Assembly: GCA_021204045.1 (NCBI GenBank)
Contig: JAJQAA010000008.1
Location: 1 to 50,390 of the forward strand
DNA: 50,390 bases
Direction: 5' to 3'
From: Clostridiales bacterium
GTDB taxonomy: Bacteria; Bacillota; Clostridia; Lachnospirales; Lachnospiraceae
In this document: positions 1 through 50,390 of the stretch, piece by piece
Position numbering within the stretch: position 1 is the stretch's first letter
Layout of the letters: every line of letters starts with the position of its first letter
Position numbers and translations under genes: made by a program
Notes under the pieces: model-generated
The model's database searches: none
What the model saw: the letters and a program-made list of their open reading frames with translations, nothing else
Told to the model about the DNA's origin: nothing

Positions 1-192
1 AATTTTTTACTGATTTAGGAAGAAAGTGGACATGGCGTTAACTACCAAAGACGGGGCCTTGGCAACGGTTTTTACCGGATCGGTGTGCGCGCGCCGCAGG
101 ATAATGCCGCGCTGCTGGAGACGTTGAACGCGATTTGCAACAGCAGGAAAGATTGCGGCAAAGCAAACTTTTCCTCCCAGCATGCGAATTAG
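1..192 (+). pseudogene. Remnant of a PLP-dependent aminotransferase C-terminus (HisC/CobD-like)
   Basis: Read from base 52 to the stop at 190-192, the plus strand encodes a stretch containing GLGNGFYRIGVRAPQDN and ALLETLNAI. This resembles the C-terminal small-domain end of histidinol-phosphate aminotransferases and threonine-phosphate decarboxylases (family pattern NYxGLxxGYYRIAVR). A TAG at 16-18 interrupts the same frame, and an extra codon sits between the NYQ and GLGNG elements, so the piece looks decayed, or a frameshift lies just outside the window. The identification rests on a short motif, and the gene body is out of view. Confidence 0.35.
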
Positions 193-195
193 GGC

Positions 196-224
196 TGGCA
201 ATTATAAAAACTCTATGATATAAT
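196..224 (+). promoter_or_regulatory. Candidate sigma-A promoter of tig
   Basis: A perfect TATAAT lies at 219-224, with a weak -35-like TGGCAA at 196-201 and a 17-base spacer. It is 73 bases upstream of the trigger-factor start. The -10 is convincing; the -35 matches consensus at only three of six bases. Confidence 0.4.
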
Positions 225-296
225 GTATCTTTGAAGTGTGACGCCCTGCCTGGCGGTCATACATTTTGGTCACGATTGCAAGGAGGAGCCCATACG

Positions 297-1583
297 ATGA
301 GTTTACAAGTAGAAAAATTAGAAAAAAACATGGCAAAATTAACCGTGGAGGTACCGGCGGAGCAGTTTATCGCCGCGCTCAAAACTTCCTACAACAAAAA
401 TAAGAACCGTTTCAATATTCCCGGTTTCCGCAAGGGCAAGGCGCCACAGGCGATGATAGAGAAGATGTATGGCCCCGGCGTTCTTTATGACGACGCGGTC
501 AATGAGCTGCTCAATTCCAGTTACCCGGATGCGGCGGATGAAAGCGGACTGGATATCGTCTCCCGTCCGGAAGTTGATGTGACGCAGATTGAGAAGGGAA
601 AATCTTTCATCTACACGGCGCTGGTCGCGGTGAAGCCTGAAGTGACACTGGGCGAGTACAAGGGAATTGAGGTCGAGAAAGCCCGTCCTGAGGTTACGGA
701 TGAGGATGTGGAGGCGGAGCTTAAGAAAGCTCAGGAGCAGAACTCCCGCCTGATCACGGTGGAGGATCGTCCGGTACAGGATGGCGATGAGACCGTGATT
801 GATTTTGAGGGTTTCCAGGACGGTGTCCCGTTTGAAGGAGGCAAGGCGGAGGATTATCCGCTGCGCATCGGTTCCCATTCCTTCATTGCCGGTTTTGAGG
901 AGCAGCTGATCGGCAAAACGATCGGCGAGGAAGCCGAGATCAATGTTACCTTCCCGGAGGAGTATCACGCGAAGGAGCTTGCTGGCAAACCGGCTTTGTT
1001 CAAGGTTACGGTTAAGGAGATCAAATACAGAGAGCTTCCGGAGTTAAACGATGAGTTCGCGGGAGAAGTTTCCGAATTTGAGACCCTGGATGAATATAAA
1101 GCCGACATAAAGGCAAAGCTTTCAGAGAAAAAGCAGGCGCAGGCGACAGCGGAGAATGAGGACAATGTTGTCCGCAAGGTTGTCGATAACGCGTCCATGG
1201 AGCTGCCGGATCCGATGATTGACGAGCAGGTGCGCAGCATGGTGGACGATATGGCGCGCCGCCTGAGTGCGCAGGGAATTGCTCTGGATCAGTACCTTCA
1301 CATGATCGGCATGACGCAGGAAAAAATTGAGGAAGAGATGCGGCCGGAGGCTGAGCGCAGGATCCGCGTCCGTCTGGTTCTGGAAGCTGTCGTAAAGGCA
1401 GAGAACATCGAGGTCTCTGAGGAAATGGTTAATGCGGAGATCGAGAAGATCGCGAAGAGCCGCGGCATGGAGCCGGATGATCTGCGGGGAAGGATTTCCG
1501 AGAGCGGGATGAAGCAGCTTCGCGAGGATCTCGCCGTTCAGGAAGCGGTGGATATGCTGGTCGCCGAGGCAAAGCTGGTTTAA
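297..1583 (+). CDS. tig: Trigger factor (ribosome-associated chaperone, peptidyl-prolyl isomerase)
   Basis: Trigger factor binds ribosomal protein L23 at the exit tunnel and shields nascent chains in the cytoplasm. The 428-residue product has the family's length and architecture. The N-terminal ribosome-binding domain carries the signature [12 protein letters not shown] near residues 38-49. An FKBP-type isomerase domain follows at about 150-245 ([15 protein letters not shown]), then a helical, charged C-terminal arm. The ATG at 297 is preceded by AGGAGG at 281-286 and gives the normal N-terminus; upstream in-frame codons add an unrelated extension. It heads the block tig-clpP-clpX-lon-engB, a common Firmicutes order. 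Confidence 0.97.
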
Positions 1584-1630
1584 GTGGCGAATTTACGGCT
1601 GGTACCGTAAAGTGGCAGTGATATTGTTTT

Positions 1631-1660
1631 GTGCAGACGTCCGCAAAAGGAGGTCTGCAC
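1631..1660 (+). promoter_or_regulatory. Stem-loop in the clpP 5' leader
   Basis: GTGCAGAC at 1631-1638 pairs perfectly with GTCTGCAC at 1653-1660 around a 14-base loop. A second short inverted repeat (TTTACGG/CCGTAAA, 1592-1611) precedes it. No T-run follows, so this is not a classical terminator. It ends about nine bases before the AGGAGG of clpP and could affect its translation or mRNA stability. Function is inferred only from position. Confidence 0.35.
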
Positions 1661-1680
1661 TTATCTTAGGAGGAATCTTC

Positions 1681-2262
1681 ATGAGTTTAGTTCCTTATGT
1701 CATCGAATCGACGAGCAGAGGAGAGCGTTCCTATGACATCTTTTCCCGTCTGCTCAAAGAGCGTATCATCTTTCTGGGCGAGGAAGTCACCGATGTCTCC
1801 GCCAGTCTGGTAGTGGCGCAGCTGCTGTTTCTGGAGTCAGAGGATCCGGGCAAGGATATTAATCTCTATATCAACAGCCCTGGCGGCTCTGTGACAGCCG
1901 GTATGGCTATTTACGATACGATGAATTATATCAAATGCGACGTCTCTACCGTCTGCATCGGCATGGCGGCCAGCATGGGCGCGTTCCTGCTGGCGGGCGG
2001 CGCGAAGGGAAAGCGCTTTGCTCTGCCCAACGCCGAGGTGATGATCCACCAGCCGTCAGGCGGCGCGCAGGGTCAGGCGACGGAGATTCAGATCGTCGCG
2101 GAGAAGATCATTCAGACCAAGAAAAAGCTCAACGAAATACTGGCGGCGAATACCGGGCAGCCGTACGAAGTGATTTGCCGCGACACCGAGCGGGACAATT
2201 ATATGACGGCCGAGGAGGCAAAGGCCTATGGCCTGATCGATCAGGTGATTTCCAAACACTAG
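1681..2262 (+). CDS. clpP: ATP-dependent Clp protease proteolytic subunit ClpP
   Basis: ClpP is the serine peptidase chamber that degrades proteins unfolded by ClpX or ClpC. The 193-residue product shows the hallmark N-terminus ([18 protein letters not shown]). The nucleophile serine lies in GMAASMGAF (about residue 98), the histidine in EVMIHQP (about 123), and the aspartate in the [10 protein letters not shown] region (about 172). The ATG at 1681 follows AGGAGG at 1669-1674 and matches family N-termini; an in-frame extension from 1612 crosses the leader hairpin and is rejected. Its partner clpX starts 11 bases downstream, so the two are surely co-transcribed. Confidence 0.97.
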
Positions 2263-2273
2263 GAGGATGATGT

Positions 2274-3575
2274 ATGCCGGGAAAAATTGAAAGCCGGGTC
2301 AGATGCTCGTTCTGCGGCAAGACGCAGGATCAGGTAAAAAAGCTGATCGCCGGCTCCAACAATGTTTTTATCTGCGACGAATGCGTCGACCTTTGCGCGG
2401 AGATTCTTGACGAGGAACTCGATGAGCCGGAGGCACAGGAGCCGGATTTTAACGGCATCAACCTGCTCAAGCCGAAGGAGATTAAGGCGTTTCTGGACGA
2501 TTATGTGATCGGCCAGGAGGAAGCCAAGAAAGTTCTGTCTGTGGCTGTGTACAACCATTATAAGCGCATTACATCGATGAAAGACCTCGATGTCGACGTA
2601 CAGAAGAGCAATATTCTGATGCTGGGACCGACCGGTTCCGGCAAGACCTATCTGGCGCAGATTCTGGCGAAGGTGCTGAATGTGCCGTTTGCGATCGCGG
2701 ACGCCACAGCTCTGACGGAAGCGGGATATGTGGGCGAGGACGTGGAAAATATCTTGCTCAAGCTGATTCAGGCGGCCGATTTTGATATCAGCCGTGCCAA
2801 ATATGGGATTATCTATATCGATGAGATCGATAAGATCACAAAAAAATCAGAGAATGTCTCGATTACGCGGGACGTTTCCGGCGAGGGCGTGCAGCAGGCG
2901 CTGCTGAAGATTCTCGAAGGGACGGTTGCCAGCGTGCCGCCGCAGGGCGGCCGGAAGCATCCGCATCAGGAGCTTTTGCAAATTGACACGACAAACATTC
3001 TTTTTATCTGCGGAGGCGCCTTCGACGGCCTGGAAAAGATCATTGAGAAACGCATGAGCGTTGGTTCAATCGGTTTCAACGCTGAGGTGGTCGATAAGTC
3101 GAAGACGGATATTGATGAGCTGCTCAAAAAGGTAGAACCGCAGGATCTGGTCAAATATGGTTTGATCCCGGAATTTATTGGCCGTGTGCCGGTTACGGTG
3201 TCTCTGGAGCTGTTGGATGAGCAGGCACTGATCCGTATCCTTTCGGAGCCGAAAAACGCGCTGACAAAACAGTATCAGAAACTGTTTGAGATCGACGATG
3301 TAAAGCTGGAATTCACGCCGGAAGCCATTCAGGAGGTTGCAAGGCTGGCGGTGAAACGCAAGACCGGTGCGCGCGGCCTGCGCTCGATCCTGGAATCGGT
3401 GATGATGGATACGATGTATGAGATTCCTTCGGACAATAATGTCGGGATCTGTACGATCACAAAGGCAGCGGTAGACGGTACTGCGAAACCGGATCTGGTA
3501 TACCGTGATACTGCGGTGCCGCGCCCGAAGCTGTCGCACAGGATGAAGAAGGAAAAACCGGGCGAAATTGCCTGA
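2274..3575 (+). CDS. clpX: ATP-dependent Clp protease ATP-binding subunit ClpX
   Basis: ClpX is a hexameric AAA+ unfoldase that recognises substrate tags and feeds ClpP. The 433-residue product starts with the C4 zinc-binding domain (RCSFCGK at 10-16 and CDECVDLC near 35-42). The AAA+ module follows: Walker A GPTGSGKT near residue 122, Walker [10 protein letters not shown] near 180, the GYVGEDVE segment, and sensor 2 in KTGARGLRS near residue 365. Length is typical for the family. It is translationally close to clpP (11-base gap) and ends at a stem-loop. Confidence 0.97.
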
Positions 3576-3580
3576 TGACG

Positions 3581-3611
3581 GATGGGGGCGGATGGCCCCC
3601 ATCGTTGTTTC
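3581..3611 (+). terminator. Rho-independent terminator-like hairpin after clpX
   Basis: GATGGGGGC at 3581-3589 pairs with GCCCCCATC at 3595-3603 around a five-base loop, followed by the modestly T-rich GTTGTTTC. The very GC-rich nine-pair stem suggests at least partial termination between clpPX and lon. The imperfect T-tract means read-through is possible. Confidence 0.55.
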
Positions 3612-3680
3612 TGACAGAACGATTCCCGGACAGGAGAAACAAAACTGCCGGGATTTTTGACAGGTACGCAGGAGGAAGTT

Positions 3681-6002
3681 ATGGAACAGACAGTGGTCAC
3701 ATTGCCGTTGATCCCGCTGCGCGGACTTACGGTGCTTCCGGGGATGACGGTCAGCTTTGATGTGAACCGGCCAAAGTCGGTTGCGGCGGTGGAGCAGGCT
3801 ATGGTTGGCAGTCAGCGCGTTTTGCTGGTGACGCAGATTGACCCGGACGAGGCGGAGCCGGAGCAGAGTGGCCTTTATCATTATGGTGTTCTGGCTCAGG
3901 TAAAGCAGCTGATCAAGATGCCCGGTGGTGTGGTGCGTGTGATGGCAGAATGCCTGGACCGCGTGGAACTGGTTTATCTGGATGCGGACGGTGAGGTCCT
4001 GATGGGGGAATTCCGGGAGGAACCGACCAGAGAGGACACGGATTATGTTGTTTCCGAGGCGATGATCCGCATTTTGAAGGAGAAGACGGAAGAGTATGCA
4101 CGTCAGCATCCGAAATTCGCCAAGGAAGTGCTTCCCGGACTGCTTAATGAGACGGATCTGGAAATTCTGATGCTGCAGATTGCCTGCCAGCTGCCGTGGA
4201 ATTATACGGTGCGTCAGAGCTATCTTGACGCGTCGGATACCTCTGCGCGCTATGAAGTGCTGATCGGAAGTCTGGTAAATGAGATTGAAATTTCGCGCAT
4301 CCGACGGGAATTTCAGGAGAAGGTCAAGGAGAGTGTTGATCGCAACCAGAAGGAATATATTCTGCGTGAGCAGATGAAAATTATCCGTGAGGAACTGGGG
4401 GAGGATCCGGTCTCTGACGCGGATGAATTTGAGAAAAAGACCGAGGCACTCAGGGCGGATAAAGAAGTAAAAGAGAAGATCCGAAAGGAAATCAGCCGCT
4501 TCCGCGGCCTTCCGGGCGGCAGCCAGGAGAGCAATGTACTGCGCACTTACATAGAAACATTGCTGGAACTGCCTTGGAACCGTCTTTCCCGGGATAATAC
4601 CGATTTAAAGCATGCCCAGGAGATCCTGGAACAGGATCATTATGGACTGGAAAAGGTGAAGGAGCGTGTGCTCGAGTATCTGGCTGTGCGAATCCTCACG
4701 AAAAAAGAATCGGGGCCGATTCTCTGCCTGGTCGGCCCGCCCGGCACCGGCAAGACCTCGATCGCGCGTTCCGTGGCGCGGGCGTTAAACAAAAAATATG
4801 TGCGCATCAGCCTTGGTGGTGTGCGCGACGAGGCGGAGATCCGCGGCCATCGCAAGACTTACGTCGGTGCGATGCCCGGCCGTCTGGTCGATGGGCTGCG
4901 TCAGGCGGGCGTGGCCAACCCGCTGATGCTTCTCGATGAGATCGATAAGGTCAGCAGCGATTACAAGGGCGACACGTCGTCCGCGCTTCTGGAAGTGCTG
5001 GACGGCGAGCAGAATTTCCGTTTCCGCGATCACTATGTAGAGCTTCCGATCGATCTGTCGAATGTACTGTTTATCGCTACCGCAAACACGACGCAGACGA
5101 TCCCACGCCCGCTGCTGGACCGTATGGAGCTGATTGAGATCAACAGCTATACGGAAAACGAGAAATTCCATATCGGAAAGGATTATCTGATTGCCAAGCA
5201 GCGGAAGAAAAACGGTCTGACGGAAGAGCAGATTCGTTTCACGGACGGAGCGCTGCGCAAAATCATTCACAATTATACAAGAGAGGCGGGTGTGCGCAAT
5301 CTGGAGCGCCGCATCGGTGATGTCTGCCGCAAATCGGCGCGCGAGTTTCTCGAAGGAAATAAAAAAGCGATCCGTATCACCGAAAACAGTCTGGAACATT
5401 ACCTTGGCAAAGAGAAGATTACCTTTGAGGACGCGAATGAGGAGGACGAGGTCGGTATTGTGCGCGGTCTGGCCTGGACAAGCGTCGGCGGCGATACACT
5501 GCAGATTGAGGTCAACGTGATGCCGGGCAGCGGGGAACTGAAGCTGACTGGTCAGATGGGCGATGTGATGAAAGAATCGGCACAGACCGCGCTGACCTGG
5601 GTGCGCTCGGTCTGTCCGCGTTACGAGGTGCCCGACGATTATTTTTCAAAGCATGATATTCACATTCATATCCCGGAGGGCGCGGTGCCCAAGGACGGTC
5701 CCTCGGCAGGGATCACGATGGCGACGGCGATGTTTTCTGCGGTGACCGGACGCAAGGTGCTTGCGAATGTGGCCATGACCGGGGAGATCACACTGCGCGG
5801 CCGTGTGCTGCCGATCGGCGGACTGAAGGAAAAGATTCTTGCCGCAAAAATGGCGCATCTGAAAACAGTCCTTGTGCCTGCGAAAAACCGGCCAGACGTC
5901 GTGGAACTCTCAAAGGAGATTACCCGCGGTCTCGCGATCATCTACGTGCGGACCATGGATGATGTGCTGTGCGCAGCGCTGGCTGACAGAGAGGGGAAAT
6001 GA
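3681..6002 (+). CDS. lon: ATP-dependent protease Lon (LonA)
   Basis: LonA is a soluble hexameric AAA+ serine protease that degrades misfolded and regulatory proteins. The 773-residue product contains the N-terminal LAN domain ([15 protein letters not shown] at the start). It also has a coiled helical linker, Walker A GPPGTGKT near residue 353, Walker [10 protein letters not shown] near 416, and a C-terminal S16 protease domain. The catalytic Ser is in PKDGPSAG near residue 676; the Lys follows in [11 protein letters not shown] near 719. The ATG at 3681, behind GGAGG at 3671-3675, gives the normal N-terminus; an upstream TTG at 3657 would swallow the ribosome-binding site. engB starts one base after its stop. 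Confidence 0.97.
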
Positions 6003-6003
6003 C

Positions 6004-6591
6004 ATGATCATTAAAAAAGCGGATCTGGAGACCGTCTGCGGCGTGACGAGCCGCCTGCCGGTCAATGAGCTTCCCGAATTTGCCTTTGCCGGCAAATCCA
6101 ACGTAGGGAAATCTTCGCTGATCAACGCTCTGATGAACCGCAAATCGCTCGCACGTACGTCTTCCGCTCCCGGGAAGACACAGACCATTAATTTCTATAA
6201 TGTCAACGACGCATTTTATTATGTGGATCTTCCCGGATACGGTTACGCGGCGGTCTCTCAGCAGACAAAGGTGGAGTGGGGAAAGCTGGTGGAGAATTAT
6301 CTGAAGAATTCTTCGATGCTGCGCTGTGTGTTTTTGCTGGTGGATCTCCGTCATGAGCCTTCCGCAAATGATCGGCAGATGTATGGGTGGATCCGGGACA
6401 GTGGATTTTCGCCGGTTGTCATTGCCACCAAACTTGACAAGCTCAAGCGCAGCCAGGTCAAACGGCAGGTAACGCTCGTGCGGGATGGCCTTGGCCTGGA
6501 GCCGGAGGACCGGTTGTTTCCGTTCTCCGCGGAGACGAAGGCAGGACGGGAGGAAATCTGGCAATATATTGAAGAAGAACTGCAACTGTAA
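6004..6591 (+). CDS. engB: Ribosome biogenesis GTP-binding protein EngB/YsxC/YihA
   Basis: EngB is an essential TRAFAC-class GTPase needed for late 50S subunit assembly. The 195-residue product has all G motifs in order: G1 GKSNVGKSSL near residue 30, G3 DLPGYG near 75, G4 TKLDK near 141, and G5 SAETKAG near 175. Length matches the family. The ATG at 6004 overlaps the lon-proximal GAGGGG ribosome-binding site and directly abuts the lon stop, so it is translationally coupled to lon, a gene pair seen in many Firmicutes. Confidence 0.95.
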   Translation: MIIKKADLETVCGVTSRLPVNELPEFAFAGKSNVGKSSLINALMNRKSLARTSSAPGKTQTINFYNVNDAFYYVDLPGYGYAAVSQQTKVEWGKLVENYLKNSSMLRCVFLLVDLRHEPSANDRQMYGWIRDSGFSPVVIATKLDKLKRSQVKRQVTLVRDGLGLEPEDRLFPFSAETKAGREEIWQYIEEELQL

Positions 6592-6632
6592 GCAAACCGT
6601 AAGGTATTGGAAGGTGTGAAGACTTGATTTCG

Positions 6633-6650
6633 TCACAATTTTTTGGTAAA
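6633..6650 (+). promoter_or_regulatory. Shared upstream element, copy 1 (TCACAATTTTTTGGTAAA)
   Basis: This 18-base sequence matches 16 of 18 positions with the element at 7429-7446. Each lies about 57-61 bases before the start codon of a secreted wall-associated protein. A TTACTAT that could act as a -10 follows here at 6654-6660. It may be a regulator- or sigma-specific site, but no known box is recognised. Confidence 0.35.
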
Positions 6651-6706
6651 GTGTTACTATATATGAATGAACGACAATCAAATTCTGAAAAAGGAGTGTA
6701 TTAGTT

Positions 6707-7309
6707 ATGAAAAGACAGTGGAAGATCATTGCTGCGGCTGCGGCGTCGATGGCGATGCTGGCGGCGGTTCCGGCTTACGCAAATGTGACTGCACCTCCGA
6801 CCGTGACACAAGATATCGGCGTGATCGACGCGACCGGCGAGACGGAAGCGGCCACAGAGGAAGAAGCAGCGGAATATCCGCGCTGGGAGAAGGTGTCGGG
6901 CACGAGCTACTGGTACTATTATCTTGCGGCAGATACGCTCGCTTACGGCATGTGGATCGACGATTATTATGTGGGAGACGATGGCCGCATGGTAACCTCC
7001 CAATGGGTCAGCACTGATGATGGCTGGTATTATGTGGATTCGACCGGTGCTAAGATCACCAATCAGCTGTACAAGATCAGCACCGACTACTACTGGTTTG
7101 ACGAGGACGGCCGGATGGTGACAAGCGACTGGCGCCAGACGGAGGAAGGAAAGTGGTATTACTTCCTCGATAGTGGCAAGGCGGCTACGAGCGGCTGGCG
7201 GATCATTGACGACGAATATTATTATTTCCTCAAGAGCGGTGTGCTGGCGGTCGACTGTCTGGTGGGCAATTACCGCGTGGACGCGAGCGGGAAATGGATA
7301 CGGCAGTAA
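6707..7309 (+). CDS. Secreted protein with cell-wall/choline-binding-type repeats
   Basis: The 200-residue product begins with a classic signal peptide (MKRQWKIIAA, then Ala-rich, with predicted cleavage after AYA near residue 25). The rest consists of aromatic repeats of the CW_binding_1/choline-binding type: units with GWYYVD, YYWFDEDGRMVTSDW, KWYYFLDSGKAATSGW and YYYFLKSG at roughly 20-residue spacing. Such repeats attach proteins to teichoic acid or wall polysaccharide. No catalytic domain is present, so it is a repeat-only wall protein of unknown role. AAAGGAG precedes the ATG, and a strong terminator follows, making it a single-gene unit. Confidence 0.8.
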   Translation: MKRQWKIIAAAAASMAMLAAVPAYANVTAPPTVTQDIGVIDATGETEAATEEEAAEYPRWEKVSGTSYWYYYLAADTLAYGMWIDDYYVGDDGRMVTSQWVSTDDGWYYVDSTGAKITNQLYKISTDYYWFDEDGRMVTSDWRQTEEGKWYYFLDSGKAATSGWRIIDDEYYYFLKSGVLAVDCLVGNYRVDASGKWIRQ

Positions 7310-7328
7310 ATAGAAAGAGAAGGCAGAG

Positions 7329-7364
7329 CCCCCGGCGGATCGAATCCGCCGGGGGAATTTTTTT
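7329..7364 (+). terminator. Strong rho-independent terminator
   Basis: A perfect 12-pair stem (7329-7340 with 7344-7355, five C:G pairs at the base and GGCGGAT inside) with a three-base loop is followed by AATTTTTTT. It ends the wall-repeat gene 6707-7309. Confidence 0.9.
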
Positions 7365-7428
7365 GAGACCGGATGATCTCTGAAAACATTCGGAATCACA
7401 GTATTGTAAACGATTAAACACAAAATGT

Positions 7429-7446
7429 ACACAATTTTTCGGTAAA
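7429..7446 (+). promoter_or_regulatory. Shared upstream element, copy 2 (ACACAATTTTTCGGTAAA)
   Basis: Second copy of the 18-base element at 6633-6650, with 16 of 18 identical bases. It ends 61 bases before the start of the SLH-like gene. The conservation and matched spacing suggest common control of the two secreted proteins. Confidence 0.35.
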
Positions 7447-7507
7447 TTAGTAAAAAGAAGAAAACTAGGAAAAGATGGGAATGTAAGCCAGGAGAGGAGT
7501 TTTCCAT

Positions 7508-8596
7508 ATGATGCAGAGACAGATAGCCGGGACGCTGGCAGTCGCGTTGGCGGTGACAGCGGTACCGATGGTTTCTCAGGCTGCCGACAATAATCAGGAT
7601 TACCGCAGAAAGGTGGTCGGTGTTGCCGGCATTATGTATGTCGGAACCGGATTGAATGAGCAGGTGACGCGCGGAGAATTTGCGCAGATGCTGGTAAACG
7701 CGTCTACCTATAAGGACTATCTGCCGACAAGTAGCAGTGTGTCCGTGTATTCCGATGTGCCATCAACGCATGAGTATGCTTCCAGTATTCGCATTGCCGC
7801 GGAGCAGAACTGGATGGTGGGTTATCTTGGCGGATTGTTCAAGCCGGATCAGGCGGTCACCCTGCAGGAGGCGGTGCGCGGGGTTCTGGCGCTTCTCGGC
7901 TATACCACTTCGGACTTTACGGGAAATACTTCTGCGAGCCGTATGGCTCTCTACTATTCGCTGGAAATGAACGACGAGCTGAACCGGGAGCCGAACGAGG
8001 TATTGAATCGTACCGATTGTATCAATCTTTTCTATAATCTGCTGAAAACAGATAATAAATCGGGCGTTGCCTACGCGACCGTCCTGGGAGCTTCGCTCAA
8101 TTCGGACGGCGAGGTCAATCCGATGGATCTGGCAGACACCGAGCTCAAGGGTCCGAAGCTGATCCCGAAAGGACATCAGCTGGGAAATTATGTTCCGTTC
8201 AATGTGCAGGAGGCGAGCATCTTTGTCCAGGGCGAAGCTTCCAGCTATGATCTGTTGAAAAGTCATATTGCCGATGGCTACGTCGTTATCTATTACAATA
8301 CCAATGCCAGAACGATCTGGGCTTATCTCACCGATGAGGATGTGCAGACCGGGCGCTGCGCGGTGCGTGGTACGGTGGAAAACATCTATTACAGCTCGGC
8401 GGATGTGATGACACCGACTTCGATTACACTGGATGGCGATTCGGTAGAATATGAACTCAGCAATTCGGAGATGCAGTTTGCGTTTTCCATTTACGGCTCG
8501 CTGCGAGTTGGCGATACAGTGACGATAATCTGTGAAAAGACGACGAATTCCAGTTCGGATGAAACCTATTCCGTAATTGATTACGTGGAGGATTAG
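7508..8596 (+). CDS. Secreted SLH-like domain protein
   Basis: The 362-residue product starts with a signal peptide (about residues 1-25, ending VSQAA). S-layer-homology-like segments span roughly 35-150: VTRGEFAQMLVNAS, YSDVPSTHEYASSIRIAAEQ, and GLFKPDQAVTLQEAVRGVLALLGY, which match SLH core positions. The C-terminal 200 residues are predicted beta-rich and not recognised. SLH domains anchor exported proteins to pyruvylated wall polymers. The ATG at 7508 follows GAGAGGAG; a second ATG directly after it is equally possible. The adaptor gene starts three bases past the stop, so this protein probably belongs to the exporter operon 7508-12366. Confidence 0.7.
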   Translation: MMQRQIAGTLAVALAVTAVPMVSQAADNNQDYRRKVVGVAGIMYVGTGLNEQVTRGEFAQMLVNASTYKDYLPTSSSVSVYSDVPSTHEYASSIRIAAEQNWMVGYLGGLFKPDQAVTLQEAVRGVLALLGYTTSDFTGNTSASRMALYYSLEMNDELNREPNEVLNRTDCINLFYNLLKTDNKSGVAYATVLGASLNSDGEVNPMDLADTELKGPKLIPKGHQLGNYVPFNVQEASIFVQGEASSYDLLKSHIADGYVVIYYNTNARTIWAYLTDEDVQTGRCAVRGTVENIYYSSADVMTPTSITLDGDSVEYELSNSEMQFAFSIYGSLRVGDTVTIICEKTTNSSSDETYSVIDYVED

Positions 8597-8599
8597 CAA

Positions 8600-10453
8600 A
8601 TGCAGATCAAAGAGAAGCTTGCTCAGTTCAAAGATAATGTGATCGGAAAAATACGGAGAAAGAGCGACGGCGGCACAGCGGTTACGCAGGCTGCCGAAAA
8701 TGGAAACGGCGTCCAGCCGAAAAAGAAACGGAAGAAGGGACGCAAGAGGCTGTTTCTGATCCTGCTTTTGTTAATTGTGGTAGTTGGCGGTGTTGTGTTC
8801 TGGCAGATCCGTTCCAGAAAAGCCCAGGCGGCCAGCGCCAGGTCAGCCTCCTCCAACACAGCGACTGTCACGCGAGGCAGCCTGGTTTCGGAGCTTTCTT
8901 CCTCCGGGACGATTTCCGCTAAGGATACCTACAGTCTGACATCGCTTGTGGAGGGCGATGTGTTGACCGCAGATTTTGAGGAGGGCGACCAGGTCGAGGA
9001 GGGGCAGATCCTTTATCAGATCGACGCGACCTCGATGGAATCGCAGCTGAAATCGGCCAACAGCACCCTGCGGCGGGCGATCAGCAGTTACAATGAAGCG
9101 GTTGAGGATTATGAGGAAGCGGTCGAGAAGTATAGCAACTATACATATAAATCGACACGCACCGGTTTTATCAAGAGTCTGAGCATTGAAGAAGGAGATA
9201 AGGTCTCCAACAACACGGAGATCGCCAATATCTACAACGATCAGACGATGAAGCTCAAAGTGCCGTTCCTCTCAGGTGAGGCGATGCTGATCGGCGCGGG
9301 GAACCAGGCTACCATCGTGCTGGCGGATACGGGCGAGGAACTGGTCGGCGTGGTGACGGCGGTCAGCAATATGGATGAGACACTGGACGGAGGCCGTCTG
9401 GTGCGCTATGTTACCTTGGAAGTAAGCAACCCCGGCGGACTGACGACGGATCACACGGCGACGGTCATCATTAACGGCATGGTCTGCAGCGCGGAGGGAA
9501 GCTTTGAGCCGGTGCTGGATACCGCGATGCAGGCGGTGGTGCTGGGCAACAGCAGCCTGGAGGTGGAAGCGCTGCTCGTGCACGAGGGTGATTACGTGAC
9601 GATTGACACGCCGATTTTCCGGATTGTGGCGGATGACGTCGACGATATCCTGGAGGATTTTTCAGACGCGGTGGATTCCGCGGACAACCAGGTGGATTCG
9701 GCGCAGAGCAGCGTGGATTCCGTCCAGGAAACGTATGACAATTATACGATCACGGCGCCGATTTCCGGCCAGGTGATTACCAAGAGTATCAAGGCCGGCG
9801 ACACGATCGACCGGAGCGGCAGCACACAGACGACGCTGGCGGTCATTTACGACCTGTCCGAGCTGACCTTTGAGATGTCAATTGATGAGCTGGATATCAG
9901 CAGCGTCGCGGTAGGACAGAAGGTCGAGGTCACGGCGGACGCGTTTGAGGATGTGGAATTTACCGGGACGGTGACCAACATCAGTCTGGAAAGTTCCCAG
10001 TCCAACGGCGTTACCAACTATCCGGTGACGGTCACGCTCGATGACAACGGCGACCTGCTTCCCGGGATGAACGTTGATGGCGTGATCATTCTCAATGAAG
10101 TGGAGGATACGCTGCTCATCCCGATCGATTCGCTGATGCGAGGAAACCGTGTCTATGTGCAGGATGCCACGGTTACCGAGTCTGAAGGCAACGTCCCGGC
10201 CGGCTTCCGCTCGGTCGAGGTTGAGGTCGGTATCAGCAATGACGATTATGTACAGATTATAAGCGGTCTTGAGGAAGGCGACGTTGTCTACGTCAGCGAA
10301 TCCTCGGCCAGCACGACCACATTCCAGCTGGGTGGATTGGGCGGCGGCCCGGGCGGCAACATGAGCTGCGGCGGAGGCGGCAACATGGGTGGCGGTGGCA
10401 ACATGGGCGGCGGAGGCGGCAATATGGGCGGCGGCGGAGGCGGTCGGCCGTAA
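8600..10453 (+). CDS. HlyD/MacA-like membrane adaptor with duplicated adaptor region and Gly-rich tail
   Basis: The 617-residue product has a very basic cytoplasmic N-terminus and one membrane anchor at about 49-70 (LFLILLLLIVVVGGVVFW). The extracellular part has periplasmic-adaptor (RND/ABC membrane-fusion) character. Two lipoyl-plus-barrel-like segments can be seen. One is near residues 95-300 (TSLVEGDVLTADFEEGDQVEEGQILYQ is its half-motif). The second, near 385-530, has ITAPISGQVITKSIKAGD. The last 45 residues are Gly-rich repeats of GGNMGGGG type. In Gram-positives such adaptors pair with MacB-like ABC exporters, which follow directly here. Confidence 0.85.
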   Translation: MQIKEKLAQFKDNVIGKIRRKSDGGTAVTQAAENGNGVQPKKKRKKGRKRLFLILLLLIVVVGGVVFWQIRSRKAQAASARSASSNTATVTRGSLVSELSSSGTISAKDTYSLTSLVEGDVLTADFEEGDQVEEGQILYQIDATSMESQLKSANSTLRRAISSYNEAVEDYEEAVEKYSNYTYKSTRTGFIKSLSIEEGDKVSNNTEIANIYNDQTMKLKVPFLSGEAMLIGAGNQATIVLADTGEELVGVVTAVSNMDETLDGGRLVRYVTLEVSNPGGLTTDHTATVIINGMVCSAEGSFEPVLDTAMQAVVLGNSSLEVEALLVHEGDYVTIDTPIFRIVADDVDDILEDFSDAVDSADNQVDSAQSSVDSVQETYDNYTITAPISGQVITKSIKAGDTIDRSGSTQTTLAVIYDLSELTFEMSIDELDISSVAVGQKVEVTADAFEDVEFTGTVTNISLESSQSNGVTNYPVTVTLDDNGDLLPGMNVDGVIILNEVEDTLLIPIDSLMRGNRVYVQDATVTESEGNVPAGFRSVEVEVGISNDDYVQIISGLEEGDVVYVSESSASTTTFQLGGLGGGPGGNMSCGGGGNMGGGGNMGGGGGNMGGGGGGRP

Positions 10454-10499
10454 GCCTCCAGCAGATATGCGATAATCAGCAGTAATGAGGAGATCGGAT

Positions 10500-11207
10500 A
10501 TGTCGGACGCGTTGATTGAACTGAAAGACATTTACAAGATCTATGTGATGGGCAGCGAGGAAGTGCGCGCCAACGACGGCATTACCCTGACCATTAACCG
10601 CGGCGAGTTTGTGGCGATCGTCGGCAAGTCCGGCAGCGGCAAATCTACGCTGATGAATATCATCGGTGCGCTGGATGTGCCGACCTCCGGCAGCTATCTG
10701 CTGGGCGGAGAGGACGTCGACCAGATGAGCGACGACCAGCTCGCAGATATCCGCAACCGCATGATCGGTTTTATTTTCCAGCAATATAACCTTTTGCCGC
10801 GGTCGACGCTTCTGGAGAATGTGGAGCTTCCGCTGCTTTACGCGAAGGTTCCGACGGAGGAACGGCGCGAGCGGGCGATGCGATCACTGGAGCGGGTTGG
10901 TCTGGCGGATAAGTGGAAAAATTATCCGAAGCAGCTCTCCGGCGGCCAGCAGCAGCGTGTCTCGATCGCCAGGGCGCTGGCCGGAGATCCGTCACTGATA
11001 CTGGCGGATGAGCCGACGGGCGCTCTGGATTCCCGCACCAGCGGCGAGGTGCTGAATTTTCTTAAGGAGCTCAACGACGAGGGCAATACGATCGTGATGA
11101 TCACGCATGACAGCTCGATCGCGCTGCGGGCGCGGCGGGTCGTGCGGATACACGATGGGAAAATCAATTTTGACGGAGATGTGAAAGAGTATGCTGCAAT
11201 CCTTTAG
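10500..11207 (+). CDS. ABC transporter ATP-binding protein, MacB/LolD type
   Basis: The 235-residue ATPase shows Walker A GKSGSGKST near residue 42, a Q-loop FIFQQYNLLPR, signature LSGGQQQR near 144, Walker B SLILADEPTGALD, and an H-loop MITHD. Length and the PTGALD motif are typical of the MacB/LolD/FtsE subfamily that powers mechanotransmission exporters rather than importers. The ATG at 10500 is preceded by GAGGAG; an in-frame ATG at 10485 lies inside that site. The 3' end overlaps the permease gene by 17 bases, indicating translational coupling. Confidence 0.93.
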   Translation: MSDALIELKDIYKIYVMGSEEVRANDGITLTINRGEFVAIVGKSGSGKSTLMNIIGALDVPTSGSYLLGGEDVDQMSDDQLADIRNRMIGFIFQQYNLLPRSTLLENVELPLLYAKVPTEERRERAMRSLERVGLADKWKNYPKQLSGGQQQRVSIARALAGDPSLILADEPTGALDSRTSGEVLNFLKELNDEGNTIVMITHDSSIALRARRVVRIHDGKINFDGDVKEYAAIL

Positions 11208-12366
11208 GCTCGCGATCAAAAGCATCTGGAGCAACAAAATGCGCTCCTTTCTTACCATGCTCGGCATTATTATCGGCGTGGCCGCGGTTATCATCCTGGT
11301 CAGCCTGGTGAATGCCTATATGTCCTATATGACGGAGAGCTTCTCAAGCATGGGTACGAACCAGATCACGGTCAATATGATGTCGGTGGCGTCGCGTTCC
11401 GTCTCTGTTGACGAAATGTACGCGTTCTATGAAGAGAATACGGATTCTTTTGACAATATGACTCCGATGGTCTCGGTCAGCTCGACGATCAAGAGCGGCA
11501 ACGATTCCCTGACCTCGACCTCTGTGAGCGGTGTGAGCGAAGATTATCTGAGCATCAAGGATTACGATCTCTCGTACGGAAGAAACATTCAGTACGCGGA
11601 TATTACCGGCCGTCACAATATCTGCGTGGTTGGCGCCTATGTGGCGGAAGAATTGTACGGCGGAGCGGAGAAGGCTTACGGCCAGAAACTTAAGATCAAC
11701 GGTTACGCGTTTACGATTGTGGGGATCGTCGAGCAGCAGGAGGACGATATGGACGAGGGCGGTACGGACGATTTTGTCTGGATGCCCTACAGCCGTGCGG
11801 TCAAGATGGCGAGAAATGCGAACATTACCAATTATACCTTTACGATCATAGACCTGACGGATGCTACAAGCTCCAAGGAGCTGATCGAAGATTTCCTCTA
11901 CGAGAAATTTAAGGACGATGATCTCTATACGGTGACGGCAATGAGTGAGATGCTGGATGAGCTGAACTCGATGATCGCGATGGTCTCCGCGGGTCTGGGC
12001 GGCATTGCCGGAATCTCTCTGCTGGTAGCCGGTGTCGGCGTCATGAACATCATGCTCGTATCGGTGACGGAGCGCACACGGGAAATCGGCATCCGCAAGG
12101 CGCTGGGCGCGAAGCGCAGCGTGATTATGCAGCAGTTCGTGATTGAGGCCGCGGTGACCAGCTCGCTCGGCGGCATTATCGGCATTATATTGGGGAGCTT
12201 TGCGACTTCGGCGGTCGGCACGCTCGCCGGCTTAAGCGCCACGCCGACGCCCTCGGCCGTGATTGTCTCGTTCAGCGTGTCAGTGGGAATCGGGCTGTTG
12301 TTTGGATACATGCCGGCCAGCCGCGCCGCGAAACTCAATCCGATCGACGCGCTGCGGAGCGAATGA
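11191..12366 (+). CDS. MacB-like ABC transporter permease (FtsX domain)
   Basis: The 391-residue product begins with the conserved FRLAIKSIWSNKMRSFLTMLGIIIGVAAV-type motif (written here only as family pattern), containing TM1 at about 20-42. A large extracellular MacB_PCD domain spans roughly 45-245. Three C-terminal helices form the FtsX domain, with the signature VTERTREIGIRKALGAKR near residue 291. It should dimerise with the ATPase at 10500-11207 and, with the adaptor at 8600-10453, form a tripartite-like exporter without TolC. The exported substrate is unknown; macrolides, peptides or lipids are all possible for this family. Confidence 0.92.
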   Translation: MLQSFRLAIKSIWSNKMRSFLTMLGIIIGVAAVIILVSLVNAYMSYMTESFSSMGTNQITVNMMSVASRSVSVDEMYAFYEENTDSFDNMTPMVSVSSTIKSGNDSLTSTSVSGVSEDYLSIKDYDLSYGRNIQYADITGRHNICVVGAYVAEELYGGAEKAYGQKLKINGYAFTIVGIVEQQEDDMDEGGTDDFVWMPYSRAVKMARNANITNYTFTIIDLTDATSSKELIEDFLYEKFKDDDLYTVTAMSEMLDELNSMIAMVSAGLGGIAGISLLVAGVGVMNIMLVSVTERTREIGIRKALGAKRSVIMQQFVIEAAVTSSLGGIIGIILGSFATSAVGTLAGLSATPTPSAVIVSFSVSVGIGLLFGYMPASRAAKLNPIDALRSE

Positions 12367-12428
12367 CAAATCATTTTCGCAGCTTATAAACATCGGCTTT
12401 ATAAACAGAAATAAACAATGACAACGAA

Positions 12429-12457
12429 TTGCGTAATCTGCCGGATGGTGGTAAAAT
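12429..12457 (+). promoter_or_regulatory. Candidate promoter just upstream of a terminator
   Basis: TTGCGT (12429-12434), a 17-base spacer and TGG-TAAAAT (extended -10, hexamer 12452-12457) make a reasonable sigma-A promoter. It lies only about 25 bases before the terminator stem at 12483-12511. Either the match is fortuitous or a very short RNA or attenuated leader is made ahead of the dipeptidase gene. Confidence 0.4.
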
Positions 12458-12482
12458 CAGAACCAGCCTGCGGCAAGTGACG

Positions 12483-12511
12483 GGACAGTCCTGACGGGGC
12501 TGTCCTTTTTT
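12483..12511 (+). terminator. Rho-independent terminator downstream of the ABC operon
   Basis: GGACAG (12483-12488) pairs with CTGTCC (12500-12505) over an 11-base loop, followed directly by TTTTTT. It can end transcription of the exporter operon, or attenuate a transcript starting at the promoter at 12429-12457. Confidence 0.75.
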
Positions 12512-12649
12512 GAGATGGTATGGAGTGAGACGCTCAGATACCGGTACTTGTGTGTCGGTGTGCTGATGCATCGGGTGTCGGAATCAGCGCTCATGATTGC
12601 CCCCGGCGTTATCATAAGATGAAAAGATGGAAAGGAAAAAGGAGGACGG

Positions 12650-13657
12650 ATGATGAAAGTGGTTGATATGCACTGTGACACCATTGCGAAAATTTATTAC
12701 CTACAGAGAGATGGGAAAGAAGGATCCATTTTAAGAAACGATCTGCACATTGATCTGGAAAAGATGGAAAAGGGCGATTATCTGCTTCAGAACTTTGCTC
12801 TTTTTGTAAATCTGGAAAAGCACGAACGGCCGTTTGAGTACGCGATGAAGCTGGCGGATGTCTTTTATACGGAGATGGAAGCGCACAGCGATAAAATCGG
12901 CATTGTGCGTTCCTGGGCGGATATTGAGGCAAACCGGGCTGCGGGGCGGATGTCGGCGCTGCTGACGCTGGAGGAAGGCGGCATCTGCCAGGGGGAGCTT
13001 TCCTATCTGCGTGATTTTTACCGCCTGGGCGCGCGCATGATGACGCTGACATGGAATTATCGCAATGAGCTTGCCTGGCCGAACAAGCTGGCGGAAACGG
13101 ACGGAGAGCCGGTGAGGCCATCAAAATATATTCCGGATACGGAGCACGGCCTGACAGAAACCGGCATCACTTTTGTGGAAGAGATGGAACGGCTTGGTAT
13201 GATTATTGATATTTCGCATTTGAATGATGCGGGGATCTGGGATGTCTTCCGGCATACGAAAAAACCTTTCGTGGCCAGTCACTCTAACGCGCGTGCGCTG
13301 GCGTCCCACCCGCGCAATCTGACGGATGAGATGATACGGGAGCTTGGCGCGCGCGGCGGTGTTGCCGGGATCAATTTCTGCGCGGCATTCCTGCGCGATA
13401 CCGAGGATGGCGGCAATCCCGTGCATAGCCGCATCGACGACATGGTGCGTCACATGAAGCACATGAAGAAGGTAGGCGGCATCGGCGTGATTGGCTTGGG
13501 AACGGATTTTGACGGCATTACCAGTATTGTTGAGATGGGAGACTGCTCGGGCATGCAGCAGCTGGCAGATGAGATGAGCCGGCAGGGCTTTACGACAGGG
13601 GAGATCGAGGCGGTCTTTCACGAAAATGTGCTTCGGGTATATAAAGAGCTGCTGTGA
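12650..13657 (+). CDS. Membrane-dipeptidase family (M19) metallopeptidase
   Basis: M19 (renal dipeptidase) enzymes are cytosolic or membrane zinc dipeptidases on a TIM barrel that hydrolyse Xaa-D-Xaa dipeptides. The 335-residue product has the metal ligands in order: DMHCDT at residues 5-10, LLTLEEGG near 104 (bridging Glu), DISHLND near 186, and ASHSNARAL near 205. GLGTDFDG near 283 supplies the catalytic-site Asp. There is no signal peptide. GGAGG at 12640-12644 precedes the ATG pair at 12650/12653. A bidirectional terminator lies between it and the convergent lipoprotein gene. Confidence 0.92.
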   Translation: MMKVVDMHCDTIAKIYYLQRDGKEGSILRNDLHIDLEKMEKGDYLLQNFALFVNLEKHERPFEYAMKLADVFYTEMEAHSDKIGIVRSWADIEANRAAGRMSALLTLEEGGICQGELSYLRDFYRLGARMMTLTWNYRNELAWPNKLAETDGEPVRPSKYIPDTEHGLTETGITFVEEMERLGMIIDISHLNDAGIWDVFRHTKKPFVASHSNARALASHPRNLTDEMIRELGARGGVAGINFCAAFLRDTEDGGNPVHSRIDDMVRHMKHMKKVGGIGVIGLGTDFDGITSIVEMGDCSGMQQLADEMSRQGFTTGEIEAVFHENVLRVYKELL

Positions 13658-13724
13658 TCTCTTTGCCGTGATCTTTTCCGCATTAAAGTTCAAAAATTTA
13701 AAGTCATAAAATTGACGAAGCATA

Positions 13725-13762
13725 AAGACAGCGGTTTGTGATTCCACATGTACCGCTGTCTT
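13725..13762. terminator. Bidirectional terminator between convergent genes
   Basis: AAGACAGCGGT (13725-13735) pairs perfectly with ACCGCTGTCTT (13752-13762), loop 16 bases. TCTCTTT follows on the plus strand and TATG/TTTATG-rich sequence on the minus strand. It separates the dipeptidase gene (plus) from the lipoprotein gene (minus). Confidence 0.7.
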
Positions 13763-13789
13763 CTCTTTGATCCGTTTATAAAACGGAAC

Positions 13790-14605
13790 CTATTTTACGG
13801 TTATCTCCAGCGCCGGGATTTCCTTCGCGGTGATGGAACCTTCATAGACGATCCGCAGCGTGTCTCCTACGGAGAATTCGTCAAAATCAATGTCGTCAGA
13901 GACAAAGGAATAAAAATCATCGTCGTCGGATCGCAGCACAACATTACCGTCTTCTATCTGGACGGCTTCTCCGATGAACGCATTGACTTCTGCTTCGTCC
14001 GTACCGTACATGTCCTCCATGACGACCTTGACAGCCAGAGCGTCGTCATCAATATCGCCGATGTAGGTGATGGTCGCCAGTTTATCCAGCGCGATGCTGC
14101 CGACAATGTTGGCGTTTGCCGTGCCGAATACGTACTGGGAACCATCCTCCATCTCGATCGAGATGGTAGTCAGTGTGGCGTTGATCACCGTGCCTTCCGC
14201 GGTGGGATCGGTGCTTTCGGCGATGACGGAGACTTCTACCTCAAGCAGGATGACCGGGATCGGATCTTCTGTGGTGTCTTCCGGGTAAGTAAGGTAAACC
14301 TGGTCACCTTCCGCAAGCGGGAAATTCTGAATGTATTCGATGTCAGCAGCAGAAACGTCGTATTGCTTTTCACTGTCGTCATTGTCGCTTAAGATGGTCA
14401 GAATGTCATCGTCAACGGCAGTAATCACACCGGTTAAATCGGCTTCCTCGATCTCATCCTCATCATCGGCTTCGCTTACCGCTTCCGTCTCGGCCGCGCT
14501 GGTCTCCGGAGCGGCGGTTTCCTGTGTACCTTTGGAAGAACAGGCGGCGGAGCCAAGTGCAAAAGCCAGCATTGCTGCGGTAAGACAATATTTTTTCATT
14601 TTCAT
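13790..14605 (-). CDS. Predicted acidic lipoprotein of unknown function
   Basis: The product (271 residues from the ATG at 14605) has a lipoprotein signal: basic start MKMKKYC, hydrophobic core, and a lipobox GSAAC at about 19-23 giving a lipidated Cys. A Thr/Ala/Glu-rich linker follows, then a long acidic domain with several short beta-rich repeats (GVITAVDDDILTIL, TNATLTTISIEMEDGS-like segments). These resemble small OB/barrel modules, but no family is recognised. An ATG six bases upstream (14611) is in frame but only three bases from AGAGGAG, so 14605 is preferred. Monocistronic, convergent with the dipeptidase gene. Confidence 0.7.
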   Translation of the reverse strand: MKMKKYCLTAAMLAFALGSAACSSKGTQETAAPETSAAETEAVSEADDEDEIEEADLTGVITAVDDDILTILSDNDDSEKQYDVSAADIEYIQNFPLAEGDQVYLTYPEDTTEDPIPVILLEVEVSVIAESTDPTAEGTVINATLTTISIEMEDGSQYVFGTANANIVGSIALDKLATITYIGDIDDDALAVKVVMEDMYGTDEAEVNAFIGEAVQIEDGNVVLRSDDDDFYSFVSDDIDFDEFSVGDTLRIVYEGSITAKEIPALEITVK

Positions 14606-14811
14606 AATCATTCACTCCTCTGAATTCGGGATATTGCGGTTACAATGCCGATATTGTTTTGTTTATTTCGGTTGCAATCGCATATTGAGTCAACATAAAA
14701 GAGTCTACTACAAAGCGCGGAAAAATACCACTAAAATTTCATTAAATTATAAATTGTAATCAAATCTTAATACTTTTTTCACAGGTTAAGCTCGTAAACC
14801 TATCTGTTTTA

Positions 14812-14820
14812 TGGTATACT
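14812..14820 (+). promoter_or_regulatory. Extended -10 promoter element upstream of the NlpC/P60 gene
   Basis: TGGTATACT at 14812-14820 is an extended -10 (TGn plus TATACT). No good -35 is seen 17 bases upstream, as is common for extended -10 promoters. It is about 50 bases before the start codon at 14872. Confidence 0.45.
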
Positions 14821-14871
14821 GTTTTCTGTTCCGGGTCATCCGGTGCAGGAAAGAAAAGATTGGGAGATGTC

Positions 14872-16497
14872 ATGTCAGAAGGAAAAGATTATAAACAGGT
14901 ATTGAAACGTGCGCGGCAGAAGCGCGGCAGCTTTTCCTGGGACAGATATCGCTGCCCAATTCTGGCAGCCGCGGCAGTCTTGATTGTACTTTTGCTGGTT
15001 GCTGTGATTGTATCGGTTATTTCACGGGGACGTTCGGGCAGAGAGGAGACGGAAGCGGCCGAAGCTGCGGTTCGTGCCGGCAGCGAGCTTCCTCAGATTA
15101 CGATTCCGGAGGAGGAGCTACTGGCTGCACGGGAAGCGGAGGAAAAGCAGCGGGTGGTCGATTCTTATGAAAATCTGGGGCTTGTCCAGGTATCCGGCTA
15201 TCTGAATGTGCGCCGAGAGGCAGGGCCGGGCGGAGATATCGTGGGCAAGCTGATGGAAAACAGCGCCTGCGAGATTATTGACGAAGAAGGCGACTGGCTT
15301 CATATCATTTCCGGTGGCGTCGAGGGTTATATTTCCAGCCAGTATGTGCTTACCGGTGAGGAAGCGCGCCAGAAGGCCATTGATTATGTTACCAGGATGG
15401 CGATCATCCATGCGGACAAGCTGAATATCCGTCGGGAGCCGTCTATGGATCCGATGAATGTTATGGCACAGGCGCTCTCAGGGGAGCGCTATGAGGTGCT
15501 GGAAGAACAGGATGGCTGGATTCATATCGCCGAAGGGTATATTTCGGCGGATTACGCGACGGTAGAGCTGGCGCTCAATGAAGCGCGGAAAATGGATTTA
15601 AAGGCCATGGCGCTGAGCCAGTATGACAATATTGTTATTTCCAAGGTAAACAACTATCTCAATATTCGCAGTGACCCGAGCATGAAGGGGGACGGTAATG
15701 TGATCGGCAAATTCCCCGGTAAGGCAGCTGGTGAGATTCTGGAGACGTTAGACGGATGGTACCGGATCCGTTCCGGTTCGATTACGGGTTATATCACGGC
15801 GGATCCGCAGTATGTGGCGGTCGGGCAGGAGGCGACAGACCTGGCGATGGCTTCGGCGTCTCTGATGGCGATTGTCAAAACCGATATGCTCAATGTCCGC
15901 TCGGAGCCCAATACCGACTCAAAAATCTGGACACAGATATCCAGAGAAGAGCGTTATCCGGTAGTGACACAGCTGGATGGCTGGGTGGAGATTGAGCTGG
16001 ATACGGGTGACAGCGACGCTGCGGGCAGCAAAGCCTATATTTCCACACGGGATAATAATGTCGAAGTGCGCTATGCGCTCACGGAGGCGATTAAATTTTC
16101 ACCGCTGGAAGAGGCGGCAAACAAACAGTCCTCGCTGCGCAGTAAGATTGTCAATTACGCGCTGCAGTTCGTCGGCGGCCGTTACGTGTGGGGCGGTACC
16201 AATCCCAACACCGGCGCGGACTGCTCCGGCTTTGTGCAATATGTGATGCGCAACGCCGCGGGCATCAGTCTGCCGCGCACCTCCAGGGAGCAGGCGAAAT
16301 CCGGCAAGGCGATCAATTCCAGCCAGATGAAGCCGGGCGATCTGATTTTCTACACAAACAGCGCGGGCGTGGTAGATCATGTTGCCATGTACATTGGCAA
16401 TGGCCAGGTCGTACACGCGGCGAGCAAGCGCAGCGGTATCCGGATTTCCACCTGGAACTACCGCACGCCGAAATATATCCGCAGTTTTATCAATTAG
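14872..16497 (+). CDS. Membrane-anchored SH3-repeat NlpC/P60 peptidoglycan hydrolase
   Basis: The 541-residue product has a basic cytoplasmic start and a single membrane anchor at about 27-50. Four bacterial SH3-like segments follow, marked by YLNVRREAG, KLNIRREPS, YLNIRSDPS and MLNVRSEPN near residues 105, 183, 260 and 340. A C-terminal NlpC/P60 cysteine peptidase domain covers about 425-541. The catalytic residues are visible: Cys in GADCSGF, His in DHVAMYIG, and a third polar/His position in QVVHAA. Such enzymes cleave D-Glu-diamino-acid bonds in stem peptides. ATG at 14872 follows GGGAGAT; the TTG at 14860 lies upstream of that site. A terminator shared with codY follows. Confidence 0.9.
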   Translation: MSEGKDYKQVLKRARQKRGSFSWDRYRCPILAAAAVLIVLLLVAVIVSVISRGRSGREETEAAEAAVRAGSELPQITIPEEELLAAREAEEKQRVVDSYENLGLVQVSGYLNVRREAGPGGDIVGKLMENSACEIIDEEGDWLHIISGGVEGYISSQYVLTGEEARQKAIDYVTRMAIIHADKLNIRREPSMDPMNVMAQALSGERYEVLEEQDGWIHIAEGYISADYATVELALNEARKMDLKAMALSQYDNIVISKVNNYLNIRSDPSMKGDGNVIGKFPGKAAGEILETLDGWYRIRSGSITGYITADPQYVAVGQEATDLAMASASLMAIVKTDMLNVRSEPNTDSKIWTQISREERYPVVTQLDGWVEIELDTGDSDAAGSKAYISTRDNNVEVRYALTEAIKFSPLEEAANKQSSLRSKIVNYALQFVGGRYVWGGTNPNTGADCSGFVQYVMRNAAGISLPRTSREQAKSGKAINSSQMKPGDLIFYTNSAGVVDHVAMYIGNGQVVHAASKRSGIRISTWNYRTPKYIRSFIN

Positions 16498-16565
16498 ACA
16501 GTCGCGTTTGCTAAAACATGGATGGAGTCTGCGGAAAGCAGCAGAGAATATTTAATAGCAAAAAA

Positions 16566-16600
16566 GAAGCGGGAGAGTGCGAATTCTCCTGCTTCTTCTA
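16566..16600. terminator. Bidirectional terminator between the NlpC/P60 gene and codY
   Basis: An 11-pair stem (16566-16576 with 16585-16595, one G:T pair) with an eight-base loop is flanked by A-run AAAAA (16561-16565) on the left and TTC-rich sequence on the right. It can serve the plus-strand hydrolase gene and the minus-strand codY gene. Confidence 0.7.
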
Positions 16601-16614
16601 ATCTGAGACGTAAT

Positions 16615-17391
16615 TTATTTTGTGACTTTAATATTTTTCAATTCATCAAATACGACATCGTTGAGCACCTTGATATAAGTTCCTTTCATACCGGAGGAAC
16701 GGGATTCAATGACCCCGGCACTCTCAAATTTGCGAAGCGCATTGACAATGACGGAACGGGTAATGCCGACGCAGTCAGCGATCTTGGAAGCGACGAGGAT
16801 GCCCTCGTTGCCGTCAAGCTCCTCGAAAATGTGAGTGATCGCTTCGAGCTCCGAGAAAGACAGCGTACCGATTGCGGATTTGACGATCTGCACCTTGCGG
16901 ACCTCCTCCGCATTTTCTTCATTGACGGAGCGCATCATCTCCAGGCCGACCACGGTGCTGCCGTATTCGCTCAGGATAATGTCGTCGATGTCATACTGTT
17001 CGTTGCTCTTATAGATAAACAGCGTTCCCAGTCGTTCGCCGGCGATGTCGATCGGTGTGATGATCGCCTGGTATTTTTTGACGTTTTCCTCTGCGAAACC
17101 AAGGGTGGCCAGATTGACGTTTTCCTTTGTAGAGAGAATACTGAGCAGCCGCTCATCCAGCATCGGATCAATGAAGCCGCCGACCTTCTCGACGATCAGC
17201 TCCTCGATCTCATCAACTCCCGGACATAAGCCAACACCAAGTACCTTGCCTTTTTTGCTGATTACCAGAATATTCGAGAGAAGAATATCGCTCAGCACAC
17301 TGCAGATATCATTGAAAACGACTTTGTATGAATTGTTGTTGTGCAGCAGTTTGTTGATCTTTCTCGTCTTATCCAGTAACTGCACGCTCAC
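16615..17391 (-). CDS. codY: GTP- and branched-chain-amino-acid-sensing global repressor CodY
   Basis: CodY represses nutrient-stress, transport and virulence genes when isoleucine/valine and GTP are abundant. The 258-residue product matches the family: N-terminal GAF effector domain (LLDKTRKINKLLHNN and NILVISKKGKVLG) and a C-terminal winged helix. The near-invariant recognition segment runs SKIADCVGITRSVIVNALRK near residue 203, followed by FESAGVIESRSSGMKGTYI. The GTG at 17391 has AAGGAGG eight bases upstream; a GTG at 17400 would overlap that site, and a third GTG at 17385 is possible. Its own promoter precedes it. Confidence 0.95.
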   Translation of the reverse strand: MSVQLLDKTRKINKLLHNNNSYKVVFNDICSVLSDILLSNILVISKKGKVLGVGLCPGVDEIEELIVEKVGGFIDPMLDERLLSILSTKENVNLATLGFAEENVKKYQAIITPIDIAGERLGTLFIYKSNEQYDIDDIILSEYGSTVVGLEMMRSVNEENAEEVRKVQIVKSAIGTLSFSELEAITHIFEELDGNEGILVASKIADCVGITRSVIVNALRKFESAGVIESRSSGMKGTYIKVLNDVVFDELKNIKVTK

Positions 17392-17451
17392 CCGAAACAC
17401 CTCCTTGCCATGGGCCCGTTTCCGTGAAAAAGAACTTCCTATACATTTCCG

Positions 17452-17480
17452 ATTCTATCACAGATTAAAGCGAAGAACAA
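17452..17480 (-). promoter_or_regulatory. Candidate sigma-A promoter of codY
   Basis: Reading the minus strand: TTGTTC (17480-17475), 17-base spacer, TGA-TAGAAT (hexamer 17457-17452). Hexamers and spacing fit sigma-A. It is about 60 bases upstream of the codY start. Confidence 0.6.
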
Positions 17481-17520
17481 GTGTTTTTTCGGAATTTTCT
17501 CGATATTTTTTCAATATTAT

Positions 17521-19599
17521 TTACTTTTTGCTCAAATCCATACGATATCCGCACGTTTCCGAGGCACAAAGCAATTTGTTGCCTTTCTCAACCATATAGC
17601 TGCCGCATTTCGGACATTTTTCTCTGGACGGTTTCTGCCATGACATGAAATCACAGTTTGGATTATCCTCGCAGCCATAGTAGCGGCGTCCCTTTTTCGT
17701 CTTTTTGATCACGACTTCCCTGCCGCATTTCGGACAGGGAATGCCGGCTTTTTCCAGGTAAATTTTTGTGTTTCTGCATTCCGGGAATCCGGGACAGGCG
17801 AGAAATTTCCCGTGCGGGCCATATTTGATTACCATATTGCGGCCGCAGAGTTCACAGACAACGTCGCTGACCTCATCGGCAATTTTTACGGATTCCAGAG
17901 TTTTTTCTGCTGATTTTACCGCCGCGTCGAGATCCGGATAAAAGTTTTCCACAATGGTTTTCCAGTGCACCGTACCGTCGCCGACCTTGTCAAGCAAAAT
18001 TTCCATGTTGGCGGTAAAGCTGGTGTCAACGATGCTCGGAAAACACCGTTTCATGATGGAATTGACCGCTTCGCCGAGTTCCGTCACATAGAGATTGCGT
18101 TTTTCTCTGGTCACATAATGTCGTGCCAGGATCGTCGTGATTGTCGGGGCATAGGTGCTGGGACGGCCAATTCCCAGTTCTTCCATTGCTTTTACCAGGG
18201 ACGCTTCGGTATAATGTGTCGGCGGCTGTGTGAAATGCTGACTGTGTTCCAGAGAAGACAGCTGCAATTCCATACCGTCTGTCAGATGATCGGTCAGCAC
18301 ATTGTTTTCTTCTTTTTCTTCTTCCTGTGTATAGACAGACAAAAAGCCGTCGAAGAGAAGCCGGGATGCGGCGAGCGTAAACAGATAATCTCCGGCGGCA
18401 ACACGCACGGAGGTGGTTTCATAGAGCGCCGGGTGCATACGGCTGGCCGTGAATCGTTTCCAGATCAGCTGATAAAGACGGAACTGGTCGCGTTGGAGGG
18501 ATTCTTTTACAATTGTCGGCGTCAGAGAAATATCGGTTGGCCGTATTGCCTCATGGGCGTCCTGAATTTTGCCGCCGGTTTTTGTGCTCCGCGTGGTTTC
18601 AGCAGTATAGCGTTCGCCATAGGCGGCGCGTATATAATCGCGCGCGGCCGTATCCGCTTCCACGGCTATGCGTGTGGAATCGGTACGGAGATAGGTGATC
18701 AGGCCAATTGTGCCATGTCCCTTGATGTCAACGCCCTCGTACAGCTGTTGCGCGAGACGCATGGTCTTTTGTGTAGAAAAATTCAGAACCTTTGAGGCTT
18801 CCTGCTGCAGTGTACTTGTCGTGAAGGGAACCGGGGCTTTTTTGGTGCGTTCGCCGGTCTGAATGTCGTCAATAACAAAACGACAGTCTTTTAAGTTCTC
18901 CAGAATCTGTGTAAGCTCTTCCTGATTGCGGATGGTCTGCTTTTCGCCGCGTGTGCCGTAAAACCGGGCTTTCAGGGGTTTTTTCCCACTGCCCGAAAGG
19001 AGCAGGGCATCCAGTGTCCAGTATTCTTCTGGAATAAAAGAGGAAATCTCATCTTCGCGGTCGCAGATCATGCGCAGTGCTACCGATTGCACGCGGCCGG
19101 CGCTCAAGCCCCTCTTTACCTTTTCCCAGAGAAGCGGACTGATCGAGTAGCCAACCATGCGATCCAGAATCCGCCGCGCCTGCTGGGCGTCCACGAGGTT
19201 CATATCGATTGTCCGCGGGTTTTTCAGCGAGTTTTTCACCGCGTTTTTGGTGATCTCGTTGAAGCTGATGCGATAAACCTTTTTGTCGGTTGCTTCGTCC
19301 AGCTTCAGTGCTTTCGTGAGGTGCCAGGAGATTGCTTCCCCTTCACGGTCCGGGTCGGTCGCAAGATAGATTTTATCTGATTTTTTGACCTCTTTGCGAA
19401 GTTTTGCGAGGATATCTCCTTTGCCGCGGATCGTGATATATTTCGGCTCATAATCATGTTCCACATCGATCCCGAGGGAGCTTTTCGGCAGATCCCGGAC
19501 ATGTCCGTTGGACGCGTCCACATCATAGTTGGAACCGAGGAACTTTTTGATCGTTTTTACTTTCGCGGGTGACTCCACGATAACTAAATTTTTTGCCAT
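17521..19599 (-). CDS. topA: DNA topoisomerase I (type IA)
   Basis: TopA relaxes negative supercoils through a 5'-phosphotyrosine intermediate. The 692-residue product has the Toprim motif VIVESPAKVKTI at residues 5-16 and DPDREGEAISWHL near 110. The catalytic Tyr is in GLITYLRTDSTRIA near 300. Three C-terminal C4 zinc ribbons are visible (CELCGRNMV..., CPKCGREVV..., CPKCGSYMV...), typical of Clostridia. The ATG at 19599 with AGGAGT gives the standard N-terminus; upstream in-frame codons overlap dprA and are rejected. It is the last gene of a comM-dprA-topA minus-strand unit (17 bases after dprA). Confidence 0.96.
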   Translation of the reverse strand: MAKNLVIVESPAKVKTIKKFLGSNYDVDASNGHVRDLPKSSLGIDVEHDYEPKYITIRGKGDILAKLRKEVKKSDKIYLATDPDREGEAISWHLTKALKLDEATDKKVYRISFNEITKNAVKNSLKNPRTIDMNLVDAQQARRILDRMVGYSISPLLWEKVKRGLSAGRVQSVALRMICDREDEISSFIPEEYWTLDALLLSGSGKKPLKARFYGTRGEKQTIRNQEELTQILENLKDCRFVIDDIQTGERTKKAPVPFTTSTLQQEASKVLNFSTQKTMRLAQQLYEGVDIKGHGTIGLITYLRTDSTRIAVEADTAARDYIRAAYGERYTAETTRSTKTGGKIQDAHEAIRPTDISLTPTIVKESLQRDQFRLYQLIWKRFTASRMHPALYETTSVRVAAGDYLFTLAASRLLFDGFLSVYTQEEEKEENNVLTDHLTDGMELQLSSLEHSQHFTQPPTHYTEASLVKAMEELGIGRPSTYAPTITTILARHYVTREKRNLYVTELGEAVNSIMKRCFPSIVDTSFTANMEILLDKVGDGTVHWKTIVENFYPDLDAAVKSAEKTLESVKIADEVSDVVCELCGRNMVIKYGPHGKFLACPGFPECRNTKIYLEKAGIPCPKCGREVVIKKTKKGRRYYGCEDNPNCDFMSWQKPSREKCPKCGSYMVEKGNKLLCASETCGYRMDLSKK

Positions 19600-19616
19600 G
19601 GTTACTCCTGATCGGA

Positions 19617-20717
19617 TTACAGTTTTTTGCCATAATAATGGCTCGCTGAGCGGTAGACATAGCCGGACAATTCCAGTTCCAGCAGAATTCCCATGCATTC
19701 GCCGGGAGACAGTCCGCTGAGCGCAATGATTTCATCCAGATGTTTCGGCTTGAAATCCAAGCAACTATACAACATTTTTTCCTTCTTTGCAAGTCCGTTT
19801 GTGCTTTTTTCTCGTTCCCTGAGCCCTTTTTGGTATTTTACGCCAAGATAATCCAGAATGTCATTGGGAGAAATTGCCATGTGCGCGCCCTGCTGGATCA
19901 GCTGGTTGCAGCCGGCGCTTAAGTGATCCGTAACTCGTCCGGGTACGGCAAAAACCTCGCGCCCCTGATCGAGCGCGTGTCCTACCGTGATCAGGGAGCC
20001 GCTTCGTTCCTTGGCCTCCACGACGAGCACGGCGTCGCTGAGACCGCTGATAATGCGGTTTCGCATCGGAAAATGATGGGTCAGCGGTTTGGTGTCCGGC
20101 GGAAATTCTGACAGCACGCCGCCTTTGCTTTTCATCGCCTCATACAGCGGATAGTTCAGCGAAGGGTAGCAGAAATTTGCGCCGCAGCCGAGCACGGCAA
20201 ACGTATCGCCACCGGCGCGCAGCGCTCCGCGGTGCGCCGACGCGTCGATCCCCAGTGCCAGCCCGCTGATGATCTGGACTTGTCCGGCGGCAAGCGCGGC
20301 GGCATATTCCTCCGTCAGCTGTTCTCCGTAGGCAGAGCTTCCGCGGGAACCCACGATCGCCACGGATGGACGGTGATCCTCCGGCAGTTTTCCCAGAACG
20401 CAGAGCCCCGCGGGGGCATCCTGCAGATTTTGCAGACGTTGCGGGTAATCAGTATCGAGAAAACTGACAAAGTGGAGACCTTTATCCGGGAGTTTTTCGT
20501 ATTCTGTCTGACTTTCGTTCAGCTGGCTTTTCCATTCGCAGAGCCGTTTGGCCTGCCGTGGGGAGAGCAGCCCCGGTTGGCTTAATTCTGTTTCTTCCAT
20601 ATTATATATTTCTCTGAAACATCCACAAAATCCAAAGAGTCTTCGAATGCTCACCGCGCCGAGAAAAGGCGCGCGCCACAGCCAATACAGATATATGATC
20701 TCATCCCTTGTTTCCAT
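19617..20717 (-). CDS. dprA: DNA-processing protein DprA (Smf)
   Basis: DprA binds incoming single-stranded DNA during transformation and loads RecA. The 366-residue product has an N-terminal SAM-like helical region and a Rossmann-type DprA core: SVAIVGSRGSSAYG near 123, QIISGLALGIDASAHRGAL near 155, and RNRIISGLSDAVLVVEAKERSGSLIT near 222 (family pattern). It ends in a winged-helix-like DprA domain. The ATG at 20717 follows AAGGAGC; the in-frame extension to 20777 lies entirely inside comM and is rejected. It overlaps the end of comM by 17 bases, so the two are coupled. Confidence 0.94.
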   Translation of the reverse strand: METRDEIIYLYWLWRAPFLGAVSIRRLFGFCGCFREIYNMEETELSQPGLLSPRQAKRLCEWKSQLNESQTEYEKLPDKGLHFVSFLDTDYPQRLQNLQDAPAGLCVLGKLPEDHRPSVAIVGSRGSSAYGEQLTEEYAAALAAGQVQIISGLALGIDASAHRGALRAGGDTFAVLGCGANFCYPSLNYPLYEAMKSKGGVLSEFPPDTKPLTHHFPMRNRIISGLSDAVLVVEAKERSGSLITVGHALDQGREVFAVPGRVTDHLSAGCNQLIQQGAHMAISPNDILDYLGVKYQKGLREREKSTNGLAKKEKMLYSCLDFKPKHLDEIIALSGLSPGECMGILLELELSGYVYRSASHYYGKKL

Positions 20718-22260
20718 ACCGTGTATCGCTCCTTCCCCAGTATTTTTCTTCAAAGCCGCGGTAACTTGCGGCTTCACTCAGATGTGCCCGGGTGATCGGG
20801 CCGCCGCCTTCCAGATCCGCTATGGTGCGAGCCACCTTGAGAATACGCTCGCAGGCACGGGCGCTCAGCTCCATTTTCTGGTAAACCTGGCGCAGAAAAT
20901 CTTCTTCCTCGTTGCCAAGAGGGCAGAAATGTTTCACATCGGCTCCTGTCATTTCGCTGTTAAACAAAAGTGCGCTCCCCTGAAAGCGTTTTTTCTGAAT
21001 CTGCCGGCTGGCTTCTACGCGATCTCGTATTGTGGCGGAATTTTCCCCGTTTCCTCCATCGCGAATATTTTCGTATGTTACAGCGGCAGTCTCTACGCAG
21101 ATATCAATGCGGTCGAGCAGCGGACGTGAGATCCGGCCAAGATATTTGCGCACTTCCATTTCCGTACAGCTGCAGTGGTTACGATCCGGATAATAACCAC
21201 AGGGGCAGGGATTCATTGCCGCGGCGAGCATAAAACGGGCGGGAAATTCGCATGCTCCGTGTATTCGCGAGATGACGATCCGCCGCTCCTCCAGCGGCTG
21301 TCGCAGCACTTCCAGGGAGGCGCGGCCAAATTCCGGAAGTTCGTCCAGAAACAGAACGCCGCGTGAGGCGAGTGAGAATTCGCCGGGGCGCGGAGAAGTG
21401 CCGCCTCCCACCATAGCGCGAGGGGTGATGGTATGGTGCGGGGAACGGAACGGCCGCGTTGTCATCAGCGTGTGATCTTCCGGCAGGAGTCCGCAGATAC
21501 TATAAACCTTGGATATTTCGAGCTGCTCCTCGCGCGAGAGGCAGGGCATGATCGTGGGAATCCTGCGCGCGATCATGCTTTTGCCGCTTCCCGGCCTGCC
21601 GATATAGAGGATATTGTGCTGTCCGGCCACAGCGATCTCGGTTGCCCTGCGCGCGAGCTCCTGGCTGCCGATATCCGAAAAATCGACAGGATAAACATTT
21701 TCTTCTCTGCCAATGTGTGTAATCGAAGGCTGTTCTGGCCGTATCTGATCCGGATGTTTCAGCAGTTCGATAACCTGCTTCAAGTCCTGTACGCCAACGA
21801 TATCCATTCGCTCTGCCGCCAGTCCTTCCGGAATATTTTCCTGCGGCAGAAAGCAGCGACGCATTCCGGCATCCTCCATGGCGAGCACCAGAGGGAGTAC
21901 GCCGCGTACCGGTTTTATGCGTCCGTCCAGGCCGAGTTCACCAATGAAGGCGCTTTCCTTTAAGATATTTCCTCCGATGATCCCGTAGGCGGCAAGCACC
22001 GCCGCTGCGATCGGCAGATCAAAACCGGTTCCTTCCTTGCGAATGTGGGCAGGAGAGAGGTTGACGGTTATCCGCCTGGGTTCCAGCCGCTGCCGGGAAT
22101 TCCGGATCGTCCGACGCACCCGTTCCTCCGCCTCCCGCACCTCGGAAGCAAGATAACCGACCAGATGAAACTGCGGCAGGCCGTCGCCAACATCCGCCTC
22201 CACCTGCACAAGATAGCCGTTGATCCCCCGCAGGCCGCCGCCATAAACCTTACTGAACAA
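20701..22260 (-). CDS. comM: ComM/YifB-family Mg-chelatase-like AAA+ ATPase
   Basis: ComM is a hexameric AAA+ helicase that promotes branch migration during integration of transforming DNA. The 519-residue product has the family start FSKVYGGGLRGINGYLV, an N-terminal Lon-like fold (ITVNLSPAHIRKEG near 64), Walker A GRPGSGKSM near 217, FRSPHHTIT, and Walker B GVLFLDELPEF near 295. A C-terminal Mg_chelatase_C domain includes YRGFEEKYW. The start codon is TTG at 22260: a stop lies immediately upstream in frame, GGAG is 10 bases before it, and the N-terminus aligns with the family. It leads the comM-dprA-topA unit. Confidence 0.94.
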   Translation of the reverse strand: MFSKVYGGGLRGINGYLVQVEADVGDGLPQFHLVGYLASEVREAEERVRRTIRNSRQRLEPRRITVNLSPAHIRKEGTGFDLPIAAAVLAAYGIIGGNILKESAFIGELGLDGRIKPVRGVLPLVLAMEDAGMRRCFLPQENIPEGLAAERMDIVGVQDLKQVIELLKHPDQIRPEQPSITHIGREENVYPVDFSDIGSQELARRATEIAVAGQHNILYIGRPGSGKSMIARRIPTIMPCLSREEQLEISKVYSICGLLPEDHTLMTTRPFRSPHHTITPRAMVGGGTSPRPGEFSLASRGVLFLDELPEFGRASLEVLRQPLEERRIVISRIHGACEFPARFMLAAAMNPCPCGYYPDRNHCSCTEMEVRKYLGRISRPLLDRIDICVETAAVTYENIRDGGNGENSATIRDRVEASRQIQKKRFQGSALLFNSEMTGADVKHFCPLGNEEEDFLRQVYQKMELSARACERILKVARTIADLEGGGPITRAHLSEAASYRGFEEKYWGRSDTRYGNKG

Positions 22261-22387
22261 TCATGCAACACTCCTTTCTTCGGTGTAATGTCATATTCGT
22301 TTTGCGTGTACGGTAATAAAATGCTTCTGGAATCCTGTACGAATGTACAAAGAAAAATCCCGGATCAACATGAAAACTGATATCTAT

Positions 22388-22416
22388 ACTATAGCGGTTT
22401 TTGCGTGGAATGGCAA
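22388..22416 (-). promoter_or_regulatory. Candidate sigma-A promoter of comM-dprA-topA
   Basis: On the minus strand TTGCCA (22416-22411) is followed after exactly 17 bases by TATAGT (22393-22388). It lies about 125 bases upstream of the comM TTG start. Hexamer quality and spacing make it the best promoter in this gap. Confidence 0.6.
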
Positions 22417-22429
22417 GGAATTCTTTCAA

Positions 22430-22456
22430 AAAATAGTACATAGCAAAATAGTACAT
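22430..22456. repeat. Two 12-base direct repeats AAAATAGTACAT upstream of comM promoter
   Basis: Identical copies at 22430-22441 and 22445-22456 are separated by three bases (15-base period). They sit just upstream of the -35 of the minus-strand comM promoter, around -55 to -80, a typical activator position. The half-site core AGTACAT is partly palindromic (GTAC). No known regulator box was recognised. Confidence 0.5.
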
Positions 22457-22611
22457 GAAAAAAGCTACGGAGCACGTCTGCCCCGGATTCGCTCAGGATT
22501 TGATGATTTTCCGGTAGAAAAAAGAACATTCCTGTGCTATCATAAAAGCTGGCTGCAGGTGTTGCATAGTAAAACAGACGCACGCATCAGGCGCGTATGG
22601 AGAAAACATCC

Positions 22612-23556
22612 ATGTTATTGACAATGATTGTTCCATGTTACAACGAACAGGAGGCACTTCCCCTGTTCTATGCCGAGTCGGTGAAAGTCGTAAATGATAT
22701 CGGCTGCGATTACGAATATATTTTTATTAATGACGGTTCCGGAGATGATACGTTTGCTGTCATGAAACAACTGGCAGCGCAGGACGAGCATGTCACGTAT
22801 CTTTCGTTTTCCAGAAATTTTGGGAAAGAGGCAGCCATGTATGCGGGATTCTGCAATGCCCATGGAGATTACGTCGCGGTTATGGACGCGGATATGCAGG
22901 ATCCGCCGGCGCTTCTCCCGCAGATGGTTGAAATTTTGATGAACGGTGAATATGACAGTGTGGCAACAAGGAGAACAAATCGAACCGGAGAATCACCGGT
23001 GAGAAGCTGGTTTGCCCGGAGGTTTTATCAGCTGATCAATCGCATTTCCGATGCCGATATCGTTGACGGTGCCCGGGATTTTCGGCTGATGAAACGAGAG
23101 ATGGTTGAGGCGATTGTTGAAATGTCGGAATACAATCGTTTCTCAAAGGGAATCTTTGGCTGGCTTGGATTCCGCACATACTGGCTGTCCTATGAAAATG
23201 TGGAACGGGTTGCCGGAAAGACAAAATGGAGCTTCTGGGGATTGATGAAATACGCGATTGACGGTATTATCAATTTTTCACAGGCGCCGCTGAGTATTGC
23301 TTTATGGGGCGGCATGCTGATGACGTTGGTGGCGTTCTTTATGTTACTCGTGATCGTTGTCCGCAGGATGGCCTTCGGAGACCCGGTAGCCGGATGGGCG
23401 TCAACGGTATGTGTCATTATATTTATTGGCGGCATACAGCTGTTTTGTCTGGGTATCATGGGCCAGTATATCGCCAAAACCTATATGGAGACGAAACACC
23501 GTCCTCATTTTATCATTGCGGAAACCAACCGGAACGGCGTTCAAAAAATAAAGTAG
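22612..23556 (+). CDS. GtrB/DPM1-like family 2 glycosyltransferase
   Basis: These enzymes transfer a sugar from a nucleotide donor to polyprenyl phosphate on the cytoplasmic face; the lipid-linked sugar is then used by polytopic transferases. The 314-residue product has a GT2 domain at about 3-220: MIVPCYNEQEA, FINDGSGDDT, and the DxD-like VMDADMQDPP. Two C-terminal membrane helices lie near 229-250 and 262-290. ATG at 22612 has GGAG nine bases upstream; an in-frame ATG at 22597 lacks a good site but cannot be excluded. The adjoining membrane gene at 23597 is the likely partner. Confidence 0.88.
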   Translation: MLLTMIVPCYNEQEALPLFYAESVKVVNDIGCDYEYIFINDGSGDDTFAVMKQLAAQDEHVTYLSFSRNFGKEAAMYAGFCNAHGDYVAVMDADMQDPPALLPQMVEILMNGEYDSVATRRTNRTGESPVRSWFARRFYQLINRISDADIVDGARDFRLMKREMVEAIVEMSEYNRFSKGIFGWLGFRTYWLSYENVERVAGKTKWSFWGLMKYAIDGIINFSQAPLSIALWGGMLMTLVAFFMLLVIVVRRMAFGDPVAGWASTVCVIIFIGGIQLFCLGIMGQYIAKTYMETKHRPHFIIAETNRNGVQKIK

Positions 23557-23596
23557 GTTCTGTGAAACTGGCATGGCGGTATAAGAGGGGATTTTT

Positions 23597-25096
23597 ATGG
23601 CGGAAGAGAAAACGCGTTATCGCAGACTGCTGTTATATGCCGGACTGGCGGCAATTTTTCTGATTCTTGCGCTGGCGTTCCATTACACGACGTTTGCCTA
23701 TGATGATTACGGCTATATTTCGTTAAGCTACGGTATGGAAAAAGATGGTTTTCCATCATCCATTCATATCGGCTCTGCTCCCGGATTGCGGGATATTCTT
23801 ACTTATCTGAGATGGCACTATTTTAACTGGGGCGGACGGGTTGTTTATTACTTTGCTTTTATTATACTTTCCCGACTGGGATGTGGGGCAGTCATGTTGT
23901 TGCAGGCCTGCCTTACATTTGTTGCCTTTCGCTGTCTGGCCAGATTTTCCAATGGAGGAATACTCTGGCCGATGGCTTTTCTGACCGGTTTTATGTTTAT
24001 GGCGGATCTCAACCTGTATATGACCAGTTATCTGTGGCTTTCTTCCGCGTTTACCTATGTATGGCCATCGATGACAGTCGCGATCTGCCTGTATGTTTAT
24101 ACGTTCCGGGCGGAGAGAGGAATGCGTCTGCGCTGGCTGTTTCTTTTTTTCGTGGCAGGAGCCGGCGGGGAGTTTTCTTCCGTTCTGTTGTCCGTGTATT
24201 GCGTGGTTGGATTGGGATGGCAGATTTTCCATGAAAAACGAAAAAGCTCCTTCCATATTGGGTGTACGGCAGCCGCGCTTTCCGGAACAGCTTTTCTTAT
24301 GCTGGCTCCCGGAAATGCTGCCAGAAAAGCAGTGAGCGCGGAATATTACGCCAGACCATTTCTTGACAGATTCGCGGAGAATATGGTTTCTCTCACAATG
24401 GAAGTATTTGATAAGCATATGCACTGGGTGATGACATTACTGCTCGTTGTCGCGGTTTATCTGGCCTTCTACATGGGAAAACGATGAGAAAGGAAGAAAC
24501 CGAGAAGCGTACTGCCGGTCATATCCCTGCTTCTGTCGGGAGCTTACTGGGGGATGATTCTGCTGCGGATTCGTTCTTTCCCGATTTGTTTTGTTTTTTC
24601 AGTCCTGTTTCTTTTGCTTCTGGCTATAGAAGGATTATGGATTCTGGCAGTAGAAGGAAGATGGGAGATTACCGCCATGATGGCTGCCTGTGTGGGGATG
24701 TTCCTGGCGCATTTATTCCTTCAAACCGTGGCGATGCGCACCAGGATGCCGCTGCTCGTCTTTGTTCCGGCGCTTTTCTTTGCGGTTTCCAGTCTGCAAA
24801 AGCCATGCTGGAAAATGATTATCACAGCGGGGGTGATCGCGCTTGGACTGCTGAATGCGATTCCCCACTATGACGGCTTACGGGCCAGTTATATGATAAA
24901 ACAGGAAAATATCAGCCGCATGAGGCAGGCGGCCGTGGCCGTACGGAACGGCGAAATGCCGGATGAAATCCATCTCCGGAAATTTGATCTGCGCTACGCG
25001 GAAAGCGACATATGGGGCGAAGATTATTTTCAGGTATTCTGGCTGCGCGCTTATTATGGAATTCCAGATGATATGGATATTATTTATGAAGATTAA
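23597..25096 (+). pseudogene. Polytopic membrane protein (DUF6056/GT-C-like) interrupted by an in-frame TGA
   Basis: Codons from 23597 to 24487 encode 296 residues with about eight membrane helices, an early DDYGY acidic motif after TM1 near residue 38, and a DLNLYMTSYLWLSS segment. This resembles large sugar-transferring membrane proteins found next to GtrB-like enzymes. The reading frame ends at TGA 24485-24487, yet the same frame continues without shift to 25096. That continuation (about 202 codons) carries three or four more helices and a soluble C-terminus containing FDLRYAESDIWGEDYF. A single nonsense change therefore appears to split a protein of about 499 residues. The second part could start at ATG 24554. 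Recoding is less likely than recent inactivation. Confidence 0.7.
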
Positions 25097-25156
25097 ATGT
25101 TATCACCGTTGTTGGAAAATCCCTGAAAATCCAGCCTGAAAATTCACAAAAACGGC

Positions 25157-25185
25157 TTGTCAAACAGGGAAAGATATGGTAGTAT
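25157..25185 (+). promoter_or_regulatory. Strong sigma-A promoter of rpsB-tsf
   Basis: TTGTCA (25157-25162), 17-base spacer, TGG-TAGTAT (hexamer 25180-25185). It lies about 110 bases upstream of rpsB and implies a leader of about 100 bases. Confidence 0.75.
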
Positions 25186-25192
25186 GAAAAGG

Positions 25193-25295
25193 CTGATTAA
25201 ACACGTCTGCCGATCCGGAAGGCGGTGCCCGCGGCTGCGGGTCCTGGAAGGAGTATGAGACGCAGACGGAAGAAAAACCAAACGGAGGTAGAGAC
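25193..25295 (+). promoter_or_regulatory. Structured 5' leader of rpsB (possible S2 autoregulatory RNA)
   Basis: CGTCTGC at 25204-25210 can pair with GCAGACG at 25262-25268. These enclose a GC-rich inner hairpin (CCCGC...GCGGG around 25228-25241), so the leader forms a branched fold ending about 13 bases before the AACGGAGG ribosome-binding site. Ribosomal-protein operons often carry autoregulatory leaders of this kind, and S2 is known to autoregulate rpsB-tsf in enterobacteria. Assignment here is by structure and position only. Confidence 0.45.
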
Positions 25296-26030
25296 ATGAG
25301 TGTTATTTCAATGAAGCAGCTGCTGGAGGCCGGTGTTCATTTCGGACACCAGACCAGGAGATGGAACCCGAAGATGGCTCCGTACATCTACACGGAGCGC
25401 AATGGCATTTACATCATCGACCTGCAGAAGTCGGTCGTCAAGGTGGACGAAGCTTACAATGCCGTATCCGATATCGTGGCAAACGGCGGTACGATCCTGT
25501 TCGTCGGCACGAAGAAGCAGGCGCAGGACGCGATCCGCACCGAGGCGGAGCGTTGCGGCATGTTCTATGTGAATGAGAGATGGCTGGGCGGCATGCTGAC
25601 CAACTTCAAGACCATTCAGAGCCGTATCGCCAGACTGAAAGCGATCGAGACGATGTCCGAGGACGGCACCTTTGATGTGCTTCCGAAGAAGGAAGTCATC
25701 GCTCTGCGCAAGGAGTGGGAGAAGCTGGAGCGCAACCTTGGCGGTATCAAGGAGATGAAGCGCATTCCGGACGCGATCTTCATCGTAGATCCGAAGAAGG
25801 AGCGCATCTGCGTACAGGAAGCGCAGGCACTGGGCGTTACGCTGATCGGCATCGCGGACACCAACTGCGATCCGGAGGAGCTGGACTATGTGATTCCGGG
25901 CAATGACGACGCGATCCGTGCCGTCAAGCTGATCGTTTCCAAGATGGCGGACGCTGTGATCGAGGCAAATCAGGGCGCGGCCGGCGAAGAGGAAGTCTTC
26001 GAGGGCGAGGATCAGGCGACCGAGGAATAA
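25296..26030 (+). CDS. rpsB: 30S ribosomal protein S2
   Basis: S2 bridges the head and body of the small ribosomal subunit and is required for S1/mRNA docking. The 244-residue product contains the family hallmarks [20 protein letters not shown] at 5-24, [25 protein letters not shown] and [13 protein letters not shown]. It also has PDAIFIVDP and [23 protein letters not shown] (as family patterns). It ends in an acidic Glu-rich tail common in Firmicutes. GGAGG precedes the ATG. Codons are strongly G/C-ending, in contrast to the island that starts after tsf. Confidence 0.98.
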
Positions 26031-26062
26031 TCTGTTAAAATTAATATCCGGAGGGAAATACA

Positions 26063-27001
26063 ATGGCAGTTACCGCAGCAATGGTAAAAGAGTTGAGAGA
26101 GATGACGGGAGCCGGTATGATGGACTGCAAGAAAGCACTTGCGGCCACCGACGGCGATATGGATAAGGCAGTCGAGTTCCTGCGTGAGAAGGGACTTGCG
26201 GGCGCAGCCAAGAAGGCCGGCCGCATTGCCGCCGAGGGAATTGTGGCTACGAAGCTGACAGACGACGGGAAGAAAGCCGTGATCGTCGAGGTCAATTCGG
26301 AGACCGATTTCGTCGCCAAAAACGAGAAATTCCAGACCTATGTGGCCAGCGTTGCCGCCCAGGCGCTCAAGAGCACCGCGGTGGATATGGACGCGTTCAT
26401 GGAAGAAAAGTGGGAGAGCGATCCGTCGATGACGGTCAAGGAAGCGCTTTCCAGCGAGATCTCCATCATCGGCGAGAACATGAAGATCCGCCGCTTTGAG
26501 CAGGTCGAGGAGGCAAATGGTCTTGTGGTTTCCTATATCCATGCGGGCGGCCGTATCGGCGTTCTGGTGGATGTTGAGACCGACGTGGTAAATGACGCGG
26601 TTCGCGAGATGGCGAAAAACGTGGCGATGCAGGCAGCAGCCCTGAAACCGCAGTTTACCGACCGCAGCGAAGTGAGCGACGATTTCATTGAGCATGAGAA
26701 GGGCATCATCCTGGCACAGATCCAGAACGATCCGAAGGAAGCTTCCAAGCCGGAGAAGGTGATCCAGGGTATGATCCAGGGCCGTATCAATAAGGAGCTC
26801 AAAGAGTTCTGCCTGATGGATCAGGTTTATGTGAAGGCGGAGGACGGCAAGCAGAACGTTTCCCAGTATGTCGCTCAGGTTGCTAAGGCGAACAGCGCGA
26901 ACATCAAGATCAAACGCTTTGTCCGCTATGAGACCGGCGAGGGCCTTGAGAAGAAGAACGAGGACTTCGCGGCTGAGGTAGCGAAGCAGATGGGTCAGTA
27001 A
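26063..27001 (+). CDS. tsf: Translation elongation factor Ts
   Basis: EF-Ts is the guanine-nucleotide exchange factor for EF-Tu. The 312-residue product has the N-terminal UBA-like segment with the signature VKELREMTGAGMMDCKKAL near 8-26 and the core motif VNSETDFVAKNEKF near 76. The two dimerisation subdomains continue to a normal C-terminus (RYETGEGLEKKNEDF). It lies 32 bases after rpsB with CCGGAGG upstream. In many Firmicutes pyrH and frr follow; here an AT-richer catabolic island follows instead. Confidence 0.97.
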   Translation: MAVTAAMVKELREMTGAGMMDCKKALAATDGDMDKAVEFLREKGLAGAAKKAGRIAAEGIVATKLTDDGKKAVIVEVNSETDFVAKNEKFQTYVASVAAQALKSTAVDMDAFMEEKWESDPSMTVKEALSSEISIIGENMKIRRFEQVEEANGLVVSYIHAGGRIGVLVDVETDVVNDAVREMAKNVAMQAAALKPQFTDRSEVSDDFIEHEKGIILAQIQNDPKEASKPEKVIQGMIQGRINKELKEFCLMDQVYVKAEDGKQNVSQYVAQVAKANSANIKIKRFVRYETGEGLEKKNEDFAAEVAKQMGQ

Positions 27002-27044
27002 GAAAGGTAAAAAGCAAAAATAGCGGGAAAATCGTTATAATTGA

Positions 27045-27102
27045 TATGCTCCCCATATGGTAGACATTGAAAATATTCAAAATCTACTATATGAGGAGCA
27101 TA
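27045..27102. repeat. Imperfect 20-base inverted repeat at the tsf/island junction
   Basis: The arm at 27045-27064 matches the reverse complement of 27083-27102 at 18 of 20 positions, with an 18-base AT-rich loop. It starts 44 bases after the tsf stop and ends 38 bases before the convergent gene at 27140-28087. It could be a bidirectional terminator, although no T-run follows, or the remnant of a small palindromic mobile element. A 14-codon frame (MLKKKHEGIQVFRT) follows directly at 27106-27150 and may be debris. Confidence 0.6.
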
Positions 27103-27139
27103 ATTATGCTTAAGAAAAAACACGAAGGAATTCAAGTTT

Positions 27140-28087
27140 TTAGAACATAAAGTTGTAATTATTCTCAATGATATGAATTAAGTTGGTGACCATCGTGTTA
27201 TATGGAGTAGGTATGCCATGTTTTTTTCCTAACCGAACAATCGCTCCGTTTAAGAAGTCGATTTCGGTTTTCTTTTTTTTACGTACGTCCTGCGCAGTAG
27301 AAGGGATATGATGATACATTGGATTATTTTCTGGCCAATAATTGGTAGCAGTTGTAATTTCACGTAATCCGGTTATACCTTCATGCTCAGCGATACTTAA
27401 AATCTCTTCCAGTAAGCCTGTCTTAATTTCAATTCCTTCTGGACAATTGGTAAATCGTCCGAGAGGCAAACGGGTGATTGCGCAGCAGGCATTGCCAGTG
27501 CAATTTGCCGTTACTTTATACCAGATTTTCTGATTGATTTCTTTGCGGGATAATGGAAACGCGTCCAACCCGCCTCGAGTCAGAATCTCCGTAATCTGGA
27601 ATATCTTTTCCGGTGGCTGTTCCTGTGTTACCGGACCACATGAGAGCATGGCGCCCTCGCGTTTTAACACTTGAATCTCACCAGGAGCCGGCATACTGGC
27701 ACCTAATTGGACAATCGAAGCAAAAATTCGATCTGGTTCAATATATTGGGAAAGGATTTCTACGTTTCCCAGACCATTCTGTATCGCCATGCAACAAGTA
27801 TCTTTGTCAAACAGGCAGAGAGCATCCTGAATAGCAGACGCAATGTAGGATCCTTTTGTTACAATTACTACAAGGTCCATTTTTTCCTGGATGCTTGCGG
27901 ACTCGTAATAGCCTTGGACATGGATGATTTTCTTTTCTCCATTAACATCCATCTGTAACCCATCTGCATTAATTTTATCAATATGTTCCTGATATGGATC
28001 GACAAATCGAACATCTGCGCCACCCAGGCTGAAATATGATCCAATTGTTCCGCCCATGGCACCCGCGCCGATAATTGCTATTTTCAT
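27140..28087 (-). CDS. Ketopantoate-reductase-family NAD(P)H dehydrogenase
   Basis: The 315-residue product has an N-terminal Rossmann domain (KIAIIGAGAMGGTIGSYF, GxGxxG at residues 7-12) followed by the ApbA/PanE motif VVIVTKGSYIASAI near 73. A helical C-terminal domain has the family Lys/Asn region (EINQKIWYKVTANCTGNAC near 180; the Lys of KIWYK is the typical catalytic position). PanE reduces 2-dehydropantoate, but many paralogues reduce other 2-oxo acids. Placed divergently at the head of a polycarboxylate cluster and with no pantothenate genes nearby, it more likely acts on a pathway 2-oxo/2-hydroxy acid. GGAGGG precedes the ATG. Confidence 0.8.
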   Translation of the reverse strand: MKIAIIGAGAMGGTIGSYFSLGGADVRFVDPYQEHIDKINADGLQMDVNGEKKIIHVQGYYESASIQEKMDLVVIVTKGSYIASAIQDALCLFDKDTCCMAIQNGLGNVEILSQYIEPDRIFASIVQLGASMPAPGEIQVLKREGAMLSCGPVTQEQPPEKIFQITEILTRGGLDAFPLSRKEINQKIWYKVTANCTGNACCAITRLPLGRFTNCPEGIEIKTGLLEEILSIAEHEGITGLREITTATNYWPENNPMYHHIPSTAQDVRKKKKTEIDFLNGAIVRLGKKHGIPTPYNTMVTNLIHIIENNYNFMF

Positions 28088-28180
28088 TTACAATCCCTCC
28101 GTTCATAATGGTATAAGTATGTAGTCGCTGGTCATTGTCTGACCGACTATAACCATAATCAAATACAATTGTTTTCAATG

Positions 28181-28200
28181 ATAGTAGTGTATCATACTAT
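28181..28200. promoter_or_regulatory. Dyad ATAGTA-N8-TACTAT, possible operator
   Basis: A perfect 6-base inverted repeat with an eight-base spacer (20 bases in total) lies about 95 bases upstream of the reductase start and 130 bases upstream of the plus-strand -35. Geometry fits a dimeric regulator such as the LysR-type protein encoded at 38551-39444. The link is inference. Confidence 0.4.
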
Positions 28201-28328
28201 AGTTGGAAAAGTAAAATAATGAAAATTAATCAATCATAAAAAAATTATATAAAATGATGTGCGATGCTCCAAACATGATTAAGCAATATTTATATAAAAA
28301 AAATTTATATATCATATATTTGGTAAAT

Positions 28329-28357
28329 TTTACAAAGAAAAAGATTTACGATATAAT
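28329..28357 (+). promoter_or_regulatory. Sigma-A promoter of the hydro-lyase/transport/catabolic operon
   Basis: TTTACA (28329-28334), 17-base spacer, TATAAT (28352-28357). It is the best plus-strand promoter before the gene series 28431-38500, which is tightly packed and may be one transcript. Confidence 0.7.
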
Positions 28358-28430
28358 GATTAATGTAAAATTGCACAGAAAAAAATAGAAAGTAACTCGA
28401 TGTGGACAAAGGATGCAAAGGAGGTTATAT

Positions 28431-29696
28431 GTGAAAAAAACAATTGTTGAGAAGATCATTGCGAATCATGCCGGAATGGAAGAAGTATATCCAGGTGATA
28501 TTGTGGATGTACGTGTAGACCGACTGATGATCAACGATTCTAATGGACCAACAACATTTAAAAATTTTAATGAGCTTGGTGCTAAGGAGATTCGGAATCC
28601 GGAAAACATTCTTGTCGCGATTGATCACCGTGTTCCACCGTGGGAGGCGAAACAGGCGGATAATATAAATTTCTGTCGTACATTTTGCCGGGAGCATAAA
28701 ATGACCGGGTTTAGAGAGATCGGACGTAATGGTATTGGACATCAGATGATGTGCGAAGGGTTTGTCCGGCCTGGTGAGATTGCCGTAGGCACGGATTCAC
28801 ATTCTACTATGTATGGTGGAATGGGAGCTCTGGGATGTGGCATAAACTCGGCAGATGCTGCTGTTATTATGGCAGAAGGAACAATGTGGATGATGGTGCC
28901 AGAAAGTTGCCTTGTTACACTTAAGGGGCGTCCGAGAAAGGGGGTTACAGCAAAGGATATAGCATTGAAGCTTCAAACGCTGGCTTCGGTTGATCACTTC
29001 ATCTATAAAGCAATTGAGATCACAGGCGATTATGCGCATGAGATGAGTGTAGCAAGCCGACTGGTAATTGCTAACATGTTGTGTGAGACAGGCGCTAAAT
29101 GCGGTATTTTACCGCCAGATCAGATTGTAGCGGATTATCTTGGCGAAGGCGTCTGTACGCTTGCCTCTGATCCGGGGGCAGAGTATTCGGAATATTATGA
29201 GATTGATCTGGATGATCTGGAACCGGTACTGGCCTGTCCTCATGCTACTAATAATGTTAAAACTGTTAGCGAAGTAGAAGGAGTTAAAATCAACCAGGCG
29301 TTTCTTGGATCCTGTACAAATGGACGGATAGAAGATTTTTTGCAGGCTGCCGAAGTATTGCGTGGCCGTAAGGTTCATCCAGAAGTGCGTTTGATTGTTG
29401 TTCCTGGCAGTCAGAATGTCTATTTGGAAATGACTCGTATGGGATTGACTGAGCTGTTTGTGGAAAGTGGTGCTATGGTATTGAGCTCTGGCTGCGCATC
29501 CTGCGGAGGTTTTGGTCCCGGAGTTATCGGAAGCAATGAAGTGTGTATATCTACTACGAACCGAAATTGGCAGGGGCGCATGGGTCCGAAATCCTCTTCG
29601 GTATATCTTGGCTCCGCTTATTCCGTAGCAGCAGCGGCGGTTGCCGGAAAAATAGAATCGCCATGGAAATATCTGGCAGAGAGGAGCAAAATTTGA
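28431..29696 (+). CDS. Aconitase-superfamily hydro-lyase, large subunit (LeuC/HacA-like)
   Basis: Members add or remove water across C=C of di/tricarboxylates using a [4Fe-4S] cluster. The 421-residue product has the family motifs GTDSHSTMYGGMGALGCGI near 118, GSCTNGRIEDF near 289 (first Cys ligand) and SGCASCGGFGPG near 349 (second and third Cys ligands). Length fits the archaeal-type two-subunit isopropylmalate/homoaconitate/dimethylmaleate group. The start is GTG at 28431 with AAAGGAGG 7-8 bases upstream; the ATG at 28413 would place the ribosome-binding site inside the gene. The small subunit overlaps by four bases. Exact substrate unknown; leucine genes are absent, so a catabolic hydratase is more likely than isopropylmalate isomerase. 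Confidence 0.88.
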   Translation: MKKTIVEKIIANHAGMEEVYPGDIVDVRVDRLMINDSNGPTTFKNFNELGAKEIRNPENILVAIDHRVPPWEAKQADNINFCRTFCREHKMTGFREIGRNGIGHQMMCEGFVRPGEIAVGTDSHSTMYGGMGALGCGINSADAAVIMAEGTMWMMVPESCLVTLKGRPRKGVTAKDIALKLQTLASVDHFIYKAIEITGDYAHEMSVASRLVIANMLCETGAKCGILPPDQIVADYLGEGVCTLASDPGAEYSEYYEIDLDDLEPVLACPHATNNVKTVSEVEGVKINQAFLGSCTNGRIEDFLQAAEVLRGRKVHPEVRLIVVPGSQNVYLEMTRMGLTELFVESGAMVLSSGCASCGGFGPGVIGSNEVCISTTNRNWQGRMGPKSSSVYLGSAYSVAAAAVAGKIESPWKYLAERSKI

Positions 29697-30226
29697 ATAC
29701 TACATTTTCCGGAAAAACGTATGTGACGGGTAATAATGTTACAGCATACCAGATTTCCTACAATACGCGTTGGAAAGAATGCGGAACAGATGCCGAAGCA
29801 TTGGGACAGTGGCTGTTTGAACCGATTATTCCTGAAATTGCCGGTATTCCCAATGGATTTAAGGATAAGGGTTATGAAGTGGTTGTTTCTGGTGTGGATT
29901 TTGGCGGCGGTTTTAAGTCCAACGACCATCCGGTACTGACAGTAAAGGGTGGAGGCATCAAACTGATAATTGCTGAAAAATTTAACAGGATCTTTTTCAG
30001 AAATGCGATTAATCTGGGGATGCCCGTTATCATTTGTCCTGGGATTTTGGAGATGGCTCATGAAGGTGATATTCTGGAAGGGGATATTGCTACTGGAGAA
30101 GTAAAGAATTTAACGACCGGGATGATGATACAGGGAAGGCCGTTGAGTGGAAGAGCCTTAGACCTTGTGACAGCGGGTGGGCTATTACCTTACTGGAAGA
30201 AAAAACTGAACGAAAAGAAAAAGTGA
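29693..30226 (+). CDS. Aconitase-superfamily hydro-lyase, small subunit (LeuD-like) with altered active-site loop
   Basis: The 177-residue product is the swivelling domain that completes the active site of the large subunit at 28431-29696. The family core is recognisable (VKGGGIKLIIAEKFNRIFFR and NAINLGMPVI, then DLVTAGGLLPYW at the end). However, the loop that normally reads GSSREHAP, with the catalytic Ser and a substrate-binding Arg, reads GGFKSNDHPV here. It also lacks the YLRT-type N-terminal loop of isopropylmalate isomerases. Start is TTG at 29693, overlapping the upstream TGA; an ATG at 29663 is possible but lies deeper in the large-subunit gene. The changes imply a different substrate or mechanism. 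Confidence 0.78.
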   Translation: MNTTFSGKTYVTGNNVTAYQISYNTRWKECGTDAEALGQWLFEPIIPEIAGIPNGFKDKGYEVVVSGVDFGGGFKSNDHPVLTVKGGGIKLIIAEKFNRIFFRNAINLGMPVIICPGILEMAHEGDILEGDIATGEVKNLTTGMMIQGRPLSGRALDLVTAGGLLPYWKKKLNEKKK

Positions 30227-30252
30227 TATTAAATAGAAGGGAGATATAAGTA

Positions 30253-31368
30253 ATGAAAAAATTAAGACGGGTTTGTAATGTTTTGGTTTCTTTTGGTTTA
30301 ATGAGTTTGCTTGCGGGGTGTGGCGGTGCGTCTACTCCGACAAGTACAGCTGCTCCGACAAGTACAGCTGCTCCAACTGAGGCAAGTACGGCTGCTCCGG
30401 CAGAGACGGATACAGAGACTCCTGCCAGTAATGTATCTTCAGAAAATACTGGGTATGTCTATGAGCCGATTGAAAAAAAGGATTATACGTGGGGGACATC
30501 CGGTACTTCCGGAACGAACTATATTGTAGGTGCCGGCATTGCAGATGTTGTCAATAAACAGGCTAGCAGCGCAAATTTCCTGGTACAGTCTACCGCAGGT
30601 GCAACGGAAAACCTGGCTCTGATGCTTAATGGTGAAATGGACTTCGGGTATATGAGCGCTAACAGCATTTATAACGGTTACCATCAGACCGATTATATGG
30701 CTGATCGTGTACCGGAGCTATATTTATACAATGTAGTAATAACAACGCATGGTTCCAGCGGACATATGCTGGCACGTGTAGATAGCGGAATCAATAGTTA
30801 TTCAGATCTTAAAGGAAAAACAATTTGCACAGGGACTACTTCGGTGGAAGGACATACCGTTTGTGAAGCACTGATTTCTACTTATGGTATTGATGTTGAG
30901 TCGGATATGACCAAAGTATGGCTGAGTCAGGACGAAGCGATGACTCGACTGCAGGATGGTGAGATAGACGCTGTGTATCTGAATGCCGGTTATCCAATTG
31001 CCGCTTTCACTAATGCTATTGTTGCCAGCCCGGGTACCTATACGTTGATTTCCCCTGATATTGAGAATCTTGAGCAGGTAAAAGATCAGTTTCCCTATTT
31101 AAGTATTACGGAGATTCCTGCTGGCACCTACCCTGGCATCGATTTCAGTGTCAATGCTTTGCGGACCGCCATATCGGTGGTTACACCTGTTGAAACTCCT
31201 GCTGCAGTTACTTATGAACTTGCCAAGTATGCTTATGAAAATTGGTCTGAGATTCAGAATGTACATGCTGCTTTATTGGAAACAGATGCGGATGATCTGC
31301 CAAAAGCTGATATACCGCTGCATCCGGGTGCTCAGGCATATTTCCAAAGCATTGGTTTAGTTGATTAG
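30253..31368 (+). CDS. TAXI-family TRAP transporter solute-binding lipoprotein
   Basis: The 371-residue product captures a substrate outside the membrane for the fused TRAP permease downstream. It has a lipoprotein signal with lipobox SLLAGC near residues 18-23, and a Thr/Ala/Pro linker built from an 18-base repeat. The TAXI domain follows, with the diagnostic GTSGTNYIVGAGIADVVN near 84, STAGATENLALMLNGEMDF, and SYSDLKGKTICTGTTSVEGH near 175. TAXI proteins bind glutamate, 2-oxoglutarate or other carboxylates where known. GGGAGAT precedes the ATG. Its position after a hydro-lyase supports a polycarboxylate substrate. Confidence 0.92.
   Translation: MKKLRRVCNVLVSFGLMSLLAGCGGASTPTSTAAPTSTAAPTEASTAAPAETDTETPASNVSSENTGYVYEPIEKKDYTWGTSGTSGTNYIVGAGIADVVNKQASSANFLVQSTAGATENLALMLNGEMDFGYMSANSIYNGYHQTDYMADRVPELYLYNVVITTHGSSGHMLARVDSGINSYSDLKGKTICTGTTSVEGHTVCEALISTYGIDVESDMTKVWLSQDEAMTRLQDGEIDAVYLNAGYPIAAFTNAIVASPGTYTLISPDIENLEQVKDQFPYLSITEIPAGTYPGIDFSVNALRTAISVVTPVETPAAVTYELAKYAYENWSEIQNVHAALLETDADDLPKADIPLHPGAQAYFQSIGLVD
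30340..30399 (+). repeat. 18-base tandem repeat encoding the lipoprotein linker
   Basis: Units ACAAGTACAGCTGCTCCG at 30340-30357 and 30358-30375 differ by one base. A third, diverged unit follows after six bases (30382-30399). They encode TSTAAP-type repeats between the lipidated Cys and the folded TAXI domain. Copy number probably varies between strains. Confidence 0.8.
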
Positions 31369-31394
31369 ATATTTACTACAAATGGGAGGTTACT

Positions 31395-33419
31395 GTGTTA
31401 ATGAAAGATAAAAAAGACTTCCTGATACAAAAAGTAACTGTTCCAACGGCAGAATCAGAGAAGGATACGATAAACGTAATACCAGATGAGGACGATGTGG
31501 CGGAAGCGGTGTTATTGAATCAGAAGGGTCGATTTAGTCCGATTAATATTTTGGTATTCTGCATTGTGATTCCTTTAGCATGTTTCCATCTTTATACTGC
31601 GTATTTTGGTGTGCTTGACAGGTATTTCCAGGTTGGAATTCACTGGATGGGAATTGGTACGATTTTAATTTTGACCAGACCTTACAATTTTAAAATTGGC
31701 AGGGTTCCTGTTGGGAAGATTCTGGACTGGACACTGATTGTCCTCAATATTGTTATTTGCATCCATATGATGATGCTGAGCAATCGATTAGTGGATATGC
31801 CTGGATCATATACCCAGCTTGATATTGCTATAGGAGTTTTAATGATTCCGGTGGAATATCTGATTACGTATAAGGTTACAGGAAAGATTTTACCGATCAT
31901 TTGTACATTGTTCATTTTGTATGCATTTTTAGGACATAATTTTTCGGGTTATCTTTCCACAACGCAGTTTTCTTTCAAGAGAATTGTAACGACTCTTTAC
32001 GTTAGTCAGGATGGTATGTTTGGCAGCAATTTGATGATTCCTGCACGTTATTTATTTTTGTTTTTGTTGTTTGGCGCTATTATGACGATAACTGGTGTTG
32101 GTCAGTTTTTCGTTGACCTGGCCAATTCTGTTGTAGGGCGAATTCGTGGCGGTCCGGCACAGGCTGCAGTTTACTCCAGTATGCTTATGGGGATGGTTAG
32201 CGGTTCTGGACCAGCTAATGTGGCTACAACGGGTACGTTTACAATTCCGTTGATGAAGAAGACAGGGTATAGCGCAGCAGATGCTGGTGCGGTGGAAGCA
32301 GTTGCTTCCGCAGGGGGAATGTTTATGCCTCCTATTATGGGTCAGGCCGCATTCCTCATGTCTCAGATGACTGGTATAGAATACGTTGTAATTGCTACCG
32401 CAGCTGCTATCCCTGCTTGCCTGTATTATTTCTGTCTGTCTTTTGTATTATATTTTATTGCCCGCAGAGATCGTTTCCCAAAGCCGGATAAAAATTCTCT
32501 TCCCAAATTGTGGCCGACTTTTCGATCTAGATGGTATTATATTGCGCCGGTAGTTACGATTATTTATTTTATTTATAATAACTACAGTCCGCAGAAAGCG
32601 GTCTTTTACGCAATTATTGCCGCGCTGCTTGTTTGCCTGCTTTTTGAACGGAAACGTTTAACCTGGGGTATCTTTTATGGAGCGGTACGAAAGGCAGCAA
32701 TATCCTGTGGGCCAATGGCTTCTTGCTGTATGATGTCGGGAGTTATTATGTCCATGATCAATTTGACTGGATTGGGATTAAAAATCAGCACTATTATTAG
32801 TACTATTGCTGGTGGAAATCTGATGATTGTCCTGATTCTGACGGCATTTGTTTCCCTGCTTTTGGGTATGGGAATGCCCGCTTCAGCGGCGTATGTTGTG
32901 TTGGCTATATTGCTGTGTCCCGCCATTATTAATATGGGAGTACCGACAATAGCAGCGCATCTATTTGTCCTGATGTTTGGAGTGATGTCTTCCATTACAC
33001 CTCCTGTGGCAATGTCTATTTATACCGCCAGTGGTATTGCAAAATGCGGTGTATGGGAGTGTGGCGGACGTGCTATCCGGTTTGCCTGTGTTGGTTTCCT
33101 GGTTCCGTTTATTTTCTGCTTTGACCAGTCCCTGTTATTGATGGGAACCACGATTGATATTGTAGTAGCGGTTATCACTGCTATGAGCGGTTGTGTTATT
33201 ATGGGGACGGTGCTGGGAGGGTGGTTTATCCGGGATTTGAACTTCCTGTTGCGTCTGCTTTTGGTTCCATGTGCGATTGCTCTCTTTGTCAGTGGATCTG
33301 GTTCTGCCATGGTGAATATTGTTGGATTTATTGCGGCTGTAATAATTTATGTTATCAATTATTCATTGCATAGAAATCTGATGGAGGCGGACATCGAAAG
33401 AAAATCAATGGATACATGA
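31395..33419 (+). CDS. TRAP transporter fused permease (DctQ-DctM type, TAXI system)
   Basis: The 674-residue protein fuses the small 4-TM and large 12-TM TRAP subunits, as usual for TAXI systems. An N-terminal hydrophilic stretch (1-45) is followed by helices throughout. The large-subunit signatures are GGPAQAAVYSSMLMGMVSGSGPANVATTG (family pattern) near 254-282, EAVASAGGMFMPPIMGQAAF near 301, and LLGMGMPASAAYVVLA near 493. It imports the ligand of the binding protein at 30253-31368 with a Na+ or H+ gradient. Start is taken as GTG 31395 (GGGAGG six bases upstream); ATG at 31401 is the alternative. Confidence 0.93.
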   Translation: MLMKDKKDFLIQKVTVPTAESEKDTINVIPDEDDVAEAVLLNQKGRFSPINILVFCIVIPLACFHLYTAYFGVLDRYFQVGIHWMGIGTILILTRPYNFKIGRVPVGKILDWTLIVLNIVICIHMMMLSNRLVDMPGSYTQLDIAIGVLMIPVEYLITYKVTGKILPIICTLFILYAFLGHNFSGYLSTTQFSFKRIVTTLYVSQDGMFGSNLMIPARYLFLFLLFGAIMTITGVGQFFVDLANSVVGRIRGGPAQAAVYSSMLMGMVSGSGPANVATTGTFTIPLMKKTGYSAADAGAVEAVASAGGMFMPPIMGQAAFLMSQMTGIEYVVIATAAAIPACLYYFCLSFVLYFIARRDRFPKPDKNSLPKLWPTFRSRWYYIAPVVTIIYFIYNNYSPQKAVFYAIIAALLVCLLFERKRLTWGIFYGAVRKAAISCGPMASCCMMSGVIMSMINLTGLGLKISTIISTIAGGNLMIVLILTAFVSLLLGMGMPASAAYVVLAILLCPAIINMGVPTIAAHLFVLMFGVMSSITPPVAMSIYTASGIAKCGVWECGGRAIRFACVGFLVPFIFCFDQSLLLMGTTIDIVVAVITAMSGCVIMGTVLGGWFIRDLNFLLRLLLVPCAIALFVSGSGSAMVNIVGFIAAVIIYVINYSLHRNLMEADIERKSMDT

Positions 33420-33529
33420 TCTGTGTTTATAGTTAAGGTAAGTTAGTCTGATGATATGGAAGGCGGTATATTAGCAGAAGAATATGCCGTCTTCAGAACA
33501 ACAAAAAGAAAATGAGGAGGAGTTCTATC

Positions 33530-34297
33530 GTGAGTGATACAAATAAAATGGATTCAAATGCTCCTGTGGTCAAGAGTATTTTAGTGGTTTCCGCCCACAA
33601 TACAGACTGGATTTGGCGCTGTAGTGGTACGGTTGCCCGTTACAAAAGACTTGGCGCTGCCGTTCATATTGTCTGTTTGTCTCCGGGTGTTCGTGGTGAA
33701 AGTAATAAATTGTTGAAAGAAGATCCGACATTGACGCCAGAAGCAATTAAAGAGATGCGTGTACAAGAAGCATTGGCTGCTGGTGAATCCTTAGGATGTG
33801 ACAGTACACAGGTCTGGGATTACGATGATTGTATGCTTGAATGCAGCAAGGATGTGGTGATGCAGCTAGCTGGTCGAATGAGAGAGGTGAGGCCGGATAT
33901 TGTTATTACCCATGACCGAAATGATAGCCGTAACTGTGATCATGAAACCGCTGCTAAGATTGTGTGGCAGGCATCTTTGATAGCAACTCAGCGTGGTATT
34001 GACATCAATGGACTCGTTCCATGCGCCGGCAGAATGTTGATTTTTGGATTTGAACCGGGACAAACGGAGTCCAGCGATTATAAGCCCAATATTTATATCG
34101 ATATTACAGATGTATGGGATGAGAAGATGAAAGCAATGATGTGTGTGCAGACAATGCGCGGGACACCGGATACCCATATTCGTGTTAATACTCATCGCGG
34201 CTGGCAGGGAAAAAACAACGGATTACGGAAAAATATCAAATTTTGTGAGTCATTCAGTGCATTCTGGCCAATGGTCAGTGATCGGTTCCCTGTTTAA
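33530..34297 (+). CDS. PIG-L/LmbE-fold protein, GalB-like (putative 4-oxalomesaconate-type hydratase), copy 1
   Basis: GalB of Pseudomonas putida is a zinc-dependent PIG-L-fold enzyme that hydrates 4-oxalomesaconate in gallate degradation. This 255-residue product shares its distinctive features. The PIG-L metal motif appears as VSAHNTDWIWRCSGT near 24 (AHxxD kept, but DW instead of DD). CLSPGVRGESNKL, ITHDRNDSRNCDHETA (third His) and a C-terminal HIRVNTHRGWQ follow. Start is GTG 33530 with GAGGAGG upstream; the in-frame ATG at 33512 lies within the ribosome-binding site. A paralogue is at 37775-38500. Hydratase function is inferred from family resemblance; a deacetylase is the alternative. 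Confidence 0.8.
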   Translation: MSDTNKMDSNAPVVKSILVVSAHNTDWIWRCSGTVARYKRLGAAVHIVCLSPGVRGESNKLLKEDPTLTPEAIKEMRVQEALAAGESLGCDSTQVWDYDDCMLECSKDVVMQLAGRMREVRPDIVITHDRNDSRNCDHETAAKIVWQASLIATQRGIDINGLVPCAGRMLIFGFEPGQTESSDYKPNIYIDITDVWDEKMKAMMCVQTMRGTPDTHIRVNTHRGWQGKNNGLRKNIKFCESFSAFWPMVSDRFPV

Positions 34298-34325
34298 AAA
34301 ATGTGATAGATTTGAGGAGGCTATA

Positions 34326-35030
34326 ATGGCTATTGGAAAAAGAGTATATATGAAACGTAAACTTGCGGATCCAGAGGTTGTCAAAGGTTTTGTTGGAATA
34401 CCGGCATCTAATGTGGGAGATACGTTTGAACGTATTGGATGCATGAATCCTCGCATCAGGCTAATGTCGAATCCCAGGGGAGTATCCTGGTCAGGCAATG
34501 CTTTGACTATTAAAACCAGAGGCGGGGACAATATGCTGATCCACTATGTTCTGGAGAATATTGCGAAAGAGGGAGATTTTCTGATCGTTTCTAACGAGGG
34601 TTGCCCAACCCGTTCCATAATCGGCCAGAATATGGCGTGTTCCATGGAGACGTTAAAGCTGGCAGGGATTGTAATTGACGGCCCTATCCGTGATATTGAC
34701 GCGATAAGAGAGATGACTCTTCCTGTATATGCTACAGGAGTCTGCCCAGGAGGTCCATTCAAAGATGGACCAGGCGAGGTAAATGTGCCGCTGGCTTGTG
34801 GAGATATCGCAGTAAATCCAGGTGATGTCATAGTGGCCGATCCGGATGGAATTTGTGTTGTTCCGCGTCTGGATGCGAAGTATGTCCTGGAGCAGGCGAA
34901 AAAGAAGTTTGAGATCGATCAGGCTGGTCTCGCGGCTGCAAAAAACGGAACAAATTATGGGAAACAGAAGTGGTCTAAGGCATTAAATGATAAAAATTAT
35001 GAAATTATTGATGACTGCTATGGCTGGTAA
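34326..35030 (+). CDS. RraA-like/HMG-CHA aldolase family protein (LigK/GalC-like)
   Basis: Class II aldolases of this family cleave 4-carboxy-4-hydroxy-2-oxoadipate to pyruvate plus oxaloacetate, or 4-hydroxy-4-methyl-2-oxoglutarate to two pyruvates. The 234-residue product has GNALTIKTRGGDNMLIHYVL near 57. The diagnostic segment GIVIDGPIRDIDAIREM near 118 holds the Arg-Asp pair that binds pyruvate and metal. It also has PGEVNVPLACGDIAVNPGD and VADPDGICVVP. ATG 34326 follows GAGGAGG; long in-frame upstream sequence lies inside the preceding gene. Sitting right after a GalB-like gene, it probably performs the retro-aldol step. RraA-type RNase E inhibitors lack this context. Confidence 0.85.
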   Translation: MAIGKRVYMKRKLADPEVVKGFVGIPASNVGDTFERIGCMNPRIRLMSNPRGVSWSGNALTIKTRGGDNMLIHYVLENIAKEGDFLIVSNEGCPTRSIIGQNMACSMETLKLAGIVIDGPIRDIDAIREMTLPVYATGVCPGGPFKDGPGEVNVPLACGDIAVNPGDVIVADPDGICVVPRLDAKYVLEQAKKKFEIDQAGLAAAKNGTNYGKQKWSKALNDKNYEIIDDCYGW

Positions 35031-35089
35031 GTAAGGGAAAATGTTGTTTCAATTAAGCGATTATTATATTTGAGAGGAAGAGTATAAAT

Positions 35090-35932
35090 ATGATTATTGA
35101 TATCCATCCACATATTATTTCTGATGATGTTGAAAAGTATCCGATCACTCCATTGGGAAACAAACGTTCGAAATGGTCTGAGGCGAGAGGATCTTTAACT
35201 GCGGAAAAGCTGTTGGAGGCTATGAATGCTGCGGGGGTTGACAAAGCTGTTGTGGTACATTCCACTACAACTTATGGATATAATTGCAATTATCTTGCGG
35301 ATTCTGTTGCCAAATATCCGGATAAGCTTCAGGGTGTTGGCTGCGTCGATTTTCTGGCGGAGGATGCTGTAGAGAAGCTTAATTATTGGATTAATGATCG
35401 TGGTCTTATTGGAATTCGTTTGTTTTCCGGCGGCGGCACATCCAGTGCCCAAGCGGATTGGATTATCGATCCCCGGACATTTCCTGCATGGGAGTGGGCT
35501 CAGGAAACCGGGACGCCAATTGTAATGCAGTTGCGCGGACCGAGTCTCGGAACACTTCGTATTCTTATGGATAAATTCCCCAGGCTTACACTCTTGCTGG
35601 ATCACGCTTCCTCTCCGAACCTGGAAGACGGGGCACCTTATGCGGAACTGGCACCACTTCTTTCATTGGCTGTTTATCCGGGCTTAAATATCAAGGTTTC
35701 TACTATTAATATGCGAAAGTCTGCCATGGGAAAATCCACTCCGCAGGACTTTATGAGGATTTTGAAAGATTCGTTTGGAGCAGAACGGCTACTGTGGGCT
35801 TCTAATTTCCCATCATCAGATGGTTCACTCAGTGAACACGTTCAGTTGGCTCTGGATGCCTGCTCTGAATTCAGTAAAGAAGATCGCGATGCATTTATGG
35901 GTGGAAATGCAAAAAGAATTTATAATCTTTAA
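35090..35932 (+). CDS. Amidohydrolase-2 family protein (LigI-like) with atypical metal site
   Basis: The 280-residue TIM-barrel protein starts with the beta-1 motif IIDIHPHII (HxH at residues 5-7) and has LLLDHASSPN near 165 on a later strand. Two canonical ligands look changed: the strand-5 His is absent (PIVMQLRGPS near 143), and the strand-8 Asp position reads WASNFPSSDGS near 240, with Asn where most relatives have Asp. LigI, 2-pyrone-4,6-dicarboxylate lactonase, is a metal-independent member of this group and belongs to the same lower pathway as GalB and LigK homologues found here. A lactonase or decarboxylase acting on a pyrone or enol polycarboxylate is a reasonable guess. Confidence 0.75.
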   Translation: MIIDIHPHIISDDVEKYPITPLGNKRSKWSEARGSLTAEKLLEAMNAAGVDKAVVVHSTTTYGYNCNYLADSVAKYPDKLQGVGCVDFLAEDAVEKLNYWINDRGLIGIRLFSGGGTSSAQADWIIDPRTFPAWEWAQETGTPIVMQLRGPSLGTLRILMDKFPRLTLLLDHASSPNLEDGAPYAELAPLLSLAVYPGLNIKVSTINMRKSAMGKSTPQDFMRILKDSFGAERLLWASNFPSSDGSLSEHVQLALDACSEFSKEDRDAFMGGNAKRIYNL

Positions 35933-35968
35933 TACATAAATTAATAAAATTTAGGAGGAACGAATAAA

Positions 35969-36835
35969 ATGCGCGAATTAAAAATGGTTACAGAAAGTTA
36001 TCCACATACCCTGCCCCTAAAAGACGGACGGGTTACCAGCAACAAGGTTCATTTAAACTTTACGGAGTTCAAGTATGCTCACGAAGCATTTGATGATCAG
36101 GTGGAAAATCTGACATATGATGTATGTGAAATGGCAGTAGGAACATTTTTTCAGGCTTTGGATTTCAATAAGCCAATGCGGCTGCTTCCCGTAGTCTGTT
36201 TGGGCTCTTTTCATCATGGCAGTATCTGGTATGACCCGGCTCATGGTGTGGTTACCCCCGAAGATTTAAAAGGAGCACGTGTGGCGGTTCGTGCGTATAC
36301 ACAGACCACCGGCATGTGGTGCCGCGGAGCTCTGCAGGAACAGTTTGGAATTACTCCGGATGATGTGACCTGGGTTACTACGGAAGCGCCCCATGTAGCC
36401 GGTTATGTCAGTCCACCCAACGTGATTCGTGCTCCGGAAGGAACAGAAGTGAAAGAACTGGTAGCTTCCGGGGATTGTAAGGCGATTATTTTAGGACCGC
36501 GTATGGCGAAGGGAACCTCTCTTAAGCCTGTTATTCCCAATGTTGACGAGGCGGTCGCGGTCTGGCGGGAAAAGCATCATGCATATCCGATCAACCATAT
36601 GATTACTGTGACAGATGAGCTGATCGAAAAGGATCCGGAAGCGGTACAGGAGGTTTATGACATGCTCAAAAAGGGATTTGAGATTGCGAAAGCTGCTGGG
36701 GAATTGTCTCCGGCAATTCGGATCGGCGAAGATGAGGTGTGGCATACCCTTGAGGTTTGTATGGATTATTGCCTGTCTCAGAAATTAATTACCCGTAAGT
36801 TTTCCAGGGAAGAAATTTTTGCCCCGGTAGTGTAG
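35969..36835 (+). CDS. 4,5-dihydroxyphthalate decarboxylase-like protein (periplasmic-binding fold, no signal peptide)
   Basis: The 288-residue product resembles Pht5-type 4,5-dihydroxyphthalate decarboxylases, cytosolic enzymes with a solute-binding-protein fold. Visible features are DPAHGVVTPEDLKGARVAVRAYTQTTGMW as a family pattern near 90-115, and CRGALQEQFGITPDDVTWVT. Also seen are the C-terminal helices PEAVQEVYDMLKKGF and IGEDEVW near 250-257. There is no signal peptide or lipobox, so it is not an exported binding protein. AGGAGGAACG precedes the ATG. It may decarboxylate a pathway intermediate; an aromatic diacid substrate cannot be assumed without ring-processing enzymes. Confidence 0.7.
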   Translation: MRELKMVTESYPHTLPLKDGRVTSNKVHLNFTEFKYAHEAFDDQVENLTYDVCEMAVGTFFQALDFNKPMRLLPVVCLGSFHHGSIWYDPAHGVVTPEDLKGARVAVRAYTQTTGMWCRGALQEQFGITPDDVTWVTTEAPHVAGYVSPPNVIRAPEGTEVKELVASGDCKAIILGPRMAKGTSLKPVIPNVDEAVAVWREKHHAYPINHMITVTDELIEKDPEAVQEVYDMLKKGFEIAKAAGELSPAIRIGEDEVWHTLEVCMDYCLSQKLITRKFSREEIFAPVV

Positions 36836-36851
36836 AAGGAGGTTGTTGGAA

Positions 36852-37739
36852 ATGAAAAATTCGATTATTACTGGTGCATATGATCTTCATGTCCATTCTG
36901 CTCCGGATCTGTTGCCACGAAAATTTGATGACATTGAGCTCGCTCAACGGATTGTTGATTCCGGGATGGCAGGTTTTGCGATCAAATCTCATTATTTCTG
37001 CACGGTTGATCGTGCAAAGCTGGTCAATGAACATGTTCCCGGCTGCCATGCTCTGGGAATGTTGTGGTTGAACAATTCCGTCGGAGGGATTAATCCCTAT
37101 GCAGTGGAGATGGCAGGCCGTGCGGGAAATAAGATCGTAGGATTTCCGACGGTGGATACGGAAAATGGTATTGTCAAGACCTTTAAACTGCCACCGGAGA
37201 AACGACCTTTTTGGGCACGTGTTATTGTGGATATGAAAAATGACGGAATTGAACTGAAACCGGTTAAGATAAGCGAGAATGGCCGGTTATTGCCAGAAGT
37301 ATATGATGTACTGGATGCAATCGCAAAATATAATATGATCCTGGCAACAGGACATCTTACGCCGGAAGAGTGTATTTTATTGACAAAAGCAGCCCATGAG
37401 CGACATGTTGAGAGGATTATTTGCACTCATGTTTCTGCTGCTGGAGCCGGCTATGCGGTGGAATATCAGCAGGAGATGCTTCCGTATGGTGCGTATATGG
37501 AACATACAACCCAAAGCTGGAGTTCTGGAAAGGTTTCTCTCGAAAAGATGGTAAGCCAAATCAGAACGGTGGGAATTGATCGCTGTATTTTCAGCACTGA
37601 CTTGGGACAGCCGAAAAATCAGTATCCGGATGAGGGACTTTTGGACTTTTGCACTGCGCTGGTGGAACAAGCTGGATTTTCCGAAACAGAGGTCCGTAAA
37701 GCTATTGTAGATAATCCGAAGGCATTGATTGGCGAATAA
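36852..37739 (+). CDS. DUF6282-like predicted metal-dependent TIM-barrel protein
   Basis: The 295-residue protein begins ITGAYDLHVHSAPDLLPRK, a beta-1 HxH metal motif near residues 11-13. Later strands give HLTPEE (GHLTPEECILL near 160), ICTHVSAAG near 185 and IFSTDLGQP near 250, which provide His and Asp at the positions expected of amidohydrolase-fold enzymes. No reaction is known to me for this family, which recurs with HMG/CHA-aldolase-type genes. ATG 36852 with AAGGAGG upstream is preferred over TTG 36843. It lies 16 bases after the decarboxylase-like gene. Confidence 0.65.
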   Translation: MKNSIITGAYDLHVHSAPDLLPRKFDDIELAQRIVDSGMAGFAIKSHYFCTVDRAKLVNEHVPGCHALGMLWLNNSVGGINPYAVEMAGRAGNKIVGFPTVDTENGIVKTFKLPPEKRPFWARVIVDMKNDGIELKPVKISENGRLLPEVYDVLDAIAKYNMILATGHLTPEECILLTKAAHERHVERIICTHVSAAGAGYAVEYQQEMLPYGAYMEHTTQSWSSGKVSLEKMVSQIRTVGIDRCIFSTDLGQPKNQYPDEGLLDFCTALVEQAGFSETEVRKAIVDNPKALIGE

Positions 37740-37774
37740 AATTGATAAATAAACAGGAAAGGAAACGATTGATT

Positions 37775-38500
37775 ATGAATCAAAGATTACTGGTAGTATC
37801 TGCGCATGCTGCGGATTGGGTGTGGCGGTGTTCAGGAACAATTGCAAAATATAAGAAACTGGGAGCGGAAGTTTGGGTAATTTGTTTATCTCATGGAGAG
37901 CGAGGAGAGTCCGGTGAGGTGTGGAAACAACCGAATCAGACAACAGAAACCGTAAAAGCAACCCGACTGAAGGAATCAGAAGCAGCTTCGAGCTATTTAG
38001 GAGTGGATCATTTTGAAATGTGGGATTATCCGGATCACCCGCTGGTTGCTTCACAGGAACTGCTGGATCGGTTAAATGAAAAAATGCGTGAATTTAAACC
38101 AACATTGATTATTACTCATGATTGGCATGATGATACGAATGCAGATCATTGTGTAGCCAGTGAAGCAACGTTTACAGCGTTCGGTATGTCACGTCACAAG
38201 GGTGTGCCGTCTCAGTGTTCCGATACTACGGAGATTGTTCAGATTTATGGATTTGAACCATCCCAAACTGAGCGAAGCGGCTATGTTCCGCAGGTTTATA
38301 TGGACATTACGGATGTATGGGAAACAAAGCAGGAAGCGATGGCTCTGATCAAAGCTCAGCCGAAGACATGTATCATCCACAGTCGGGTGAATACTCATCG
38401 CGGTTGGCAGGCAGGAAGAATGCCTGGTGGTAAGGGGATTCAATATGCTGAGTCCTATACAGTACGATATCCGATTATCCTGAAGGACAAGCTTTTTTGA
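37775..38500 (+). CDS. PIG-L/LmbE-fold protein, GalB-like, copy 2
   Basis: The 241-residue paralogue of the gene at 33530 has the same landmarks: VSAHAADWVWRCSGT near 8, CLSHGERGESGEVWKQ (closer to the GalB sequence than copy 1), ITHDWHDDTNADHC (third metal His), IYGFEPSQTERSGY and HSRVNTHRGWQ near the end. AHxxD is retained, so metal binding is expected. Copy 1 and copy 2 flank the aldolase, amidohydrolase and decarboxylase genes, which suggests two successive hydrations or two related substrates. ATG 37775 has GGAAAGGAAACG upstream; the in-frame codons from 37742 lie before it. Confidence 0.8.
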   Translation: MNQRLLVVSAHAADWVWRCSGTIAKYKKLGAEVWVICLSHGERGESGEVWKQPNQTTETVKATRLKESEAASSYLGVDHFEMWDYPDHPLVASQELLDRLNEKMREFKPTLIITHDWHDDTNADHCVASEATFTAFGMSRHKGVPSQCSDTTEIVQIYGFEPSQTERSGYVPQVYMDITDVWETKQEAMALIKAQPKTCIIHSRVNTHRGWQAGRMPGGKGIQYAESYTVRYPIILKDKLF

Positions 38501-38550
38501 TGGAATGTTTGCAAAGACCGTGAGTCAGCCGTTAAAGGAAGATAAGGTTG

Positions 38551-39444
38551 TCAGGACTTCATTGGTTGGGCGTCAGTATAGAATGTTCGTACGGTTTTTA
38601 TAAACCTTGATATGGATTTTGAACGAACAGGGGCTTGTTTCCACAACAGTAACCGGGTAATCTCTACAGAATCTGCGATTGGGATCAGAGTGACGTTTTT
38701 CAATTGTTGCGCAAGAGACTGAGAGACAATAGCAGCGCTGTGTCCATCCTGAAGGAAGGATTCCAATATACCGACATGTGCGGTGTAAAGAACGATGTTC
38801 GGCGTAATTGAAAGTGCATGAAATCGATTTTTGACCTGGCGGGTCAAATAAGAGTTTTCTTTAGCAAAAATTAGAGACTCATTGGCGAGATCGGAAAATT
38901 GACAGCAGCTGGTCTGCGCCAATGGGTGTCTTTTTCCTACAGCCAGTATACTGGAAGTTTGGAAAAGCTTCAGACCAGTAATGGCGGAGGAATATTCCTG
39001 CAGATCAACAGTGAGGGCAATATCTATGGAATCGTTTTTCAGATGGCGGATCGCATCCGTGGCATTGTACTCATAAGTGAGGATTTCTTCGTCAGGATAA
39101 CGGGTATGGTGTTCCTGAAGCAGAGGTCTAAGAATGTGCGCGTAAGCGAAGGGGACAACGCTGAGACGAAGCGGATGTTTGTTCCCCTGCAGGATTTCCA
39201 TCTGATGATAAACAGCATCTACATTGGAAAGAAGTTCATTTGTCAATGTCAGAAACTGAGAACCGGCTTCGGTAATGGTAAAGGTGCGGTTATCCCGTTT
39301 AAAGAAAATCAGGTTAAATTCCTTTTCCAGATTATTGATTGCAATGGAAATGGCCGGCTGTGAAACGTGAAGAAACTGGCTGGCTTTGGAAATGCTGTTA
39401 AATTTACAAACGGTCTGATAATAACGCAGTTGGGTTAATGTCAT
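38551..39444 (-). CDS. LysR-type transcriptional regulator
   Basis: The 297-residue product has the standard N-terminal winged helix: MTLTQLRYYQTVCKFNSISK at the start, then ASQFLHVSQPAISIAINNLEKEF near 22-45. A C-terminal periplasmic-binding-like effector domain covers about 90-295. It is transcribed divergently from the ferredoxin/kor genes, the usual layout for LysR control of a catabolic operon. The likely inducer is a pathway carboxylate. ATG 39444 with GAGGAC upstream is preferred; nine extra in-frame codons lead to 39471. Its short intergenic partner region is 39445-39602. Confidence 0.92.
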   Translation of the reverse strand: MTLTQLRYYQTVCKFNSISKASQFLHVSQPAISIAINNLEKEFNLIFFKRDNRTFTITEAGSQFLTLTNELLSNVDAVYHQMEILQGNKHPLRLSVVPFAYAHILRPLLQEHHTRYPDEEILTYEYNATDAIRHLKNDSIDIALTVDLQEYSSAITGLKLFQTSSILAVGKRHPLAQTSCCQFSDLANESLIFAKENSYLTRQVKNRFHALSITPNIVLYTAHVGILESFLQDGHSAAIVSQSLAQQLKNVTLIPIADSVEITRLLLWKQAPVRSKSISRFIKTVRTFYTDAQPMKS

Positions 39445-39602
39445 TGAAATGTCCTCATAAACACAATGCAAATTTCTCTTTAATGATTAATTATATCATC
39501 TGTGGACGGGAAAGTAAATGGCAAATCAACCCTATTCTGCGGGCTGAATTTATATGCATAGAAAGTCAAATTATAGTAAATCAGCAGGAGGTCCCTAGTG
39601 TA

Positions 39603-39812
39603 ATGAGCAAAAATTTTGTTATTAAGTTCCGAGAAAAAAACTGCAAGCAATGCGGAATATGCTCCTATTTTTGTCCTGGAAAGGTGCTGGAACAAAGTGC
39701 AGGAAAATATCCCAGAGTAGTCCGGGCAGAAGCGTGTATCGGATGTAGATTGTGCGAAATGCGTTGTCCGGATTTTGCGATCGAAGTGGAGGTGGAAACA
39801 AGTGAACGGTGA
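39603..39812 (+). CDS. korD: 2x[4Fe-4S] ferredoxin subunit of 2-oxoacid:ferredoxin oxidoreductase (delta)
   Basis: The 69-residue protein contains two CxxCxxCxxxCP clusters: CKQCGICSYFCP near 14-25 and CIGCRLCEMRCP near 45-56. It shuttles electrons from the thiamine-diphosphate site to soluble ferredoxin. ATG 39603 follows AGGAGG. It opens the korDABC series and overlaps the alpha-subunit gene by 11 bases. Confidence 0.9.
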   Translation: MSKNFVIKFREKNCKQCGICSYFCPGKVLEQSAGKYPRVVRAEACIGCRLCEMRCPDFAIEVEVETSER

Positions 39813-40944
39813 GAAGAGATTTATTGAGGGAAATATTGCCATTGTTGAAGGAGCATTGGCTGCAGGTGCCCGTTTTTATGCGGGATATCCTATTTCACCG
39901 AGTTCTGAGATTGCTGAGTATTCCTCTCAGATGATGCCAAAGGTCGGAGGGATATATGTGCAGATGGAGGATGAGATCAGTTCGATGGCGGCGCTGCTGG
40001 GTGCTTCCGTTGCGGGGAAAAAGGTATATACAGCCACCAGTGGACCGGGCATTTCTCTGATGCAGGAAAATCTGGGACTGGGGATCATGTCTGAGATTCC
40101 AGCCGTTATTATTGATGTACAGCGTAGCGGACCATCTACTGGGGCGGCAACCAAACCGGCTCAGGGAGATATGATGCAGGTTCGTTGGGGAACTCACGGC
40201 GACCACAGCATAATAGCTCTTTCGCCGGCTTCAGTCCAGGAATGCTTTGATTTGACTGTTTGTGCGTTTAATTTCGCGGAAAAGTATCGTACACCGGTTT
40301 ATCTGGTTACGGATGAAAGTATTGGTCATTTGAGAGAAACCGTGACGATTCGAACACTGGCTCCGGACGAGGTAATTGACCGCAGGAAACCAGATAAGGG
40401 AACTGTTCCGGAAATGTTTCGTCCATATAATTATGATACAGATATGCCGGCTGCAATGCCGCCGTTCGGATCCGATGAGTACCTTTCCCGGACAACAGGT
40501 TCCACCCACGATGAAAAAGGTGAATTCTGTCCGACACCGGAAAATATAAATCGTATTACTCATTATTTAACTAATAAAATTGAGGCACATGCGGATGATA
40601 TCTGTATGACGAAAAAATTTTTCCTGGATGATGCGGAAATTGTTTTTATTGCCTATGGATGCGCAGTAAGAAGTGCGAAAAGTGCATTGGAACGGCTACG
40701 TGAAGAGGGTGTGAAAGCCGGACTGTTGCAGCTTCAGACCGTGTGGCCTTTTCCGGAAAAAGAAGTCAGAAAAGTGCTTTCTTCTGTAAAAATGACGGTA
40801 GTTCCCGAGCTGAATCTGGGCCAGATTGCTGGAGAGATTCAGAAATATAATGATTATGGATGTAAGATTGTGCGGGCAAATCGTGTGGATGGCAATCTGA
40901 TTACTCCAGAAGAAATTATGCAGACAGTAAAGGAGGCTATGTGA
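39802..40944 (+). CDS. korA: 2-oxoacid:ferredoxin oxidoreductase alpha subunit (KorA-like)
   Basis: The enzyme converts a 2-oxoacid plus CoA to acyl-CoA, CO2 and reduced ferredoxin, most likely 2-oxoglutarate to succinyl-CoA. The 380-residue product shows KorA features: GNIAIVEGALAAGARFYAGY near 8, YPISPSSEIAE, QMEDEISSMAALLGAS, TSGPGISLMQEN, and RWGTHGDHSIIALSP near 131. GTG 39802 with GGAGG upstream is used; further in-frame codons lie within korD. The HGD segment and lack of a fused gamma domain fit the oxoglutarate/branched-chain type rather than pyruvate oxidoreductase. Confidence 0.9.
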   Translation: MNGEKRFIEGNIAIVEGALAAGARFYAGYPISPSSEIAEYSSQMMPKVGGIYVQMEDEISSMAALLGASVAGKKVYTATSGPGISLMQENLGLGIMSEIPAVIIDVQRSGPSTGAATKPAQGDMMQVRWGTHGDHSIIALSPASVQECFDLTVCAFNFAEKYRTPVYLVTDESIGHLRETVTIRTLAPDEVIDRRKPDKGTVPEMFRPYNYDTDMPAAMPPFGSDEYLSRTTGSTHDEKGEFCPTPENINRITHYLTNKIEAHADDICMTKKFFLDDAEIVFIAYGCAVRSAKSALERLREEGVKAGLLQLQTVWPFPEKEVRKVLSSVKMTVVPELNLGQIAGEIQKYNDYGCKIVRANRVDGNLITPEEIMQTVKEAM

Positions 40945-40945
40945 G

Positions 40946-41770
40946 ATGGCAAATTATAAAGATTATATGCTTTTTGATAAGCTGCCTCATACCTGGTGTG
41001 CCGGTTGCAGACATGGCATTATTCTTCGAGCGATTGCGGAGGCTCTGGCTTTACAGGAAATAGACAAGCATAAGATTGCCCTGGTTAGTGGCATCGGCTG
41101 TTTTGGCCGGGTGGATGATTATCTGGATATTAATTGCATGCATGTTACCCATGGCCGGGCGCTTCCGGCGGCAACGGGGGTGGCGTTGGGAAATCCGGAG
41201 TTGAAAGTGCTTGTTACCATGGGGGACGGTGATTGCGCAACTATCGGTGGGAATCATCTCATTAATACCGCGCGTCGGAATATTAATGTAACGGCAGTTG
41301 TGGCCAATAATTATAATTATGGGCAAACCGGCGGGCAATATTCCGGCACAACACCTGAAGGAAGTATCACGTCAACCTCTCCCTATGGACATGTAGAACA
41401 GGGATTCGATATCTGTAAGCTGGCGGAGGCAGCGGGCGCACCTTTTGTTGCTCGTACAACACCATTTAATCCTGTTCAAATGCGGGAACTCATCAAACAG
41501 GGAATGCAAACAAAAGGCTTTGCCCTCATTGAGGTAATGGACACTTGTCCCACGCACTTCGGACGACTCAATAAATTTGGAAATGCTGCACAGATGTTGG
41601 AGAAGGTTCAGGGGATGACTGTCCCGATCCAAAAAGCATCCACAATGTCTGAAGAAGAGATGGAGGGGAAGTTTGCGACAGGAATTTTGGTGAATCGGTT
41701 CAGAGAAGACTATTATACCCGCTATCAGAGGATCATAGAGCAGTTAAACGGAAAGGGGAATGTGCAGTAA
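40946..41770 (+). CDS. korB: 2-oxoacid:ferredoxin oxidoreductase beta subunit (KorB-like)
   Basis: This subunit binds thiamine diphosphate. The 274-residue product has TWCAGCRHGIILRA near 16, CFGRVDDYLDINCMHVTHGRALP, and the TPP/Mg motif GDGDCATIGGNHLI near 93, with NNYNYGQTGGQYSGTTP about 28 residues later. GGAGG lies before the ATG, which follows the korA stop by one base, so it is coupled to korA. Reduced ferredoxin from this complex could also feed the activator of the 2-hydroxyglutaryl-CoA dehydratase. Confidence 0.92.
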   Translation: MANYKDYMLFDKLPHTWCAGCRHGIILRAIAEALALQEIDKHKIALVSGIGCFGRVDDYLDINCMHVTHGRALPAATGVALGNPELKVLVTMGDGDCATIGGNHLINTARRNINVTAVVANNYNYGQTGGQYSGTTPEGSITSTSPYGHVEQGFDICKLAEAAGAPFVARTTPFNPVQMRELIKQGMQTKGFALIEVMDTCPTHFGRLNKFGNAAQMLEKVQGMTVPIQKASTMSEEEMEGKFATGILVNRFREDYYTRYQRIIEQLNGKGNVQ

Positions 41771-42300
41771 TGAAAACAGAAATCGTTTTAAGCGGAGTCG
41801 GTGGACAAGGCCTGATTTCTACAGGGGAAATTATTGGCGAAGCGGCGTCCATCTATGAAAACCTTTTTGCCACCCTGACATCCTCTTATGGCTCGGAAAC
41901 GAGAGGCACATTTACAAAATCAGATGTGATTCTGAGCGATACAAATATCAATTATCCTATTATTGAAAATCCAGATGTCATTCTATGCCTTGCGCAGGTG
42001 GCCTATGACCGATATCAGGATAAATTTCTGGATCATACACTGGTGATTTATGATACCGAACTGGTTGTGCCAGCGCCGAATGCCAGAGGACGACATATTG
42101 GTTATGCGTTTAAACAGATGAGCCTCGATTTGGGAAATCAGGCGGTGGCCAATACAATTGCTTTGGGCGTTATATTAAAACATACGGGCTTGTTGAAAAG
42201 AGAAAGCGTTGCCAGTGCGGTAACAGATCGATTTGCCGCCAAGCCGAATGTGATCGGCATTAACTTGAAGGCTCTGGATATGGGGATTTCCCTTGAATAG
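41770..42300 (+). CDS. korC: 2-oxoacid:ferredoxin oxidoreductase gamma subunit (KorC-like)
   Basis: The 176-residue gamma subunit starts TEIVLSGVGGQGLISTGEII near 3, the family CoA-site motif, and contains TLTSSYGSETRGTFTKSDV near 35. GVGGQG and SYGxExRG are diagnostic. The ATG overlaps the korB stop (TAATG), indicating coupled translation and a 1:1 complex. Confidence 0.93.
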   Translation: MKTEIVLSGVGGQGLISTGEIIGEAASIYENLFATLTSSYGSETRGTFTKSDVILSDTNINYPIIENPDVILCLAQVAYDRYQDKFLDHTLVIYDTELVVPAPNARGRHIGYAFKQMSLDLGNQAVANTIALGVILKHTGLLKRESVASAVTDRFAAKPNVIGINLKALDMGISLE

Positions 42301-42334
42301 AAAATCTGATATTCGTATCGGAAGGGAGATGTAG

Positions 42335-43654
42335 ATGATTCAGAAATATCATTCAAAATTTGTTTCTGCAGAGCAGGCGGTGAAAGCGGTCAGATCCGGT
42401 GACTGGGTAGATTATGGTTTTGGAGCCGGTTTCCCGGAATTGTTAGATGCGTCTCTGGCAGCTCGAAAGCCGGAGCTGGAAAACGTGAAGATTAGAGGCG
42501 GTCTGGTAATTCAGCCCAGAATTGAGGTAGTAGAGCAGGATCCAGAGCAGAAAGCGTTTACGTATTACAGCTGGCACATCGGCGACTATGAACGAAAGCT
42601 TCAGAGCCGGGGATTAGTGAAATTTGTACCGGTTGCTTTGCGGATGTTGCCAAATCTGTATCGTTGGCATATTCGGACGGATGTAGCTTTTGTCCCGGTT
42701 TCTCGTCCGGATAAGGATGGTTATTGTGGACTGGGTATTTCCAATTTTGCATGGCGTACGATTTTTGAAAACGCCCGGACTGTGATTTTTGAGATCAATG
42801 AGCGCTTCCCCCGGTTGCAGGGCGTAAGCGGGAGTCATCGTGTGCATATTTCTGAGGCTGATTATATTGTAGAAGGGGAGCATAAACCAATTCCCGAGCG
42901 TGTTTATCGTACACCCGGTTCAGAAGATATTGCTATTGCCAAGTTGGTAATGAACGAGATCCCGGATGGAGCGGTGTTGTCTCTGGGAATAGGAAGTGTA
43001 CCATTTGCGGTGGCCAGAATGCTGGCTGAATCTGATCTGAAAGATTTAGGCTGTTACACGGGAACAATCAGTGATGCATATCTGGACATGTATCAGGCAG
43101 GAAGATTAACCAACACCCGCAAGGAAGTTGACAAAGGATACTGCACATGGAACCTTGCCATGGGTTCGCAGGCGCTGTATGACTGGCTGGAAGATAGCCC
43201 GGAGTTGTTTTATCCCGCTGATTTGAGTTATGTCCATTCTCCGGAACGTATGGGTAAAATGAAAAATTTTATTAGTATAAACGGAGGAGTTCAGGTTGAT
43301 TTAATGGGTCAGGAAAACGCAGAATCTTCTGGAACACGCCAGCTTTCGGGAGTCGGCGGTCAAATGGATTTTCTGGAAGGCGCTTATCGTTCTGAGGGAG
43401 GCAAAGGTTTTATCTGCCTTAATGCTTCGCGAAAAACAAAGGATGGCGTGCGGAAATCGAATATTGTTCCGTTTATTCCCGAAGGGAGTACCGTCTCTGC
43501 TCCGCGAACCATGATTCAGTATGTGGCTACAGAATATGGCGTGGTAAAACTCTCTGGCCTGTCTTTGCGTGAACGTGCGGAAGCCATGATTTCGATCGCA
43601 CACCCGGATTTCCGGGAAGAGCTGGAAAACTATGCCAGAGAAAATTTCCGTTAG
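42335..43654 (+). CDS. Acetyl-CoA hydrolase/transferase family (family I) CoA-transferase
   Basis: The 439-residue product belongs to the 4-hydroxybutyrate/butyryl-CoA:acetate CoA-transferase group. Visible signatures are SGDWVDYGFGAGFPELLD near 22, SLGIGSVPFAVA near 213, INGGVQVDLMGQENAESSG near 315 (catalytic Glu within AES), and SGVGGQMDFLEGA near 337. It probably activates 2-hydroxyglutarate to its CoA ester or releases the acid product. The classical partner of HgdAB is GctAB, a different two-subunit transferase, so this would be a non-orthologous replacement. GAAGGGAG precedes the ATG. Confidence 0.88.
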   Translation: MIQKYHSKFVSAEQAVKAVRSGDWVDYGFGAGFPELLDASLAARKPELENVKIRGGLVIQPRIEVVEQDPEQKAFTYYSWHIGDYERKLQSRGLVKFVPVALRMLPNLYRWHIRTDVAFVPVSRPDKDGYCGLGISNFAWRTIFENARTVIFEINERFPRLQGVSGSHRVHISEADYIVEGEHKPIPERVYRTPGSEDIAIAKLVMNEIPDGAVLSLGIGSVPFAVARMLAESDLKDLGCYTGTISDAYLDMYQAGRLTNTRKEVDKGYCTWNLAMGSQALYDWLEDSPELFYPADLSYVHSPERMGKMKNFISINGGVQVDLMGQENAESSGTRQLSGVGGQMDFLEGAYRSEGGKGFICLNASRKTKDGVRKSNIVPFIPEGSTVSAPRTMIQYVATEYGVVKLSGLSLRERAEAMISIAHPDFREELENYARENFR

Positions 43655-43730
43655 ATAGATGATCTAAAATAAAAAAGCAGTCAGGCCGGATTTGATTGCC
43701 TTAAAAAGTATAGCAATGAGGAGGTTCGAT

Positions 43731-43939
43731 ATGTGGATGGCGGGCATAATATTAACCATTTTCCTTGTAGTATTTATCTTCCTGTTTGCCTTAAGGCAGA
43801 TATCTCAAAAAAAAGAGACATTCTTGATGTGAGCGAACAGGACTGCGCGGTAATACTCTCCGTTATTTGTGAAGAGCTTAGGGCAAGACCGGAAGAACTG
43901 CGTATTACCGTTATCAGAAAGCTGGCACAGGAGGAATGA
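43731..43939 (+). pseudogene. OadG/GcdD-like small membrane subunit split by a -1 frameshift at an A8 run
   Basis: From ATG 43731 (GAGGAGG nine bases upstream) the frame encodes one membrane helix, WMAGIILTIFLVVFIFLFAL, then RQISQKK, and stops at 43830-43832. The -1 frame, entered at the A8 run 43807-43814, continues RDILDVSEQDCAVILSVICE and PEELRITVIRKLAQEE to the stop at 43937-43939. That tail matches the conserved C-terminal segment of sodium-pump decarboxylase gamma/delta subunits. Joined, the product would be about 69 residues with normal order, though lacking most of the usual linker. The run could be a programmed slippage site, a real loss-of-function indel, or a sequence error. Confidence 0.6.
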
Positions 43940-43942
43940 ACT

Positions 43943-44182
43943 ATGAAGTATATCGTCACTATGAATGGTAATCGATACGAGGTAGAGGTTGAACGTGTTT
44001 CGCCGTTCCATCTTCTCAGCCATGAGGAAGTGGCGGCTGATATGTCTGCGCCGCCTTCCGGTATTCCGGTTCCGCAGGGGTCATCGAATGAGGCGACCGA
44101 CAGCATTGATGTGAGAAAGGAGAAGAGGCGTAATGGGAAATTATGCAATGTCGGGCTATTTCCAGAAAATGCCAAGGATTGA
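43943..44182 (+). CDS. Truncated biotin-carrier-like protein (GcdC/MmdC N-terminus only)
   Basis: The 79-residue product begins KYIVTMNGNRYEVEVERV, the standard N-terminal strand of decarboxylase biotin carriers. An Ala/Pro linker-like stretch (AADMSAPPSGIPVPQ near 33) follows. The biotinyl domain with its EAMKM site is absent: the frame instead runs 50 bases into the gcdA gene and stops at 44180-44182. It may be a decayed biotin carrier, or a non-biotinylated adaptor stub. AGGAGG precedes the ATG, and it sits between the split gcdD-like gene and gcdA. Confidence 0.6.
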   Translation: MKYIVTMNGNRYEVEVERVSPFHLLSHEEVAADMSAPPSGIPVPQGSSNEATDSIDVRKEKRRNGKLCNVGLFPENAKD

Positions 44183-45923
44183 GGGAAAGGCATTTCCATC
44201 GGCACCAGATAACGCGAATGAGCTGAAAGAGATCGAGAGAACCTTGCGTATGAAAGCCCAGCAGATGTTGGCTGCTGGGGTGTCGGATGAGAAGATTCAT
44301 ACCAGAGGACAATATACAGCCATGGAGCGGATCCTGGAACTGGTGGATGAGGGAAGTTTCCTTCCATTAAACAGTTTATATAATCCAGAAGATAATAATC
44401 AGGAGAAAATTGGAATTGTGAGCACCGGCATAGTGAAAGGTCTGGGGCGTATCGATGGGAAATGGGCAGTAATCATTGCCTCGGACAATAAAAAAATGGC
44501 AGGTGCGTGGGTTGCTGGCCAGGCGGATAATCTACTTCGTGGTTCAGATACAGCTAAGATGCTGGGCATCCCGTTAGTGTATATTTTAAATTGTTCGGGC
44601 GTAAAGCTGGATGAACAGGAAAAGGTTTATCCGAATCGCCGTGGGGGCGGCACTCCGTTCTATCGCAACGCCCAGTTAAATCAGATGGGAATCCCGGTGA
44701 TCGTAGGCATTTACGGCACGAACCCGGCGGGAGGCGGTTATCATTCTATCAGTCCGACGATTCTGATTGCCCATCAGAAAGCAAATATGGCAGTGGGTGG
44801 TGCCGGTATTGTCGGAGGTATGGATTCGAAACCCTATGTGGACGCAGAGGGCGCTCAGGGGATGATTGATTCGACCCGTATGATGAAGAACGATCCGCCA
44901 GGAAGCGTCTCCATTCATTATAATGAAACCGGTTTTTTCCGAGAGGTATATGCGGAGGAATTTGGCGTTTTGGATGGTATTCGCAAGTATATGAATATGC
45001 TGCCATCCTATGATCTGGATTTTTTCCGGGTTGATGATCCGAAGGCACCTGTGATAGCAGGAGAAAAATTGTATGATATTGTGCCTCTCAATACACGTCG
45101 CCCTTATGACATGTATAATGTTTTGGCTGCTTTGGTCGATGGTAGTGAGTTCATGGAATATAAAAAAGGCTATGGCCCGGAGATGATCGCGGGATTGGCA
45201 AAAGTAAATGGGCTTCTTGTAGGTGTGATAGCGAACCAGCAGGGGCCATTGATTATGCAGGGTTATCCAGATTATCCAGAGTATCGGGGAAAGGGTGCTA
45301 TGGGTATCGGTGGAAAACTGTACCGCCAGGGTTTGATTAAGATGAATGAATTTGTTACTTTCTGTTCCCGCGACAGAATTCCGATGATCTGGATCCAGGA
45401 TACGACCGGCATTGATGTGGACAATGAGGCGGAGAAAGCTGAGCTGCTTGGACTGGGACAGAGCCTGATCTATTCCATTCAGAATAGCGGTTTGGCAATG
45501 CTGGAAATAACTTTGCGAAAGGGAACCGCTGCTGCACATTATGTTCTGGGAGGTCCGCAGGCAAATGACAATAATGTATTCAGTATTGGAACTGCTGCGA
45601 CAGAGATTAACGTAATGTACGGAAAGACAGCAGCGGGAGCAATGTACAGCCGTCGCCTCGTGAAAGATCAGGATGCAGGAAAAGATTTACAGCCGATAAT
45701 CGATAAGATGAACGCATTGATCCAGCATTATATTGATACATCAAAACCAGAGTATTGTGCGAAAACAGGCATGGTCGATGAAATCGTAGAACTGCCGAAG
45801 CTGCGTGATTATATGATTGCGTTTACAAATGCAGCCTATCAGAATCCAAAGACGATCTGCCCGGTACATCAGATGATTTTGCCGAGGGTCTGCCGGGATT
45901 TTGACAGTCTGTATCAGAAGTAG
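44133..45923 (+). CDS. gcdA: Glutaconyl-CoA decarboxylase carboxyltransferase subunit alpha
   Basis: The subunit transfers the carboxyl group of glutaconyl-CoA to biotin, yielding crotonyl-CoA. The 596-residue product closely follows the Acidaminococcus GcdA pattern. Shared landmarks are VASDNKK-like IIASDNKKMAGAWVAGQ near 112, LNCSGVKLDEQEKVYPNRRG near 149, GIYGTNPAGGGYHSISPT near 193, GIGGKLYRQGLIKMNEF near 390, and WIQDTTGIDV near 417. It further has LRKGTAAAHYVLGGPQ near 463 and a C-terminal CPVHQMILPR. Length matches the family (587 in Acidaminococcus). A role on glutaconyl-CoA is supported by the adjacent hgdAB genes. No gcdB is present in the window. Confidence 0.92.
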   Translation: MGNYAMSGYFQKMPRIEGKAFPSAPDNANELKEIERTLRMKAQQMLAAGVSDEKIHTRGQYTAMERILELVDEGSFLPLNSLYNPEDNNQEKIGIVSTGIVKGLGRIDGKWAVIIASDNKKMAGAWVAGQADNLLRGSDTAKMLGIPLVYILNCSGVKLDEQEKVYPNRRGGGTPFYRNAQLNQMGIPVIVGIYGTNPAGGGYHSISPTILIAHQKANMAVGGAGIVGGMDSKPYVDAEGAQGMIDSTRMMKNDPPGSVSIHYNETGFFREVYAEEFGVLDGIRKYMNMLPSYDLDFFRVDDPKAPVIAGEKLYDIVPLNTRRPYDMYNVLAALVDGSEFMEYKKGYGPEMIAGLAKVNGLLVGVIANQQGPLIMQGYPDYPEYRGKGAMGIGGKLYRQGLIKMNEFVTFCSRDRIPMIWIQDTTGIDVDNEAEKAELLGLGQSLIYSIQNSGLAMLEITLRKGTAAAHYVLGGPQANDNNVFSIGTAATEINVMYGKTAAGAMYSRRLVKDQDAGKDLQPIIDKMNALIQHYIDTSKPEYCAKTGMVDEIVELPKLRDYMIAFTNAAYQNPKTICPVHQMILPRVCRDFDSLYQK

Positions 45924-45986
45924 TCTGAAGTGTGCAATTTCAGCAGAAATTGGAAACTGCATTAAGGACATTACGGGAGGGAAACA

Positions 45987-47453
45987 ATGGCGAAACAGGT
46001 TAGTCCAGGAGTACTGGCATTGCGTCAGGTGGTTGATGACGTTTATGCCGAGGCACGAGAAGCAAAAAGGAGAGGGGAACCGGTTGGCTGGTCGTCTTCA
46101 AAGTTTCCCTGCGAGTTGGCAGAAGCTTTTGGTTTATCTGTCATGTATCCGGAAAATCAGGCGGCTGGAATTGCGGCAAACCATTATGGCGAGATGCTTT
46201 GTCAGGCAGCAGAGGATCTTGGCTATGACAACGATATCTGTGGGTACGCGCGTATCAGCCTGGCTTATGCCGCGGGAAAACGGACCAGCCGTAAATATGA
46301 TCCGGAAACCGGAGAATATATTATTGATCCATCGACTGGCCGTTTGCTGAAGGATGCGGATGGCAATGTGGTAATCGATGAAACGACAGGGAAACCGAAA
46401 AAGGATCCAAAAACGCAAACGCCGTATATTGTACTGGATGATATTAATGAGATCAACGCTTTGCAGAATGGAGAAGAAAAGAACCGACGTATGGCAGCGA
46501 TTCCAAATATTAAGCAAATGCAGATTCCAATGCCGGATTTTTTACTTTGCTGCAATAATATCTGTAACTGTATGACTAAATGGTATGAAAACATTGCCAG
46601 GATGCACAATATACCATTAGTAATGATTGATATTCCATATAATAATCATGTCCTAGTAGATGATTCTTATGTAGCATATATTCGCAGTCAGTTTGATAAT
46701 GCAATCCAGAAACTTGAGCAGATCTCAGGTCGAAAATTTGACGAGAAGAGATTTAAAGAAGCCTGTGTCAACGCAAACCGTACTGCAAAAGCATGGTTGA
46801 AGGTCTGCGATTATCTGCAGTATAAACCGGCTCCCTACAGTGGATTTGATTTGTTCAACCATATGGCTGACGTTGTAACTGCTCGCGGCAAGGTGGCAGC
46901 AGCCGAAGCATTCGAACAGCTAGCTGCTGACTTAGAGAAACTGGTAAAAACAGGAGGTACGACAACTCCGTTCCCGGAGAAGTATCGTGTCATGTTTGAG
47001 GGAATTCCCTGTTGGCCGAAGCTTCCGGAGCTTTTCAAACCACTGAAAGCCAATGGCGTTAACGTCACAGCGGTTGTTTATGCCCCGGCTTTTGGTTTTG
47101 TCTATGACGACTACGACAGCATGGTGCGCGCATACTGCAAGGCTCCCAATTCTGTGTGTATTGAACAGGGAGTTGACTGGCGAGAAGGTATCTGCCGTGA
47201 TAATAAGATAGATGGCGTGCTGGTTCATTACAATCGTTCATGTAAACCCTGGAGTGGTTATATGGCTGAGATGCAGCGGAGATTTACGGCTGACCTTGGT
47301 ATCCCGTGTATTGGGTTTGACGGTGATCAGGCGGATCCGCGTAACTTTAATACTGCCCAATATGAAACCCGTGTGCAGGGGCTGGTAGAAGCTATGGAAG
47401 CAGGCAAAGGGATAAAGGAGGATAGCAATGATCGCAGAAAACCTGTTGAATGA
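45987..47453 (+). CDS. hgdA: (R)-2-hydroxyglutaryl-CoA dehydratase subunit alpha
   Basis: HgdAB removes water from (R)-2-hydroxyglutaryl-CoA by a ketyl-radical mechanism after ATP-driven one-electron reduction. The 488-residue product matches Acidaminococcus HgdA almost throughout. Landmarks are GWSSSKFPCELAEAFGLSV near 34, AEDLGYDNDICGYARISLAY near 73, CCNNICNCMTKWYENIARMH near 189, and KAWLKVCDYLQYKPAP near 271. A C-terminal HYNRSCKPWSGYMAEMQRRF lies near 421. The Cys residues in CCNNIC and RSCKPW are expected Fe-S ligands. GGGAGG precedes the ATG. It overlaps hgdB by 26 bases. Confidence 0.94.
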   Translation: MAKQVSPGVLALRQVVDDVYAEAREAKRRGEPVGWSSSKFPCELAEAFGLSVMYPENQAAGIAANHYGEMLCQAAEDLGYDNDICGYARISLAYAAGKRTSRKYDPETGEYIIDPSTGRLLKDADGNVVIDETTGKPKKDPKTQTPYIVLDDINEINALQNGEEKNRRMAAIPNIKQMQIPMPDFLLCCNNICNCMTKWYENIARMHNIPLVMIDIPYNNHVLVDDSYVAYIRSQFDNAIQKLEQISGRKFDEKRFKEACVNANRTAKAWLKVCDYLQYKPAPYSGFDLFNHMADVVTARGKVAAAEAFEQLAADLEKLVKTGGTTTPFPEKYRVMFEGIPCWPKLPELFKPLKANGVNVTAVVYAPAFGFVYDDYDSMVRAYCKAPNSVCIEQGVDWREGICRDNKIDGVLVHYNRSCKPWSGYMAEMQRRFTADLGIPCIGFDGDQADPRNFNTAQYETRVQGLVEAMEAGKGIKEDSNDRRKPVE

Positions 47454-48576
47454 ATTTATTCAAATTGCTGGGCATCCGGGACAAATGCTTTCCAGATATA
47501 AAAAAGAAGGTAAAAAAGTTATTGGTATACTTCCCTATTACGCACCGGAAGAACTGGTCTTCGCAGGTGGGATGATTCCGATGGGAATATGGGGTTCCAA
47601 CAATAAGACCATCAGTCGTGCGAAGGAATATTGCGCAACTTTTTACTGCACAATCGTTCAACTTGCCCTTGAGATGTTACTGGACGGTACAATGGATTGG
47701 CTTGATGGCATTATTACACCTACAATTTGCGATACTCTGCGTCCAATGAGTCAGAATTTCCGTGTGGCGATGAGCGGCAAGATGCCGGTTATTTTCCTTG
47801 CGCACCCACAAAACCGCTTTGGAACACCCGGCCTGCAGTTCTGTGTGGATCAGTATACAAATGTAAAAAATGAGTTAGAAAAGATTGCAGACAGGAAAAT
47901 TACTGACGAGGATATTCGTGCTGCCATCCACATTTACAATGAAAGTCGTGTTGCCCGCCGTACTTTTGTGAGGTTGGCTGCAGAGCATGCGGATGTGGTT
48001 ACCCCAGTCAGGCGGTCAGGCGTGCTGAAAGCCTCCTGGTTTATGAAAAAGGATGAATACACAGTTAAGCTCTCTCGATTAAATGCGGAACTGGAATCGC
48101 TTCCTCCCTGTCGCTGGGAGGGAACTAAAATTGTCACTTCCGGAATCATCTGCGATAATCCTCATTTGCTTGCTATACTGGAGGAAAATCATATTATGAT
48201 TGCTGCAGATGATGTCGCTCATGAAAGTCGGGCGTTCCGTACAGATGTAATGGAAGATGATGATCCCATAATGGCTTTGGCAAAACAGTTTGCTGCGATT
48301 GATTATGATGTACTTCTTTATGACCCGGCCAGCTCACAGAATCGACGCGGTGAATTTGTCGCGGATCTTGTGAAGAAAAGCGGGGCTCAGGGGCTGGTAT
48401 TGTTTATGCAACAATTCTGCGATCCGGAGGAGATGGAGTATCCTTATTTAAAGAAAGCACTGGACAGTGCTGGCATTCCGCATATCAAACTGGGCATTGA
48501 TCAGCAAATGCGTGATTTTGGGCAGGCGCGAACTGCGCTTCAGGCGTTTGCCGATGTACTGGAAATAAGCAAATAA
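47428..48576 (+). CDS. hgdB: (R)-2-hydroxyglutaryl-CoA dehydratase subunit beta
   Basis: The 382-residue partner of HgdA carries the second [4Fe-4S] cluster. Shared family features include IGILPYYAPEELVFAGGMIP near 31, SRAKEYCATFYCTIVQLALE near 61, DGIITPTICDTLRPMSQNFR near 92, VIFLAHPQ near 119, and MQQFCDPEEMEYPYLKKALD near 325. Length equals that of Acidaminococcus HgdB (379). AAAGGAGG precedes the ATG inside the end of hgdA. The ATP-dependent activator HgdC is not encoded in the window and must come from elsewhere. Confidence 0.94.
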   Translation: MIAENLLNEFIQIAGHPGQMLSRYKKEGKKVIGILPYYAPEELVFAGGMIPMGIWGSNNKTISRAKEYCATFYCTIVQLALEMLLDGTMDWLDGIITPTICDTLRPMSQNFRVAMSGKMPVIFLAHPQNRFGTPGLQFCVDQYTNVKNELEKIADRKITDEDIRAAIHIYNESRVARRTFVRLAAEHADVVTPVRRSGVLKASWFMKKDEYTVKLSRLNAELESLPPCRWEGTKIVTSGIICDNPHLLAILEENHIMIAADDVAHESRAFRTDVMEDDDPIMALAKQFAAIDYDVLLYDPASSQNRRGEFVADLVKKSGAQGLVLFMQQFCDPEEMEYPYLKKALDSAGIPHIKLGIDQQMRDFGQARTALQAFADVLEISK

Positions 48577-48950
48577 ATAACGGTTTATTGCCTGTGACCC
48601 ACAGTCTTCTGAGTATAGGCATTTTATGAAACCATTCATGCCAATCCCCATTATGCTAAAAGCAATACAGATAAGCCCATTAAGTTTGCCGTAGTATTCC
48701 TTTTCATCGTTCAGCTAGTTCCCTTATTCATTGTTAAGGACAATCAGTTCGTCCAGCAGGTCACTGTAGTATACAAATTATTAAAATCTGCAGCTAGAAC
48801 TATGGAGTGGATATTCCGTTGCGGTGGAGATGCCAGCTTGGTGTGACCCCCGGAATGTTCATATGGAGCAGGTAAGCGCTGAAGATCCGGTAAAAAAAGA
48901 CTGACAAATAATAAAAACTGTGCCATAATAAGCATCAGAAAGTGAAAGTG
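48577..48950. other. Island right flank without an intact gene
   Basis: About 370 bases between hgdB and the ThrE-like gene. On the minus strand around 48595-48710 a frame reads EYYGKLNGLICIAFSIMGIG before running into the hgdB 3' end; it looks like a short remnant of a membrane protein and is otherwise unassigned. The rest is AT-rich and holds the promoter at 48901-48929. No terminator with a T-run was found after hgdB. Confidence 0.5.
48901..48929 (+). promoter_or_regulatory. Candidate sigma-A promoter of the ThrE-like gene
   Basis: CTGACA (48901-48906), a 17-base spacer and CATAAT (48924-48929), each one base off consensus. It lies 37 bases upstream of the preferred start. Confidence 0.6.
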
Positions 48951-48965
48951 ATGGGAGATAATGCC

Positions 48966-50237
48966 ATGGATTACGACCAGCTTCTGGAAAACTGTGGCAG
49001 GGTGGGGTGTCGGCTTCTGTCGGCCGGTGCGGAAATCTACCGTGTTGAGGACACCGTGAAACGGATGATGGCTGCCTATGGGGTTTCCGGTGAAGTCTTC
49101 GCGATTCCTGCTTTTTTGATGGTCAGCGTTACCGATGAAAATGGGAAGGCACACACCTGGATGCAGCGAACTGACGCGATGTCTGGTACAGATGTAGAAG
49201 TGATCGAGCAGTACAACGCGTTAAGCCGTGCGGTCAGCGCAAATCCGCCGAAACCGGAGGAGCTTGCCGGACAGATCGTGCAGACGGAGGCGAAATGCCG
49301 TCATTATTCGACGTTGACGGTATTGTTTGGTTATCTGTGCGGCAGTCTGTTTTTTACGCTGTATTTTCAGGGTGGTCTCAGGGAGGGAATGGCCGCGGGG
49401 ATTGCCGGTATTTTGTCCGCTCTGGTGATATTGGGACTGGAGCGGGAAAAGGTCAATTTTTTCTTTAAGACTGTCGCCGCGGCTGCGGCTCTTGGATTTG
49501 TAATTTATGGCCTGCGGGCGCTGGGACTGCCGATCGATACCGCTGTGGCGGCCAAAGGCGCGCTGATGGTTCTGGTGCCGGGACTGGTGTTTACCAATTT
49601 CATGTGCGATCTGATTACCGGAGACGCGATTTCGGGGACAAGTACCTTTATCCGTGCCGTGCTCACCGCGGGAGCGATTGCCCTGGGAGTCGGCGTGGCA
49701 CTGTCAGTATTTCGTGCTCTCGGCCTTCCAACGGAAGGATATGAGACGCCGGACCGGTATGGAAATCTGGCACAGTGCGTCTTTGCGTTCCTGGCCTGTG
49801 TCGGTTTTTCTCTGATCTACAATGTCCATGGCAGAGGCGTTGTGCTTTGCTGCCTGGGTGGTGCTTTGGGTTGGGGCGTTTATCTTGCGATTAACCAGAT
49901 GTCAGGGAGTGTATATGCCGGTTATCTGGCGGCTGCTGTATTTATCGCCGTCTATGCGGAATTTATGGCGCGGTTGCGGCGCTTTCCTTCCACATCCTAT
50001 CTGGTCGTTTCCTTTTTCCCGTTGGTTCCGGGCGCACAGATTTATTATGCGATGTATTACGCAATCCAGGGAAATCGTCAGCAGTTTTTCAGCTCCGGGA
50101 CGGAGGCCCTGGCGAAGGCAGCCTGTCTGGCCACAGGAACGCTGCTCGTCTCGACGACGGCGCGGACGCTGTGGCTGAGGCGGATTGAGAAGATGAACAA
50201 AAGTTCTGTTAAAAGCCAGGAGACTATGATACAATGA
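48966..50237 (+). CDS. ThrE-family threonine/serine exporter (fused DUF1212-DUF3815)
   Basis: The product (423 residues from ATG 48966) starts with the ThrE cytoplasmic domain: LENCGRVGCRLLSAGAEIYR near 6, VEDTVKRMMAAYGVSGEVFA, and a hydrophobic FLMVSVTDENG stretch. About ten membrane helices follow from residue 120. LMVLVPGLVFTNFMCDLITG near 200 and FPLVPGAQIYYAMYYAIQGN near 360 mark the two halves, so DUF1212 and DUF3815 are fused in one chain. Members export threonine or serine using the proton gradient. ATG 48966 has GGGAG eight bases upstream; ATG 48951 is an alternative. Codons return to the G/C-ending core style. Confidence 0.9.
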   Translation: MDYDQLLENCGRVGCRLLSAGAEIYRVEDTVKRMMAAYGVSGEVFAIPAFLMVSVTDENGKAHTWMQRTDAMSGTDVEVIEQYNALSRAVSANPPKPEELAGQIVQTEAKCRHYSTLTVLFGYLCGSLFFTLYFQGGLREGMAAGIAGILSALVILGLEREKVNFFFKTVAAAAALGFVIYGLRALGLPIDTAVAAKGALMVLVPGLVFTNFMCDLITGDAISGTSTFIRAVLTAGAIALGVGVALSVFRALGLPTEGYETPDRYGNLAQCVFAFLACVGFSLIYNVHGRGVVLCCLGGALGWGVYLAINQMSGSVYAGYLAAAVFIAVYAEFMARLRRFPSTSYLVVSFFPLVPGAQIYYAMYYAIQGNRQQFFSSGTEALAKAACLATGTLLVSTTARTLWLRRIEKMNKSSVKSQETMIQ

Positions 50238-50390
50238 GCGCAAGAGAGCCAGGAGGGCGTTTACACAAGGTACGCCCTGCGGGTGTACGCACTCATGGCG
50301 AACGGCGAATTTTGATCGTGATGAAATCACGATATAATGAGCGCAAGAGAGCCAGGAGGGCGTTTACACAAGGTACGCCCTGCGGGTGTA
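50228..50390 (+). repeat. Direct repeat, 60-base unit at 103-base period, running into the window end
   Basis: Copies at 50228-50287 and 50331-50390 differ at one base (C at 50232, T at 50335). Each begins with a -10-like GATA(C/T)AATGAG. Each also contains an inverted repeat AGGGCGT...ACGCCCT with an 11-base loop. Between the copies is a second hairpin, CGTGAT-GAA-ATCACG (about 50317-50331). The frame from ATG 50234 stays open to the window edge, but its product is arginine-rich and unrecognised. The array may continue beyond the window. Confidence 0.8.

Follow-up and report, generated by a model that had tools for sequence, protein, structure and literature searches.

The lower pathway of protocatechuate and gallate 4,5-cleavage comprises LigI, LigJ or GalB, and LigK/GalC. 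According to the report on the model RraA-type aldolase, this enzyme cleaves 4-hydroxy-4-methyl-2-oxoglutarate (HMG) besides 4-carboxy-4-hydroxy-2-oxoadipate (CHA), and the products from CHA are pyruvate and oxaloacetate, not 2-oxoglutarate (PMC5065237). Among anaerobes, Acidaminococcus fermentans ferments trans-aconitate via oxaloacetate and pyruvate, and the genes described for this are those of aconitase and citrate lyase (PMC3035267).

We analysed a stretch of 50,390 nt (the window) from contig JAJQAA010000008.1 of a Clostridiales bacterium, which is probably a gut-type anaerobe. Coordinates count from the first letter of the window. All the genes named in the original prediction were located at their places by profile and PDB searches. 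The left half of the locus (28413-38500) consisted of the following genes:

28413..29696, + strand, LeuC/HacA-type hydro-lyase large subunit (PF00330 1.1e-89; start ATG 28413 or GTG 28431)
29693..30226, + strand, LeuD-type hydro-lyase small subunit (PF00694 9.8e-07; start TTG 29693)
30253..31368, + strand, TAXI-type TRAP solute-binding protein (TIGR02122 4.7e-52, 176.8 bits, cut-off 84.35)
31395..33419, + strand, fused TRAP permease (TIGR02123 9.1e-162, 539.9 bits, cut-off 320.65)
33512..34297, + strand, GalB-type PIG-L protein 1, predicted hydratase (PF02585; 5cgz 7.5e-44; AHNTD replacing HPDD; RGES)
34326..35030, + strand, predicted RraA/LigK/GalC-type pyruvate aldolase (PF03737; 3noj 7.9e-26; start ATG 34326)
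35090..35932, + strand, Amidohydro_2 protein, of the superfamily of LigI and LigJ (PF04909 6.2e-29)
35969..36835, + strand, Pht5-like protein, 4,5-dihydroxyphthalate decarboxylase family (PF09084 8.5e-05, weak)
36843..37739, + strand, DUF6282, predicted amidohydrolase-fold enzyme and anchor of the cassette (PF19799 2.7e-61, 207.1 bits, cut-off 26.8)
37742..38500, + strand, GalB-type PIG-L protein 2, predicted hydratase (PF02585; 5cgz 5.4e-37; AHAAD motif)

LeuC scored over the cut-offs of NF001614, TIGR01343 and TIGR02086 and had the cysteines C301 and C361xxC364. LeuD matched TIGR02087 at 8.3e-27, below the cut-off. The binding protein and the fused permease were both over their cut-offs, which identifies a TAXI-type TRAP transporter. 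The best solved relative of both PIG-L proteins was the 4-oxalomesaconate (OMA) hydratase 5cgz. In all 59 aligned PIG-L rows, two of which were from the window, HPDD was absent and RGES was present. The GalB-like label of the original prediction thus stood: judged by their residues, these proteins are of the GalB type and not of the deacetylase type. The RraA protein was closest, among solved structures, to the CHA aldolase 3noj. Its G101, H75, R123 and D124 were kept in 52/52 rows, the window included. Three positions were substituted in the window protein (E199 to D, T145 to P and D102 to Q); position 102 was D or E in 51/52 rows, the Q of the window being the odd one. The window aldolase was also under both NCBIfam equivalog cut-offs for CHA aldolase (135.7 versus 179 and 125.6 versus 304.5 bits).

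The amidohydrolase that had been predicted to be LigI-like belongs to PF04909, and the label holds at this family level only. Neither LigI nor LigJ was among the matches listed for it in a single-sequence PDB search. A profile of five rows (A3), two of them probably LigJ-like themselves, matched LigJ (6dwv) at 1.2e-91. Similarly, a profile of the Pht5-like protein (A4; six rows, the others 26-36% identical to the window protein) matched the 4,5-dihydroxyphthalate decarboxylase 9jp7 at 3.1e-73. Because remote rows may drive these two matches, we did not take them as proof. The Amidohydro_2 protein was 40% identical to the neighbour of a Pht5-like gene in Paraburkholderia. At E 1e-20, the Pht5-like protein was found in two of 398 genomes of the phylum, including its own, and the other copy was 27% identical; 94 plasmid records matched it (three inspected).

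The predicted structure of DUF6282 (pLDDT 94.1) had an amidohydrolase-type fold. Hydrolases, lactonases among them, dominated the matches shown for this modelled fold; LigI and LigJ were not among the 50 listed (VIA-align), which excludes nothing. The fold alone does not tell the reaction. An HxH/H/H/D set (H16, H18, H171, H196 and D253) was invariant across 64 rows. Our search of the literature, which covered few subscription journals, found no paper on DUF6282. The family was rare near the host, at E 1e-30 occurring in 2/246 genomes of the order and 5/24 of the genus, its own counted. Among five places in other genus members, one had the full cassette (L111), one had RraA without PIG-L (L112) and three had neither (L113-L115). 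PIG-L was missing from the second DUF6282 locus of the same genome, where two LeuCD pairs accompanied an isocitrate-dehydrogenase-like gene. Plasmid records matching DUF6282 numbered 47 (two inspected). Distant DUF6282 genes keep other company.

We surveyed the best 80 of 163 relatives from two DUF6282 queries. This sample is not a census; the flanks were at most 10 kb and several contigs were short. In 57 of the 80 loci PIG-L lay no more than 8 kb from DUF6282, and in 53 it followed directly downstream. RraA was nearby in 49, and both were present in 46. Among these 46 loci, importers were TAXI plus TRAP in 23, TctA in eight and MFS in four. A TAXI-TRAP or Tct importer was found in 31 of them, and only one of the 31 had a VOC-type dioxygenase gene. 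A fumarase-type gene stood in place of PIG-L in three RraA loci (L040, L043 and L044), and 10/80 loci had none of PIG-L, RraA, HpaI and FumA. All 10 loci with an HpcH/HpaI aldolase missed RraA and nine of them missed PIG-L; therefore, they may represent another pathway. The core gene set, seemingly uncharacterised, recurs in scattered anaerobes. Its minimal form occurs in the cultured Fusibacter paucivorans (L072) and Geosporobacter ferrireducens (L032).

In the aerobes Thermus, Meiothermus and Brevibacillus, the genes of DUF6282, PIG-L and RraA adjoined ring-cleavage genes. On pTHEOS01 of Thermus oshimai, catechol 2,3-dioxygenase, GntR, DUF6282, PIG-L and CHA aldolase genes stood together with those of an NAD(P)-oxidoreductase, a 4-hydroxybenzoate 3-monooxygenase and a Rieske pair. 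A VOC extradiol-type gene was present in 7/80 loci. Its H163, H226 and E277, which fit an extradiol metal triad, were kept in 8/8 aligned rows, Thermus included. These neighbours tie the trio to the lower arm of protocatechuate/gallate 4,5-cleavage and make DUF6282 a candidate hydrolase of 2-pyrone-4,6-dicarboxylate (PDC). As to the original prediction that no oxygenase is present, a genome-wide search for the LigB-type extradiol dioxygenase (PF02900) gave no hit with an E-value of 1 or less.

The GalB-type PIG-L proteins, the importer-linked recurrence, the extradiol-type neighbours in aerobes and the missing LigB match all favour the lower-pathway reading of the original prediction. We put the chances at about even that the left half is an oxygen-independent version of this lower arm. 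We regard the cassette as a probable lower pathway that would act on some imported polycarboxylate and need no oxygenase. In such a pathway, DUF6282, perhaps with the Amidohydro_2 protein, would open the imported acid; the PIG-L enzymes would add water across a double bond; and the hydrated product would be split by the RraA enzyme, giving pyruvate and another 2-oxo acid (with CHA as the substrate, oxaloacetate). A role in preparing or widening the substrate may fall to LeuCD and to the Amidohydro_2/Pht5 pair. The gene identities, the GalB-type and aldolase residues and the recurrence are read from the sequences. We infer from them the substrate, the DUF6282 reaction, the roles of LeuCD, Amidohydro_2 and Pht5, and any flow between the two halves of the locus.

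The same chemistry might run with no pyrone, on a plant 4-substituted 2-oxoglutarate or a citrate-like hydroxy acid. Plants contain 4-methylene-glutamate; in such a case 4-methylene-2-oxoglutarate, for example, would be hydrated to HMG (4-hydroxy-4-methyl-2-oxoglutarate), which would be split into two pyruvates. Some DUF6282 loci without PIG-L had aconitase-like or fumarase-like hydro-lyases, which would fit, as would the activity of the model aldolase on HMG (PMC5065237). However, the aerobic cassettes adjoin ring-cleavage genes and HMG has no obvious need for an amidohydrolase-fold enzyme, so we consider such a substrate unlikely. Less probably, DUF6282 would tautomerise or isomerise the ring-cleavage product, in place of GalD or LigU, and would not hydrolyse a lactone. 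Some amidohydrolase-fold enzymes are isomerases. In addition, two loci (L096 and L097) had VOC, DUF6282, PIG-L and RraA with no DUF1932 dehydrogenase nearby, a set that would suffice for gallate. Against isomerisation, the Thermus and Meiothermus loci have a dehydrogenase that could make PDC, and hydrolases including lactonases prevail among the predicted fold matches shown, though a fold shows no function. Both the PIG-L and the RraA families include proteins of unrelated function; but with HPDD missing from every PIG-L row, the aldolase residues kept and the gene set recurring in 46 of the 80 loci, an accidental neighbourhood of sugar deacetylases and a ribonuclease regulator is very improbable.

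The right half contained the Kor genes, preceded by a divergent regulator, and those of a CoA-transferase, GcdA and HgdAB:

38551..39471, - strand, LysR regulator, divergent from the Kor operon (LysR-type NCBIfam matches, below cut-offs)
39603..39812, + strand, KorD ferredoxin-type subunit (NF007205 4.3e-14, below cut-off; start ATG 39603)
39802..40944, + strand, KorA (NF006412 9.4e-154, over cut-off; start GTG 39802)
40946..41770, + strand, KorB (NF007207 4e-81, below cut-off; 80% identical to that of locus L019)
41770..42300, + strand, KorC (NF006323 5.5e-38, below cut-off)
42335..43654, + strand, single-chain CoA-transferase (TIGR03948 430.6 bits, cut-off 674.8)
44133..45923, + strand, GcdA, glutaconyl-CoA decarboxylase alpha (1pix 5.3e-264)
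45987..47453, + strand, HgdA-type 2-hydroxyacyl-CoA dehydratase subunit (3o3m 1.3e-107; NF052455 below cut-off)
47428..48576, + strand, HgdB-type 2-hydroxyacyl-CoA dehydratase subunit (NF052456 6.1e-113, below cut-off; PF06050 2.1e-78)

This half is mostly ordinary. By sequence, GcdA and an HgdAB-type dehydratase of the 2-hydroxyglutarate pathway are both present, the best solved relative of HgdA being the 2-hydroxyisocaproyl-CoA dehydratase 3o3m. Together with the CoA-transferase they are a variant of the published Acidaminococcus 2-hydroxyglutarate cluster (PMC3035267). The right half showed no ORF for hgdC, gcdB, gcdC/D or gctAB. Matches to PF03977 (gcdB type) were two strong OAD_beta genes elsewhere in the genome, by eye one in an oxaloacetate/methylmalonyl-CoA decarboxylase-type cluster and the other beside gyrase-type genes. 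Also by eye, an activator-like ORF adjoined another HgdAB-type pair on contig C27 (L013). The genome has a citrate synthase gene. KorB was found at E 1e-60 in 2/299 genomes of the family, its own included, and the other copy was 42% identical.

The locus looks like an acquired gene island. Its GC content was 45.0%, compared with 52.5% upstream, and both halves shared the low GC; as other stretches of the genome ranged from 48.7 to 55.1%, the contrast is suggestive, no more. Window genes were sought in stretches downstream of tsf in 10 genomes of the same genus; of these stretches, two spanned just 3.5 and 5.7 kb. Apart from tsf, the search gave one match, to LysR, at 25%. The gene after the island in the window was also missing from these stretches, so an empty site was not seen. 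The window had no tRNA, 26000-50390 had no Rfam match, and promoter and terminator scans were at chance level (19 versus 20.7 expected and 9 versus 9.5 expected).

The original prediction had joined the two halves at 2-oxoglutarate. This was not borne out: the CoA-transferase, GcdA and HgdAB were matched in none of the 80 DUF6282 loci, within flanks of at most 10 kb. In one relative, Colidextribacter sp. OB.20 (L019), KorABC adjoined DUF6282 and PIG-L, co-oriented and in another gene order, and GcdA and HgdAB were on another contig. Eight shared genes compared were 67-80% identical between the window and OB.20, which had one PIG-L match (in L019) and a fused TRAP just 35% identical. As KorABC recurs in one relative and GcdA/HgdAB lie elsewhere, the objection that the halves never co-occur is averted only partly. 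A 2-oxoglutarate junction is possible. In a single route, the cleavage products would pass through 2-oxoglutarate, 2-hydroxyglutaryl-CoA and glutaconyl-CoA to crotonyl-CoA, with Kor as an oxidative branch. The common low GC, the KorABC neighbourhood in OB.20, the resemblance of eight genes to that single genome, and the citrate synthase and OAD_beta genes would agree with it. Nevertheless, we think it improbable: GcdA and HgdAB had no match in any of the 80 loci and lie on another contig in OB.20, an opposite-strand LysR gene divides the halves, hgdC and gcdB/C/D were not seen in the right half, and CHA gives pyruvate and oxaloacetate, not 2-oxoglutarate (PMC5065237). The right half combines a 2-oxoacid:ferredoxin oxidoreductase with a module leading from 2-hydroxyglutarate to crotonyl-CoA; it may drain the products of the cassette but looks like a unit of its own.

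The broadest interpretation has a rather small chance of being right. It would be an undescribed, recurrent anaerobic pathway that imports pyrone or tricarboxylic 2-oxo acids made by aerobic aromatic degraders. DUF6282, in that case a new PDC-type hydrolase family, would open these acids, and hydration and cleavage would follow without oxygen. In this island, the products would be fermented to butyrate by way of 2-oxoglutarate and glutaconyl-CoA, with the help of a sodium-pumping decarboxylase. Should the cassette work as it appears to, enzymes ascribed to the breakdown of lignin and tannin with oxygen would have a separate, anaerobic use on polycarboxylic acids in Clostridia and Spirochaetes, and DUF6282 would acquire a testable function.

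The cassette resembles the 4,5-cleavage lower pathway in the sequence and active-site motifs of its GalB-type PIG-L proteins and, apart from the substitutions given above, of its RraA-type protein. However, it includes an importer, its genome has no LigB-type dioxygenase match, and the hydrolase step would fall to DUF6282 or the Amidohydro_2 protein. The account of Acidaminococcus (PMC3035267) allows two further comparisons. Its hgd-gcd cluster shares GcdA, HgdA, HgdB and a CoA-transferase with the right half, where no hgdC was seen, a single-chain CoA-transferase replaces gctAB, KorDABC is added and the DUF6282 cassette adjoins. In its trans-aconitate fermentation an anaerobe ferments an imported tricarboxylate through oxaloacetate and pyruvate, as the carrier of the cassette may do; the genes there are those of aconitase and citrate lyase, and here those of a predicted GalB-type hydratase and a predicted RraA-type aldolase.

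The window (G000:C16:1-50390) belongs to a genome of 2.75 Mb, 99.08% complete, that probably comes from a lachnospiraceous anaerobe. The genes named in the original prediction are present where it placed them, and 28413-48576 is a real, composite metabolic gene island.

Features of the window and of related loci
27140-28087, minus strand: ketopantoate-reductase family gene (TIGR00745, over cut-off), between tsf and the island
28413 to 38500, plus strand: ten genes, the left half
38551-39471, minus strand: LysR gene, between both halves
39603 to 48576, plus strand: eight genes, the right half
4170-14676 of L012 (G000:C11:1-20000): second DUF6282 locus of the own genome, DUF6282 52% identical
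10820-16864 of L013 (G000:C27): second HgdAB-type pair of the own genome, with an activator-like and a CaiB-type CoA-transferase-like gene (both by eye)
7348-15849 of L118 (Thermus oshimai plasmid pTHEOS01): apparent aerobic ring-cleavage set

The GC content is 45.0% in 28413-48576, compared with 52.5% in 1-27100 and 54.5% from 48942 to the window end. Downstream of tsf in stretches from 10 same-genus genomes, tsf and a 25% LysR match were the only queried window genes found, and no empty insertion site was seen there. The simplest reading is that 28413-48576 is an acquired island. The post-tsf stretch (27001-28413 and 48576-48942 in the window) may be a variable site, because the genes there differ among three relatives of the same genus (L156, L158 and L163). 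In L156, pyrH- and frr-like ORFs were recognized by eye about 10 kb further on.

DUF6282 served as the anchor of a genome-contig scan, which gave 163 confirmed relatives, and the best 80 of these 163 loci were fetched. Among these 80, a GalB-type PIG-L gene lay within 8 kb of DUF6282 in 57 (directly downstream in 53), an RraA gene in 49 and both in 46; a GntR-type gene was found in 54. TAXI + TRAP importers accompanied 23 of the 46 loci with PIG-L and RraA, TctA eight and an MFS transporter four. GntR, DUF6282, PIG-L, importer, RraA was a frequent gene order. The island core is a member of a recurrent cassette, which is not described in the literature searched. The carriers include Lachnospiraceae, Oscillospiraceae, Spirochaetes, a Veillonella, a Christensenella, an Enterococcus, Bacilli, Thermomicrobia and Thermoplasmata. 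The DUF6282 family is scattered: at E 1e-30, 2 of 246 genomes in the host's order and 5 of 24 in the genus had a member, counting the own genome in both. In the tree, the window DUF6282 had the one from Colidextribacter sp. OB.20 as its sister (support 100/100), and the two were nested in a 28-row set (96/91, bootstrap not fully settled) from mostly anaerobic lineages.

Motifs, genomic company and gene swaps all point to the lower arm of protocatechuate/gallate 4,5-cleavage, as originally predicted for the left half. All 59 aligned PIG-L rows lacked the deacetylase motif HPDD and carried AHxxD or GHxxD together with RGES; in the alignment with solved structures, HPDD was present in diacetylchitobiose deacetylases and absent from the 4-oxalomesaconate hydratase 5cgz. 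In the aldolase, G101, H75, R123 and D124 were kept in 52 of 52 rows, and position 102 was D or E in 51, the sole exception being Q in the window. According to a passage of PMC5065237, Arg-123 is essential, and Asp-124 and Glu-199 bind the metal. A VOC extradiol-type gene occurred in seven of the best 80 of 163 loci; L070 and L078 additionally carry Rieske subunits, and L078 a flavin monooxygenase. On pTHEOS01, a catechol 2,3-dioxygenase, GntR, DUF6282, PIG-L, the CHA aldolase, an NAD(P)-dependent oxidoreductase, a 4-hydroxybenzoate 3-monooxygenase and Rieske subunits stand together, and no gene of the set is annotated as LigI, LigJ or LigC. This set is useful for assigning DUF6282 and the oxidoreductase. 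For the reactions that follow ring cleavage, its candidates include no others than the oxidoreductase, an aldehyde dehydrogenase, DUF6282, PIG-L and RraA, which would make DUF6282 the natural choice for the pyrone dicarboxylate hydrolase step. In L040, L043 and L044, PIG-L gives way to a fumarase-type gene and RraA stays. These Hungatella-type cassettes (L044 7584-14576) have a fumarase-type alpha/beta pair plus a DUF1932 dehydrogenase; DUF1932-type genes lay near 17 of the best 80 of 163 DUF6282 genes. A TAXI-TRAP or Tct importer is present in 31 cassettes, and one of these (L065) had a VOC gene nearby. Most likely, the cassette takes an imported acid through the hydration and the aldol cleavage known from the 4,5-cleavage pathway, with no oxygen required; the substrate and the DUF6282 reaction are putative.

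A further swap concerns the aldolase: an HpcH/HpaI aldolase was found in 10 loci, none with RraA. As evidence for the lower arm this exchange is weak and may reflect a single change of pathway, because PIG-L is also absent in nine of the ten, one locus (L023) ends shortly past PIG-L, and the seven treed as HpaI form one branch. Some DUF6282 loci do not fit one uniform function. Ten of the 80 loci, several on long contigs, had no PIG-L, RraA, HpaI or fumarase alpha gene. Of five DUF6282 loci elsewhere in the genus, L111 (genome G651; the same contig as L033) carried the full cassette, L112 had RraA and a 2-hydroxyacid dehydrogenase with no PIG-L match, and L113-L115 had neither PIG-L nor RraA. 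The distant member L016 (G096) matched neither. Because such loci lack the cassette partners, DUF6282 may serve several pathways. The own genome's L012 combines a TctABC-type importer, DUF6282, two LeuCD pairs, an isocitrate-dehydrogenase-like gene, a 2-hydroxyacid dehydrogenase and RraA, and PIG-L is absent from it. In L075, a protein of about 300 aa with no Pfam match (9028-9930) lies between the HpcH/HpaI aldolase and DUF6282; its cluster occurs in six of 80 loci.

The window combines two modules, since among the best 80 of 163 DUF6282 loci the window Amidohydro_2 had no tblastn match and Pht5-like one weak match (L094). The two also form a pair in Paraburkholderia (40% and 36% identical), and in Acidovorax their relatives (39% and 35%) are a few kb apart. 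In Phyllobacterium, another amidohydrolase (22%) and an RraA gene lie near the Pht5-like gene. By NCBIfam models, LeuCD is of the aconitase/IPM/homoaconitase kind.

The predicted joining of the two halves was not borne out in the form proposed, and their co-occurrence elsewhere was partial. In OB.20 (L019), KorABC immediately precedes DUF6282 and PIG-L in the same orientation (71-80% identical); the order differs from the window's, and the contig ends at KorA. Kor genes lay near DUF6282 in two of the 80 loci, L019 and L084 (the latter on the opposite strand), but GcdA and HgdAB matched none of the best 80 of 163, with flanks of up to 10 kb. One relative thus lends some support to a link of Kor with the cassette, and nothing beyond the window supports a link of the cassette with glutaconyl-CoA. 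OB.20 has its GcdA, activator-like ORF and HgdAB on another contig (67-78% identical). A flow from the cassette to the right half is presumed. At L019 3546-5904, PIG-L is short, and a recombinase-like gene comes next on the opposite strand, which looks like the insertion of a mobile element.

Within the right half, GcdA, preceded by a gap of 478 bases, is unmistakable from its sequence. HgdAB belongs to the 2-hydroxyacyl-CoA dehydratase family. Among solved structures, HgdA matches 2-hydroxyisocaproyl-CoA dehydratase best, and the best NCBIfam models of HgdA and HgdB, below cut-off, are of this enzyme too; a specificity for 2-hydroxyglutarate would be suggested by the adjoining GcdA. The second HgdAB-type pair (L013) probably acts on another 2-hydroxyacyl-CoA. 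No activase gene was seen in the right half, and a genome search found two strong OAD_beta genes and a citrate synthase. In the Acidaminococcus cluster, as an excerpt of PMC3035267 describes it, hgdAB and the activase gene accompany gcdA and gctAB, and gcdB, C and D lie some 15 kb from them. The window shares this core, but with a single-chain CoA-transferase.
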